Assembly (NCBI GenBank): GCA_025355955.1
Contig: JANXYP010000069.1
Location: 1-47,820 of the forward strand
From: Chloroflexota bacterium
GTDB lineage: Bacteria > Chloroflexota > Chloroflexia > QHBQ01
Direction of reading: 5' to 3'
Length of the DNA: 47,820 bases
Positions 1-47,820 of the stretch are shown here, piece after piece. Made by a program: the position numbers and the translations under genes. Under the pieces are notes generated by a model. That model saw only the letters and a program-made list of their open reading frames with translations. It made no database searches and was not told the DNA's origin. Position 1 is the stretch's first letter. Each line of letters begins with the position of its first letter.

Positions 1-489
1 CCGCTGGGCAATGCGGTCTTCTACGTGGTACGCACCTTCCTCAACATCATGCGCTCAATCGAGGTGCTGATTATCGCGGTCATCTTTGCCGCGACGGTGG
101 GGGTGGGACCGTTCGCCGGTTTGTTGGCGCTCACGGTTCACTCCATCGCTAGCCTTGCCAAGCTCTACTCCGAGGCGATCGAGGGGATTGACCCAGGACC
201 CGGCGAAGCGATTCGCACCACTGGCGCGAACCCCATCCAGGTGGCTCGCTTTGCAATCGTGCCGCAGGTCATCCCTGCCTTCATCTCCTTTACCCTGTAT
301 CGCTGGGATGTGAATGTGCGGATGGCGACTATCGTCGGCTTTGTGGGTGGCGGCGGAGTCGGCTTTCTACTCAACTCCTACGCAGGCAACCTGCAATGGG
401 CGCAGGCGGGTACGGTAATCTGGGCGATCGCCATCGTGGTCATCATGCTCGACTTCGCCAGTTCGAAGATCCGCCAGGTGCTGGTTTGA
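1..489 (+). CDS. phnE: Phosphonate-type ABC transporter permease, 3' part (PhnE family)
   Basis: This is the C-terminal ~162 residues of a binding-protein-dependent transport permease; the reading frame is open from base 1, so the true start lies upstream of the window. Several hydrophobic membrane segments are visible. The cytoplasmic EAA loop reads EAIRTTGANPIQVARFAIVPQ, which couples the permease to its ATPase. The run after it (GFVGGGGVGFLLNSYAG) and the ending SSKIRQVLV are typical of PhnE, the inner-membrane subunit of the phosphonate/phosphite/phosphate-ester importer PhnCDE. The cognate ATPase and binding protein would be expected to the left. Substrate specificity cannot be read from the permease alone. 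A GC-rich imperfect hairpin (491-510) directly follows the stop but has no T-run. Confidence 0.85.
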   Translation, partial: PLGNAVFYVVRTFLNIMRSIEVLIIAVIFAATVGVGPFAGLLALTVHSIASLAKLYSEAIEGIDPGPGEAIRTTGANPIQVARFAIVPQVIPAFISFTLYRWDVNVRMATIVGFVGGGGVGFLLNSYAGNLQWAQAGTVIWAIAIVVIMLDFASSKIRQVLV

Positions 490-526
490 TGCGGGCAGCT
501 TCCCTGCCGCCATGACGATCAACCTT

Positions 527-556
527 TGAACCATCACTCCCGCATTGGACTATAAT
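527..556 (+). promoter_or_regulatory. Predicted sigma70-type promoter
   Basis: A -35 box TTGAAC (527-532) is separated by 18 bp from a perfect -10 box TATAAT (551-556). It lies about 40 bp upstream of the start codon at 594 and just after the end of the phnE-like gene, so the next gene probably has its own promoter. Confidence 0.6.
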
Positions 557-593
557 ATAGTAACCGCTTTATGTAATGAGAAGGATGGTAAGG

Positions 594-1064
594 ATGGATG
601 AGCGCGAAACCCGCCCGCTGATCAAGCTGATCGAAGAGAACCGTGACGAACTGGTGTGCCGCATGATTGAGGTAAACACGCCTGCGCCGCTTAGGGAGAG
701 CATGGGGCCGGAGCAAGTTGCTACCGCCATCGGCAACATGAACCGTGTCCTCGACAGCGTGGTAACCTGGCTGGGGGATTACGCAGTTCAACAGGAAGGA
801 ATGCTGGTCGCCCTCGATTACACCCTTGCGCCGGATGGGCAGACTACGCCGGAAGTGGCTATGAAGCGCATTGACCGCACGATGCAGGTTATTGCCAACT
901 TCGCTGGCGAACGCTTCGGCCTGGGTATCCAGCGCATCCGTGCCGAGCAGCAGCTGCAATCGGCGGCGGCGCTGGCGCGGCTGGTAGTCGCGGGCGAGGT
1001 GTTGAAGCGCACAAATCAGCGCGGCAGCGGGTCGACTTCTCGCCGTGAACCCAGGGTGGGGTAA
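594..1064 (+). CDS. Uncharacterised small helical protein
   Basis: A 156-residue soluble protein with no signal peptide or membrane segment; I do not recognise the family. It is charged and predominantly helical-looking (IEENRDELVCRMIEVN, VDRTMQVIANFAGERF-type amphipathic stretches) and ends in a basic, disordered tail (SGSTSRREPRVG). The start at 594 is chosen because AGAAGG (579-584) sits 9 bases upstream; in-frame ATGs at 576 and 585 overlap that Shine-Dalgarno sequence. A strong promoter precedes it and a hairpin follows, which suggests a single-gene transcript. The overall look recalls the helical N-terminal sensor parts of bacterial stress-regulator proteins, but no defining motif is present, so no function is claimed. 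Confidence 0.6.
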   Translation: MDERETRPLIKLIEENRDELVCRMIEVNTPAPLRESMGPEQVATAIGNMNRVLDSVVTWLGDYAVQQEGMLVALDYTLAPDGQTTPEVAMKRIDRTMQVIANFAGERFGLGIQRIRAEQQLQSAAALARLVVAGEVLKRTNQRGSGSTSRREPRVG

Positions 1065-1114
1065 GGCAGGCAGTCGCCTTAGCCCGCCAGTGAAATTGGA
1101 TAACTAAAGCCCCG

Positions 1115-1140
1115 CCCTCACTCCTGCAAGGTAGTGAGGG
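1115..1140 (+). terminator. Strong hairpin after the small helical gene
   Basis: CCCTCACT (1115-1122) pairs perfectly with AGTGAGGG (1133-1140). Inside the loop CCT/AGG can extend the stem, and an outer AGCCCC (1108-1113) can pair with GGGGCT (1157-1162). No T-run follows, so it may end or protect the upstream transcript rather than act as a classical intrinsic terminator. Confidence 0.4.
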
Positions 1141-1171
1141 TGCTGCTTATTAGACTGGGGCTATCCGGGGT

Positions 1172-1256
1172 GTGCATCACGTTTTTGCAGAGCAAGCATT
1201 CCGTAGAGGCGAACTGTTGTTCGCCCTGGTTGGGTATGCAAAAACGTGACGCGCAC
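1172..1256. repeat. 85-bp nested inverted repeat upstream of queF
   Basis: The left arm GTGCATCACGTTTTTGCA (1172-1189) is matched by an almost perfect complement at 1237-1256, with only a 2-base difference. The 47-base interior contains a second hairpin, GGCGAAC (1208-1214) / GTTCGCC (1219-1225). The inner hairpin resembles the core of the family A elements found elsewhere in the window. It may be a mobile palindromic element or a cis-acting structure; nothing about it matches a preQ1 riboswitch. Confidence 0.6.
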
Positions 1257-1298
1257 CACGCGGTTCGAGATAACTGGCATAGGTGCGCGCCTTTGGCG

Positions 1299-1304
1299 TA
1301 TAAT
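1299..1304 (+). promoter_or_regulatory. Candidate -10 box for the queFCDE operon
   Basis: TATAAT lies 41 bp upstream of the queF start. The best -35 candidate (TGGCAT, 1275-1280, spacer 18) is weak. The queF Shine-Dalgarno AGGAAAGGAG follows at about 1328-1337. Confidence 0.4.
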
Positions 1305-1345
1305 GGGGTTCGCAGTCGTGCCAATGCAGGAAAGGAGACCACTAT

Positions 1346-1783
1346 ATGGCTACTGAAACCCAGGCGCAGGAGGCGAACGGCAGTACCCCATCCGCCCAAT
1401 TCGAGATATTGGGCCACCACGTCCGCCATCCGCAGCGCAAACTTGAGACCTTCCCTACCCCCACCCATGTGACGCGGGTAGCGCTGAAGAGTGCGGAGCT
1501 AACCAGCCTCTGCCCCATCACCGGCCAGCCCGATTTTTCCACCGTGGACATCAGCTTCGCGCCAGATCAGCTCTGCCTGGAATCCAAGAGCCTCAAGCTC
1601 TACCTGTGGAGCTATCGCAACGAGGGCGCGTTCTGCGAGGCGCTGGCCGCGCAAATTGCCCAGGATGTGTTCGACGCGCTGCAACCGCACTGGTGTACCG
1701 TGATTATAAATCAGGCGGTGCGTGGCGGCATTGCCATCGAAGCGGAGGCCACCGTGCGCCGCCAGCAGGGAGAGGCGCAATGA
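1346..1783 (+). CDS. queF: NADPH-dependent 7-cyano-7-deazaguanine reductase QueF
   Basis: QueF reduces the nitrile preQ0 to the amine preQ1 with two NADPH, the last free-base step before insertion into tRNA for queuosine. The 145-residue length fits the short unimodal (YkvM-like) type. The thioimide-forming cysteine is Cys56 in the SLCPITGQPDF context with Asp63 nearby. The signature ESKSLKLYLWSYRNEGAFCE spans residues 79-98; Glu/Ser at its start bind substrate. The start is set by AGGAAAGGAG about 9 bases upstream. Its stop overlaps the queC start (ATGA), so the two are translationally coupled. It is the first gene of queF-queC-queD-queE. The preQ1-to-tRNA steps (tgt, queA, queG/queH) and GTP cyclohydrolase are not in this window. 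Confidence 0.95.
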   Translation: MATETQAQEANGSTPSAQFEILGHHVRHPQRKLETFPTPTHVTRVALKSAELTSLCPITGQPDFSTVDISFAPDQLCLESKSLKLYLWSYRNEGAFCEALAAQIAQDVFDALQPHWCTVIINQAVRGGIAIEAEATVRRQQGEAQ

Positions 1784-2457
1784 GTGAGAATGATGCCGTC
1801 GCGGTAGTCAGTGGAGGGATGGACTCGACCACCATGTTGCACTATCTAGTGAAGAAGCAAGGGCTGCATCCCGCGCTAATCACCTTCGCCTATGGGCAGC
1901 GCCACGCCCGCGAGATTGACAGCGCCCGCGCCCAGGCGGCGATACTTGGCCTGGACGTGCCAATGCTGTTCGACCTCACCCCGTTCCAGGCAGCGTTTGC
2001 CGCCTCCGCGCTGACCGATGCCAGCCGCGAAATACCAGATGCAAGCGAGGTAGCGGGCGACCCGCAGCCCGCCACCTATGTGCCATTTCGCAACCTCATC
2101 TTCCTCACCCTGGCCGCCGCCTACGCCGAGTCGCATGGTGCTAGCGCGGTGTACTACGGCGCACAGCGGCACGACCTGTACGGCTACTGGGACACCACGC
2201 CCGACTTCCTGACGAGGGTAAATCACGTCTATGCGCTGAACCGCAAGAGTGCGATCAGCATTGAAGCGCCCTTCGTCAACTACAGCAAGGCCGACATTCT
2301 GCGCCTGGGATTCGAGATGGGAGTGGATTACGCCCAGACCTGGAGTTGCTATCATGGCGGCACTGTGGCCTGTGGCACCTGCCCCACCTGCGCCGAGCGG
2401 CTCAAGGCTTTCGCTGAGGTGGGCGTGGCCGACCCGCTGCCCTATGCCACGAACTAG
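1780..2457 (+). CDS. queC: 7-cyano-7-deazaguanine synthase QueC
   Basis: QueC converts 7-carboxy-7-deazaguanine plus ammonia to preQ0 using ATP. The 225-residue protein opens with the PP-loop SGGMDSTT (residues 11-18) typical of adenylating N-type ATP pyrophosphatases. The C-terminus has the structural zinc site: Cys190, Cys198, Cys201 and Cys204 in WSCYHGG-x3-CGTCPTCAER. The start overlaps the queF stop in ATGA; a longer open frame upstream merely overlaps queF. All catalytic and zinc residues appear present. A 95-bp gap containing a family D palindrome separates it from queD. Confidence 0.95.
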   Translation: MSENDAVAVVSGGMDSTTMLHYLVKKQGLHPALITFAYGQRHAREIDSARAQAAILGLDVPMLFDLTPFQAAFAASALTDASREIPDASEVAGDPQPATYVPFRNLIFLTLAAAYAESHGASAVYYGAQRHDLYGYWDTTPDFLTRVNHVYALNRKSAISIEAPFVNYSKADILRLGFEMGVDYAQTWSCYHGGTVACGTCPTCAERLKAFAEVGVADPLPYATN

Positions 2458-2467
2458 GGATTGAACG

Positions 2468-2499
2468 CCCACCCCTAGCCCCTCCCGATGAGAGGGGAA
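2468..2499. repeat. Family D palindrome between queC and queD
   Basis: CCCACCCCTAGCCCCTCCC followed by a short loop and GAGAGGGG matches the family D layout seen at about a dozen other places. It sits inside the operon, and the queD Shine-Dalgarno follows downstream of it. Confidence 0.6.
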
Positions 2500-2552
2500 T
2501 AGCCTCGGCCCCTTCCACTCAGGAGGAAAGTGAGAGACTTTCAAGGAGCGCA

Positions 2553-2954
2553 ATGATCAACGAAGGCACCTACACTATTGCCAAGCAATTCGAGTTCTCT
2601 GCCGCGCACCATCTCGACGGGCTGGGCGAGGGCCATCCCTGCGCCCGTAACCACGGCCATAACTACGTGGTGGAGGTGACGCTGGCAGCAGCCGAGCTAG
2701 ACCAGCGCGGCTTCATCAAGGATTATGGCGAACTGGCCCCGATCAAGGAGTACCTCAACCAGAACCTCGACCACCGCGATTTGAACGAAGTGTTGAGCTT
2801 TCAGCCGTCGGCGGAGAACCTGGCTCGCTACCTGTTCGAGTTGTGGCGGGCGGAGTTTCCCCAGCTTGTGCTGGTGCGCGTGTCGGAGACGGCCCGCACC
2901 TGGGCCAGCTATGGCCTGGCACTTACCACCTGGCTTGCGATGAGCGGGCGATGA
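2553..2954 (+). CDS. queD: 6-carboxy-5,6,7,8-tetrahydropterin synthase QueD
   Basis: QueD turns 7,8-dihydroneopterin triphosphate into 6-carboxytetrahydropterin, the substrate of QueE. The 133-residue protein is of normal length. The N-terminal FSAAHHL (residues 15-21) and the C-ARN-HGHNY stretch (Cys30, His34, His36) provide the zinc histidines and catalytic cysteine of the PTPS/QueD fold. The later LDHRDLNE and RVSET segments carry the acidic residues that anchor the pterin. The stop overlaps the next start (ATGA), coupling it to queE. Confidence 0.93.
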   Translation: MINEGTYTIAKQFEFSAAHHLDGLGEGHPCARNHGHNYVVEVTLAAAELDQRGFIKDYGELAPIKEYLNQNLDHRDLNEVLSFQPSAENLARYLFELWRAEFPQLVLVRVSETARTWASYGLALTTWLAMSGR

Positions 2955-3670
2955 GCCAAACTTATTTGGTAAACGACATATACGCCTCGGTGCAGGGCGA
3001 AGGAGCGATGACTGGCGTGCCGATGGCGCTGCTGCGGCTGCACGGCTGCCCGGTGGGTTGCCCCTTCTGCGACACCAAAGAGACCTGGCTGGTGCGCGAT
3101 GAGGACGAGCGGGCGAGGATAGCCGATGCCCTGGGCGCGAACTCGTTGTACGCAGTGATGAGCGCAGCGCAGATTAGTGAGTACATTGCCACTAAATATG
3201 GGCGACATAACCCTGAAGAACGTACCCATATCATAACCCGGCAAAGCGGCCCGCTTTGGGTACTGATCACGGGCGGGGAACCGGGGCTGCAGCCGCTAGG
3301 GGAGCTAGTCCATGTGTTGCACGCAGCTGGCTACCAGGCGGCGGTGGAGACTAGCGGCACGGCGGACGGGGTGCTGGAAGCAGGGCTGGACTGGGTGTGC
3401 GTCAGTCCCAAGATGGGGATGCCGGGCGGGCGGCTGGTACTGCCTGAAGTGGTTGCCATTGCCGACGAACTCAAAATGGTGATCGGCAAGGAGAGCGACT
3501 TTGCCAGGCTGGAACAACTGTTGGCCGCCTCAAGCTTGAAGCCGGGGGCGGTGATTTCGCTGCAGCCAGTCAGCCAATCACCCGCCGCGACGCGGTTGTG
3601 CATGGACAAGGCGCTGCAAACTGGCTGGCGGCTGTCAGTGCAGGTGCATAAGTATCTGAACATCAAGTAG
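2951..3670 (+). CDS. queE: 7-carboxy-7-deazaguanine synthase QueE (radical SAM)
   Basis: QueE contracts 6-carboxytetrahydropterin to 7-carboxy-7-deazaguanine with S-adenosylmethionine and Mg2+. In the 239-residue protein the iron-sulfur cluster cysteines are Cys33, Cys37 and Cys40 (CPVGCPFC, CX3CX2C), followed by DTKETW. The substrate-side glycine motif SVQGEG is at residues 13-18, and ITGGEPGLQ gives the SAM-binding GGE motif. The start at 2951 overlaps the queD stop; a longer upstream frame lies entirely within queD. It completes the GTP-to-preQ1 branch apart from the first cyclohydrolase step. Confidence 0.95.
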   Translation: MSQTYLVNDIYASVQGEGAMTGVPMALLRLHGCPVGCPFCDTKETWLVRDEDERARIADALGANSLYAVMSAAQISEYIATKYGRHNPEERTHIITRQSGPLWVLITGGEPGLQPLGELVHVLHAAGYQAAVETSGTADGVLEAGLDWVCVSPKMGMPGGRLVLPEVVAIADELKMVIGKESDFARLEQLLAASSLKPGAVISLQPVSQSPAATRLCMDKALQTGWRLSVQVHKYLNIK

Positions 3671-4170
3671 GCCCAACCGAACTAACCATCAAGCGTCACG
3701 AGATTGCCAACATTGTTTACATGGCCAGCATCACCGCGAAGAGGGACGCAGCCGGTTCGTAGGTAGATTGTAACACCATGTAGCTTTGGTGATAATGTAA
3801 ATTGGGCCAGGGCGAACAACGGTTCGCCCCTATAGAATTACATCATCTCCACGGCTAATTGGTATGAATTGAGGCGATGCCAGTGCGTTGCGCCTTGTGA
3901 TTTTACCAGGATTTTCCCGCATAGCTTTGGTGATAGTGTAAATTGGGCCAGGGTGAACAACGGTTCGCCCCTACAGAAGTACATCATCTCGGTGGCTAAT
4001 TGGTATAAATTGGGGCAATGCCAGTGCGTTGCGCCCTTTGATTTAACGTAGATTTTACCCGCTTTTTGCGCTCACTTAATTCGTATGGGTTATAGTGAAA
4101 GCAGATGAGTTACAGGGGCGAACTACGGCTCGCCCCTATGGATTTTTGACATTCAAATAAGGAGTTTAAG
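3671..4170. repeat. Repeat-filled intergenic region with a tandem 141-bp duplication
   Basis: Two direct copies of about 141 bp lie head to tail (3781-3921 and 3922-4062). Each holds a left-degenerate family A element (GGGCCAGGGYGAACAACGGTTCGCCCCTA core, right end GGCTAATTGGTAT) plus about 60 bp of shared flank (CAGTGCGTTGCGCC...). A third isolated core palindrome, GGGGCGAACTACGGCTCGCCCC, is at 4115-4136. No coding region is credible here. The phosphoesterase Shine-Dalgarno AAGGAG is at the right edge. Confidence 0.8.
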
Positions 4171-5685
4171 ATGAACATACCTCGCCGCTGGTCGCGCCTG
4201 ATGGCGCTACTGCTGATTGGCATCAGCGTGGCTGCTTGCGACACGTCTGCAAGCAACCCTACCCCTACCCCTGGCTCGTCCGCCCCTACCATCGCTGCAT
4301 CAAACGGCGCAACCCCTACTATCGTCGTCGTCAACCCGACTGCTACCACCGTTAGCGCCGCCAACCCGACTGCCACCACCGTTAGCGTCGTCAATCCGAT
4401 TGCCCCTACCGCTGCTGTACCAGCCACTATTGCCGCCAACACTACGGTGGTTATGCCTGCTGGCCTCGACAAGATCAAGCACTTCGTATTCATCATGCAG
4501 GAGAACCGCAGTTTCGACTCCTATTTTGGCACCTATCCGGGTGCCGACGGTATTCCCGCTGGCGTATGCGTGCCTGACCCACACGGAGGCTGCGTCAAAC
4601 CCTACCACGATACCAACAATGTCGATCGCGGCGGGCCGCACAACTGGAACAACGCTCAGGCTGACATCAACGGTGGCAAGATGGATGGCTTCATCGCCCA
4701 ATCCTACGGTGGCAAGGTGGCTAAGAACGGCAAAGCGCCCTGCGCCCCGCCCGCGCCGGAATGTACCCCCGGCAAGAACCCGCTCGACGTGATGGGCTGG
4801 CACGATTACCAGGAGATCCCCAACTATTGGAACTACGCCAACCAGTACGTGCTGCAGGACAAGATGTTCGAGTCGATCGCCTCCTACAGCCTGCCCGCCC
4901 ACCTCTATATGCTAGCCGCGCAGAGCGGCGGCTACATCGGCAGCGGCCAGCCCAAGCCGACTAGCTACGACTTCCCCGAAATCACCGAGCTGCTTACCAG
5001 CGGCAAGATTGATTGGAAGTATTACGTTACCTCCGGCACCCAGCCCGACACTCAGGATGGTGAGGTGGTTGGCTCCCTGCCTCAGCAACAGCAGGATCCC
5101 GACAAGTACACGCTATGGAATCCGCTGCCCGCTTTCCCCAAGGTGCAGAACGACCCCGCCCAGCGTAGCCGCCTGGTGGACACCGCGCAGTTCTATACCG
5201 ATGCCAAGAACGGCACATTGCCGCAGATCAGCTGGGTTATCCCCAGCGGCAAGGTCAGCGAACATCCGCCAGCGGGCGTGCAAGAGGGGATGGCCTACGT
5301 CACCGGCCTGGTCAATGCCGCGATGCAGGGGCCGGACTGGAGTAGCACCGCCATCTTCATCAGTTGGGACGACTGGGGTGGTTTCTACGACCATGTTAAC
5401 CCGCCCCAGGTCGATAAGTATGGCTACGGCATCCGTGTGCCAGGGTTGGTGATCAGCCCCTATGCCAAGCAGAATGTGGTCGACCACACTACCTACTCGT
5501 TTGAGTCCTGGCTACGCATCGTCGAGGAGCGCTATGGCGTGGCCTCGATGACTGCCCGCGACACTAATGCTGCTGATATGCTGCCCGCCTTCGACTTTAC
5601 CCAGCAGCCTCGTCCGTCGTTCGTCCTCTCCGCCACTACACAAGGATCAGCTTACCCGCAGCCGCTGCAAACGATTAGCCACTAG
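4171..5685 (+). CDS. Secreted lipoprotein phosphoesterase (phospholipase C / acid phosphatase family)
   Basis: A 504-residue member of the alkaline-phosphatase-like phosphoesterase family that includes bacterial phospholipases C and acid phosphatase AcpA. The N-terminus has a basic start, a hydrophobic stretch and a lipobox ending VAAC (Cys at about residue 23), so it should be anchored at the outer face of the membrane. A Thr/Pro/Ala-rich linker with imperfect NPTATTVS repeats spans about residues 27-85. Catalytic-domain motifs follow: [20 protein letters not shown] (nucleophile/metal region), [18 protein letters not shown], and [11 protein letters not shown] near residue 410. Substrate could be phospholipids or phosphate esters; with a phosphonate-type transporter nearby, phosphate scavenging is plausible but inferred. 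AAGGAG precedes the ATG at good spacing. Confidence 0.85.
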
Positions 5686-5700
5686 CGTTTCCCCGAGATC

Positions 5701-5738
5701 AGCAAGGCAGGCTACGCTACTGGGCCGCCTGTCTTGCT
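5701..5738 (+). terminator. Probable terminator hairpin after the phosphoesterase
   Basis: AGCAAGGCAGGC (5701-5712) pairs with GCCTGTCTTGCT (5727-5738) through 12 bp with one G-U. It begins 15 bp after the stop. There is no clear T-run. Confidence 0.45.
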
Positions 5739-5762
5739 GAACTGCCCCGCTCCTCTATGTTA

Positions 5763-5854
5763 AACCAATTACGTTTGGTGATAGTGTAAATTGAGCCAGG
5801 GCGAACAACGGTTCGCCCCCACAGAAATTATCGCATTGCCTCGGCTACTTGGTA
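5763..5854. mobile_element. Family A MITE, nearly full length (92 bp)
   Basis: The left end AACCAATTACG and right end CGGCTACTTGGTA are diverged inverted repeats, flanked by TTA on both sides (5760-5762 and 5855-5857). The central palindrome is GGGCGAACAACGGTTCGCCCC. It has the same length as the intact copy at 19235-19326. No transposase is encoded; it must be non-autonomous. Confidence 0.7.
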
Positions 5855-5882
5855 TTACCCCAAAGCCCATCGTATACGATAA

Positions 5883-5925
5883 GCCAAAAGCCTCTCCCCA
5901 GCGGGGAGAGGTTGGTGAGGGGAGA
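5883..5925. repeat. Family D palindrome
   Basis: AAAAGCCTCTCCCC-AG-CGGGGAGAGG followed by TTGGTGAGGGG is the reverse-orientation form of family D. It lies between two family A elements. Confidence 0.6.
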
Positions 5926-5935
5926 ACTTGCCTTA

Positions 5936-5980
5936 TACCAATTAGCTAAGGTGCCACTATAGATTGGGCCAGGGCGAACA
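5936..5980. mobile_element. Left half of a family A MITE
   Basis: The left end TTA|TACCAATTAGCT and the body up to GGGCCAGGGCGAACA match family A; the right half is missing. The sequence switches abruptly to the remains of a coding gene at about 5980. Confidence 0.7.
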
Positions 5981-6042
5981 TCGGCAATCGCCGCGTAGTC
6001 GGCCACCGCTTCGGGTCGGACGATTATCTTGGTACTGTCCAT
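5980..6042 (-). pseudogene. N-terminal remnant of a GNAT-like acetyltransferase gene
   Basis: Reading leftwards from an ATG at 6040-6042, the first ~21 codons give MDSTKIIVRPEAVADYAAIA, the usual opening of GNAT N-acetyltransferases (IRPE..ADYAAIA). The frame then runs straight into the half family A element and onward into repeat sequence. The start lies 4 bp after the cofD stop, so the gene was probably the next gene of that operon before its body was lost. The family assignment rests on a short stretch and is an inference. Confidence 0.6.
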
Positions 6043-6046
6043 AGTG

Positions 6047-6982
6047 TTATGTTCTTATACCTTTCGTGAAGTTCAACACTTCGCCTGCCAGCCGCGCTCG
6101 ATCATCGGCCTCACCCATCACCGTTTGCGTCACCAGCACGCGCATCCCCAACGCTTCGATGGCGGGCTGCAGCTTGGCATCAGCGTGATCAATTACCATG
6201 CCGCGCACCAGTCCAGTATAGAGGCGGGCTACGCCCAGTGCGGATCGCTCGTGGCCCAGCGAACTCAGCATCTCGTCGGCAGGACCCTTCAGCGCCTTGC
6301 CCCCCACGATGGGGCTAACCGCAACAATCGGTACGTGCTGACCCACCTCGACCAGCAACTCGCGCATTCCAACCACCGCTAGAACTGGGCCGATGCTAAC
6401 GATCGGGTTGGAAGGGCAGAAGATGATCGCCTCGGCTTGGCGCAATGCCGCATCCACCTCGGCGGTGAGGTCGGCATTCTCGATGCCGCTGAAGCTGACT
6501 TCCAGTACCCGATCCTGGTGGTGGCGACGCACGAAGTAGTCCTGGAAGCCAAGCCAACCGTCGGGCGTGTTCACCAGGGTGCTGACCGGCTGGTTGCACA
6601 TTGGTAGCAGCCGTGCCTTGATGCCCAGTGCGGCGGCCAAATCCTGCGTCACTGCGGTGAGTGGCTGCCCCGCCCGCAATCGCGTGGTGCGAAGCACATG
6701 GGTCGCCAGGTCGCGGTCGCCAAGGCGAAACCAGGCTTCCTCGCCATACCGACCCAGCATCGCCATGAAACCCCAACTCTCGTCGGCAATGCCCCAGCCA
6801 GTGACGGGGTTGGCGAGGCCCGCCAGCGTGTACATCACCGTGTCCAGGTCGGGGCTGATGTGCAAACCATATAGCTCGAAGTCGTCAGCGGTGTTACCGA
6901 TTACCGTCAAATCGTCGACTACTGCCGCCAACCCCTGCGCCAGCTTTGCACCCCCCACCCCACCTGCCAATGCTACGATCAT
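6047..6982 (-). CDS. cofD: 2-phospho-L-lactate transferase CofD (coenzyme F420 biosynthesis)
   Basis: CofD (FbiA in actinobacteria) transfers a phospholactyl or phosphoenolpyruvyl group to the deazaflavin Fo, giving F420-0 or its dehydro form. The 311-residue protein begins with IVALAGGVGGAKLAQGLA, the diagnostic nucleotide/Fo-binding loop. NTADDFELYGLHISPDLDT follows, with the paired aspartates that bind the metal, and FCPSNPIVSIGPVL comes later. The start at 6982 is chosen because AGAGGAGGAA lies just upstream; a longer frame would extend 20 codons into a family D repeat. It is last of an LLM-FDOR-cofD series on the minus strand. Fo synthase and the glutamate ligase are not in the window. 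Confidence 0.92.
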   Translation of the reverse strand: MIVALAGGVGGAKLAQGLAAVVDDLTVIGNTADDFELYGLHISPDLDTVMYTLAGLANPVTGWGIADESWGFMAMLGRYGEEAWFRLGDRDLATHVLRTTRLRAGQPLTAVTQDLAAALGIKARLLPMCNQPVSTLVNTPDGWLGFQDYFVRRHHQDRVLEVSFSGIENADLTAEVDAALRQAEAIIFCPSNPIVSIGPVLAVVGMRELLVEVGQHVPIVAVSPIVGGKALKGPADEMLSSLGHERSALGVARLYTGLVRGMVIDHADAKLQPAIEALGMRVLVTQTVMGEADDRARLAGEVLNFTKGIRT

Positions 6983-7000
6983 GCGTTCCTCCTCTAAAGG

Positions 7001-7092
7001 CAAAAAGCCCCCGCTGGGGTTGGGTGAGAAATGCTGCACCATACCCCATCACCAGCAACGGATGCAAAAAGCCCCCAGCGGGGGTTGGGGGA
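7001..7092. repeat. Two family D elements between FDOR and cofD
   Basis: AAAAAGCCCCCGCTGGGGTTGGG (7001-7033 region) and AAAAAGCCCCCAGCGGGGGTTGGGG (7064-7092) are near-identical copies. A third, shortened copy (CCCCCTAACCCCAGCTGG) lies at about 7166-7190. Confidence 0.65.
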
Positions 7093-7223
7093 ATGTTGCC
7101 TTACGCAAATGTCGGAGTTTGTGGGTTTGCGTGCCTACCCCCAGCATTATCGCGCTTCGAGATTCCCCCTAACCCCAGCTGGAGGCTTGTTAGTGCCAAC
7201 CCCACTGGGTCTTGATTTGTACC

Positions 7224-7625
7224 TCAGCGCAGGTTTTCGATCACCCGCTCGATGGTCATGCGTAGGGTGATGCGATGCTGCTTGCTGAAGTTCGCCATCA
7301 TCTGCTCCGCCTGTTCAGGTCCGCTATAGCGGGTCGCCAGCCGCTTGATGTCGGCCTGGGCCAACGTCTGATCGTCATCGAGTTCGACCGTGCCAGTGAG
7401 GGTGATGAAGGGATAGCCGTCGATGACACAGAGGCTGATGCGTTTGTCGCGGGCCAGGTAGTCAGCCTTCTTGCGACCTTGCGCGGTGTTCATCATAATC
7501 TGGTCGCCCTGTAGCTCGTACCACATCTGGGTCTGTTGCGGCACACCATCCTTGCCGATAGTTGCCAGTACCGCGTACTTCTTGCCCTCGCTGAGAAAAG
7601 CGCGGGCCTCCTCGCTCATTTGCAT
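7224..7625 (-). CDS. F420/FMN split-barrel oxidoreductase (FDOR-B/PPOX class)
   Basis: A 133-residue single-domain split beta-barrel protein of the pyridoxamine-phosphate-oxidase-like superfamily. The pattern ARAFLSEGKKYAVLATIGKDGVPQQ, then MMNTAQGRKKADYLARDKRISLCVID, is characteristic of the actinobacterial/Chloroflexota group that binds the deazaflavin F420 (FDOR-B). The basic RKK after NTAQG is the usual cofactor-phosphate contact. It lies between cofD and an LLM-type F420 oxidoreductase, which supports an F420 rather than FMN cofactor. The substrate is unknown. The start at 7625 is preceded by GGAGACGGGG; an in-frame ATG two codons later is equally usable. Confidence 0.8.
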   Translation of the reverse strand: MQMSEEARAFLSEGKKYAVLATIGKDGVPQQTQMWYELQGDQIMMNTAQGRKKADYLARDKRISLCVIDGYPFITLTGTVELDDDQTLAQADIKRLATRYSGPEQAEQMMANFSKQHRITLRMTIERVIENLR

Positions 7626-7686
7626 TGTTCCCCGTCTCCTTGTTTAGTCGTAAGCCCAAACAGGGCGGGCAGCCACCCGCCCCTAT

Positions 7687-7774
7687 TAGCTATGTATGGT
7701 GCCGCTATAGATTGCGGCAGGGCGAACAACGGTTCGCCCCTACAGAACTAAAGCCTCGCCTCGGCTAATTGGTA
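7687..7774. mobile_element. Family A MITE forming the 3' end of the LLM gene
   Basis: The right end CGGCTAATTGGTA (7762-7774) and central palindrome GGGCGAACAACGGTTCGCCCC are intact; the left end is degenerate. TTA follows the right end (7775-7777). The stop codon of the adjacent LLM gene lies inside this terminal repeat. Confidence 0.7.
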
Positions 7775-8697
7775 TTAGGTAGCGGGGCGGTGCGTCCGGC
7801 TGGCACGATCTTGTTCACCTCTGGCACTAGCTGGGCAATCAGGTCGAAGGGTGCGGCCTCAGTGACGTTGTTCAGGCTGAAGATGTGCTGGTCGATGCCC
7901 ATTTCGGCCAGGTGGTGCAGCTCTTCGAGCAGCTTTGCCGGGCTGGTCTCGCCTTGCCCATTGCCATCTTTGGTCAGCTTGTAGAAGCCGAGGGTGGTTT
8001 TCTCGATGTCATTGTAATCACGGCCCACCTCGGCGCAGTGCTGGCGCAGTACCTCTAGCTTGTGGTTCACCACCTCATCGCCCATGCGAGCGAAGAGGTT
8101 GCAGGCATCGCCATACTTTGCCACCAGCCGCAGCGTCTTCTGCTCGCCACCGCCGCCAATCAGGATGGGCGGGTGCGGCTTGGAAAGCGCCTGCGGTACA
8201 TTCAGAGTGCGCCCTAGCTTGTTGTGCTTGCCAGCGTATGGCTCCTCGCTATCGCTCCACATCTGCAAAGCAATCTGCAGTGTCTCCTCCAACAACTCGA
8301 ACCGCTCCTTCAATGGTGGGAACGGCACGCCTAGCCCCTGATGCTCTTCCTCGTTCCAGGCTGCGCCGATACCGAAATAGGCCCGCCCGCCGCTAAGTAC
8401 GTCGAGCGTCGTGACGGTCTTGGCTAGTAGCCCTGGGTAGCGATAGGTTACGCCTGTTACCATGGTGCCGAGCTTGACCTTCTTCGTCACGCCAGCAGCG
8501 TAGCTGAGGGCGCTGTAACCCTCCAGCATATCCGCCTCTACCGGACCGACGTTGCGGATCTGGAAGAAGTGGTCCATTACCCACAGACTGTACATCCCGG
8601 CCTCATCGGCCCGCTTGGAAGCGGTGGCGAAATCCTCGCCCAGATGTGCGGCCCCACCCGGCCAGGTGAAGTTAGAAACCTGTAGTCCCAAACGCAT
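7765..8697 (-). CDS. LLM-class F420-dependent oxidoreductase
   Basis: A 310-residue luciferase-like TIM-barrel oxidoreductase. The opening MRLGLQVSNFTWPGG, the WVMDHF box, VKLGTMVTGVTYRYPGLLAKTVTTLDVLSGGRA and ILIGGGGEQKTLRLVAKYGDACN are classic for the F420-dependent LLM group. It lacks the features I would expect of F420-dependent glucose-6-phosphate dehydrogenase, so the substrate stays open. The start at 8697 has AAGGAGAGGC upstream; a 21-codon longer frame is rejected. The last codons (LPNTN-stop) are encoded by the end of a family A MITE, so the native C-terminus was replaced or trimmed. It is the first gene of the LLM-FDOR-cofD set. Confidence 0.88.
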   Translation of the reverse strand: MRLGLQVSNFTWPGGAAHLGEDFATASKRADEAGMYSLWVMDHFFQIRNVGPVEADMLEGYSALSYAAGVTKKVKLGTMVTGVTYRYPGLLAKTVTTLDVLSGGRAYFGIGAAWNEEEHQGLGVPFPPLKERFELLEETLQIALQMWSDSEEPYAGKHNKLGRTLNVPQALSKPHPPILIGGGGEQKTLRLVAKYGDACNLFARMGDEVVNHKLEVLRQHCAEVGRDYNDIEKTTLGFYKLTKDGNGQGETSPAKLLEELHHLAEMGIDQHIFSLNNVTEAAPFDLIAQLVPEVNKIVPAGRTAPLPNTN

Positions 8698-8781
8698 GAT
8701 ATGCCTCTCCTTATGTTTATTTTGTTTAAATGTTGGCTGCCACTGCTCTGCCTTGTGCAAGCGTTACCAGTGACAAATATA

Positions 8782-8811
8782 AGTATAGCAAACAGCTTGC
8801 CAAAATTGCAA
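8782..8811 (-). promoter_or_regulatory. Predicted sigma70 promoter for the LLM-FDOR-cofD set
   Basis: On the minus strand TTGCAA (8806-8811) is 18 bp from TATACT (8782-8787). The predicted transcription start gives a leader of about 80 nt before the LLM start codon. Confidence 0.5.
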
Positions 8812-9148
8812 GCGGAGTTTCGGAGTAATAATGCCTATCCTAATCAGCCTCTTTGTTTATCGGTAAGTGCAAGGTGCGTCAACCGCATAGCATAGCGGGC
8901 AGGCAGCAGCGGTGGGCTTGACCCCCAGATCCCCAGAGAGCGCTCACCATTAGGCACAAATCAGCAGTTGTGCGGCTGTGCTGTTCGCTTAGTTTGATGG
9001 CAATGGTCGAGTGCAGCCCGCTCCTACCTCTGCTTCATTACCGGTTTTGGTGGTCAAAACTGATCAGAACTATAGCATTGCCTTGGCTGATTGGTATAAG
9101 AACTTGTGAAGGTGAACAACGGCTAGCTCCTATGGATAAGCAAGGCAA
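8812..9148. repeat. Intergenic region with repeat remnants
   Basis: 8913-8966 is an inverted copy of a sequence also found at about 41319-41378 (CTGATTTGTGCCTAATGGTGA ... GATCTGGGGGTCAAGCCCA on the minus strand). 9069-9099 carries the right end of a family A element (GGCTGATTGGTATAA), and 9110-9133 a decayed core. No gene is supported. Confidence 0.6.
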
Positions 9149-9910
9149 TCACTCCTCACTTCTCATTGTCTTCACCCCTCCTGCGCCCGCAACAATTGCC
9201 ATTTTGGCAATGCCGACAAACAGACCGCTCTCGACTACGCCGCTGATCAGCTTGATCTCTCGCTCTAGCGCGGTCGGATCGGCAATCGCACCAAAGTGGC
9301 AGTCGAGGATATAGTTGCCGCTGTCGGTGCGATACGGTTCCTGGGGGTTGGCGATTGCCGTACGCAGCACAATATTGCCATGCAGCGCTTCCAACCTGGC
9401 GGCGGTGCGATGCCAGCCGAAGGGGATGACTTCGATTGGCAATGGCTGATGTTCGCCCAGCCATTCGACCACCTTGCTATCGTCGGCGACGATGACCAGC
9501 CGCTTGCTGGACAGGGCAACGATCTTCTCGCGCAGCAACGCCCCACCTCGCCCCTTGATCAAGCTCAGGTTACTGGGCAGGATCTCGTCCGCTCCGTCAA
9601 TGGTTAGGTCGAGGCTGGGTTGCTGTTCCAGGGTGGTGATGGGGATGTTCAGGCTGCGTGCCAATCGAGCGGTCTGATCGCTGGTTGGCACGCAGACGAG
9701 GCGTAGCCCCTCTTTGGCGATGCGGGCGGCCAATAGGGGCAGCAGCAGGCGAGCGGTGGTACCAGTGCCTAGTCCCAGTGCCATGCCGTCCTGTACCAGC
9801 GGGATGGCGGCGCTGACTGCTGCCTCCTTGTACCCATCTATTGTAGATTGTAGATTGTAGATTGTAGATTGGGGGGGTTGAGTATCTGCCGCCCGCTGTT
9901 CTTTACTCAT
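9149..9910 (-). CDS. rpiA: Ribose-5-phosphate isomerase A
   Basis: RpiA interconverts ribulose-5-phosphate and ribose-5-phosphate in the non-oxidative pentose phosphate pathway. The 253-residue protein carries GLGTGTTA (residues 46-53), the phosphate-binding loop. DLTIDGADEI holds the catalytic aspartates, and LIKGRGGALLREKIV has the catalytic lysine and glutamate. Residues ~15-24 (QSTIYNLQST) are encoded by a (TTGTAGA)4 heptamer tract on the opposite strand, an unusual N-terminal insertion just before the conserved first helix (YKEAAVSAAIPLV). The C-terminal MRSEE and stop are also written by heptamer-like sequence. An internal start after the tract is not obvious. It is the last gene of the minus-strand pentose phosphate cluster. 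Confidence 0.93.
   Translation of the reverse strand: MSKEQRAADTQPPQSTIYNLQSTIDGYKEAAVSAAIPLVQDGMALGLGTGTTARLLLPLLAARIAKEGLRLVCVPTSDQTARLARSLNIPITTLEQQPSLDLTIDGADEILPSNLSLIKGRGGALLREKIVALSSKRLVIVADDSKVVEWLGEHQPLPIEVIPFGWHRTAARLEALHGNIVLRTAIANPQEPYRTDSGNYILDCHFGAIADPTALEREIKLISGVVESGLFVGIAKMAIVAGAGGVKTMRSEE
9841..9871. repeat. Heptanucleotide tract (TTGTAGA)4.4 in the rpiA 5' coding region
   Basis: Four exact and one partial unit. On the rpiA coding strand it reads CAATCTA without any stop codon; on the other strand it contains TAG in every frame. Confidence 0.85.
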
Positions 9911-10047
9911 CTCTCATACCTCACCAACAATTTTGAGGGGAGCCCTCGTAGGACGCAGATTTATCGCGCCTGCGGTGAAGCGCATTATTAAGTTCTGATG
10001 CGCCTTACTCCCCCTCCTTGCCTCCCCATTTGGGGAGGGATAATTAG

Positions 10048-10161
10048 TATTACAGCCTCAGCTGGCATAAATGCGCCAGATTGGTGTATGGGCGAATCGC
10101 ATACGCCCTACCGCCTAGTGTCCAAGCTACGCTATCTTGCCCGGCAAGTGAGGCTGTAATA
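10048..10161. mobile_element. Family B MITE, intact (114 bp)
   Basis: Perfect 13-bp terminal inverted repeats TATTACAGCCTCA (10048-10060) and TGAGGCTGTAATA (10149-10161) are flanked by the direct repeat TTAG (10044-10047 and 10162-10165). The interior includes the palindrome GGGCGAATCGCATACGCCC-like core. It sits within three copies of CCTCCCCATTTGGGGAGGGATAATTA-type sequence (about 10020-10047, 10168-10196, 10199-10229) that fill the rest of the rpiA-pgl gap. It is a non-autonomous element; a truncated relative is at 45735. Confidence 0.8.
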
Positions 10162-10219
10162 TTAGGAGCCTCCCCATTTGGGAAGGATAATTAGGATCCC
10201 CCCATTTGAGGAGGGATAA

Positions 10220-10978
10220 TCAGGATACCTTTGTGGTCAGCCCGGCGGCTGCCGCCTGATCCACCAGCCAGTAGAGCTTGCCGTGTTGCGGTGCAATCAT
10301 CTGAGAGGGGTAAGTGTCAGGGTTAGGCTGGCCTTCGAGGACTTGGTGCAGCGCGTCGGCCTTGTCGGGGCCAGCGACGAGGAAGGCAACCAACGCGGCG
10401 GCGTTAATTACTGGGGCGGTCAGGGTCAGGCGCTGGGCGTTCAACTTCTCAACATAGTTGGTGGCGGCCAGCCGGTCGGTGATGTGCAGGGCGGCGGTAT
10501 GGGGGAAGAGCGACGCAGTGTGGCCGTCTGGCCCCATGCCCAGATAAATGAGGTCGAAGCGGGGCCACTCGCCATCGCGCAGCTCGAAGTGCTGCTTTAG
10601 CTCTGCCGCATACTGGTCAGCAATCTGCTCTGGGTCGCCTTGCTCGGTGAGGAAGCGGTGTACGTTCGTCGCTGGCGCGCCCACTTTGCTGATCAGCAAT
10701 GCGTTTGCCACGCCATAATTGCTGTCGGGATGGTCGGGCGGTACGCAACGCTCGTCGCCCCAGAAGAGCTGCACCTTCGTCCAGTCCACCTGCTTATCGT
10801 AAGGCGGGGCGGCCAGAAGCGCAAACATCGCCTTGGGCGTGCTGCCGCCGCTGAGGGCGACATCGAAGCGTCCATGTGTGGCAATCGCCTGCCTGGCGCT
10901 ACGGATGAACAGGTCCGTGGCTGCCTGGGCTACCGCTGCGGTATCGGGGAAAATCTCAAGCTCTACGTTGTTTGCCAT
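10220..10978 (-). CDS. pgl: 6-phosphogluconolactonase
   Basis: Pgl hydrolyses 6-phosphogluconolactone to 6-phosphogluconate in the oxidative pentose phosphate pathway. The 252-residue protein is of the DevB/SOL type: FDVALSGGSTPKAMFALLA (phosphate-binding), VQLFWGDERCVPPDHPDSNYG, FDLIYLGMGPDGHTASLFPHT (with the catalytic DGH) and VAFLVAGPDKADAL. Its ATG abuts the opcA stop (TAGATG), and GGGGAAG at the end of opcA serves as its ribosome binding site, so translation is coupled. Order zwf-opcA-pgl is the same as in cyanobacteria and actinobacteria. Confidence 0.95.
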   Translation of the reverse strand: MANNVELEIFPDTAAVAQAATDLFIRSARQAIATHGRFDVALSGGSTPKAMFALLAAPPYDKQVDWTKVQLFWGDERCVPPDHPDSNYGVANALLISKVGAPATNVHRFLTEQGDPEQIADQYAAELKQHFELRDGEWPRFDLIYLGMGPDGHTASLFPHTAALHITDRLAATNYVEKLNAQRLTLTAPVINAAALVAFLVAGPDKADALHQVLEGQPNPDTYPSQMIAPQHGKLYWLVDQAAAAGLTTKVS

Positions 10979-12223
10979 CTACTTCCCCGTTCTGCGGTTG
11001 CCGAGGCCGACCGCGATGCGGAGGGCTGCCTCATACAAGGGGTCATGGCCGAGGTTGCCCAGCGCCTCGACCAGCAGTTCATCGTTGGAACGTGCGCCGA
11101 TATGTACGGTGCGCTCAATTTTGTTCTGCCCATCCACCTCGATGCTGGTGCTGATATGCTCGGCAATCGGCGGTAGGCCGCCCTCCCAGTCGCGGCGGTT
11201 GTCCTCGCCGAAATACTTGCGGGCCAGGGTGAAAGTGCCTTTATGCCCGTCAAACTCGCCATGCAAGGTAATATCAATCACGTCACCGGGCCAAACTCCG
11301 TCGCCACGCCCGTTGAGTATATCTACCGCGATCGGCCGATCGTCACCACTGCTCATTGTCATACTGCATACCCCATCGCCGGTCTCCATCTCGATAGGCG
11401 CTTGCCAGTTCATCCGCGAGGCCAGCCAGCCGATCAGCAGCAGCGCCTGGTTGGGGTTGGCAACATCCTTGCCGCGCTTGTAGCGTACCTCCACGCTAGT
11501 CAGCCCATTGAGGAAGGGCCGCAAGTAGAGGGCATCGAAGATCTGGGCAGTGAGTTGCCGCCACGAGGTCAGGCGGATCCAGTTCAGGTCATTGGTCGCC
11601 ACCGCCGGATTATCCTTCTCGCGCAACTGCGCCAGCCTCGCCATATCCTTGACTGGACGAGGGAAGACGATCGAGTCGACGATCAGTTCGTCAGCGCTGG
11701 CAAGTAGGCTGCCGAAGGGATACTGCTGAATCTTATAATCTTCAGTCAGCGCGCCCTGCGGCCAGTTCGGCCACCACAGTACCACTGGCAGGTCGGAGAC
11801 GAGCAGGGGGATGACTGTGCCGGGCAAGTCGGCAGATGCGCTCGGCCCTTTGGCGGTAATGTTGATCTGCTCACCGCAGATTGGTCGCCCGCCACCCACT
11901 GGCAGACGGCAATGCGCCGCCAGGCTGGTCTCAATACTGTCCTGCCCATCACCTTGCTGATTGAGCAACATGATGGTGCGGCTGGGGTAATAGCTCGCCA
12001 GGCTGGCGACCGTTTCGGTCATCGCCCCCACCTTACTTTCATCGGGGGCGTAGGCGATCAGGTTCATCAGGCAGAAGCGAATCACCGCCAACCCGTTGTC
12101 GCCGCCCATGCTGGCCGCTGCCCACAAGTTAGTCAGCTCACGCTCCACCGCTCGCGCATCTACCCCCACCGGCTTGCCGCCAACGAACGTTTGTACCCGA
12201 TTCTCTTCTTCTTTGGTATCCAT
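10979..12223 (-). CDS. opcA: Glucose-6-phosphate dehydrogenase assembly/activator protein OpcA
   Basis: OpcA is an allosteric effector and assembly factor of Zwf described in cyanobacteria and present in actinobacteria. The 414-residue protein shows the family-typical stretches NLIAYAPDESKVGAMTETVA, HPSR-like SYYPSRTIMLLNQQ, and PVVLWWPNWPQG, followed by DELIVDSIVF. There is no signal peptide or membrane segment. It lies directly between zwf and pgl. The start at 12223 has only a weak Shine-Dalgarno-like GGGGGC. In cyanobacteria OpcA activity is redox-controlled through cysteines; I did not identify an equivalent cysteine pair here. Confidence 0.9.
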   Translation of the reverse strand: MDTKEEENRVQTFVGGKPVGVDARAVERELTNLWAAASMGGDNGLAVIRFCLMNLIAYAPDESKVGAMTETVASLASYYPSRTIMLLNQQGDGQDSIETSLAAHCRLPVGGGRPICGEQINITAKGPSASADLPGTVIPLLVSDLPVVLWWPNWPQGALTEDYKIQQYPFGSLLASADELIVDSIVFPRPVKDMARLAQLREKDNPAVATNDLNWIRLTSWRQLTAQIFDALYLRPFLNGLTSVEVRYKRGKDVANPNQALLLIGWLASRMNWQAPIEMETGDGVCSMTMSSGDDRPIAVDILNGRGDGVWPGDVIDITLHGEFDGHKGTFTLARKYFGEDNRRDWEGGLPPIAEHISTSIEVDGQNKIERTVHIGARSNDELLVEALGNLGHDPLYEAALRIAVGLGNRRTGK

Positions 12224-12267
12224 TTATATTTTGCCCCCTGGGTTGTCTCTATACACCGCATCAAACT

Positions 12268-12353
12268 GAAAAGAGCGAACAACGGTTCGCCCCTACGAAC
12301 CCGGCGACAGCTTATCAGCCACTTTCTCAGCACTCAGCACTTAGCACTCAGCG
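12268..12353. repeat. Family A core plus (TCAGCAC)4 heptamers between zwf and opcA
   Basis: A lone core GAGCGAACAACGGTTCGCCCCTACGAA at 12272-12298 is followed by four heptamers (CTCAGCA CTCAGCA CTTAGCA CTCAGCG, 12326-12353). The heptamers end 4 bp beyond the zwf stop codon; in the zwf direction they read GTGCTGA. Confidence 0.8.
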
Positions 12354-12357
12354 TTGG

Positions 12358-13947
12358 CTATGGCCTTCGCCAGACGCGGTCGTCGCGGGCCATCATCTGC
12401 TGGGCGGCGATTGGTCCCCAGCTTCCCGCTTCGTAGTTGGGGAACACTGGTGGTGGCAGCACCTTCCAGCCATCGAGGATGGATGTTACCAGCGTCCAGG
12501 CTGCCTCTACCTCGTCGCGGCGGGTGAACAGAGTGGAGTCGCCGATCAGGACATCAAGGATCAGCCGTTCGTAGGCATCGGCGGGTTGCACCCCGAACGC
12601 CGCGCTGTAGCGGAAGTCCATGTTTACCGAGCGCAGCCGCATCCTTGCGCTTGGCACCTTCGACTCGAACTTGAGGGTGATGCCCTCGTCGGGCTGAATC
12701 TGTAGGGCAAGGATGTTTTGCTCCAGAGCGGCAACCCCCATCTGGCGAAACAGTTGTAGCGGCACCGGCTTGAAGCGTATCGCGATTTCAGTGGCCCGCA
12801 CCGGCAGGCGCTTGCCAGTTCGCAGGTAGAATGGTACATCCTGCCAGCGCCAGTTTTCTACGAACAGCTTCATCGCCACGAAGGTGTCGGTGGTCGAGTT
12901 GGGGTTGACCTTCTGTTCCTGGCGATAGCCGACCACGTGTTCACCGTTGATGCTGCCCGGCCCGTATTGGCCGCGTACCACCCGCTCGGCCACGTCGCGG
13001 GCATCGAGTGGCTTGATTGCCCGTAGCACCTTTACCTTCTCGTCGCGGATGGCGTTGGCATCGAAGGCCACCGGAGGCTCCATCGCGGTAAGCGCCAACT
13101 GCTGCATCATGTGATTCTGCACCATATCGCGGATGGTGCCAGCACCCTCATAGTAACCGGCCCGCTCTTCCACGCCCAGGTTCTCGGCCACGGTGATCTG
13201 CACATGGTCGACATACTGGCGGTTCCAGATTGGCTCGAAGATGGTGTTGGCGAAGCGGAAGACCAGGATGTTCTGCACCGTCTCCTTACCCAGATAGTGG
13301 TCGATGCGGTAGGTTTGCTCTTCGTTGAACACCGCGCTCAGTTTGGTGTTGAGGTCGCGGGCGGTGGCGAGGTCGGTGCCGAACGGCTTCTCGATGACGA
13401 TGCGAGTCCAACCGCCACCCGCCCAGTGTTGCCGCGCCAGCCCGGCCTGGCCCAGATTGTGGATAATATCCTCGTAGGCAGTGGGCGGAGTTGCCAGATA
13501 GAAGACGCGGTTGCCGCTGGTACCCTGGGTGCGGTCGAGGTCGCCGAGCAAGGTGGCGAGCTTCTCGTAGGATTTCTCATCGCCAAAGTCGCCCTGAACG
13601 TAGTGCATCCCTTTCGCCAGGCTATTCCACACGGTGGGGTCGAGCGGCTTGCGGCGCGAGTATTGAGCGACCGTGTCATGTACATCCTGGGTGAACTGTT
13701 GGTCGGTGAGCGGCCGCCGCGCAAAACCGACTACTGAAAAGCCATTGGGTAGCAGCCGGTCGAGAGCCAGGTTATAAAGTGCGGGGATCAGCTTGCGGTG
13801 GGTGAGGTCGCCGGTCGCGCCGAAGATGACCATCACGCACGGCTCCGCCGTCCGCTGGATACCTAGCCCCTCCCACAGCGGGTTGCCCAGCGCGCTGTCA
13901 TTGATTTCGTCGAAAGATGTGTTCAACTTTTGCAGACCCCCAGTCAT
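12358..13947 (-). CDS. zwf: Glucose-6-phosphate 1-dehydrogenase
   Basis: Zwf oxidises glucose-6-phosphate to the lactone with NADP+, the entry to the oxidative pentose phosphate pathway. The 529-residue protein has the dinucleotide motif FGATGDLTHRKLIPALYNL (about residues 40-58). RIVIEKPFGTDLATA carries the conserved EKP motif, RIDHYLGKETVQN is the substrate-binding and catalytic signature, and DVPFYLRTGKRL follows. I place the start at 13947 (MTGGLQKLNTSFDE), but no Shine-Dalgarno is visible because a heptamer tract lies immediately upstream. The frame stays open through the tract to an ATG at 13995, which would add 16 residues made entirely of repeat sequence. It is followed by opcA and pgl. 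Confidence 0.93.
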   Translation of the reverse strand: MTGGLQKLNTSFDEINDSALGNPLWEGLGIQRTAEPCVMVIFGATGDLTHRKLIPALYNLALDRLLPNGFSVVGFARRPLTDQQFTQDVHDTVAQYSRRKPLDPTVWNSLAKGMHYVQGDFGDEKSYEKLATLLGDLDRTQGTSGNRVFYLATPPTAYEDIIHNLGQAGLARQHWAGGGWTRIVIEKPFGTDLATARDLNTKLSAVFNEEQTYRIDHYLGKETVQNILVFRFANTIFEPIWNRQYVDHVQITVAENLGVEERAGYYEGAGTIRDMVQNHMMQQLALTAMEPPVAFDANAIRDEKVKVLRAIKPLDARDVAERVVRGQYGPGSINGEHVVGYRQEQKVNPNSTTDTFVAMKLFVENWRWQDVPFYLRTGKRLPVRATEIAIRFKPVPLQLFRQMGVAALEQNILALQIQPDEGITLKFESKVPSARMRLRSVNMDFRYSAAFGVQPADAYERLILDVLIGDSTLFTRRDEVEAAWTLVTSILDGWKVLPPPVFPNYEAGSWGPIAAQQMMARDDRVWRRP

Positions 13948-13948
13948 A

Positions 13949-13992
13949 ATTGCAGATTGTAGATTGCAGATTGAAGATTGTAGAATGTAGAA
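13949..13992. repeat. Heptanucleotide tract (ATTGTAG-type)6 at the zwf start
   Basis: Units ATTGCAG ATTGTAG ATTGCAG ATTGAAG ATTGTAG AATGTAG run up to 1-2 bp before the chosen zwf ATG and take the place of a ribosome binding site. A palindrome GGCGCAG...CTGCGCC with CCCTACACC (14001-14033), family C-like, follows. Confidence 0.85.
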
Positions 13993-14065
13993 CATCTATA
14001 GGCGCAGGGCGCGATGAATCTGCGCCCCTACACCAACGTTCTAATTCATCACTCATCACCTATCA

Positions 14066-15037
14066 CTATTTTGTTGCGCCGGGAATCTGCTCAGGGGCGC
14101 TGCGCTGATCGGCGAGACCCTGGTCGGTCAGCACCGCGTGGCCGCCGAACTCGTTACGGAGTGCGGCGATCACCTGTGCAGAGTACGACTCATCCTGCCG
14201 CGAGTTAAAACGCGCCAGCAGGCTGAGAGTGATGACCGGCGCTGGCACACTTTCGTCAATCGCTGCCTGCACCGTCCAGCGGCCCTCGCCGGAGTCCTCC
14301 ACGTAGCCCTTGATGCCCTTGAGGTCGTCGCCGTTGGTGGAAAAAGCGCGCACCGCCAGTTCCAGCAGCCAGGAACGCACCACGCTGCCATGATTCCACA
14401 ACTCGGCGATGCCGCGCATATCCAGCCCCGCGCCGTAGTCAGGTGATTTCTTCATGATCTCGAAGCCCTCGCCGTAAGCCTGCAGCATCCCGTACTCGAT
14501 GCCGTTATGCACCATCTTGACGAAGTGGCCCGCGCCGCTGGCTCCCATGTAGCCGTAGCCCTGCTCCGGCGCGAGGGTCTTGAAAATTGGCTCCATGTGA
14601 TCGTACATCTCTTTTTCGCCACCAACCATCAGCGCGTAGCCGACGGTCAAGCCCCAGATGCCGCCACTTACGCCTGCATCCATGTAGTGGAAACCGGCGG
14701 CGGTCAGCTTCTTGGCCCGCGCCTGGGTCTCGTGGAAGTTGGAGTTGCCGCCGTCAATGATGATGTCGCCCGGCTTCAGCACGCCCATCAGTTCGTCAAT
14801 CTGATCATCCACTGGCTTGCCGTTAGGTACCATGATCCAGACTGCTTTGGGGCTATCGTGCAACTCCGATACCATGTCCTCGATGGTCTTGGTTGGCACA
14901 ATCGCGGGATGCTCCTTGGCGACTTCCTCTGTCTTCGCGTAGGTACGGTTGAAAGCGACTACCCGATGGCCGCCTTGCGCCAGCCGTACCACCATGTTGC
15001 CACCCATGCGGCCCAGGCCGATGAAACCGATTTCCAT
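14066..15037 (-). CDS. gnd: 6-phosphogluconate dehydrogenase, short (GndA-like) type
   Basis: This enzyme oxidatively decarboxylates 6-phosphogluconate to ribulose-5-phosphate. At 323 residues it belongs to the short subgroup, not the ~470-residue classical Gnd; many short forms prefer NAD+, which would matter for NADPH yield but is not determined here. Visible are GFIGLGRMGGNM (nucleotide fold, residues 4-15), IIIDGGNSNFHET, MDAGVSGGIWGL, and GHFVKMVHNGIEYGMLQAYGEG with the catalytic lysine. AAAGGAC precedes the ATG. The stop is followed at once by TGATAGG/TGATGAG heptamer-like units (14047-14067). Confidence 0.92.
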   Translation of the reverse strand: MEIGFIGLGRMGGNMVVRLAQGGHRVVAFNRTYAKTEEVAKEHPAIVPTKTIEDMVSELHDSPKAVWIMVPNGKPVDDQIDELMGVLKPGDIIIDGGNSNFHETQARAKKLTAAGFHYMDAGVSGGIWGLTVGYALMVGGEKEMYDHMEPIFKTLAPEQGYGYMGASGAGHFVKMVHNGIEYGMLQAYGEGFEIMKKSPDYGAGLDMRGIAELWNHGSVVRSWLLELAVRAFSTNGDDLKGIKGYVEDSGEGRWTVQAAIDESVPAPVITLSLLARFNSRQDESYSAQVIAALRNEFGGHAVLTDQGLADQRSAPEQIPGATK

Positions 15038-15062
15038 AATTGCTGTGTCCTTTCTTGATTAT

Positions 15063-15195
15063 GCCCCTCCCCAAAGGGTGAGGTTGGGAGGGGGAGCGCG
15101 TCGCGCTATGAAGACCCACCCCCAGCCCCTCCCGGCGGGAGGGGAGTTCCTTAATACGTTTTCACTCAGCACTCAGCACTCAGCACTCAGCACTC
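15063..15195. repeat. Two family D palindromes and (CACTCAG)4.7 heptamers between pgi and gnd
   Basis: Family D copies are at 15063-15098 (CCCCTCCCCAAAGGGTGAGG) and 15116-15147 (ACCCCCAGCCCCTCCCGG CGGGAGGGG). The heptamer tract 15163-15195 ends 1 bp beyond the pgi stop. Confidence 0.8.
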
Positions 15196-15196
15196 G

Positions 15197-16873
15197 CTAG
15201 TCCCAATTCAGGCCGCGCAAAGCGGTGAGGCCATCATGCAGGTCGCCTTTGATATGGATATGGATGGCGCGGCGACCATGCGTGTTGAGCGACTCGAAGT
15301 CACCTTGCGATTGCGCCTGCTTCAACACACCGAAACTGTAGGGCTGGCCGGGGATAGCTAGATCCTGGGGGTTGTCGGCGGTAATCTGGATGAATACGCC
15401 GTTGTTCGCCCCACCCTTGTGCAACTGGCCGGTGGAGTGCAGGAAGCGCGGACCGAAGCCAAAGGTGGTTGCCACTTTGTAGCGGTCGCGCAGCTTGACG
15501 CGCGGCTCATCGAGCGCAGCCTCGTTCGCGTCGGTGTAGGGGATGTAAGCCTGCCAGCAGATGTAATCGCCGGGCTTGATGCTAGTAAGGAACGAACGCA
15601 GAGCATCGTGTGCATCGCCCGTCTGCCCGCCTTCGGTGTAGAAGGTTAGTGAGCCGATGCTGCCAACCTCACCTTGCTCGGCGGGCAGGCTGCCATTGGC
15701 CTTGAACTCCTTGAGCAGCGCACTCGTATTGTTCTTGCTCTCAGTCACGTTGGGCTGGTCGAAGGCGTTGATGCCCAGCACCGCGCCCGCGACGGCGGTG
15801 GCGTACTCCCAGCGGAAGAACTCCGCTCCTAGTGCATACACGCCGTCCACATTGATGTGGTAGACCGGCTGCCCGGCCTGCTCCAGCGCGGCAATCTGCG
15901 GTGGGCAATCGTATAGCCCTTTGATGCCGATGCAGACGAACAGGCGATCGTTGCCATAATCGTCCGAGTTGCCCAGCGGTTCACCTGCAACCGGCACGAT
16001 GCCTTTGCCCTCCTTGCCGGTACTCTCGGCGATCAGTTGCTCTGCCCACAGCCCGAAACTCGCCAGCGGCGGCGGCAACACCAGTGTCACCTTGTCGCGG
16101 CCATGCTGCCAGGCCCAGCCCATCACCGCGCCCAGCTTAAGGCCGTCGTTATGCTCGTCGCAGTTGTGACACATCCGCGCCATCACCTGCGCCCGCTCCA
16201 GCAAATCGCTGAGGTCTACACCGATAAGCGCGGCAGGTACCAGCCCGAAGTAGGATAGCGCGGAGTAGCGCCCACCAATGGTCGGTTCACCATGGAACAC
16301 CTTGCGGAAACCCTGTTCGCTGGCTAGCTTCTCCAAGCTGGTGCCGGGGTCGGTGACGGCCACGAAGTTTTTGCCCGCGTTCTCTGCGCCGACAATCTGC
16401 TCCACCTTGCTGCGGAAGTAGGCGTAGAGCGAGTTCGGCTCGATGGTGCCGCCCGACTTGGATGAGACGATGAACAGGGTGTGGGCGGGATCAATCTTGC
16501 TCTCCACCTCCAGTATCATGCCCGGGTCGGTGGTGTCCAGCACGTGCAGGCGTAGGTAGCCGTCGGTTGGGTAGCCATCGCCGGGGGCGAAGCTGCGGCG
16601 CATCACCTCTGGTGCGAGGCTGCTGCCACCCATGCCGAGCAGCACCGCGTCCACATAGCCCGCATCCATTACATCCTGGGCAAACTGGTTCAGGTCGGCA
16701 ATCTTGCTCTGCATCTGTTCGGCGATGTCCATCCAGCCTAGCCATTTACTGGGATCGTCCTCCGCTGCAGCCTTGGTGGTCCACACTGAACCGTCCTTAG
16801 CGTTGATGCGCTGGCAGAAGTTATCGGCGATCAGCTTGTCAACTACCGGCTTGGCCTCTTGCTCTACGTCCAT
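15197..16873 (-). CDS. pgi: Glucose-6-phosphate isomerase
   Basis: Pgi interconverts glucose-6-phosphate and fructose-6-phosphate, linking glycolysis to the pentose phosphate cluster. The 558-residue protein has VDAVLLGMGGSSLAPEVM (phosphosugar-binding SIS fold). LFIVSSKSGGTIEPNSLYAYF has the SSKSGTT-like site, GGRYSALSYFGLVPAALIG is the Pgi signature region, and a C-terminal domain follows. Some Chloroflexota and actinobacteria carry this form fused to transaldolase; here the two are separate adjacent genes. The start at 16873 is preceded by GGGGGA; a 19-codon upstream extension would be translated from heptamer repeat and is rejected. Confidence 0.9.
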   Translation of the reverse strand: MDVEQEAKPVVDKLIADNFCQRINAKDGSVWTTKAAAEDDPSKWLGWMDIAEQMQSKIADLNQFAQDVMDAGYVDAVLLGMGGSSLAPEVMRRSFAPGDGYPTDGYLRLHVLDTTDPGMILEVESKIDPAHTLFIVSSKSGGTIEPNSLYAYFRSKVEQIVGAENAGKNFVAVTDPGTSLEKLASEQGFRKVFHGEPTIGGRYSALSYFGLVPAALIGVDLSDLLERAQVMARMCHNCDEHNDGLKLGAVMGWAWQHGRDKVTLVLPPPLASFGLWAEQLIAESTGKEGKGIVPVAGEPLGNSDDYGNDRLFVCIGIKGLYDCPPQIAALEQAGQPVYHINVDGVYALGAEFFRWEYATAVAGAVLGINAFDQPNVTESKNNTSALLKEFKANGSLPAEQGEVGSIGSLTFYTEGGQTGDAHDALRSFLTSIKPGDYICWQAYIPYTDANEAALDEPRVKLRDRYKVATTFGFGPRFLHSTGQLHKGGANNGVFIQITADNPQDLAIPGQPYSFGVLKQAQSQGDFESLNTHGRRAIHIHIKGDLHDGLTALRGLNWD

Positions 16874-17386
16874 AAATCCCCCGTTCTGAGTGTAGAATGT
16901 AGAATGTAGAATGTGGTTTGCGGACGGCATCTCCGCTTGCGATGGGCGTTATCGCATCTTCAGCAGGGCGGGCCACCGCCCGCCCCTACGCCTGCTACAA
17001 TCCGTTTATCCGTTTTCACAATCCGTTGGCTAACTACGCTAGGGCGGATGCAACCCGCGTATATGCCAGCACTATCGCATCTTCAGCAGGGCGGGCCACT
17101 GCCCGCCCCTACGTTGGCACTATCGCATCTTCAGCAGGGCGGACCACCGCCCGCTCCTACGCCTGCTACAATCCGTTTATCCGTTTTCACAATCCGTTGG
17201 CTAACCGCTCCAGGACGAGTGCAACCCGCCCCAATCCGTTTATCCGTTTTTACAATCCGTTGGCTAATGGGCTTGCTATTAGCACTGCTGGCACTTCAAC
17301 GTCACCCCTCACCCTACCCTCTCCCCCGGTGGGGAGAGGGGATCTTATCATGCTAAAATCAGCACTCAGCACTCAGCACTTCGCGG
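16874..17386. repeat. Intergenic repeat array between tal and pgi (family C, D and heptamers)
   Basis: A (GTAGAAT)3.5 tract lies at 16892-16917, just upstream of pgi. From 16955 to 17270 there are three copies of CAGCAGGGCGGGCCACCGCCCGCCCCTACG-type palindromes (family C), interleaved with CAATCCGTTTATCCGTTTTCACAATCCGTTGGCTAA strings. A family D hairpin (CCTCTCCCCCGGTGGGGAGAGG) lies at 17316-17342. A (TCAGCAC)3 heptamer tract (17359-17380) is 7 bp past the tal stop. No gene is supported. Confidence 0.8.
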
Positions 17387-18529
17387 CTATCCCCGCTCGG
17401 CGACCAATTCGGCGCGCTTCTGGCTAAGGGCAGCGCCCAGCTTGTCGTAAGCATCGCTGAACAGCTTGACTCCCTGCGTCTGCAGTTCGGCGGCGACTTC
17501 TTCGAGATCAATGCCGAAGCCTTTGAACTGCCCCGCCTGCTGCTCGGCCTCGGCCAGCCCTTGCTCCAGCGTGGCAGCCACGTGGCCGTGGTCGGCGAAA
17601 GCGTCAACCGTCGCCTGCGGCATGGTGTTGACCGTGGGGCGACCAATCAGGTTGTCAACGTAGATAGTGTCGGGGTAGGCAGGGTTCTTGGTGCTGGTGC
17701 TGGCCCAGAGCGGGCGCTGGATGGTTGCGCCTTTGGACTGGAGCGCTTCCCAGCGTGGGCCGCTGAACACCTGCTTGAAGTGTTCGTAGGCGATCTTGGC
17801 GTTGGCGATGGCGGCCTTACCGTGCAGCGCCTTCAGTTCGCTAGCGCGGTCGGGCTGCTGGGCGATTAGGTCGTCGAGCCGCTTGTCCACCAGCGTATCC
17901 ACACGGCTGACGAAGAAGCTGGCGACCGAGTTGACGCGATCAACCGGCTGCCCATTCTTCACTCGCTCTTCCAGACCGCTGAGGTAGGCTTCCATTACCT
18001 GCTCGTACTGTTCGATGCCGAACAGCAGGGTGATGTTGACGTTGATGCCATTGGCTGTACATTGGCGAATCGCCGGGATACCCTCAGCAGTACCGGGAAT
18101 CTTGACCATGATGTTTGGCCGCTTCAGTTCGTCCCAGAAGGCATGGGCCATCTTGATGGTCGCCTCAGTGTCGTGGGCGTACCCCGGCAGCACTTCGATG
18201 CTGATGTAGCCGTCCAGCCCGTTTGTGCGGTCATAGATGGGGCGCAGGATGTCGGCAGCGTCGCCAATGTCTTGAATGCTCATCGCCAGGAAGATATCGG
18301 CAACGCCCTTGCCTTCCTTGACCAGCGCGTGGAACTGATCGTCGTAGGCGTTGCCGTCGGTCATCGCTTTCTCGAAGATGCTGGGGTTGGAGGTCATGCC
18401 GACCACCGCGAAGTTGTCAATCAGGTTCTGGATACCACCGTTGTGCAGCAACTGGCGACTGATGTTGTCGTACCAGACGCTCTGGCCGTAGTCCTGCAGC
18501 TCGAAAAGCGGGTTCTTGTAGGTTACCAT
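17387..18529 (-). CDS. tal: Transaldolase
   Basis: Transaldolase moves a dihydroxyacetone unit between sedoheptulose-7-phosphate and glyceraldehyde-3-phosphate. The 380-residue length fits the longer actinobacterial/cyanobacterial type. Visible are VVGMTSNPSIFEKAM (residues 42-56), SIEVLPGYAHDTEATI, the Schiff-base lysine Lys143 in NIMVKIPGTAEG, and VASFFVSRVDTLVD. GAGAGGAGC precedes the ATG at good spacing. It lies between the frameshifted small gene and pgi, in the order tkt-tal-pgi. Confidence 0.94.
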   Translation of the reverse strand: MVTYKNPLFELQDYGQSVWYDNISRQLLHNGGIQNLIDNFAVVGMTSNPSIFEKAMTDGNAYDDQFHALVKEGKGVADIFLAMSIQDIGDAADILRPIYDRTNGLDGYISIEVLPGYAHDTEATIKMAHAFWDELKRPNIMVKIPGTAEGIPAIRQCTANGINVNITLLFGIEQYEQVMEAYLSGLEERVKNGQPVDRVNSVASFFVSRVDTLVDKRLDDLIAQQPDRASELKALHGKAAIANAKIAYEHFKQVFSGPRWEALQSKGATIQRPLWASTSTKNPAYPDTIYVDNLIGRPTVNTMPQATVDAFADHGHVAATLEQGLAEAEQQAGQFKGFGIDLEEVAAELQTQGVKLFSDAYDKLGAALSQKRAELVAERG

Positions 18530-18567
18530 GGTTCTGCTCCTCTCGGTAAAACTGCTCGTTCTCTCAG

Positions 18568-18983
18568 TTAGAAGTGACCGCCCGCACCTACTGCAAGGTG
18601 CCTGGGGTAGTCAGTTATGATTTGCCTGTATGCCTCAACCCATGCCGGATCTCGCGCATCAGCAAAGTGATGGGTCTCCTCGTTACCGTGCCACACTCCG
18701 TCTGGTGTTACTACTGCTTCAGGAATGTAATCGGCTGGCAGTTCGTTGACCAGCATCCAGCCAGGGTTAGGTAGATCGTTGCTGATATACCAACGATCGA
18801 TCATGGGGTCAACGTTATACTCCTCTGGTTCGCCAGGTGGGAGCAATTCCGTTGCCACCATCTCTGCCATCTCTTCAAAATCAACATGACATAAGGCAGC
18901 AGCGTCTTCTCAACGTAGCTGATGATTTTATCGCTATCGCCCTCAAATCCTTCAGGGAGAATCACCAAGAAGGAATAGTGCAT
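18568..18983 (-). pseudogene. Frameshifted small conserved protein
   Basis: Two overlapping frames together make one ~138-residue protein. The first begins MHYSFLVILPEGFEGDSDK at 18983 and is good to about KTLLPY. The second continues HVDFEEMAEMVATELLPPGE and ends DPAWVEAYRQIITDYPRHLAVGAGGHF. The switch occurs near 18880-18890 in a CCTTATGTCATG stretch, a single-base gain or loss. The pieces look like a family of small proteins often seen near phage or plasmid genes (ending in AVVTPDGxWH...YPxHLAV). Its function is unknown. It could be a true pseudogene, a sequencing error or, less likely, programmed frameshifting. It lies between tkt and tal on the same strand. Confidence 0.6.
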
Positions 18984-19567
18984 AGCTGCTGCTCCCATTG
19001 GGCATTAGGGTGAGTACAACCCACCTCTACGCCCGCCACAATCCGTTTATCCGCTAGTCATATCCGTTGGCTAACGGCTTACGATAGTCATTTGTGCAAT
19101 TCAACGTGCGGGGCTGCGCCCCTAACCCCCGGTAACTCGGCGGCAGCAATGCCTACGATTGGCATCGCTGGCGCTTCACCTGGGCGGTCCACCGCCCGCC
19201 ACTAGGCTAGTCACAATCCGTTTATCCGTTGTTATACCAATTAGCCGAGCAGATAGTATAAATTGGGCCAGGGCGAACAACGGTTCGCCCCTACAGAAAT
19301 TATAGCGGCACCACGGCTAATTGGTATTACAATCCGTTGGCTAAATGGCTTACGATTGGCATCGCTGGCGCTTCACCTGGGCGGGCCACCGCCCGCCACT
19401 ACGCTAGTCACAATCCGTTTTTCCGTTGTTACAATCCGTTGGCTAAACAGCTTACGATTAGCATTGCTGGCGCTTCACCTGGGCGGGCCACCGCCCGCCC
19501 CTACGCCCGCAAGGGGAGAGGGAAAAGCTGATACTCAGCACTCAGCACTCAGCACTCAGCATTGCGG
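18984..19567. repeat. Repeat-filled gap between tkt and the frameshifted gene
   Basis: Contains three family C palindromes (GGGCGGTCCACCGCCCGCC at about 19179; GGGCGGGCCACCGCCCGCC at about 19380 and 19482). Several CAATCCGTTTATCCG/CAATCCGTTGGCTAA strings, the intact family A MITE (annotated separately) and a (CACTCAG)4 heptamer tract (19535-19563) are also present. The heptamers stop 4 bp past the tkt stop codon. Nothing coding is supported. Confidence 0.8.
19235..19326. mobile_element. Family A MITE, intact copy (92 bp)
   Basis: Perfect 13-bp inverted ends TACCAATTAGCCG and CGGCTAATTGGTA are flanked by TTA on both sides (19232-19234, 19327-19329), with the central palindrome GGGCGAACAACGGTTCGCCCC. 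It is the reference copy for the family. It is inserted inside family C sequence, which therefore predates it here. Confidence 0.85.
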
Positions 19568-21679
19568 CTAGGAGTGGCCCTCTGCACCAGATGTGGCGCG
19601 GCCAGGGTTGTCGCCGCTAGCAGTTTGGGTGGGTTGCTGGGCCTGGTCGCCCGTGTCGCGGCCCTTGCCCAGCAGCTTTAGCGCGGTGGCGACTACGTTC
19701 TCAACGCTGAAGCCATAGGCGGGCATTACGTCCTTTACCGGGGCGGACGCGCCGAAGCGGTCAACCGCGACCATGCCGCCTTTGTCACCCACCCAGCGCT
19801 CCCAGCCCATCGGCGAAGCGGCCTCGACCGCCAAGCGGGCGCTGACGTTGGGCAGCAGCACGCTATCGCGGTACTCCTGGGTCTGATCGCGGAACAGCCG
19901 CCAACTGGGGAAGCTGACCACTCGCGCTCTAACCCCCTGCTCGGCCAGCTTGGGCTGGGCGGCCATGATCAGGCTGACTTCGCTGCCACTGCCCATCAGG
20001 ATGATGTCGGGCGTGCCATCGCAATCGCTGAGGATGTACGCACCGTGCGCCACCCCATCCATAGCTTTCTCTTTAGTGCCTTGCAGGGTGGGGATAGGTT
20101 GGCGAGTGAAGATCAGGGCGGTGGGTCGCTTGGTTTGCTCGATGGCAATCTTCCATGCGGCGGCGGTTTCATTGCCGTCGGCGACGCGAATATCGAGCAG
20201 GTTGGGAACGGAGCGCAGCCCGACCATTTGCTCGACCGGCGAGTGGGTGGGGCCATCCTCACCCTGAGCGATGCTGTCGTGGGTGTAGACGAAGATGGGG
20301 TTGATGTGGCTGAGGGCAGCAAGGCGCACCGGCGGGCGCATATAATCGTAGAAGGCGAGGAAGGTTGCGCCAAAGACACGCACCCCGCCATGATAGGCCA
20401 TGCCATTCAGCACACCGCCCATATTGTGTTCGCGTACCCCGAAGTGGAAGTTGCGCCCTGCATAGTTGTCATGTTGGAAGGCGGGAAGTTCCTTCATCCA
20501 GGTATCGTTGCTGCCCGCAAGGTCGGCGCTGCCGCCAATGAAGCCAGGGAGCGTCTTTGCCAGCGCGTTGATGACCTGCCCACTGGTGACGCGGGTGGCA
20601 GCGTCCTTACCGCCCGGCTCGAAGCTGGGCAGATTATCAGCCCAGCCATCGGGTAGGCTGCCCGCCAGCCGCCGCTTGAACTCGGCGGCCTGTTCGGGAT
20701 AGGCGACAGTGTAAGCATCCAACTTTGCCCGCCACTCGCCCTGCAACTGTTCGCCGCGATCAATCATCTTGCGCCACTCGTTCAGCGTTTCCACCGGCAC
20801 GAAGAACGGCTCGTCGCTGGGGTAGCCGTAAGCGTGCTTGGTGGCAATCACCTCGTCAGCGCCTAGCGCCTTGCCGTGCGCGTCGCCGGTGTCTTGAGTC
20901 TTGGCGCTGCCGAAGCCGATGTGGGTGCGGCAGACGATGATGTGCGGGCGATCAGTTACCGCTTTGGCGGCCACGATGGCCTGCTCGATTTGCTCGATGT
21001 CGTGACCGTCGACATATTGGACGTGCCAGCCGTAAGCCTCGAACCGCTTGCCGCTATCGTCGGTGAAGGTTACGCTGGTATCGCCTTCGATGCTGATATG
21101 GTTGTCGTCGTAGAAATAAATCAGCTTGTGCAGGCGCAGGTTGCCCGCGAGACTGGCCGCCTCGTGGCTGATGCCCTCCTCCAAATCGCCATCGCCGCAG
21201 AACACGTAGGTATAGTGGTCAACAATCTGGTGGTCGGGCTGGTTGAACTCGGCGGCCAGGTGGGCCTCGGCCATCGCCATGCCAACGGCGTTGCTGAAAC
21301 CCTGGCCCAGCGGCCCGGTGGTAGTCTCTACTCCAGCGGTTAGTCCATATTCGGGGTGGCCGGGGGTGATACTGCCAAGCTGGCGGAACTGCTTGAGGTC
21401 GTCCAGGCTGAGGTCGAAGCCGGTGAGATAGAGCAGGCTGTAGAGCAGCATCGAGCCGTGGCCGTTGCTGATCACGAAACGGTCGCGGTCCGGCCACTTG
21501 GGGTCACGGGGATTGTAGCGTAGGTGGTGGGTCCACAGTACGTAGGCAATCGCTGCCATGCCCATCGGCATCCCTGGGTGACCGCTGTTGGCCTTCTGTA
21601 CCGCATCCATTGCCAGCACACGGATGCTGTTGATGCACAGTTGCTGCTGGTCGGTAGTGTTGCGGTCTCTAACTTGCAT
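19568..21679 (-). CDS. tkt: Transketolase
   Basis: Transketolase transfers two-carbon units with thiamine diphosphate. The 703-residue protein shows [19 protein letters not shown] near the N-terminus and [18 protein letters not shown] as the ThDP/Mg motif. [16 protein letters not shown] provides the catalytic glutamate region, followed by [20 protein letters not shown]. The start at 21679 is set by AAGGAGAG 5 bases upstream; the 7-codon extension is unnecessary. The last ~25 residues ([15 protein letters not shown]...) are a low-complexity tail not needed for the fold. It is second in the cluster, after the FGGY kinase. Confidence 0.95.
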
Positions 21680-21713
21680 AATCTCTCCTTTGTTCTCCAA
21701 TTTCTTCGGCCTT

Positions 21714-21875
21714 CGATAAGCAATGTTGCGCTTCGAGATTCTCCCTCACCCAACCTCTCCCAGCGGGAGAGGGGTTTTGCCCGCCCCTACGTCGGCATTT
21801 GTGGTTGCGATAAGCATCATTGCTTGGCGAGATTCTCCCTCACCCAACCTCTCCCAGCGGGAGAGGGGTTTTGTT
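21714..21875. repeat. Direct duplication carrying two family D hairpins
   Basis: CGATAAGCA...GATTCTCCCTCACCCAACC followed by CTCTCCCAGCGGGAGAG and GGGTTTTG occurs at 21714-21779 and again at 21808-21873 (offset 94 bp). Hairpin plus T-run is on the plus strand, opposite to the kinase-tkt direction. A C-like CCCGCCCCTACG fragment lies between. Confidence 0.75.
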
Positions 21876-21900
21876 AGAGCTACGGTTTTTAACTCATAAT

Positions 21901-23433
21901 TCAACATTCCGCCGAAGGCGGTAAGTGTCCCTCTGGCGCGACTAGCAGCTTGTAAAGCTCCTGTTGGCGTTCGATCGCTCTACAGTACACCTCATGATGT
22001 TCCATATTTGGCTCGAATCGGCGGCCCAGGTCGACAGCAACCGCGCTGGCCGACTTGATTGCGCCCAGCACCTCAAGAGCGAGCAGGGCGCTGCCGCGTT
22101 CGCTGGCTTCATCCACCTCGGCCAGCGTCACCGCCTTGCCTAGCACATCGGCCAGCATCTGGGTCCATAGTACGGAATGGGTCAATGCACCGCCGCTGGC
22201 GATAATTTCCGTATCAGGCTCAATATTACTTAGCAAATTGTATACCAGTGCGAAGCGGTAGGAGATTGCTTCAAGACCCGCCCGCATGATGTCGAGCGGG
22301 TCGGTGTGCAGGCTGAGGCCGCTAATCACACCCCGCGCATCGCCCGCATAGCCAGGGCTGCGCTCTCCGGCGAGGAAGGGCAGGAAGGTCAGACCCCGTG
22401 AGTCAGGGGGCATGGTTGCCATCGTCGCTTCGCTATCGGCCAGGTTCATCTCGCCAATGCGAAGCGTGTTCCATAGCCAGGCCACCACCCCGCCACCCTC
22501 GCTCATTGCACCGCCGTATAGAGGGCGATGCTTATCCACGAAATAGGCCCACAGCCCATCCGGTATGCGCGTGGCTTTTGCGTCGGGGGTGATTACTCGC
22601 AGCGCCCCGCTAGTGCCAACCGTCATCGCCATATGCCGCTGGTCGGCGCAGCCGGAGCCGATGTTGTTGGCCGCGCCATCGCCCACCGCAGGCAGCCAGG
22701 GTATCTTCGCCAGGGTCGGCCAGCGTGTAGCGTACTCGTTGCACAACCCTTTGCTTGGCTCGGTAATGTCGCCCAGCGGTGATAGCCGGGCGGGGGTGAG
22801 CCGCAAGGCGGACAGCATCTCGCCATCCCAGTCCAGCGTGTGGCGGTCGAGCAGGCCGGTGCCGCTTGCCATCGAAATGCTGCAAGTGGCCTGGCCGAAA
22901 AGAGTAAGATACATATATTCGCCGAAAGACACCCAGCGCGGCACACTATAATAAAGGTCGCGGTCAGTCTCGGCCAGCCAGTGCAGCTTGGAGGCGGGGT
23001 AGCTGGGGTGCAGCATACAGCCGGTGCGCTGATGAATGTCGCGCTCGTCCAGCTTCTCGCGCAAGTCGGCGGCAGCAGCGCTGGCCCGCGTGTCCGCCCA
23101 GGTGTAGAGCGGGGTCATCGGGTTGGCCTGGGCATCCACCCCCATCAGGCTGTGCCAGAAGGTGTCGATGCCGACGGCGACGATCTGCGCGGCGCGGTCG
23201 CCCGCCCGCTGTAGCACCTGGTCGATGGTCTGCTCCACGTTCTGCAGCAGGCGCAGGGGATCGAGTTCCACCCCGCCGCTAGCGGTGGTATGCACCAGGT
23301 TGGCAAGCTGCACGCGGCTGCCTTCAACGTAGCGGCCCGCGCTGTCGTACAGCGCCGCCCGCAGTGAAGAGGTGCCAACATCGAGGGCCATCACCAGCGG
23401 CGCGGTCGCCTCGCTACCTACTACATTTGACAA
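21901..23433 (-). CDS. FGGY-family carbohydrate kinase, probably gluconokinase
   Basis: A 510-residue FGGY kinase with MALDVGTSSLRAALYD (ATP phosphate-1 motif), VGIDTFWHSLMGVD and LYTWADTRA (substrate region), and IASGGALTHSVLWTQMLADVLG (adenosine motif). The DTFWHSLMG and TWADTRA stretches resemble gluconokinases of this family. Producing 6-phosphogluconate would feed directly into gnd in the same cluster. Xylulokinase, feeding tkt, is the alternative. The frame opens with TTG at 23433 preceded by GAGG; no closer ATG exists until residue 15, so TTG is my choice. It is the first gene of the pentose phosphate cluster. Confidence 0.85.
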   Translation of the reverse strand: MSNVVGSEATAPLVMALDVGTSSLRAALYDSAGRYVEGSRVQLANLVHTTASGGVELDPLRLLQNVEQTIDQVLQRAGDRAAQIVAVGIDTFWHSLMGVDAQANPMTPLYTWADTRASAAAADLREKLDERDIHQRTGCMLHPSYPASKLHWLAETDRDLYYSVPRWVSFGEYMYLTLFGQATCSISMASGTGLLDRHTLDWDGEMLSALRLTPARLSPLGDITEPSKGLCNEYATRWPTLAKIPWLPAVGDGAANNIGSGCADQRHMAMTVGTSGALRVITPDAKATRIPDGLWAYFVDKHRPLYGGAMSEGGGVVAWLWNTLRIGEMNLADSEATMATMPPDSRGLTFLPFLAGERSPGYAGDARGVISGLSLHTDPLDIMRAGLEAISYRFALVYNLLSNIEPDTEIIASGGALTHSVLWTQMLADVLGKAVTLAEVDEASERGSALLALEVLGAIKSASAVAVDLGRRFEPNMEHHEVYCRAIERQQELYKLLVAPEGHLPPSAEC

Positions 23434-23466
23434 TGACGTGGCCTCTTTCTCTCATCAGTCAATTGT

Positions 23467-23496
23467 ATTATATCAGATCGGCGGCAGTGTTAAGAA
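23467..23496 (-). promoter_or_regulatory. Predicted promoter of the pentose phosphate cluster
   Basis: On the minus strand an extended -10, TGATATAAT (TATAAT at 23467-23472), lies about 35 bp upstream of the kinase start. The -35 (TTCTTA, spacer 18) is weak, as allowed for extended -10 promoters. Confidence 0.45.
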
Positions 23497-23697
23497 GGGG
23501 AGCGCGGCAAATTGCTTGAAGCACAACAGGAGGGCGGTACCACCATCCGAAACATACATCCACCTACTTCTACGCCGCTGCTAGGCAATCAGATGTATAG
23601 CACCCGCCCAATGGGAATACATCCTGGGATGTAGCATCCCGCTGAACTGTTTGCCGGTGGCGATGGTATAGGTTAAGAGACCACAAAGGGGAACTGT

Positions 23698-24102
23698 GTG
23701 CGAAACTCAGACTACGAAGGCCAGGCCGACATTCTCGAGCTGCTCTACGATCGCTACCCGATCCGCTTGCCGCTCATCTTCATTGCCCTTGCGTTGGCAA
23801 TTATATTCCTCAGCATCCAGCTTGGCCCCGGCCCAGTGCTGATGCTGGCGGGCTGTGCGGGCGGCCTCATGTTCGTCGCAATCATCATGTTGGCCTACGG
23901 CTTCGTCCTTCTGTACGAGCGGCGGCGAAAGCTGTTGCCCCAGGTTTGCCCCTACTGCGCGGCGACTGAGAGCGACGGCACCGTCTATGTTGCCATCCAG
24001 ATGCCGGAGATTGACCGCCAGATTGTCGCCTGTAGCCGCTGTGAAATGACCTGGCGCACAGATCTGCGAAGTAGTAGGCAGAAGGTAGAGGGTGGAAGGT
24101 AG
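23698..24102 (+). CDS. Small membrane protein with C-terminal zinc ribbon
   Basis: A 134-residue protein with two closely spaced hydrophobic segments (about residues 24-42 and 47-70), giving a hairpin in the membrane. A cytosolic tail follows with CPYC (residues ~87-90) and CSRC (~114-117), a likely rubredoxin-like zinc site. Function unknown. Translation starts with GTG at 23698, preceded by AGGGGAAC. The final residues (RQKVEGGR) and the stop codon come from a GTAGAAG/GTAGAGG heptamer tract, so the original C-terminus may have been longer. It is transcribed divergently from the kinase cluster and converges on the next gene. Confidence 0.65.
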   Translation: MRNSDYEGQADILELLYDRYPIRLPLIFIALALAIIFLSIQLGPGPVLMLAGCAGGLMFVAIIMLAYGFVLLYERRRKLLPQVCPYCAATESDGTVYVAIQMPEIDRQIVACSRCEMTWRTDLRSSRQKVEGGR

Positions 24103-24115
24103 AATGGTAGAATGG
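24072..24115. repeat. Heptanucleotide tract (GTAGAAG/GTAGAGG type)
   Basis: Degenerate units AGGCAGAAGGTAGAGGGTGGAAGGTAGAATGGTAGAATGG run through the stop codon of the zinc-ribbon gene. TAG appears in successive frames on the coding strand. Confidence 0.75.
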
Positions 24116-24129
24116 GTTGGCGCAGTGGT

Positions 24130-25710
24130 CTAGGCTAACCCTTTTCCTTTGATCACCCGGTAGACCAATGCGGGAGCGAGGCCGTCGACCTTGTGGATTA
24201 GTTGCAGGCGATTGGGATGGGCGGCGGCGTAGCTTTCGAGCGAATTAGCGCTGCCATCGATATTGGAGGTGGCGATCAGGTAATCACCGCTTTGCAGCAC
24301 GAGATCGCGGTTGGGGTTCGCGGCGATGTCGAGAGTATGTCTGCCGCTCCATAGATAGACATCGTAAGGATCGCTGCAGACTATTACCGCAGCGGGATTG
24401 CTATGCGCTGCCACCCACAACGCTGCCTCTATATAAGTTTGGCGCTCTGGCGGAAAGTGGGAGGGCTGATTGTACTGCGCCACGTTCGCCACCAGGTTGC
24501 TACCGCCAAATACCCCCTCACCGAGGTGCTGACCCAGATTGACCCCGGCGATCAGCAGCAGCCCCAGTGCGGCGGCGCTTACCAGCCGTGGCGCAAACCG
24601 GCTCACCACATCCTTCAGCCCCCTGGCGAGGAAAAACAGCAGCATGGGCAGGATGGGCAAGGCAAAACGGGGTGCAGGCGGATAAGGCCAGACCAGCAAT
24701 ATTCCCCCGTAAATCAATACATACAGCAGCAGCAGCCGACCGACAGTGGTTTGTTCACGCAGCATACCCCAGGCAATAAACCCCAGTATCGATGTTAGTA
24801 GCAGCAAAATCACCCCGAAGATTGCTCCGCCGATTGTCGAGCCCGAGTCATGCAGCATGGTGAAGGGCAGGTCAACAAGCAGCCGTACCACGTTGAGCGT
24901 GTAACCAGCGATGTTCTGCGTGATCTGCTGGGTGATACTCAGCTGAGTGATACCCAGGTAGTTGGTGTAACCTCCGCTCCAGGGTGAGGGATTACCCAGC
25001 ACCCAGCCCAGTTGCAGCGGCAGACTGATCAGCAGCGCTAGCAGTGGCAGGAAGATCGCCTTGCGCCATGACCTCTGCCACAGCAGCCACAGCACCGCCG
25101 CCACCAGCAGCGCCAGCCCCACCGAGCGTATATAGATGGTGACATTAAGCGCGATGGCAGCGATCAGCGCCTCCCAGCCTATCGCCCGCACCGCGCTTTG
25201 ATATCGCAGCAACGCGGCACAGGCCAACACCGAACAGGGAATATACACTATCTCCGCGTTTATCTTGAAAGCGTACTCGATGATGTAGATGTTTAGCGCA
25301 TAGCTGAGGGTGACGAACAGCGCCATGCGCGTGCCGAAGTTTACGCGGACGAAGCGGTAGACGATCAGGGTGCCAATTAGATAGATGCCAGCCAGGGCCA
25401 GTTTGTAGGCAACCGGATTCTCCCAGATCAAGGCGATGGGGGTCAGTAGAGCAGGCAGGCCGATTGGATGCAGTATCTCCAGGGCTGGTTGCGGGCCACT
25501 GAAAAGGATTTTGCCCAGCCCATGGCTGAAGGCGTGGGTCAGTAGCACGTAGACCGAGTCGTCCCAGGTGTATTCCATATTGGGATCGAAGCGCAGCAGC
25601 ACCACCGCAGCAAACAGGGGCAAAAGCAGCAACAGAGGATGCGCGGTGATATATCCGCGCATCCCCGGTTTTGGTTCGCTGGCAACTACCGCTGCCTCAC
25701 TCGCTGCCAT
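24130..25710 (-). CDS. Polytopic membrane glycosyltransferase (GT39/ArnT-like)
   Basis: A 526-residue protein with about 11-13 hydrophobic segments and a soluble C-terminal part. After the first membrane helix comes MEYTWDDSVYVLLTHAF; the acidic pair in the first external loop is the catalytic hallmark of lipid-linked-sugar transferases of the PMT/ArnT superfamily. HPIGLPALLTPI and repeated LLLLYVLIYGGILLVWPYPPAPRF-like helices follow. It probably moves a sugar from a polyprenyl carrier to an envelope acceptor; the substrate is unknown. Its ATG lies 3 bp after the Rieske stop and its ribosome binding site (GAGGTG) is inside that gene, so it is translationally coupled to the suf genes, an odd partnership. 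Confidence 0.75.
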   Translation of the reverse strand: MAASEAAVVASEPKPGMRGYITAHPLLLLLPLFAAVVLLRFDPNMEYTWDDSVYVLLTHAFSHGLGKILFSGPQPALEILHPIGLPALLTPIALIWENPVAYKLALAGIYLIGTLIVYRFVRVNFGTRMALFVTLSYALNIYIIEYAFKINAEIVYIPCSVLACAALLRYQSAVRAIGWEALIAAIALNVTIYIRSVGLALLVAAVLWLLWQRSWRKAIFLPLLALLISLPLQLGWVLGNPSPWSGGYTNYLGITQLSITQQITQNIAGYTLNVVRLLVDLPFTMLHDSGSTIGGAIFGVILLLLTSILGFIAWGMLREQTTVGRLLLLYVLIYGGILLVWPYPPAPRFALPILPMLLFFLARGLKDVVSRFAPRLVSAAALGLLLIAGVNLGQHLGEGVFGGSNLVANVAQYNQPSHFPPERQTYIEAALWVAAHSNPAAVIVCSDPYDVYLWSGRHTLDIAANPNRDLVLQSGDYLIATSNIDGSANSLESYAAAHPNRLQLIHKVDGLAPALVYRVIKGKGLA

Positions 25711-25713
25711 CGC

Positions 25714-26028
25714 CTACACCTCGACGAATACTGCGCCATCCACGACCACAACGTTATAGGTACGTACCGGCTGGGTGGCGGGCAGACTGCGCGCCTTGCC
25801 AGATGCCAGGTCGAACTTCGAGCCGTGCAATGGACATTCCACCGCGCAGTCATCCTCATCCAACCAGCCCTCCGACAGCCGTGCATAGGCGTGGGAGCAG
25901 ATGTCCTCGGTGGCGTAATATCGCCCGCAGACGTGGTAGAGAGCAATCTCCTGCCCTCCCGCCTCGACTGAGCGCATCTCGTTCTCGCCCATCTCGTCTG
26001 CTTTGGCTACCTGATACCGTTCGACCAT
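25714..26028 (-). CDS. Rieske [2Fe-2S] ferredoxin-like protein
   Basis: A 104-residue Rieske-fold protein. The cluster ligands are Cys44 and His46 (CSH) and Cys65 and His68 (CPLH). The surrounding EDICSHAYARLSEGW and CAVECPLHGSKFDLASG match the small non-haem ferredoxins that accompany SufBD in many bacteria. It may supply electrons or serve as a client of the Suf machinery. It starts 15 bp after the sufD stop, with AAAAGGG upstream. A ring-hydroxylating dioxygenase ferredoxin is the alternative, but no oxygenase genes are near. Confidence 0.9.
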   Translation of the reverse strand: MVERYQVAKADEMGENEMRSVEAGGQEIALYHVCGRYYATEDICSHAYARLSEGWLDEDDCAVECPLHGSKFDLASGKARSLPATQPVRTYNVVVVDGAVFVEV

Positions 26029-26043
26029 ATTATAACCCTTTTG

Positions 26044-27366
26044 CTAACCTTCGTTGCTCCAAATATCGAACTCGCCGCTGACCCCCAGCTTGGTCTTGAT
26101 TGCCTCGATGAGATAGGCTTCCAACTCCGGTATACCCAGCTTGTTGATGACCTCGGCGAAGAAGCCCTCCACTACAATCTGCTTGGCGACTTCCTGGGGG
26201 ATGCCGCGACTCATCAGATAGAACAGCGCCTCGGCATCTACCGGGCCGAGTGAACTGGCGTGCGAACACTTGAGGATGTCGTTGGCCTTGATCTCCAGGT
26301 TCGGCACTGAGTCAGCGTGAGCGGTCTTGCTGAGGAGCAGGTTGCGGTTGGTCATGCCGCTACTGCTCAACTTACCCTCTGGCCTGACCAGGATCAGCCC
26401 CTCGAACACGCTGCGGCCGTTGTCTTCGTTGACTCCTTTATACAGCAGGTTGCTGGTGGTGCTGGCGGCGGCATGGTCTTGCACGGTGTTGTATTCAAGA
26501 TACTGGCTGCGGCGAGGGAAATAGAGGCCGGTCAGCATCGTCTCACTGCCCGCGCCACTGAGTTCAGCATCCACCTGGGTGCGGCTGATATTGCCACCCA
26601 GCCCGATATTGATCAGGTCCAGCTTGCTGCTGGGGCTGAGTACCGCCTTCTGGAAGCTGATATCATTGACATTTTCGCCCCACTGCTGCACGTTGATGTA
26701 GCGCAACCGCGCGCCCTCACCAACATAAATCTCAGCCACACCATCGTTGAATACGCTGGCCGCGCCCGACTGGCTGGCGGATACGAACGCAACCTCGCTG
26801 AACCTGTCAATCAGGATCAACACGCGGCTGAAGATTGCGCCGTCGGCATCGCTGCCGAACAGGGCGTGTAGCGGAAGCTCGACCTTTACATCCTTTGGCA
26901 CATAGAGGAACACCCCGCCAGTCCAGAACGCGGCGTTCATTGCGGTGAAGCGGTTGACGTTCGATTTTATCGCCGCGCCGAGGTGTAGCTGCACCAACTG
27001 TGGCATGGTGCGGGCTGCCTCTTCCAGCGAGGTGAAGATCACGCCTTTCGCCTTCAGTTCATCGCTGAGTTCGATCTGTCGCGCCACCGCGCCCTGCTGC
27101 ACGACTAGCCCGCTGCGCTGCTGTAGCAGCCCCTCGGTCGCAATATTGCCGCTGCTGGCAATCGGCTTCAGCCCATCGAGGTCAATCTTACGCAAGTCAA
27201 TCCGCCGCCAGCCGTCCTGGGTATGAGGCGGCCACTGCATCTGCTCGAACAGATCGAACGCGGCCAACCGCTGTTCGCGCAGCCAGGTCGGTTCGTTGCG
27301 CTGTACGCTAATCTGCTCCACCATCGCCCGGTCCAGGGTGGCGGCTTGCTGGGTTGCTGCTGTCAT
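26044..27366 (-). CDS. sufD: Fe-S cluster assembly protein SufD
   Basis: SufD is a scaffold subunit of the SufBCD complex. The 440-residue protein has the helical N-terminal region (NEPTWLREQRLAAFDLFEQMQWP), then the right-handed beta-helix core. It ends with the family-typical [35 protein letters not shown], in which the C-terminal His and the SRGI motif contribute to the SufB interface. It is shorter than SufB and lacks the SufB cysteine region. A 316-bp repeat-filled gap separates it from sufB. Confidence 0.93.
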   Translation of the reverse strand: MTAATQQAATLDRAMVEQISVQRNEPTWLREQRLAAFDLFEQMQWPPHTQDGWRRIDLRKIDLDGLKPIASSGNIATEGLLQQRSGLVVQQGAVARQIELSDELKAKGVIFTSLEEAARTMPQLVQLHLGAAIKSNVNRFTAMNAAFWTGGVFLYVPKDVKVELPLHALFGSDADGAIFSRVLILIDRFSEVAFVSASQSGAASVFNDGVAEIYVGEGARLRYINVQQWGENVNDISFQKAVLSPSSKLDLINIGLGGNISRTQVDAELSGAGSETMLTGLYFPRRSQYLEYNTVQDHAAASTTSNLLYKGVNEDNGRSVFEGLILVRPEGKLSSSGMTNRNLLLSKTAHADSVPNLEIKANDILKCSHASSLGPVDAEALFYLMSRGIPQEVAKQIVVEGFFAEVINKLGIPELEAYLIEAIKTKLGVSGEFDIWSNEG

Positions 27367-27390
27367 TCTATCTTCCCCCTAATTTGATAA

Positions 27391-27621
27391 GGCAATGCTG
27401 AGGTGACTGGTTGCAATCAGCTTTAGTGCGCTTCAGCGTTACCCCTCACCAAACCTCTCCCGCAAGGGGCGAGGCTTTTTGCTTTTACCCTTCACCAAAC
27501 CTCTCCCGCAAGGGAGAGGGGATTAAAGGCAACGATGAGGTGAATAGTTCCAATCAGCTTTAGTGCGCTTCAGCGTTACCCCTCACCAAACCTCTCCCGC
27601 AAGGGGCGAGGCTTTTTGCTT
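27391..27621. repeat. 137-bp tandem duplication containing three family D hairpins
   Basis: GGCAAYGMTGAGGTGA...CAATCAGCTTTAGTGCGCTTCAGCG followed by CCTCTCCCGCAAGGGGCGAGG and CTTTTTGCTT appears at 27391-27484 and 27528-27621. A third hairpin, CCTCTCCCGCAAGGGAGAGG, lies between (27500-27519). Hairpin plus T5 is on the plus strand, opposite to sufB-sufD transcription. Confidence 0.8.
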
Positions 27622-27622
27622 A

Positions 27623-27659
27623 CCATTGTAAAGCGGGCCAGCAATTTGCGCTGACCCGC
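27623..27659 (-). terminator. Intrinsic terminator-like hairpin after sufB
   Basis: On the minus strand GCGGGTCAGC and GCTGGCCCGC form a 10-bp stem (27633-27659) with a 7-base loop, followed by TTTACAATGG. It lies 24 bp past the sufB stop and may attenuate transcription into sufD. Confidence 0.55.
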
Positions 27660-27682
27660 CTTTGTCCGCGCAGGCTGGCTGA

Positions 27683-29092
27683 CTAGCCGACTGCGCCTTC
27701 CATCTGCAACTGGATGAGGCGGTTAAGCTCGACCGCGTACTCCATCGGCAGTTCCTTGGCGATTGGCTCGATGAAGCCGTTGACGATCATGGCGCTGGCA
27801 TCCACCTCGGACAGGCCGCGGCTCATCAGATAGAAGAGCTGCTCCTCGCCAACCTTGCTGACGGTGGCCTCGTGGCCAATGGTCACATCATCCTCGGCCA
27901 CGTCAATCACTGGGTAGGTGTCGCTCTGGCTCTCGGCATCGAGTAGCAGGGCATCACAGCGCACGTTGCTCTTGACATCGTATGCGCCGGGCAACACCTG
28001 CAGCAGGCCGCGATAGCTGGTGCGCCCGCCGCCTTTGCTCACCGACTTGCTTACCACCACGCTGCTGGTGTGCGGGGCGACGTGTACCACCTTGCCGCCT
28101 GCGTCCTGGTGCTGGCCCGCGCCCGCGAAGGCGACCGATAGGATCTCACCGCGTGCGCCCGGCTCCATCATGTAGACGCTGGGGTACTTCATGGTCAGCT
28201 TGCTGCCCAGATTGCCGTCCACCCACTCCATGGTTGCGTCGGCATAGGCGACTGCCCGCTTGGTGACGAGGTTGTAGACGTTGGGCGACCAGTTCTGGAT
28301 GGTGGTGTAGCGGCATCGTGCGCCCTTCTCCACGATAATCTCGACCACCGCGCTGTGTAGGCTGTCGCTGCTATAAGTCGGCGCGGTGCAGCCCTCCACG
28401 TAGTGGACGTAACTGCCTGGGGCGCAGATGATCAGAGTACGTTCGAACTGGCCCATGTTCTGGGTGTTGATGCGGAAGTAGGCCTGCAGCGGGATTTCCA
28501 CCTTCACGCCCTCCGGCACGTAGATGAAACTGCCGCCGCTCCACACCGCGCTGTTTAGCGCCGCAAACTTATTGTCCGCTGGCGGGATGATGGTGGCCCA
28601 ATACTTCCTGAACAGCTCAGGATAGTCGCGCAGGGCGGAGCCGGTATCGGTGAAGATGACCCCCTGGCGTTCCAGATCCTCACGCAGGTTGTGGTAGATG
28701 ACTTCGCTCTCGTACTGTGCGCCCACGCCCGCGAGGAACTTGCGCTCCGCTTCGGGGATGCCCAGGCGGTCGAAGGTGTTCTTGATGTTCTCCGGCACAT
28801 CCTCCCAGTTACGCGAGTTCTTCTCGGTGGGGCGGACGTAGTAGAAAATGTTGTTGAAGTCGAGCTGAGTGAGGTCGCCACCCCAGTTAGGCATCGGCTT
28901 TTTCTCAAAGATGTCGAGCGCCCGCAAACGGAAGCGAAGCATCCACTCCGGCTCATTCTTTATATAGCTAATCTCTTCCACGATGCTGCGGTTGAGGCCG
29001 CGCTTGCTCTTAAAGGCGTAGTTCTCCTCGCTGTCGTGGAAACCGTATGCGTACTCGGTAGGGGTATTCTGAATTACCGCACTTGAAGTCAT
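27683..29092 (-). CDS. sufB: Fe-S cluster assembly protein SufB
   Basis: SufB is the main scaffold on which Fe-S clusters are built. The 469-residue protein has [24 protein letters not shown] near the N-terminus, [35 protein letters not shown] (with the conserved cysteine), [22 protein letters not shown], and GRTSYRGLL. The ending [29 protein letters not shown] is also family-typical. The start at 29092 is preceded by GGAAGGGAG; a 32-codon extension upstream has no support. sufC is not adjacent on either side, which is unusual. Confidence 0.94.
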
Positions 29093-29176
29093 ATTTGTAC
29101 TGCTCCCTTCCTCGGATTGCCGCCCTCTTAATCCGGCGGCACAGAAATATGCTAAGGCCAAATATTGCTTACCTGT

Positions 29177-29185
29177 ATTATACCA
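29177..29185 (-). promoter_or_regulatory. Extended -10 promoter of the suf genes
   Basis: The minus strand reads TGGTATAAT (TATAAT at 29177-29182), about 85 bp before the sufB start. No good -35 is seen, consistent with an extended -10 promoter. No IscR/SufR-type operator was recognised. Confidence 0.45.
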
Positions 29186-29279
29186 CATTTAGACAAGAAA
29201 AGCTGTTTTATCTGGGGTAATTTGGGGAATTGTGGATATTTGCACAAACATCGGTTGCAACAACAGGCGCTACGCCCGC

Positions 29280-29708
29280 TTAGATCTGCTTCAGCAACTG
29301 CTCAGGGGTTAGCACCGGCACGAGACCTTTGTAGAACGCCTTGTCGCGAGTGACGATGCTGCTGATTTTATATCTGAGGGCGCAGGCAATTTGCAGGTTA
29401 TCCTCGAAGTCGGACCCTGGCAGGCTATCAGCATATTTTAGAATGGAGTAATCAACGGTGCAGATCTCCAGCGTTTTAAGGCAAGTACGAACCGCCTGCC
29501 GTGCAGCAGCTACACCTGAGTTCCTGCTTACAAGGTAGAAAACATCGGTTAGCGAGGATGCAGACATAAAGCCAGCAATGCTGCCCTTTTCTGCTGCTTG
29601 CCACACACGTTTGCTATCTCGCAATACTGCTTTGCTGGCATTTCTGTTGTTGATCGCAACATCCAAAATGATATTGGTGCCAAGGAGTACCAGAAGGATT
29701 GCGCTCAT
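29280..29708 (-). CDS. PIN-domain protein, toxin component of a type II system (VapC-like)
   Basis: A 142-residue PIN-domain protein. In PIN ribonucleases the N-terminal beta strand ends in DTN; here it reads LLGTNIILDVA, with Gly (codon GGC) at the usual Asp position, a change one base away from GAC. The other acidic region (PGSDFEDNLQIACAL) and the closing IVTRDKAFY are present, as is FMSASSLTDVFYLVSR. It follows the antitoxin gene with an ATGA overlap. Loss of the first metal ligand suggests reduced or absent nuclease activity, which would make the pair a decayed module; this is inference. Confidence 0.8.
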   Translation of the reverse strand: MSAILLVLLGTNIILDVAINNRNASKAVLRDSKRVWQAAEKGSIAGFMSASSLTDVFYLVSRNSGVAAARQAVRTCLKTLEICTVDYSILKYADSLPGSDFEDNLQIACALRYKISSIVTRDKAFYKGLVPVLTPEQLLKQI

Positions 29709-30154
29709 CCATATTTCTCCATTTTATGCTCATGTAGCCACTGTTCAACTTCCTCGTCACTGGGGCCAGGGTGTTCGGCGTTACCAACCCCGTATATCTC
29801 AGCCAGGGTATTGTGCGGCGGACGTAGCACATAGCTCTTGCGAGCGGGCTGGCGATTCTTCTCCCACTCAGCCTTCAATCGTGCCACGATTTGCTCCTGG
29901 TTCAGGTCATCCATCCACGACAAATCCTCACCTTTGTCAAGTGTGCCGTTGGCGCGTTCAGCCTCCCACCCTAGACGAATCTGGCGCATCTCCTCAGTTT
30001 CAATTGCTTTGAGACCTGGTAGGATGCTATCCTCCTCGTCCTGCTCGACCAGCGTTTCGGCCACGTCACGGATTAGGGCAGCCCGCTCGACGGGTGACCA
30101 CTCGCGGACGGCATTGACAATGCTTTCACGGTTCGCTTCGATAGTTACGTTCAT
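29705..30154 (-). CDS. Probable antitoxin partner of the PIN protein
   Basis: A 149-residue, strongly acidic protein lying upstream of, and overlapping, the PIN gene. The opening MNVTIEANRESIVNAVREWSP, followed by ALIRDVAETL, gives short strand-helix elements. The rest is charged helix (EEDSILPGLKAIETEEMRQIRLGWEAER). It is longer than typical VapB and I do not recognise a standard DNA-binding domain, so the antitoxin role is inferred from position. A perfect AAGGAGGTG lies upstream of the ATG at 30154. Confidence 0.6.
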   Translation of the reverse strand: MNVTIEANRESIVNAVREWSPVERAALIRDVAETLVEQDEEDSILPGLKAIETEEMRQIRLGWEAERANGTLDKGEDLSWMDDLNQEQIVARLKAEWEKNRQPARKSYVLRPPHNTLAEIYGVGNAEHPGPSDEEVEQWLHEHKMEKYG

Positions 30155-30182
30155 AGTGTACACCTCCTTGCTGATTACCCTA

Positions 30183-30209
30183 ATCATAGCATATAACGCA
30201 CTCGGTCAA
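30183..30209 (-). promoter_or_regulatory. Candidate promoter of the toxin-antitoxin pair
   Basis: On the minus strand TTGACC (30204-30209) is 15 bp from TATGAT (30183-30188); TTGTTG three bases further upstream gives an 18-bp spacer. It lies just ahead of the AAGGAGGTG ribosome binding site. Confidence 0.4.
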
Positions 30210-30262
30210 CAACGATCGAGGCACAGGGCAAGCGCAACCTACCTCACCAGCGCGATCTCCTT

Positions 30263-30303
30263 ATTCTACCTTCTACCTTCTACCCTTTACCTTCTACCTT
30301 CAG
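30263..30303. repeat. Heptanucleotide tract (TACCTTC)5
   Basis: ATTCTACCTTCTACCTTC-type units fill the gap between the antitoxin promoter and the APH stop (44 bp away). In the APH direction they read GTAGAAG, with TAG in all frames. Confidence 0.8.
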
Positions 30304-30347
30304 CTTACATTATGCAATTCCCAGACCGCTGAAGGCCGTAATCCGTG

Positions 30348-31247
30348 TCATGAGCCGTGTGCGTGATCGGCGAGAACTTCATCAATCGTGCAGCGGGCGT
30401 TGCTGACACCAACCGGGTTAGTATCCAGGTAGTACGGAATGAAGATCAGCGCTTGAGATAGCGCGTGGCCGCGACTTCGCGCCCAGGTTGCGTCATCAGC
30501 TGCTAGCGCCGTGCGGAAGGCGGCCCGGCTCTCGCCGGAGAACAGGCCCCATGCGATCATCAAGTCGCAGGCGGGGTCGCCCACGCCCAGACCCCCGAAG
30601 TCTATGACGGCGCGCAAGCGGCCTCGTTCGACCAGCAGGTTCCCAGGTAGCAGGTCTCCGTGGAACCAGACAGGCGCACGATCCCAATCGGGTGCCTGAA
30701 GGGCTGCTTCCCACACCGCTGTCACTGCATCGGTGTCTATTACGCCGTGCAGGGCTGCGATCGCGGCGCGGGTGGACGTGTCGCGCAGGGCTAGCGGCAC
30801 GCTGCGCCCAGCGGTCGGGCCGCCCGTGGGATCGATGCGCTGCAAGACGGCGATGAAGCGCGCCAGCTCCGTCGCCGCCTGGCATGGATCGGCGATGCGC
30901 TCAATGGTCGCGCTCTCGCCTTCGAGCCACTGGTAGATGGACCAATGCCAGGGGTAGCCCTCGCCGGGTGTTCCCTTCGCCAGCGGGACGGGGATGGCAA
31001 GCGGTAGGAGCGGGGCAAGTCGTGGCAGCCAGTGGTGTTCCTTATCAACTTGCCCGGTAGCCCAGTGGATGCGGGGTAGTCGCACCGCCATGTCGTCGCC
31101 GAGCCGATAGATGGCATTGTCGGTGCCAGCGGAGCGGACCGGCTCGATGGGAAGGTCAGCCCACTGCGGGAACTGCGCCGCAAGCAACCGACCCACGAGC
31201 GCTACGTCGGTATCCACCTCATCATTGTGCATTTTACCAGCAGGCAT
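30348..31247 (-). CDS. Aminoglycoside phosphotransferase-family kinase
   Basis: A 299-residue protein of the APH/choline-kinase-like fold. WFHGDLLPGNLLVERGRLRAVIDFGG is the Brenner box with the catalytic Asp of HGDLxPGN and the metal-binding IDFG. YPWHWSIYQWLEGE and GVGDPACDLMIAW are also typical. This subgroup is common in genomes without proven resistance; natural substrates range from aminoglycosides to other small hydroxyl compounds. The start at 31247 is chosen because AAGGAG lies 6 bases upstream. It is directly downstream of an ABC-F gene, and both families include antibiotic-protection members. Confidence 0.85.
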   Translation of the reverse strand: MPAGKMHNDEVDTDVALVGRLLAAQFPQWADLPIEPVRSAGTDNAIYRLGDDMAVRLPRIHWATGQVDKEHHWLPRLAPLLPLAIPVPLAKGTPGEGYPWHWSIYQWLEGESATIERIADPCQAATELARFIAVLQRIDPTGGPTAGRSVPLALRDTSTRAAIAALHGVIDTDAVTAVWEAALQAPDWDRAPVWFHGDLLPGNLLVERGRLRAVIDFGGLGVGDPACDLMIAWGLFSGESRAAFRTALAADDATWARSRGHALSQALIFIPYYLDTNPVGVSNARCTIDEVLADHAHGS

Positions 31248-31286
31248 GGTCATCTCCTTAACATCCATCTTTATTGAGAGTTGGCA

Positions 31287-31362
31287 ACCAGGGCGAGCGC
31301 TGCCCGCCCCTACCGCAGCGATCCCCCTTATTCTACCCTCTACCCTCTACCCTCTACCATCA
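31287..31362. repeat. Family C core and (TACCCTC)4 heptamers at the ABC-F 3' end
   Basis: AGGGCGAGCGCTGCCCGCCCCTACCG is a family C-like palindrome at 31290-31315. TTCTACCCTCTACCCTCTACCCTCTACC (31331-31359) is a heptamer tract that contains the ABC-F stop codon; on that strand it reads GTAGAGG. Confidence 0.8.
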
Positions 31363-32989
31363 GATGCCCCTCGCGCAACTCCCAGACTGTGCCGCCGAAG
31401 CGGGCGATGAAGCGACGGTCGTGCGACACCGCGATGATTGGGCCGGGGAAGTCGAGCAGCGCCTTCTCGAACTGTTCCAGCACATTGAAGCTGACGTGGT
31501 TGGTCGGCTCATCGAGCATCAGCAGGTTGGCTTGCTCGGCAATCAGGCGGGCAATCTGCAGCTTGCGCTTCTGCCCAACGCTCAGTTCGCCCACCAGCTT
31601 ATCCGCTTCCTCGTAGGTAAACAGCCCATAGTGGAAGAAGTCGGCCTCCAACTCCTCACGGTAGCCCACCCGCCCCTCTCGCCAGGCATCGAACACCGCC
31701 AGACGCGGGTCGAGCGTCTCCTGCTCCTGATCCAGATACCCAACCTTCACGCTGGGTGCCAGGCGCACGCTGCCAGCATCGGGCGGCAGCATCCCCGCCA
31801 GCATCTTGAGCAGGGTACTCTTGCCCGCGCCGTTCGACCCTACAATCAGGATACGATCATTAGCCCCCACCGTGAAGCCTACATCCTCCAACACCATATG
31901 GCTGGCGAACGACTTACTCAGGCCAGTCGCTTGCAACGGAGTCTTGCCATCCAGCGCGTGCGGGTCGAAGTCGGGGTTGATGTGCATCGCCTCTGGTGGG
32001 CGGGGGATGGGGTTGGCTTCGATGCGGGCCAGCCGCTCCTCCACCGAGCGCACATTGCGGGAGATGGCCCAGTCCACCCGCCCGCCCTTGAAGCCAGCGG
32101 CAAACTTATCGTTGTCACGTGGGGGGCGATTATGCGAGGACACCTGCCGCGCCTGGGTCCTGAGCGCGTGGCGTAGCTCCTTTAGCTCCTCCTGCTGGGC
32201 TAGATAGTCCGCCAACCAGTTGGCCTGCTCGATTGATTTCGCCTCGGCATAAGCGTCGTAGTTGCCCTTGTACTGCTTCATCTGGCGGCTGTGTTCGTCA
32301 ATCTCCAGGATGACGTTGGCGATGCGGTTCAGGAACTCGCGGTCGTGTGATGCTACCAGCAAGCCACCGCGATAGGCGGATAGATAGCCCTCCAGCCATT
32401 CGAGGGCGCTGAAGTCAAGATGGTTGGTCGGTTCGTCCAGCAGCAACAGGTCGGGTGACTTGAGCAGCAGCGCGGCCAACCCCAATCTTGACTTCTCGCC
32501 GCCAGATAGGGTTGCTACGCGGCGGTCGCGGGCGATCTGGCTGAGGCGTAGGCCATCTAGCACCTGGTCAATGCGGTAGTCCAGTTCGTAGCCGCCACGC
32601 CGCTCGAATTGCTCGGTTAGATAACCGTACTCGGTGAGCAGATCGTAGTCCTGAGTTTCGGGCGCACCCATCAACCGCTCCAACTCGCGCAGGCGGCTTT
32701 CAAGCTGACGCAGGTCGCCCTGCGCCTGGTAGATGAGGTCGTCTATTGTCTCGCTGGTGTAATCCGACACCGCCTGGGGCAGATAGCCCACCGCCGTGCC
32801 AACGGCAATCGCAACCCTGCCGTGATCGGGCGTGACCTGGCCGACCAGCGCCTTGAGCAACGTGGACTTGCCTGCGCCATTCGCCCCTACTAGCCCGGCT
32901 CGCTGCCGCTCGTCGAGGGTGAAGGAGACGTTGTTCAGCACCGGCTGCACGCCATAGGATACGAATAGTTCGCTTACATTTAGAAGCAT
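31340..32989 (-). CDS. ABC-F family ATPase
   Basis: A 549-residue soluble protein with two ATPase domains and no membrane segments. Domain 1 has GANGAGKSTLLKAL, LSGGEKSRLGLAALLL and LLLLDEPTNHLD. Domain 2 has GSNGAGKSTLLKML, LSVGQKRKLQIARL and LLMLDEPTNHVS. Between them is a charged linker of about 80 residues that would reach into the ribosome. ABC-F proteins act on translating ribosomes, either as translation factors or as antibiotic-protection factors; the variant LSVGQ/NHVS in domain 2 recalls the latter, but this is not decisive. The final residues (VEGRG) and stop derive from heptamer repeats. The start at 32989 has GGAGG upstream. Confidence 0.88.
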   Translation of the reverse strand: MLLNVSELFVSYGVQPVLNNVSFTLDERQRAGLVGANGAGKSTLLKALVGQVTPDHGRVAIAVGTAVGYLPQAVSDYTSETIDDLIYQAQGDLRQLESRLRELERLMGAPETQDYDLLTEYGYLTEQFERRGGYELDYRIDQVLDGLRLSQIARDRRVATLSGGEKSRLGLAALLLKSPDLLLLDEPTNHLDFSALEWLEGYLSAYRGGLLVASHDREFLNRIANVILEIDEHSRQMKQYKGNYDAYAEAKSIEQANWLADYLAQQEELKELRHALRTQARQVSSHNRPPRDNDKFAAGFKGGRVDWAISRNVRSVEERLARIEANPIPRPPEAMHINPDFDPHALDGKTPLQATGLSKSFASHMVLEDVGFTVGANDRILIVGSNGAGKSTLLKMLAGMLPPDAGSVRLAPSVKVGYLDQEQETLDPRLAVFDAWREGRVGYREELEADFFHYGLFTYEEADKLVGELSVGQKRKLQIARLIAEQANLLMLDEPTNHVSFNVLEQFEKALLDFPGPIIAVSHDRRFIARFGGTVWELREGHLMVEGRG

Positions 32990-33407
32990 AATAACCTCCA
33001 TCTACTTACTAAGCCAAAAGTGGGCAACAAAAAACCCACCTCCGCAGGCGGAAGAGGGTTGGGGATGATTGCTGGATGTGGTGGTAACTACATCAGTTGC
33101 TAATCGGCAAAAAGGGTTCAGCCCTCTTGCTCCTAACCTTCGCGCAAGCGGAAGATAGTTTGTTAGCAACCTGACCAGCCATTTGTAATCCATTCATACA
33201 CTCATGTGCTTACACCACTTGAGGCTAGTGCAACATACATCTGCGTTGCTGGGGGAATTATACTGATCTGCAGGGCGAACAACGGTTCGCCCCTACCGAA
33301 TTATTATACCAGATCTGCAGGGCGAACAACGGTTCGCCCCTACAGGTTATTATACCATATTCGTCTGCTCTTCGCTCGGCCTATAGATGTATTTTTCGCT
33401 AAACCCA
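32990..33407. repeat. Divergent intergenic region with a 47-bp tandem repeat
   Basis: 33028-33066 is a family D-like palindrome (CCCACCTCCGCAGGCGGAAGAGGGTTGGGG), with a decayed copy at 33115-33160. Two tandem 47-bp units (33258-33304 and 33305-33351) each contain GATCTGCAGGGCGAACAACG and its palindromic continuation, that is, the family A core in a different flank ending in TTATACC. No gene is supported. Confidence 0.75.
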
Positions 33408-33437
33408 TTGACCTATTCAGCACATCTGTGCTACAAT
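33408..33437 (+). promoter_or_regulatory. Strong sigma70-type promoter
   Basis: TTGACC (33408-33413), an 18-bp spacer and TACAAT (33432-33437) lie about 65 bp upstream of the start at 33503. Confidence 0.6.
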
Positions 33438-33502
33438 GTTCGCACCGAGAATAGTGGAAATATGAGCGTGGCGCAGGGTTGTCGCCAGCAAAGGAGCGGA
33501 TT

Positions 33503-34030
33503 ATGTCAATGCAGTATCTGGGCGAAGGTAACGTACCACAGCCGAGCCGACCAGATTTGCCAGAGGGGTTTGGGGTAGTTGGCCCACCGCAGAGCGTGTC
33601 GCGGCTTCCATGGAGCAAGGCGTGTGAGCGGCTGGCGCAAGCTCGCAACTACTGGCTGGGTTCGACCCGACCAGGTGGACGACCACATACGATGCCGGTG
33701 TGGGGGGTGTGGTTCGACAATGCGCTATATTTTACCACCGACCGCGAAACGCGCAAGAGCCGTAATTTGCTAGCCAACCCCAATGTCACTGTCCACCTCG
33801 ATAGCGACGAGAGCATCGTGATTATCGAAGGGCTGGCGGGCGAGGTGCATGACCCCGACCTACGCACGCGCATGGCTGATATGTACACCCTGAAGTACGG
33901 CTATCGCCCCGATACCAACAGCGGCGAAGATGGCGAGATGTTTTTCGTCGTGCATCCCCGCGTAGCCTTCACTTGGCTACAGAGCGCCCACGGCAAGAGC
34001 ATCACCCGCTGGTTCTTCAGTCAGGACTAA
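33503..34030 (+). CDS. Pyridoxamine-phosphate-oxidase-like (PPOX/FDOR) protein
   Basis: A 175-residue split-barrel protein. The core runs NYWLGSTRPGGRPHTMPVWGVW, ALYFTTDRETRKSRNLLANPNVTVHL and VIIEGLAGEVHD, the standard strand order of the FMN/F420-binding barrel family. The TDRETRKSRNL segment is the cofactor-phosphate contact. It could use F420, given the F420 genes elsewhere in the window, or FMN. AAAGGAG lies just upstream of the ATG at 33503. It is followed after 25 bp by a DinB-like gene on the same strand, probably co-transcribed. Confidence 0.8.
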   Translation: MSMQYLGEGNVPQPSRPDLPEGFGVVGPPQSVSRLPWSKACERLAQARNYWLGSTRPGGRPHTMPVWGVWFDNALYFTTDRETRKSRNLLANPNVTVHLDSDESIVIIEGLAGEVHDPDLRTRMADMYTLKYGYRPDTNSGEDGEMFFVVHPRVAFTWLQSAHGKSITRWFFSQD

Positions 34031-34055
34031 GGCAATAATGAAAGGAGACTATCCC

Positions 34056-34586
34056 ATGGACGCAATATCGCTGCTGCGAACGCAGTTCCAGACGGCAACC
34101 AAGTATTTTGAGGCCGCAATGGCCGATGTTAGCTCGCAGATGGCCCATCAAGTGCCGCCGGGCAAGGCTCATACCATCGCCGGTTACTATGCTCACTACG
34201 TGGTGCTTACCGACATGATGGTCAACGCGATGTTGAAGGGCGGTGCGCCGCTGTTCGCCAGCGCCTGGGCGGGCAAGACCGGGATGAGTGAGCCGCTACC
34301 CAACTTCGATGCCGACTGGGCGAAGAACCATGCTGATTGGGCGCGGAGCGTGCAGCTGGATCTGCCTGCGATGCGCGCATACGCTCAGGCCGTCTACGCC
34401 AGCGCCGACGAGTATCTCGCTACCCTGACCCCTGAAGCCTTGGATCAGCCGGTGAATATGTTCGGCAGTGAGGAAAATCTGGGCGTAGCGATTAGCACCT
34501 TTATCATCATGCACATTAGCAATGGCAACGGCGAGATCGCCGCGATCAAGGGTATACTGGGGGCGACTGGCTACGCTGAGGGTTAG
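34056..34586 (+). CDS. DinB-like four-helix-bundle protein
   Basis: A 176-residue helical protein resembling the DinB/YfiT metal-binding bundle: MDAISLLRTQFQTATKYFEAAM, an early loop, HTIAGYYAHYVVLTDMMVN (first histidine-bearing helix) and a final ISTFIIMHISNGNGEIAAIKG (His near the C-terminus). Metal-dependent thiol transferase activity is known for some family members; the substrate here is unknown. AAAGGAG precedes the ATG at 34056. It ends 5 bp from the stop of the convergent inositol phosphatase gene. Confidence 0.7.
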   Translation: MDAISLLRTQFQTATKYFEAAMADVSSQMAHQVPPGKAHTIAGYYAHYVVLTDMMVNAMLKGGAPLFASAWAGKTGMSEPLPNFDADWAKNHADWARSVQLDLPAMRAYAQAVYASADEYLATLTPEALDQPVNMFGSEENLGVAISTFIIMHISNGNGEIAAIKGILGATGYAEG

Positions 34587-34591
34587 AAGAG

Positions 34592-35413
34592 TCAGCCCTG
34601 GCGGGCGGTACGGTTAACCTGGGGCAATTCGAGGAAGCTGGCGTGGATGACCGGGTTGGCGGCGACAATCTCCATGCTCTTGATCGTGCTGTCCTTGCCA
34701 TCGAAGTCGGTTGCCAGGCCGCCTGCCTCCTTGACGATCAGCATCGCGGCAGCGATGTCCCAGGGCATGAGGTGCAGGTGGAAGAACAGGTCAATGCGGG
34801 CGGTCGCTACATAGCATATTGCCAGCACTGCGGAGCCGAGCATCCGCACCCGACGCACGTAGGGGCGCACCTCCTGGGCAATTTTCAGCGAACGCGGCGA
34901 GATGATCTCATCATAGCCAATGTCGCAAGCGGCTAGCGAGTCGTCGAGATCGGTGCGCTCCGACACGCTAATCGGAGCGCCGTTCAGCTTCGCGCCCCCG
35001 CCCTTGAGCGCAGTGAACATCTCCTCGTGGATGGGGTCATAGACCGCCGCGACCACCGTCTCGCCCTCGTGCGCCAGTGCGACAGAGATGCACCAGTAGG
35101 GCAGTTGCGCGGCGTAGTTGTGGGTGCCGTCAATTGGGTCGATGATCCAGACGTAGTCCCCCCCGACCGCCTCGGTTAGCGCCGCCACTCCGCCGCGTTC
35201 CTCGCTCAGTATCCTATGGCTAGGGTGACGGGCCTGGATTATATCAATAATTGCCGTTTCACAGGCGATGTCTGCCTCGGTCACGATGTCCTTGTGGCCC
35301 TTGAAGCGGATCTGACGCGGCTGGTGGTATACCTCCCGCGCAATTTTTCCCGCTGCCCGTGCTGCGTCGGTTGCCGTGACTAGAAATGCTGCCAACTCGC
35401 CATTGCTGCTCAT
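34592..35413 (-). CDS. Inositol monophosphatase family protein
   Basis: A 273-residue Mg2+-dependent phosphatase of the IMPase/FBPase fold. KDIVTEADIACE, ILSEERGG (metal Glu), VWIIDPIDGTHNYAAQLPYWCIS (metal Asp-Ile-Asp-Gly-Thr) and LMPWDIAAAMLIVKEAGG are all intact. It may hydrolyse inositol-1-phosphate, histidinol phosphate or other sugar phosphates. AGGAGGG precedes the ATG, and two GTAGATT heptamers lie a few bases further upstream (35430-35442). Confidence 0.9.
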   Translation of the reverse strand: MSSNGELAAFLVTATDAARAAGKIAREVYHQPRQIRFKGHKDIVTEADIACETAIIDIIQARHPSHRILSEERGGVAALTEAVGGDYVWIIDPIDGTHNYAAQLPYWCISVALAHEGETVVAAVYDPIHEEMFTALKGGGAKLNGAPISVSERTDLDDSLAACDIGYDEIISPRSLKIAQEVRPYVRRVRMLGSAVLAICYVATARIDLFFHLHLMPWDIAAAMLIVKEAGGLATDFDGKDSTIKSMEIVAANPVIHASFLELPQVNRTARQG

Positions 35414-35494
35414 AACCCTCCTAATTGGGATTGTAGATTGATGCTAAAGGAAGCGATTGGCGCTGACGATGAGCGTTTCTGGCGCTTCACCATA

Positions 35495-35533
35495 CCCTCA
35501 CCAAACCTCTCCCGCGAAGGGAGAGGCTTTTTG
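35495..35533. repeat. Family D element
   Basis: CCCTCACCAAACCTCTCCCGCGAAGGGAGAGG then CTTTTTG; the best-conserved single D copy. It lies 6 bp past the cyclase stop. Confidence 0.75.
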
Positions 35534-35538
35534 TTACG

Positions 35539-36189
35539 CTATTCAACAATCGCAAAGGCCCGCACCGTGAACGAGGTGCCACCCTTGATTGGTGGCGGCG
35601 CGGCGAAGAAGCGGAAGCCACTGCTGGGCAACTGCTCCAGCCCGCTCAGGTGTTCGACGAGGGGGATGCCAGCGGCTAGCAGTATGGTGTGCGCGGGGCG
35701 GCTTTTGTCAGCGATGTCGTCAATGTTGGCGCAGTCTATCCCTACCAGGGTTGCGCCAGCCTGCACCAGCGCGTGGCAGCCCTCGGCAGTGATGAACGGA
35801 CCGGAGGTGAAGTAATCGACTCCGCCCCAGCGCTTGTCCCAGCCGCTGTAGACTAGTACCGCCTTGCCCGCCAAGTCGTGTCCGGCAAACGCCTCTGCAC
35901 CAATTGGCCCCTCACCCACCTTAATCAGCACGCCAGGCAGGTCGACCGTCTTTGCCAGCGGCAGCGCGGCCAGATCGTCGGCATCGGGGTGACGGTGGAA
36001 GGGCGCGTCAATGTAGGTGCCGGTGTTGCCGCCCATCTCAAAGGTGGCAATCTGGAAGCTGACCCCCGGTGCGTAACTGCCCCGCTCCAGGCTCTCCGCA
36101 TGGGTGAACCAGGTGAGGAAGCGCGGCTCCATCAGCCCAGGGTAGGACGGCATCCCGCGTTCGATAGTGTGACTCAAGTCTACCAGCAT
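35539..36189 (-). CDS. Cyclase / kynurenine-formamidase-like hydrolase
   Basis: A 216-residue protein of the cyclase family (kynurenine formamidase-like). It opens with VDLSHTIERGMPSYPG. The metal site normally reads HxGTHxDxPxH; here it is GNTGTYIDAPFHRHPD, with the first two histidines replaced by Asn and Tyr. A subgroup with this GNTGTY form seems to exist, so it may be a true variant with altered metal use rather than a dead enzyme. The rest (VLVYSGWDKRWG, LVGIDCANIDD, HTILLAAGIPLVEHLSGL) is well preserved. Substrate unknown. Confidence 0.8.
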   Translation of the reverse strand: MLVDLSHTIERGMPSYPGLMEPRFLTWFTHAESLERGSYAPGVSFQIATFEMGGNTGTYIDAPFHRHPDADDLAALPLAKTVDLPGVLIKVGEGPIGAEAFAGHDLAGKAVLVYSGWDKRWGGVDYFTSGPFITAEGCHALVQAGATLVGIDCANIDDIADKSRPAHTILLAAGIPLVEHLSGLEQLPSSGFRFFAAPPPIKGGTSFTVRAFAIVE

Positions 36190-36216
36190 AATTCATAACC
36201 TTTCTCAGTACAAGAT

Positions 36217-36558
36217 TCATGCGCCTCGCGGCCAGTACATAATCACTGCCGCACCCGTCAGAGCAATGACTGCGCCCCACAGGCTGGGACGATCAGGCTG
36301 CTTGCCATCAACCAACCAACCCCACAGCAGTGACAACACGATGAAGATACCGCCATACGCGGCGTAGACACGACCGAAGCTGAAGGTAGCAGGCTGCAGC
36401 GTGGGGATAATGCCGTAGCCGATCAGCACCAGTGCGCCCAGCACCCCTACCCAGGCGGGGCGACCCTCGCGCAGCCACAGCCAGATTAGGTAGCCACCGC
36501 CAATCTCCGCCCCGCCTGCCAGCACAAACAGGCTAATCGATCGGACAAGTTCTGCCAA
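36217..36558 (-). CDS. YnfA family (UPF0060) membrane protein
   Basis: A 113-residue protein with four membrane helices and the family marks [41 protein letters not shown] and [23 protein letters not shown]. Related to small multidrug resistance transporters; its role is uncertain. The start is TTG at 36558 (MAELVRS), with GAGG upstream. Confidence 0.88.
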
Positions 36559-36577
36559 TTGTGCGCCTCATTATCGG

Positions 36578-37438
36578 CTACGCCTGCGGGTAATCATAGA
36601 ATCCTTTGCCCGCCTTCTTGCCCAGCATCCCCGCCAGCACCATGCGGCGCAGCAGCGGTGGCGGGGCGAAGCGCGACTCCTTGTACTCATCGAACAGCAC
36701 GTTGGCGACGTAGTAGAGGGTATCCAGGCCGATGAAGTCGCTGAGGGTCAACGGCCCCATCGGGTGGCTGGCTCCCAGCTTCATGCCATTATCTATGTCC
36801 TCACGGCTGGCTAGACCTTCGCCGAAGCAGCGGATTGCGTCGAGCAGGTAGGGAACGAGCAGGCGGTTGACGATGAACCCGGGCGTATCCTGCGCCTGCA
36901 CCACCGTCTTACCCAGCCGCTCGCCGAACTGCTGCAAGGTGAACAATGTCTCCTGGCTGGTACTCAGCGCCCGCACCAGCTCGACCAGCTTCATCACTGG
37001 CACCGGGTTGAAGAAGTGCAACCCGGCTACCCGATCGGGCCGTTTGGTCGCCGCCGCCACCTCGGTGACGGGCAGCGATGAGGTATTGGTAGCGAAGATA
37101 GTCTGCGGCTTGCAGATGCGATCCAGCGCGGCGAACAACTCACGTTTGGCGGCGATCTGCTCCACAATCACCTCGATGATAATATCAGCATCGGCCATCG
37201 GCTCAAGCTCGATGGTGGGGTGTAGGCGGCTAATCGTGGCGTGGTAATCCTCCTGGTTAATCTTGCCCTTCGCTACATCCTTATCCAGCACGGCTTTGAT
37301 GCGCTTCATGCCCGCGTCGAGCAGCTCCTGATTGACCTCGCGGACGATCACCTCGTAGCCGCTCTGCGCCGCAACCTGGGCGATGCCGCTGCCCATCAGC
37401 CCGCAGCCGACTACCCCGATCAGTTGGATGTCTGCCAC
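36578..37438 (-). CDS. 3-hydroxybutyryl-CoA dehydrogenase
   Basis: A 286-residue NAD(P)-dependent 3-hydroxyacyl-CoA dehydrogenase. It has VVGCGLMGSGIAQVAAQSGY (Rossmann loop), FATNTSSLPVTEVAAATKRPDRVAG (catalytic region) and LHFFNPVPVMKLVELVR (catalytic His). DTPGFIVNRLLVPYLLDAI and GPLTLSDFIGLDTL follow. The start is GTG at 37438 directly after GGAGGTGAAA; a 20-codon longer frame is not supported. It could serve fatty acid oxidation or butyrate/PHB metabolism; the acyl-CoA ligase 6 kb away is compatible. Confidence 0.9.
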   Translation of the reverse strand: MADIQLIGVVGCGLMGSGIAQVAAQSGYEVIVREVNQELLDAGMKRIKAVLDKDVAKGKINQEDYHATISRLHPTIELEPMADADIIIEVIVEQIAAKRELFAALDRICKPQTIFATNTSSLPVTEVAAATKRPDRVAGLHFFNPVPVMKLVELVRALSTSQETLFTLQQFGERLGKTVVQAQDTPGFIVNRLLVPYLLDAIRCFGEGLASREDIDNGMKLGASHPMGPLTLSDFIGLDTLYYVANVLFDEYKESRFAPPPLLRRMVLAGMLGKKAGKGFYDYPQA

Positions 37439-37501
37439 TTTCACCTCCGAAGGTTTATGCTTACTACGACATTGATGCGCTTCAACATTTCTCCCCAACC
37501 C

Positions 37502-37593
37502 CCGCTGGGAGCTTTTTGCTGATTACCGCTGGGAGCTTTTTGCTAATTACCGCAGGCGGTTTTGCTGATTACGGTGGGAGCTTTTGCTGATTA
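37502..37593. repeat. Tandem array of four truncated family D ends
   Basis: Units CCGCTGGGAGCTTTTTGCTGATTA (24, 24, 22, 22 bp) start at 37502, 37526, 37550 and 37572. The last unit contains the stop codon of the deacetylase gene. Confidence 0.8.
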
Positions 37594-38583
37594 CCGTCGA
37601 ATGATGATACGGCGGAAGGCTTCGGCGTATTCCATACCGCCCTGTTCGCCTAGCTCCTTAGCCCGTTCGCGCACGCGGTCGCCCAGCGCCGTGGGATCCT
37701 CGAACTGGCTGGCGTGCTTCTGCAAGGCGGCGATCTTGGTATCAATCGTCTCGCTGATGTCCACCAGAATGTCGGGCTGCTCCGACTGGATGAGGAATAC
37801 CTCGGCTACCTTGTGCGGCTGCAAGCCTTCGGCCAGTTGTTCGGGGAACTGCAAGTGATCGCGGGCGGTGGGGTAGACCGCATCCACGGCGGCTAGCCCG
37901 GCGGCGCGGTGGTCGGGGTGGTTGATGAAGCGGTTATTGTAGAACAGGGCGGTGGGATCCTGGGTGATCAGAATGTGCGGCTTGAACTGGCGAATCGCCC
38001 GCGTGATCGCGCCGCGCAGGGTCAGATCCGGCACCAGCTCGCCGTCCTTGAAGCCTAGGAAGACTACCTCTTTCACCCCCAGCACGGCGGCGGCTTCGCG
38101 TTGTTCGCGTTCACGGATCTGCGCCAGTCGTTCGCTGGTCATCTCTGGGTCGCCGCTGCCTTTGTCGCCACGGGTGATAATCGCGTAATAGACCTCGCGG
38201 CCCGCCTTCGTCCAGGCCGCTACCGTACCCGCCGCGCCGAACTCAGCATCGTCGGGGTGGGCGCATACTACTAGCACGCGCAGGGCCTCGCCCTTCAAGT
38301 CGAGGTACTGCTCTAGCGGTTGCTCCTCCTCGGCAATCTCCTCATCTTCACCCTCTGACTCCTGCTCGTCGCCTGCCGCCTCGTCAATATCCTCGCCCTG
38401 GGGCAGTACGCCCTCCACGTTAGGCTGATCCCAACGCTGTGGGGTTAGCGACTCGTCGGTTGCTTGGTGGTTAGTCATCCCATCTATATCTTCACCTTGC
38501 GCCGGGGGCATTGCGCTATTTGCTGCGTCCGCCGTCGCGGGTGGGGTGGAGGATTCATCTTTTACCTTGTCATTATTGTCCAT
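37591..38583 (-). CDS. PIG-L/LmbE family deacetylase with acidic N-terminal extension
   Basis: A 330-residue protein. Residues ~1-100 are disordered and very acidic (GEDIDE, EGEDEEIAEEEQ), unlike most family members of ~220-240 residues. The catalytic domain then has VCAHPDDAEFG (zinc and catalytic Asp), ITRGDKGSGDPEM and NHPDHRAAG (zinc His). These N-acetyl-sugar deacetylases act on GlcNAc-malate (bacillithiol), mycothiol precursors or glycans. No thiol-pathway neighbours are seen; the adjacent glycosyltransferases suggest a glycan role. AGGAGG lies upstream of the ATG. The stop codon lies in a repeat unit. Confidence 0.88.
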   Translation of the reverse strand: MDNNDKVKDESSTPPATADAANSAMPPAQGEDIDGMTNHQATDESLTPQRWDQPNVEGVLPQGEDIDEAAGDEQESEGEDEEIAEEEQPLEQYLDLKGEALRVLVVCAHPDDAEFGAAGTVAAWTKAGREVYYAIITRGDKGSGDPEMTSERLAQIREREQREAAAVLGVKEVVFLGFKDGELVPDLTLRGAITRAIRQFKPHILITQDPTALFYNNRFINHPDHRAAGLAAVDAVYPTARDHLQFPEQLAEGLQPHKVAEVFLIQSEQPDILVDISETIDTKIAALQKHASQFEDPTALGDRVRERAKELGEQGGMEYAEAFRRIIIRR

Positions 38584-38678
38584 GCCTTAGTATCGCCTCC
38601 TGTGTTTGATTGGCATCATATGCTTTGCAATGTCATTACGCGGGTATTATACCCTGCTTTGGTGGATGGGGGCAAATA

Positions 38679-41102
38679 CTATTGCTTTACGTTTACGATG
38701 CGCGTCAATGTCGGCGCAGTTCCCATATCCTTGCCATCGCTGTCGCTGGCGGGCAACGGTTGGTTGGGCGCAGCGGTGGTGGCAACCCGCACTTGGATGG
38801 CATAGAGGTTGGGAGGCTGATCGCCCGCCACCCACAAATCGCGGTAGTCTATATAGGTGGTCACTTTGGCCCACTTGCTGGTTGGCAGGTAGCCATTCAG
38901 TGGTTGCGCCCCGACGCTGCCGATTATCTTGCCGCTCTTATCCACGTAGCTGAGGGTGACGGTATAGTCGGCTTTCGGCTGGTCGTTGTCCACCCGCCAA
39001 TATAGAGTGAGCGGGAAGTAATCGGCACGAGTCAGCGTTACCAGGTTGGCGGCGCTGCACTTGCCCGCATCCAGCTCGGCGAAGGTGCAGCGGCCCTGCT
39101 CGGTATTGCTGTTGGGTGAAGGGGGCAGCCATTGCTGGTTGCGCGGCTCGTAGCTGTAGCCCAGCAGGTCGAGCTTATCCCCGTTGGCGGCGTTGTTGAA
39201 GGTATAAGCAATCAGGGTCTGGGGGCGAGGGTAATAGCTGCTCACATTTCCGTTGAAGTTGATGCCGTAGACATCCACACCGTTGTAGAACTGCGCGTCG
39301 TCCTCGAAGTAGTTGCCGTCCAGCCACCATTTGACCGAACCACGCGGATCCTCTAGCTTGACCCGCTCCGGCGATTGCACCAGCCAGGCCCGCCGCTTGT
39401 TGCTGATAATCTGGCTGAAGGTGGTATTCAGTTCGCGCATCGTGCCGGACATGATGATGCGCGGCTCGATGCCGTAGGCTGGCACGCTGGGCAAGTCGGC
39501 TGGCCCCGGCCCATTCTGCATATAGTAATCCACTGCAGTGAGCAGATAGCCAGGGTAAACGATGATCACATCGCCCGCCCGCATATGGGTCTTGACGTAG
39601 AGCATCGCCCCCCGCCAGTCCTCCTTGGTCGGTGCAGTGGTGAAGTTTATGCCCGCCAGCGCGCTGCCGCTGCTGATTGCCAACAATAGGATGGCGAAGA
39701 TGGCAACCAGTTTTGAGTTTTGAGTTTTGAGTTTTGAGTTTTGAGTTATTGATACCGAGGTTGTAGGGGCGGGATTTATCTCGCCCTGGGCGGGGTTCTG
39801 CACGCCGGGTGGGGTTGCCAGCCGCCGCCACAAATCGGGGAATGTAGCTGCACGTTCGGCCACACCCTTGAGTGGCGCAGCAATGCCCAGCGTCACCAGT
39901 GCCAGCCAGGCGGGTAGGGCAATAATAAGGTAACGCGGCTCAAACAGCGGTGCGCGCAGGGTGATTAGCCAGAAGCCGACGATCGGCACTACCAGATAAG
40001 CGAACAGCAGTGCGGCAGCAGCATGGGGAGTGCTGAGGACTGAGGACTGAGGGCCAGGAGTGCTGAGTGCTGAGTGCTGAGTGCTGAGTGCTGAGTGCTG
40101 AGTGCTGGAGGTGGGCAAACTCCCCTCCCGCCGGGAGGGGCTGGGGGTGGGTGTAGCAGATGTGCGCCAGCTAGCGATCAGCCCGACTATGGCAAGGATG
40201 GTGAATAGCGTGCCGCCTGCCAACTCCCAGCCCTGCATCCCATTGGGCAGGCGGTTGAGGCTGAAAGTGACGATCACCGCCTGTAGGATGTCGGGCAGGG
40301 TGGTGGGCGGGTAGAACTGGCTCACCGATGAGGTGTTCAGCAGGTAATCGGCGCGGAGGATAAGCAGCGGCACGAACGGTAGCAGCATTATCAAGGTGGC
40401 CCGCAGCCAGTAGCGCGAGTTTGCCAGCGTGCGTCGGCGCGTGAGCAACAGCCATGAGTAGTAAACCAGTTGGGCCAGCAAGATCAACACCGCCATGCCG
40501 TGCGCGTAGAGCGCTAGCAGGGTGATGATCACGTAGACAACCCAGCGGCGGGGCGTATTCTGCTCTAGCGCCAGCACGAATGCGTACATACTGCCCAACG
40601 TGGCGAACACCACCAGGGCGTACATCTTGGCTTCCTGCGAGTACCAGATATGGAATGGCGCAATTGTCAGCACCGCCGCTGCCAGCACGCCAACTCCCTC
40701 AGCCCAGCGCCGTGTCGTGCCACCCGCCCGCAACAATGCGCTGGTGAATAGGTAGATGAGCGGGATGGTGAGGGTGCCGAATAGCGCGGAAAGCGTCCGC
40801 ACTGCCGTCTCACTCTCGCCGAACAGGCGTATCCAGAAGTGCAGCATCAGGGTGTAGAGCGGCCCGTTCTCACCCGCGCTGGTGAAGGCGACCAGCAGCG
40901 AACCGATGTCGGCGTGCGCCCGCGCTACAATGTCGGTCTCGTCGAACCACAGGCTCTGGGTGTTGATATGATAGCGCCGCAGCAGCAATCCGATGCCAGT
41001 CAGCAGCAGCGCGGCGACACGCGGCCAGGTCAGCCATGCGCTCAGTGAGGCTAGCGATGGGATGGTGCGACGCTGGGTTATCGCTTTAGGTGTTGTTTCC
41101 AT
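38679..41102 (-). CDS. Large membrane glycosyltransferase (GT39/ArnT-like) with translated repeats
   Basis: An 807-residue protein with about a dozen membrane helices, then a soluble C-terminal domain of roughly 280 residues. The first external loop SLWFDETDIVARAHADIGSL carries the acidic catalytic motif of lipid-linked-sugar transferases. Two loops contain translated repeats. One at about 40029-40160 (coding strand) gives SPSRREGS from a family D palindrome, then STQHSAL heptads. The other at 39711-39790 gives TQNSKLK heptads and a family C-like segment. Both lie between hydrophobic helices. The heptamers are 7-nt units, so any gain or loss of one unit would shift the frame. Start at 41102; no clear Shine-Dalgarno. 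Confidence 0.8.
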   Translation of the reverse strand: METTPKAITQRRTIPSLASLSAWLTWPRVAALLLTGIGLLLRRYHINTQSLWFDETDIVARAHADIGSLLVAFTSAGENGPLYTLMLHFWIRLFGESETAVRTLSALFGTLTIPLIYLFTSALLRAGGTTRRWAEGVGVLAAAVLTIAPFHIWYSQEAKMYALVVFATLGSMYAFVLALEQNTPRRWVVYVIITLLALYAHGMAVLILLAQLVYYSWLLLTRRRTLANSRYWLRATLIMLLPFVPLLILRADYLLNTSSVSQFYPPTTLPDILQAVIVTFSLNRLPNGMQGWELAGGTLFTILAIVGLIASWRTSATPTPSPSRREGSLPTSSTQHSALSTQHSALSTPGPQSSVLSTPHAAAALLFAYLVVPIVGFWLITLRAPLFEPRYLIIALPAWLALVTLGIAAPLKGVAERAATFPDLWRRLATPPGVQNPAQGEINPAPTTSVSITQNSKLKTQNSKLVAIFAILLLAISSGSALAGINFTTAPTKEDWRGAMLYVKTHMRAGDVIIVYPGYLLTAVDYYMQNGPGPADLPSVPAYGIEPRIIMSGTMRELNTTFSQIISNKRRAWLVQSPERVKLEDPRGSVKWWLDGNYFEDDAQFYNGVDVYGINFNGNVSSYYPRPQTLIAYTFNNAANGDKLDLLGYSYEPRNQQWLPPSPNSNTEQGRCTFAELDAGKCSAANLVTLTRADYFPLTLYWRVDNDQPKADYTVTLSYVDKSGKIIGSVGAQPLNGYLPTSKWAKVTTYIDYRDLWVAGDQPPNLYAIQVRVATTAAPNQPLPASDSDGKDMGTAPTLTRIVNVKQ
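39711..39745. repeat. Heptanucleotide tract (TTTTGAG)5 inside a glycosyltransferase gene
   Basis: Five exact units. The coding strand reads CTCAAAA with no stop; the other strand has TGA in each frame. A C-like palindrome (TGTAGGGGCGGGATTTATCT) follows to about 39790. Confidence 0.9.
40029..40157. repeat. Heptanucleotide tract (TGCTGAG)6.7 plus family D palindrome inside a glycosyltransferase gene
   Basis: Degenerate units (GGACTGA) begin at 40029. Six exact TGCTGAG units and a partial one span 40061-40107. A family D palindrome (CTCCCCTCCCGCCGGGAGGGG) is at 40120-40140. All are read in frame as peptide. Confidence 0.9.
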
Positions 41103-41562
41103 ATGTTTCAGTTAACGTTCGGTTTGGGATAAGGTTCTGATTGTTCAAGTTTGCAAGCGGCCCACCGAATACCTGCTATGAGCATTGATGCGCTTCAAGC
41201 GGGCGTATGTCATGCGCCCATACGTCAAGGTTTGTTGCTTACGATGGGCATTGATGCGCTTCACCAGGGCGGGCCACCGCCCTATAGACATCAAGCTAAG
41301 GCAACAGCCACCCACATCATGCTGATTTGTGCCTAATGGTGATGGCTCTATGGGGGTCTGGGGGTTCAGCCCACAGAAGCTGCCCGCTCTAAATGCTGCG
41401 GGTTTGCCGCACCCCTGGCCTGCCCACGCCGCCAGCGGGTTGCATACAATCTTTCTGCTGTCTATGGGCGTATGCCATGCGCCCCTACGTCAAGGCTGGT
41501 TGCTTACGATGGGCAGTGATGCGCTTCACCAGGGCGGGCCACCGCCCGCCCCTACGATGCTT
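41103..41562. repeat. Intergenic region of family C and other repeats
   Basis: GGGCATTGATGCGCTTCACCAGGGCGGGCCACCGCC-type units occur at about 41245-41283 and 41512-41555, the latter 6 bp past the next gene's stop. CGTATGTCATGCGCCCATACGTCAAGG and CGTATGCCATGCGCCCCTACGTCAAGG are at about 41205 and 41469. 41319-41378 is the direct copy of the repeat seen inverted at 8913-8966. No coding region is supported. Confidence 0.7.
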
Positions 41563-43866
41563 CTAACCTTTCATCACTGCTCGTACCTGCTCCGCGATGC
41601 GTTCCCAGCCGACTGCGGCGGCAAGCTGGCGTGCGCCATTGCTCAGTCGCGTTCGCAGCACGGCATCGTCGGCCAGGTGGGTCAGCGCGATGGCGAGTGC
41701 GGCGGCATCGTCGGGCGGCACCAGCAGCAGGTTGTCGCCATCTTTCAACTCAGGCAAACCGGCATCACTCCCCTCCCACCGGGAGGGGTCCGCATCACTC
41801 CCCTCCCGCCGGGAGGGGTCCGCATCACTCCCCTCCCACCGGGAGGGGTCCGCATCACTCCCCTCCCGCCGGGAGGGGTTGGGGGTGGGCGTACGCTGTG
41901 GCGCAGTAGTGGAAACCGTGGGTAGGCCGTGGGCTAGCGCGGCCAGCAGACTGCCCCGCCGCAGGGTCGCGCCGTCGCGGAAGGGCAGTGCGGCAACGTC
42001 CGCGCCGCATAGCCAGGCTGACACCTCGCGCTCGGATACTTGCCCGCTACGGATAATACGCTGGCCCAGCCCCAACCGTTCTATCTCTGCCTCAATCTGC
42101 GCGGCAAAGCGGCGATTGGTCGGATCGCTGCTGCCAACTCCACCGCCGATGATCGCCAGCTTGAAGCGCGGTGGCAACGTTGCCAGTGCCTGCAGCAGCG
42201 TGTCCAGCCCCTTACTCTGGTTCAGTAGGCCGAAGTAGGCAATCAGCGTTTCGTCGCTGGCAATTTGATGCTCTCGCCGCCACATATCCCTTGAGTAATC
42301 ATCCGGTGGGGCGACTGCGATGTTGCTGCCAATAGGGATAACTCCCACCTTGTCGCTCCAGCCGGCCACCGCTATCGCATCCTCAGTGTTGGTTACGATT
42401 GCCGCATCGCTGAACTTTAGCAGCAGCCAGTTTGCCAGCCTTCGCACCGGCCCGGCTTTGGGAAACAGGTAGGGCAGCAGCAAGTCGTGGAAAGTGACTA
42501 CCACCCGCGCCGGGTTGCCGCGCAGCTTGAGGTAGAGCGGCAGGAAGTTGACCGCCAGGTGCATCCGATACGCGCCAGTCTGATACTGGATGTTCAGCGC
42601 GTCAATCTTCTGGTGTAGCAGCGCCCGCTGCACCGTTCGCAGCATCGCCCAGCCCGGGCCGGATTGTAGATTGCAGATTGCAGATTGTAGATTGTCGGCT
42701 GGAAGATGATCCTCAGCATTGGTGCTGGGCGAGGTTCTCCCCTCACCAAACCTACCCACAGGGAACCCACAAGGGGTTTCCCCGCTGGGGAGAGGCTTTT
42801 TGCTTTTGTCACCCACTACCAATACCATCGCGTCCAGCGCTTGCGCCAGCTCGTGGGTGTAGTCACCCACCCCGCCGGGCTGGGGGCGGTACTCTGCGGT
42901 GAGCAGCGCCAGCTTGGGCGCAGCGGCGGGGCGGACGTAGCAGCGCAGGCCGTTGCCCAGCAGTTGCATATAGGCGGCAATTCGCGCTGCTCGTAGCGGG
43001 CGCTTGTGGCCGAGCAGCCACTTGGCCGTCTCGTTGCCCATCTGCGCGACGTAGAGTAGGCGCAACCAGCCGCGCAGCAATCGCGCCTGGCGCACGCCGT
43101 GCCACTTCGCCCAGTAGCGCACCTTGCTAATGTTGAAGTTAATCGCCCGCCGCCCACTTGCCTGCGCCGCGCTCTGCCCCTCGTGGTGTACTACTGTGGT
43201 CTGCGGCAGGTAGACGACTCGCCAACCTGCCCGCCGGATGCGCTGGCACCAGTCGAGTTCCTCGCTGTACATGAAGAAACCGGCATCCATTGCGCCGGTT
43301 TGCTCAATCGCTGTCCGCCGCACCACCAGGCACGCACCAACCAGCCAGTCAGCCTCATGGGCGGCAGTGTTCGACTCGTCTTCCATGTAATAACGCCGTA
43401 GCAGTGGCAGCCGTTCCACCACTGCTTGCAACGGGGTACTCTCCAGCATCATGGTCAGAAATGTGGGGAAGCGGCGTGGGGAGGATTGCCACGCGCCGTC
43501 GGCGTGAATCAGGCGTGGGCCGACAACCCCAGCATCGGGATGCTCGTCCAAATAGCCAACCAGGGTTGCCGCGCTGTTGGCGGCTAGCTCGGCATCGGGG
43601 TTGAGCAGCATTACGTAGCGACCACTGCTGGCGGCAATCCCCTGGTTCACACCAGCGGAGAAGCCGCGATTGTCGGGGTTGACGATCAGCCACGCCGCCG
43701 AAAACTCATCTCGCACCAGCGCCACTGATCCATCCGCGCTGGCGTTGTCCACCACTATGACTTCGATGCTCAATCCACCGCTCTGCGCGAAGCAGGAAGC
43801 GAGGCAGCGGCGCAGCAGCGCAGCCACGTTCCAGTTTACCACGATAATCGAAAGATCTACATTCAC
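41563..43866 (-). CDS. Bifunctional glycosyltransferase (GT2-GT4 fusion)
   Basis: A 767-residue two-domain enzyme. The N-terminal ~300 residues are a GT-A family 2 transferase: LSIIVVNWNVAALLRRCLAS, VIVVDNASADGS, MLLNPDAEL and EELDWCQRIRRAGWRVVYLP resemble dTDP-rhamnosyl transferases. The C-terminal ~400 residues are GT-B family 4: LLTAEYRPQPGGVGDYTHELAQAL, LIAYFGLLNQSKGLDTLLQAL, IIRSGQVSEREVSAWLCGADVAALPF and EGSLLAALAHGLPTVST-like closure. Two insertions are translated repeats: KPLPSGETPCGFPVG...NLQSAICNLQSG in the first lobe of GT4, and four DADPSRxEGS decads near the C-terminus. The start is uncertain; GTG at 43866 (VNVDLSIIVV) is preferred. It makes surface polysaccharide in all likelihood. 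Confidence 0.85.
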   Translation of the reverse strand: MNVDLSIIVVNWNVAALLRRCLASCFAQSGGLSIEVIVVDNASADGSVALVRDEFSAAWLIVNPDNRGFSAGVNQGIAASSGRYVMLLNPDAELAANSAATLVGYLDEHPDAGVVGPRLIHADGAWQSSPRRFPTFLTMMLESTPLQAVVERLPLLRRYYMEDESNTAAHEADWLVGACLVVRRTAIEQTGAMDAGFFMYSEELDWCQRIRRAGWRVVYLPQTTVVHHEGQSAAQASGRRAINFNISKVRYWAKWHGVRQARLLRGWLRLLYVAQMGNETAKWLLGHKRPLRAARIAAYMQLLGNGLRCYVRPAAAPKLALLTAEYRPQPGGVGDYTHELAQALDAMVLVVGDKSKKPLPSGETPCGFPVGRFGEGRTSPSTNAEDHLPADNLQSAICNLQSGPGWAMLRTVQRALLHQKIDALNIQYQTGAYRMHLAVNFLPLYLKLRGNPARVVVTFHDLLLPYLFPKAGPVRRLANWLLLKFSDAAIVTNTEDAIAVAGWSDKVGVIPIGSNIAVAPPDDYSRDMWRREHQIASDETLIAYFGLLNQSKGLDTLLQALATLPPRFKLAIIGGGVGSSDPTNRRFAAQIEAEIERLGLGQRIIRSGQVSEREVSAWLCGADVAALPFRDGATLRRGSLLAALAHGLPTVSTTAPQRTPTPNPSRREGSDADPSRWEGSDADPSRREGSDADPSRWEGSDAGLPELKDGDNLLLVPPDDAAALAIALTHLADDAVLRTRLSNGARQLAAAVGWERIAEQVRAVMKG
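41761..41890. repeat. Four 30-bp family D palindromes in tandem inside the GT2-GT4 gene
   Basis: Units begin at 41761, 41791, 41821 and 41851, each with CCCCTCCC[A/G]CCGGGAGGGG. A and G alternate, giving a 60-bp higher-order period and alternating Trp/Arg in the protein. GGGGGTGGGCG completes a D element at the right. Confidence 0.95.
42661..42810. repeat. Composite heptamer and family D insertion inside the GT2-GT4 gene
   Basis: ATTGTAG ATTGCAG ATTGCAG ATTGTAG ATTGT (42663-42695) is followed by a family D element with a nested duplication (CCTACCCACAGGGAACCCAC, then CCCCGCTGGGGAGAGG and CTTTTTGC, 42737-42803). The whole stretch is open in the coding frame. Confidence 0.85.
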
Positions 43867-43909
43867 GCAGCGATGATACCAGATCGCTGCGCTTTGTCGC
43901 AAGGTTGGA

Positions 43910-45673
43910 CTAAGCGGTCTCCATAATCTCAGCCTGCAAGCCAAGCTCTTCGATTGATTGCTGGCGCATCAGATATTTCTGGATCTTGCCAGTCACAGTC
44001 ATGGGGAAGCCGTCTACGAACTTGACGTAGCGGGGAACTTTGTGGCGGCTGATTTTACCCTCACAGTAGTTGCGGATGTCGTCCTCGCTGGTCTGTACAC
44101 CCGGCTTCAGCTTGACCCAGGCCATAATCTCCTCGCCATAGCGGCGACTCGGCACGCCGATGACCTGCACATCGGCAATCGCGGGGTGGGTGTAGAGGAA
44201 CTCTTCCACCTCGCGGGGATAGATGTTCTCGCCGCCACGAATGATCAGGTCCTTGATGCGGCCCACGATGTTGACGTAGCCATGCTCGTCCATGGTCGCC
44301 AGGTCGCCGGTGTGCATCCAGCGGGCAAGGTCAATCGCAGCGGCAGTGGCCTCGACATTGTTCCAATAGCCCAGCATCACCGAGTAGCCACGGGTGCAGA
44401 GTTCGCCCGCCGCGCCACGCGGTACCACTGCGCCGTTGCTGGGGTCCACAATCTTGCATTCGATATGCGGCATTACCCGCCCCACCGTGCTGACCCGCTT
44501 CTCCAGTGGGTCGTCGGCGCGGCTTTGGAACGACACTGGCGAAGTTTCGGTCATGCCGTAGGCAATCTCCACCTCACCCATGTTCATCTTCACGTTAACC
44601 TGCTTCATCACCTCGATAGGGCAGGGCGAACCGGCCATGATGCCGGTACGCAGGGTGGAAAGGTCAAAATGATCGAACTCGGCGTGGTTAAGCTCGGCAA
44701 TGAACATGGTTGGCACGCCGTGCAGGGCAGTGCAGCGCTCTGCCTCCACCGCTTCCAGCGTCGCTAGCGGGTCGAAGCTCTCCGCTGGATAGACCATGGT
44801 TGCGCCGTGGGTGACGCAGGTGAGGTTGCCCATCACCATGCCGAAGCAGTGATACAGCGGCACGGGGATGCACAGCCGATCCTGGTCGGTAAAGTGCATC
44901 ATCTCGCCGACGAAGAAGCCATTGTTTAGGATGTTATGGTGGCTGAGGGTCGCACCTTTGGGGAAGCCGGTGGTGCCGGAGGTGTACTGGATATTGATGG
45001 GGTCGTCGAACTGCTGCTCACTCTGACGGGCGGCCAGTTGCGCGACCGTTACCAACTCGGCGCGGGCCAGCAGGTTGGGCCAACTCCACATCCCGGCGCG
45101 CTGCTCATCGTCTAGCACCACCAGATATTCAAGGTCAGGGAACTTCGCCGCCTGCACCCGCCCTGGGGTTGGCGGTAGCGCCGCCAGTTCGGGCATAAGC
45201 TCGTTCACCATTGCCACGTAGTCGCTGCTCTTTAGCCGCGCTGCCAATACCAGCGCCCGCAACCCCGATTGTTTTATTACGTACTCAAGCTCAGTGGTGC
45301 GGTAGGAGGGATTGATGTTCACCTGAATGACCCCAATTTTGGCGGTGGCAAACTGGGTGATTGTCCACTCGGCGACGTTGGCCGCCCAGATGCCCACCCG
45401 ATCACCCTTGTTCAACCCCAGCGCGATCAAGGCGCGGGCGCACACATCTACCGCCGCCTGCAACTGGCGATAGCTGTAGCGCAGGTTCTGGTGGCGCACG
45501 ATCAATGCGTCGTGGTCAGGATACTTCGCCACCGCTGCGTCAAAATTGGCACCAATGGTCTGCCCGATCAGCGGTACACTGGAAATGCCGCTGACATAGC
45601 TGAGGGGTAGCGGTACAACCAGCGGCGAGCCATGCTCCACTGTATCGCTAGGAGCTTCGATCAAGCCAGTCAT
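43910..45673 (-). CDS. Acyl-CoA synthetase (AMP-binding family)
   Basis: A 587-residue adenylate-forming ligase activating a carboxylic acid to its CoA thioester. [18 protein letters not shown] is the ATP/AMP loop, [18 protein letters not shown] the A5 region, [39 protein letters not shown] the hinge and A8 motifs, and [13 protein letters not shown] the A10 lysine. The closest look is to medium/long-chain fatty acyl-CoA ligases. GGAGGGCG precedes the ATG. It stops 44 bp before the glycosyltransferase start on the same strand. Confidence 0.92.
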
Positions 45674-45734
45674 ATGCGCCCTCCTGTGGCGGCAATGCGC
45701 CAGCGCTAATTATGCGTTCGGAAAAGGGTACTAA

Positions 45735-45869
45735 TATTACAGCCTCAGTTGGCACATTGCGCCAGATTGGTGTAGGGGCGAATCGCATACGCCCTGCCGA
45801 CTAGTGTCCGAGCCAATCGTAACTACGTCTAAGGCGAGTCTGAAAAGGGCGAACTACGGTTTGCCCCTA
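45735..45869. mobile_element. Truncated family B MITE joined to a family A core
   Basis: The left end TATTACAGCCTCA (45735-45747) and about 65 bp of interior match the intact family B element at 10048. The right end is missing; AGGGCGAACTACGGTTTGCCCCTACG (a family A core) follows at 45846-45871. This fills the gap between the nitroreductase and the acyl-CoA ligase. Confidence 0.7.
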
Positions 45870-45912
45870 CGAACCGTAAAACCGCTTTTCAAACACTCTC
45901 TTAGGACCGAGT

Positions 45913-46470
45913 CTAACTATAGCGCTCCTCATGCACAAGCTCGGATAGCGGCTTGCGAGCCTGCGCCGGATGGGGCCGGTTGTTGTGCGCCTCCACATGG
46001 GGATAGCCCAACGAGATGATGGTGCGGACGCGGCGCTCTGCGGGGATGCCCAACAACGCCTTGACATCCTTAGCGCCCTGTTCGCTCCACCAGGCAATTG
46101 CCGACCCTACTCCCTGAGCATCGGCAGCCAGCATCATCCGCTCGCTCAAGCGGCCCTCATCGTAGGTATTGCGCTCGTCGTCAGCATCCATCACTATCAC
46201 GATACCCACTACCGCATCCTTCACGTAGCTGACGAAGCCCTCGTATCCGGCCAGCTTACCCAGCGTGTCGCGGTCGCGCACCACCACGAACTGCCACGAC
46301 TGCACGTTCTTGGCGCTGCCCGACCAACGGGCCACCTCCAGCACCGCATCCACTACCCCTTGCGGCAATGGTTCTGCACGGAACTGCCGCACCTGCCGTA
46401 GCCCGCGCAGAAAGCTGATCTTCTCCTGTGGGGTGCAACCTGTCTCTTTTGCATCGTTTGAGTTAGTCAT
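45913..46470 (-). CDS. Nitroreductase-family flavoprotein
   Basis: A 185-residue FMN-dependent oxidoreductase. FLRGLRQVRQFRAEPLP is the N-terminal FMN-binding Arg motif. ARWSGSAKNVQSWQFVVVRD is the second FMN contact, AADAQGVGSAIAWWSEQG the third, and IISLGYPHVEAH the closing strand. Such proteins reduce nitro compounds, quinones or flavins; the substrate is unknown. AAAGGAG precedes the ATG. Confidence 0.88.
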   Translation of the reverse strand: MTNSNDAKETGCTPQEKISFLRGLRQVRQFRAEPLPQGVVDAVLEVARWSGSAKNVQSWQFVVVRDRDTLGKLAGYEGFVSYVKDAVVGIVIVMDADDERNTYDEGRLSERMMLAADAQGVGSAIAWWSEQGAKDVKALLGIPAERRVRTIISLGYPHVEAHNNRPHPAQARKPLSELVHEERYS

Positions 46471-46555
46471 CTTGTTTGTCTCCTTTATGTTGTGATCTCA
46501 ATATGATTTGCCTGCAATAGTGGGGTCTTTGCAATATTATAACACATAAGCGACG

Positions 46556-47449
46556 TTACAGGCCGATTTGCTCGATGGCCTCGCCTGCCTCCGCCTGCCC
46601 ACCCCACGGTTGCGACAAGAAGCCGCGCACGAATTGGTAGATGGAGAACACCTCAAGCGCGAACGGGCCATAGCCGAGGTAGCCAAGCAGCGGCATCTCA
46701 AACACGTGCCAGAAGCCGACAAAGGGGATGGTATAGTACCACTTGGGCATCGCCCAGTAGTTCCAAAACTCCCAGAATAGGCCGCAGACTGTGCCACCAA
46801 TGTAGAAGGCCAGCGGCACCCGCCAGTCGCCTCGCGCCAAATAACCGAGGATGCTGGGGCGGCCCAACGCATAGTTGATGGGATCGAGCATCAGCGCGAC
46901 GCAGCCCCAGATCAGGGGAAAGGCATATTGAGGGAAGAGTAGCGGCAGTGCCAGAAAGACGACCCCCAGCGCGAACACCATCGCCAGCTTCAGCCGCGTC
47001 AGGGTAAAGCCCCGCGCCCCGACCCGGCGCTGCAGAAAGCCGAGCGACAAGAGGAACAGCGCGGTCTCGAACTCCGCCGCCACCACCGTGCTGAAGAACA
47101 CGGTCATCAACACCTGCTGCCACCATGAAGGGATGCCCAGCGGGATAATGTAGCCCCAGTTGTGAACCACCGCGTTGGCCGCCTCGAATCCCCACCAGCC
47201 CATCGCCGACACCGGCAACATCAGCAAGAGATCGCGCCGCCGGTTCATCAGCAACGAATAGCCATCACGCCGATAGGTCAGCGCATCCACGGTCAGGATG
47301 TAGCCGAACCAGACCATCCCGAACCAGTAATCGGATAGCGGTCGCCAATGCACATAAGTAAGCGTTTGCCCCAGTACAATCAGCGCCAGACCCAGCCAGC
47401 CATAAGCCTTGAACTGCGCCTGTGCCGCATAAGTTGTCAGCTTCGCCAT
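46556..47449 (-). CDS. Uncharacterised polytopic membrane protein
   Basis: A 297-residue protein with about eight hydrophobic helices, rich in Trp and Tyr (WLGLALIVLGQTLTYVHW, YWFGMVWFGYILTVDALTY, FWEFWNYWAMPKWYYTIPFV). I do not recognise the family. MLPVSAMGWWGFEAANAVVHNW and NYALGRPSILGYLARGDWR appear in loops. The start at 47449 (MAKLTTYAAQ) is chosen; the longer open frame upstream is translated family D repeat. That repeat (47455-47495) leaves no Shine-Dalgarno. Confidence 0.6.
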   Translation of the reverse strand: MAKLTTYAAQAQFKAYGWLGLALIVLGQTLTYVHWRPLSDYWFGMVWFGYILTVDALTYRRDGYSLLMNRRRDLLLMLPVSAMGWWGFEAANAVVHNWGYIIPLGIPSWWQQVLMTVFFSTVVAAEFETALFLLSLGFLQRRVGARGFTLTRLKLAMVFALGVVFLALPLLFPQYAFPLIWGCVALMLDPINYALGRPSILGYLARGDWRVPLAFYIGGTVCGLFWEFWNYWAMPKWYYTIPFVGFWHVFEMPLLGYLGYGPFALEVFSIYQFVRGFLSQPWGGQAEAGEAIEQIGL

Positions 47450-47454
47450 CGTTG

Positions 47455-47495
47455 AACTCCCCTCCCACCGGCAGGGGCTGGGGGGGTGGGTACTT
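47455..47495. repeat. Family D palindrome at a gene start
   Basis: AACTCCCCTCCCACCGGCAGGGGCTGGGGG begins 6 bp upstream of the membrane protein's ATG. Confidence 0.7.
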
Positions 47496-47568
47496 GCCAC
47501 CGCCCCTACTTTACCGGCGTTTCGGTAATACGCGCAAGGATTGTGCCAGGATGCTTTGGCATCAACTA

Positions 47569-47577
47569 TGCTATAAT
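47569..47577 (+). promoter_or_regulatory. Extended -10 promoter
   Basis: TGCTATAAT (TATAAT at 47572-47577) lies 31 bp upstream of the PLD-like start; no good -35 is seen. AGGAGG follows at about 47597-47602. Confidence 0.5.
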
Positions 47578-47608
47578 ATCCAGACCCCAACTTTGCAGGA
47601 GGATAATC

Positions 47609-47820
47609 ATGACCGATTTGAGTTTCTTTGTGCTACCCGACGACGGGCTGACTCCAGTGCTAGACCTGATCAACCAGGCGCAGCACACCCTCGACATCTA
47701 TATCTTCAAGATGGAGAACAACGAGATTGAGCAGGCGCTGGATGAGGCGGTAAAGCGCGGCGTGGTGGTGCGGGCAATACTGGACAAGACATCGGACACC
47801 TCGGCTGCAGCATACCAGCG
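47609..47820 (+). CDS. Phospholipase D-like protein, 5' part
   Basis: The first 70 residues only; the gene runs off the window. MTDLSFFVLPDDGLTPVLDL is followed by INQAQHTLDIYIFKMENNEI and VKRGVVVRAILDK. This matches the N-terminal strand-helix-strand of PLD-superfamily proteins (helix of the target site, then hTLDIYIFxhxn and V.VRhLlD). The HKD catalytic motif would lie beyond the end. AGGAGG is 6 bases upstream of the ATG. It could be a cardiolipin-synthase-like or PLD-type nuclease. Confidence 0.75.
   Translation, partial: MTDLSFFVLPDDGLTPVLDLINQAQHTLDIYIFKMENNEIEQALDEAVKRGVVVRAILDKTSDTSAAAYQ

Follow-up and report, generated by a model that had tools for sequence, protein, structure and literature searches.

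The window, a 47,820-nt stretch of contig JANXYP010000069.1 from a Chloroflexota bacterium, carries tandem heptanucleotide tracts at the edges of many of its genes, and raises the question of what places and orients them there. All 13 tracts described in the initial annotation are readable in the window, and in all 13 the G-rich strand points outward from the gene (Table 1). A TRF run on the window listed 11 of them; the rpiA 3′ and IMPase 5′ tracts are weak and missing from its output. The array at the 5′ side of rpiA has its G-rich strand on the plus strand, outward from the minus-strand gene, and the ORF list reads through it as STIYNLQSTI. In-gene arrays at three further places, absent from the initial annotation, are all stop-free in the sense direction, as an open frame requires. 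A scan of genome contigs returned only distant gnd relatives.

Table 1. Heptanucleotide tracts of the window (positions count from the first nucleotide).
Location	Position	Strand	Repeat and placement	Detection
rpiA 3′ end	9145..9165	-	degenerate heptamers, sense GAAGTGAGGAGTGATTG	read in sequence; too imperfect for TRF
rpiA 5′ side	9840..9871	+	(ATTGTAG)4.6	TRF
zwf 3′ end	12326..12352	-	(GCTGAGT)3.9, 5 bp past stop	TRF
zwf 5′ side	13949..13991	+	6 units, GTAGATT/GCAGATT mixed	TRF
gnd 3′ end	14046..14067	-	(GTGATGA)3.1, overlaps stop codon	TRF
pgi 3′ end	15163..15195	-	(GTGCTGA)4.7, 1 bp past stop	TRF
pgi 5′ side	16891..16914	+	(TGTAGAA)3.4, 17 bp upstream of called start	TRF
tal 3′ end	17359..17380	-	(GTGCTGA)3.1, 6 bp past stop	TRF
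tkt 3′ end	19533..19561	-	(GCTGAGT)4.1, 6 bp past stop	TRF
Zinc-ribbon gene 3′ end	24071..24112	+	imperfect GTAGAAG, spans stop codon	TRF, 77% matches
APH-like gene 3′ side	30264..30301	-	(GGTAGAA)5.4, 46 bp past stop	TRF
ABC-F gene 3′ end	31332..31358	-	(GGGTAGA)3.9, overlaps last codons and stop	TRF
IMPase gene 5′ side	35424..35440	+	about 2.3 units CAATCTA in sense (CAATCTACAATC), weak	not in TRF
Inside 38679-41102 gene	39709..39752	+	AACTCAA in sense, stop-free	TRF
Inside 38679-41102 gene	40033..40107	+	two adjoining arrays, CTGAGGA and GAGTGCT, stop-free in sense	TRF
Inside 41563-43944 gene	42662..42695	+	(GATTGTA)4.9, translated LQSAICNLQS	TRF

Statistics for the window genome (G000, 84% complete) were taken from 1.18 of its 5.15 Mb, an array being an exact tandem repeat of at least three units. 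Period 7 dominates with 146 arrays, followed by period 4 with 39, while periods 5, 6 and 8-12 give 0-8 each. The commonest unit is GCTGAGT, the other main ones being GAGTTTT, GTAGATT and GCAGATT. Of 107 spacer arrays, 56 are found no more than 15 bp from a stop, compared to 9.1 expected if each were placed uniformly in its own spacer. The initial annotation had called for such a genome scan, and neither of the outcomes it set against its proposal, a 50:50 orientation or an equal density away from gene ends, was seen. Arrays beginning 0-15 bp after a stop codon that lies outside the array have the G-rich strand outward in 36:0 cases. The ratio is 21:1 for arrays overlapping the stop, a figure that is partly forced because stops end ORFs, and again 21:1 for arrays at most 40 bp away from a start codon, which are thus C-rich in the sense direction. 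Background base skew was rejected as the cause: array-free post-stop sequence in G000 has G 0.28 and C 0.24, far too small a difference for 36:0. The orientation rule is therefore real in G000, and it extends to other genomes. However, the claim that the strand always points outward holds only near genes, since at distances of 101-300 bp from the gene end the polarity is reversed (1:20 and 3:26). Nor is the rule itself new, as the initial annotation had supposed: a 2015 paper had already described it for different heptamers, those of Xanthomonas and Nostoc (PMC4692102).

Two readings had been offered for this pattern. That selection keeps tracts only where they leave genes unbroken fits the data: in-gene arrays are C-rich and stop-free in sense in 31/31 cases in G000, whereas in the relative G082, where the common units are stopless, both orientations occur (sense strand G-rich in 5, C-rich in 4). 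The other reading makes the tracts translational boundaries, the G-rich strand supplying three-frame stops downstream of a gene, while tracts on the 5′ side stay open so that translation is unbroken. Most G000 units do hold one stop each, on the G-rich strand only, and the stop-free in-gene arrays agree with this reading as well. However, orientation proved independent of stop codons in the unit. Units with no stop on either strand (GCAGATT, GCAAGTT, GCTGGGT and, in G082, also AGGGGAC, GGGTACA and GTTGGGG) obey the rule outside the window by 9:1 at stops and 12:2 at starts, or 21:3 when pooled over G000 and G082. On these counts a stop-cassette function was rejected. Within G082, AGGGGAC and GGGTACA are still placed G-first after the stop. 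Moreover, a native stop precedes most stop-side arrays, and the unit swaps described below do not keep the stop content of a site. A boundary function is thus unsupported and very unlikely.

In the relative G082, most edge arrays form one arm of a near-perfect inverted repeat that fills the stop-to-start spacer, and the spacers commonly run from stop through hairpin to start, many hairpins having folding energies of -40 to -116 kcal/mol. An inverted partner is present in the same spacer for 21/26 edge arrays in G082, for 11/74 in G000 and for none in shuffled spacers. Same-unit pairs no more than 400 bp apart, taken from three genomes, are head-in in 11 cases, head-out in 0 and direct in 5. 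Spacer palindromes other than heptamers are also G-first in G082 (tandem spacers 63:6, convergent spacers 20:2), and many begin with GTAGGG; those of G000 have no clear polarity (tandem 30:22). Palindrome geometry as the sole cause of the orientation rule is weakened by G000, where it is insufficient because most edge arrays are one-armed and stop-side G arrays co-occur only weakly with start-side C arrays in tandem spacers (13/72 versus 36/331, p=0.11).

Comparison of orthologous junctions between G082 and its congener G024 showed a hairpin in both genomes at 15 junctions, in one only at 4+1 and in neither at 11 (Fisher p=0.0002). At the shared junctions the arms are mostly unrelated in sequence. 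For instance, AATGTTG in one genome faces AGGGCTG in the other at a junction between 93% identical genes, and AGGGGAC is likewise exchanged for ATTGCAG or GTTGGGG, flanks in all three swaps being 87-94% identical. One swap point falls inside the stop codon itself (ccT|AGGGG versus ccT|GATGCC). Hairpin sites are shared less clearly between G009 and G082 (5 in both, 8 in one only, 7 in neither, p=0.37). Empty states also occur: the rpiA junction of G083 and G084 is reduced to stop, 12 bp and ATG, and the congener G009 has at 233563 a 6-bp spacer with no hairpin. The retention of such structures at one spot in related genomes, with exchange of unrelated units, is observed here within one genus and looks new.

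What, then, are the tracts? We give an even chance to the reading that they are the edges, as single arrays or as inverted-repeat arms, of quickly replaced spacer DNA. A local DNA process, by insertion or repeat formation, would repeatedly refill the interval that separates neighbouring coding sequences. Its products would be short-period arrays and palindromes with a G- or purine-rich 5′ arm, whichever strand is read. The flanking coding sequence would confine this filler to the interval, which would account for arrays that end flush with the stop codon or stop short of the next start region by a few bases, with the G-rich strand outward from either gene. The array itself often completes the stop, as T|AG, T|GA or T|AA. 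Such filler is probably near-neutral, and the one-armed arrays of G000 presumably belong to the same kind as the paired ones. Against replaced filler stand the scarcity of partners for G000 edge arrays, the lack of clear polarity in its non-heptamer palindromes and the weaker sharing in G009; selection for RNA hairpins would likewise be expected to preserve hairpin sites while their sequence changes. No signature of a mobile element and no responsible enzyme was found. A more specific proposal, which we consider rather unlikely, is that an undescribed dedicated process removes the whole stretch from stop to next start region and rebuilds it from unrelated short-period units, the G-rich strand always growing 5′ to 3′ outward from each gene. 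The outcome would look like that of adding G-rich repeats to both exposed DNA ends before joining them, with an arbitrary unit but a conserved site, polarity and period (7, sometimes 8).

Selection for RNA hairpins is the likeliest of the alternatives, although not probable. Inverted arrays would act in the mRNA between cistrons, in processing, 3′-end protection or attenuation, with position and fold kept while the sequence drifts or is swapped. The conservation of sites with unrelated arms between congeners and the strong folding energies agree with this. However, stems often begin at or inside the stop codon, where, from the established ribosome footprint, a terminating ribosome would be expected to melt them. 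The mostly one-armed arrays of G000 have no partner to fold with, convergent spacers are filled by hairpins too, and a hairpin can be missing altogether in a congener, as in the 6-bp spacer of G009 and the 12-bp spacer of G083 and G084. REP-like mobile elements dependent on a Y1/RAYT transposase, whose expanded arms would be the heptamer arrays, are an unlikely source. GTAG-type palindromes do occur with the same polarity in the same kind of spacers, and GTAG REP ends are known to give TAG stops to flanking genes (PMC3733652), but arrays at different sites have no common core and their loops differ. A search for the Y1 transposase domain PF01797 gave no match in G000 (84% complete), G082 or G083, all of them array-rich, and Y1/RAYT transposition was rejected on this ground.

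Strand-specific structure seems the least probable cause, one example being G-quadruplexes formed by the outward strand, which have been proposed for the GGGAATC and GGGGA(C/T)T repeats. The G-quadruplex-forming units of Xanthomonas and Nostoc show the same orientation rule (PMC4692102), and some G082 units contain G-runs (AGGGGAC, GTTGGGG). However, GCTGAGT, GAGTTTT, GTAGATT and GCAGATT obey the rule without containing two consecutive Gs; with its main units thus devoid of G-runs, G-quadruplexes were rejected for G000. Finally, an origin of the arrays from a telomerase-like reverse transcriptase of the DRT10 type (PMC12632851) is speculation. Matches to the reverse-transcriptase model PF00078, which is not specific for DRT10, do not track array abundance, and there are none in the array-rich G079 and G083.

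The same orientation rule is thus found in Proteobacteria and Cyanobacteria, from published work, and in Chloroflexota, from the present analysis. The units that obey it share neither sequence, nor stop codons, nor G-quadruplex potential. A rule common to units so unlike argues against the functional explanations proposed to date and suggests that some general process or constraint acts at gene edges. Same-site swapping of unrelated units between close relatives allows this to be tested with any two sequenced strains.

Among the closest known systems is that of Rehm et al. (2015), who described the period-7 repeats GGGAATC in Xanthomonas and GGGGA(C/T)T in Nostoc PCC 7120, intergenic and near gene edges. 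In the 50 bp that precede an ORF their G-rich strand is antisense, in the 50 bp that follow a stop codon it is sense, and the orientation reverses with distance; the Xanthomonas repeat forms 70-75 convergent inverted pairs (PMC4692102). The arrays of G000 are likewise tandem 7-mers, mainly intergenic and near ORF ends, and have the same near/far polarity. Unlike those systems, the Chloroflexota genomes each have many unrelated units, in G000 mostly without G-runs; the examination of stopless units and the same-site swapping between congeners are added here. The P6b heptamers of the Nostoc/Calothrix trnL intron, class I TDNGATT and class II NNTGAGT, form stem-building arms whose classes have been repeatedly replaced at one site (PMC4476775). 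The commonest G000 unit, GCTGAGT, fits class II, and complementary arms that could form a stem are those counted above for G082 (21/26) and G000 (11/74). However, P6b is a single intron locus, whereas the G000 arrays occupy many spacers genome-wide and are tied to gene edges. Cyanobacterial STRRs are other heptamer repeats that we group with P6b for comparison. The TAACTGA repeats of Beggiatoaceae are also intergenic heptamers with three-frame stops on one strand, as noted in 2015, and take the stop-free orientation inside ORFs (PMC4679880), all of which they share with our arrays. They differ in having one main unit and in the stop-bearing strand being mostly sense before starts, opposite to the start side in G000. 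In the same phylum as G000, Chloroflexus aurantiacus has (GATAGRA)n heptamer satellites, presented as one repeat family (PMC6749651). GTAG REP palindromes, reported in Chloroflexi, have a short fixed family sequence, stems of 5-13 bp, a GTAG-tagged end from which the adjacent gene often takes its TAG stop, and an association with a transposase (PMC3733652). The plain GTAGGG palindromes of G082 spacers resemble them and share the G-first polarity, but the heptamer arrays have no fixed family sequence with such stems, no tag and no transposase association, and are built from many unrelated units.

All 13 heptanucleotide tandem arrays at gene ends in the window have their G-rich strand reading outward, away from the adjoining gene, matching the rule that the initial annotation gave for the stop-bearing strand. 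This was determined with Tandem Repeats Finder (TRF), which lists 11 of the 13, and by direct reading. The APH array is present, but lies 46 bp from the stop codon and not 44 bp. The parent genome, G000 (GCA_025355955.1), is a 5.15 Mb assembly of 420 contigs, 84% complete; the nearest named relatives of the window's gnd protein are mostly Chloroflexota, with no member of the G000 family among those listed. The window also carries a 30-bp unit, GCATCACTCCCCTCCCACCGGGAGGGGTCC, in about four in-frame copies within a glycosyltransferase-like gene (41563-43944); it codes DPSRREGSDA, a REP-like palindrome translated as protein. Three window spacers (DNA between a stop codon and the next gene) hold dense REP-like palindromes and direct repeats, and the spacer repeats GGGCGAACAACGGTTCGCCC, ATCCGTTTATCCGTTTTCACAATCCGTTGGCTAA and CTCCCCTCCCGCCGGGAGGGG recur in other sampled G000 spacers.

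Arrays of three or more exact units, oriented by the strand whose unit has more G than C, were counted in 1.18 Mb of G000, 0.53 Mb of the related genome G082, 0.14 Mb of a further relative, G087, and 0.05 Mb of G024, a congener of G082. Gene calls came from an in-house codon-pair model and are surer for stops than for starts. In G000, where many contigs were picked for CAGCACT arrays (enriching density, not orientation), 146 arrays have period 7, 39 period 4, and 0-8 periods 5, 6 and 8-12. G082 contains 61 heptamer arrays and G087 12 of period 8. The 8-base arrays GATGAGGT and GGTGAGGC share the stop-side position and G-rich sense orientation of the 7-base arrays. The genome scan proposed in the initial annotation gave an orientation far from 50:50 near gene edges: in G000 the outward-to-inward ratio of the G-rich strand is 36:0 for arrays starting 0-15 bp past a stop, 21:1 for those overlapping a stop and 21:1 for those no more than 40 bp from a start. 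With a looser array definition the G000 ratios become 72:3 close to a stop and 50:1 close to a start. Orientation flips 101-300 bp from gene ends (outward 1:20 and 3:26). Density is likewise edge-enriched, with 56 of 107 G000 spacer arrays within 15 bp of a stop (9.1 expected). The corresponding outward ratios in G082 are 7:1 after stops, 10:2 overlapping stops and 11:2 near starts.

For arrays that overlap a stop, the orientation is in part imposed: any open reading frame that enters the stop-bearing strand terminates there. We therefore relied on post-stop arrays and stopless units. Outside the window, units that are stopless on both strands also point outward, with ratios of 9:1 beside stops and 12:2 beside starts. 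Within genes, the ratio of C-rich to G-rich arrays in sense is 31:0 in G000, the outcome required of open frames, and 4:5 in G082, whose units are mostly stopless. Stop codons are thus not the cause of the orientation rule, and the three-frame stop cassettes envisaged in the initial annotation are unlikely to be the function of the tracts. G-quadruplexes are also an unlikely explanation.

Of the 26 edge arrays in G082, 21 are matched by an inverted partner within their own spacer (0 in shuffled spacers), and many complete spacers run from the stop codon through a near-perfect heptamer hairpin and a few bases to ATG. Over three genomes, same-unit inverted pairs are head-in in 11 cases and head-out in none. 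Among G082 spacers 30-350 bp long, 137 of 254 contain a long inverted repeat (0 in shuffles); the non-heptamer ones share the G-first polarity (63:6 in tandem spacers, 20:2 in convergent ones). Since a palindrome is the same on both strands, a G-first palindrome presents its G-rich strand outward from both neighbours. In G000, by contrast, a partner is present for only 11 of 74 edge arrays, plain palindromes have no clear polarity, and stop-side and start-side arrays co-occur only weakly, so palindrome geometry does not fully account for the rule in this genome.

At orthologous junctions, congeners carry unrelated units at one site. The breakpoint (slash) can lie within the stop codon (ccT/AGGGGAC versus ccT/GATGCC; taT/AATGTTG versus taT/GATAGGG), so that the stop is completed by the filler. 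Hairpin presence agrees between G082 and G024 (both 15, one 5, neither 11; p=0.0002), a comparison meaningful only conditional on G082, for whose arrays the junctions were picked; few arm pairs align. Agreement is lower between G082 and G009 (both 5, one 8, neither 7; p=0.37). Short empty spacers also occur: 12 bp at the rpiA junction in G083 and G084, and 6 bp at 233563 in G009. Arrays follow rpiA in both G000 and G082, genomes of different families, with different units, probably a coincidence given array density.

Repeat features and their coordinates
Feature	Location	Detail
rpiA 3' array	window 9149	degenerate
rpiA-following array	G082:C1 33576	
IMPase gene 5' array		about 2.3 units
Zinc-ribbon gene array		imperfect; listed by TRF
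In-gene array	window 39709-39752	stop-free in sense
In-gene array	window 40033-40107	stop-free in sense
In-gene array	window 42662-42695	stop-free in sense
30-bp repeat	window 41762-41879	
REP-like spacers	window 10000-10230, 16950-17260, 33257-33357	
8-base arrays	G082:C1 108284; G083 locus L261 (apt junction); G087 census	
Unit swap G082/G024	233563	AATGTTG/AGGGCTG; flanks 94 and 93% identical
Unit swap G082/G024	31742	AGGGGAC/ATTGCAG
Unit swap G082/G024	32838	AGGGGAC/GTTGGGG
Unit swap G082/G024	62840	TTGGGGG/GGGAGTC
Unit swap G082/G024	164128	AGGGGAC/GGAGTCG
Heptamer hairpin in one genome, plain palindrome in other	155546, 177587, 178046	
Adjoining reverse-transcriptase frames	G000:C342:933-4120	607 and 572 aa

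The best supported reading, to which we give about an even chance, is that the tracts are quickly replaced spacer filler of G-first polarity, for which coding sequence would set the bounds. Hairpins selected in the mRNA are a possible but rather doubtful alternative. REP-like mobility appears improbable; no RAYT-type transposase was found in G000, G082 or G083. Reverse-transcriptase counts do not track array abundance. Two long reverse-transcriptase frames adjoin in G000.

Across the class, the degenerate four-unit pattern GNNGADT had hits in 51 of the 158 genomes; counts per genome run from zero to more than a thousand and differ strongly inside one genus (G005 0, G082 872). Heptamer abundance there ranges from 0 to hundreds, and the contrast of G005 and G009 with G082 and G084 offers a natural comparison for tracing the responsible gene.

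The initial annotation knew of no such orientation rule. The same rule is described for the Xanthomonas repeat GGGAATC and the Nostoc repeat GGGGA(C/T)T (Rehm et al. 2015, PMC4692102), antisense within 50 bp upstream and sense within 50 bp downstream, stop overlap included, with the opposite strand farther off and convergent inverted pairs; it is therefore not new. In the open-licence literature searched, we found no published test with stopless, G-run-free units, and no same-site exchange of unrelated heptamers that spans many spacers and preserves polarity. For TAACTGA repeats, three-frame stops and the orientation within ORFs have been pointed out (MacGregor 2015, PMC4679880). Nostoc trnL P6b stems consist of NNTGAGT or TDNGATT heptamers, one class replacing the other (PMC4476775); the most frequent unit in G000 matches NNTGAGT. 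GTAG REPs often lend their TAG stop to neighbouring genes (PMC3733652); many plain, non-heptamer G082 spacer palindromes resemble them in starting with GTAGGG.
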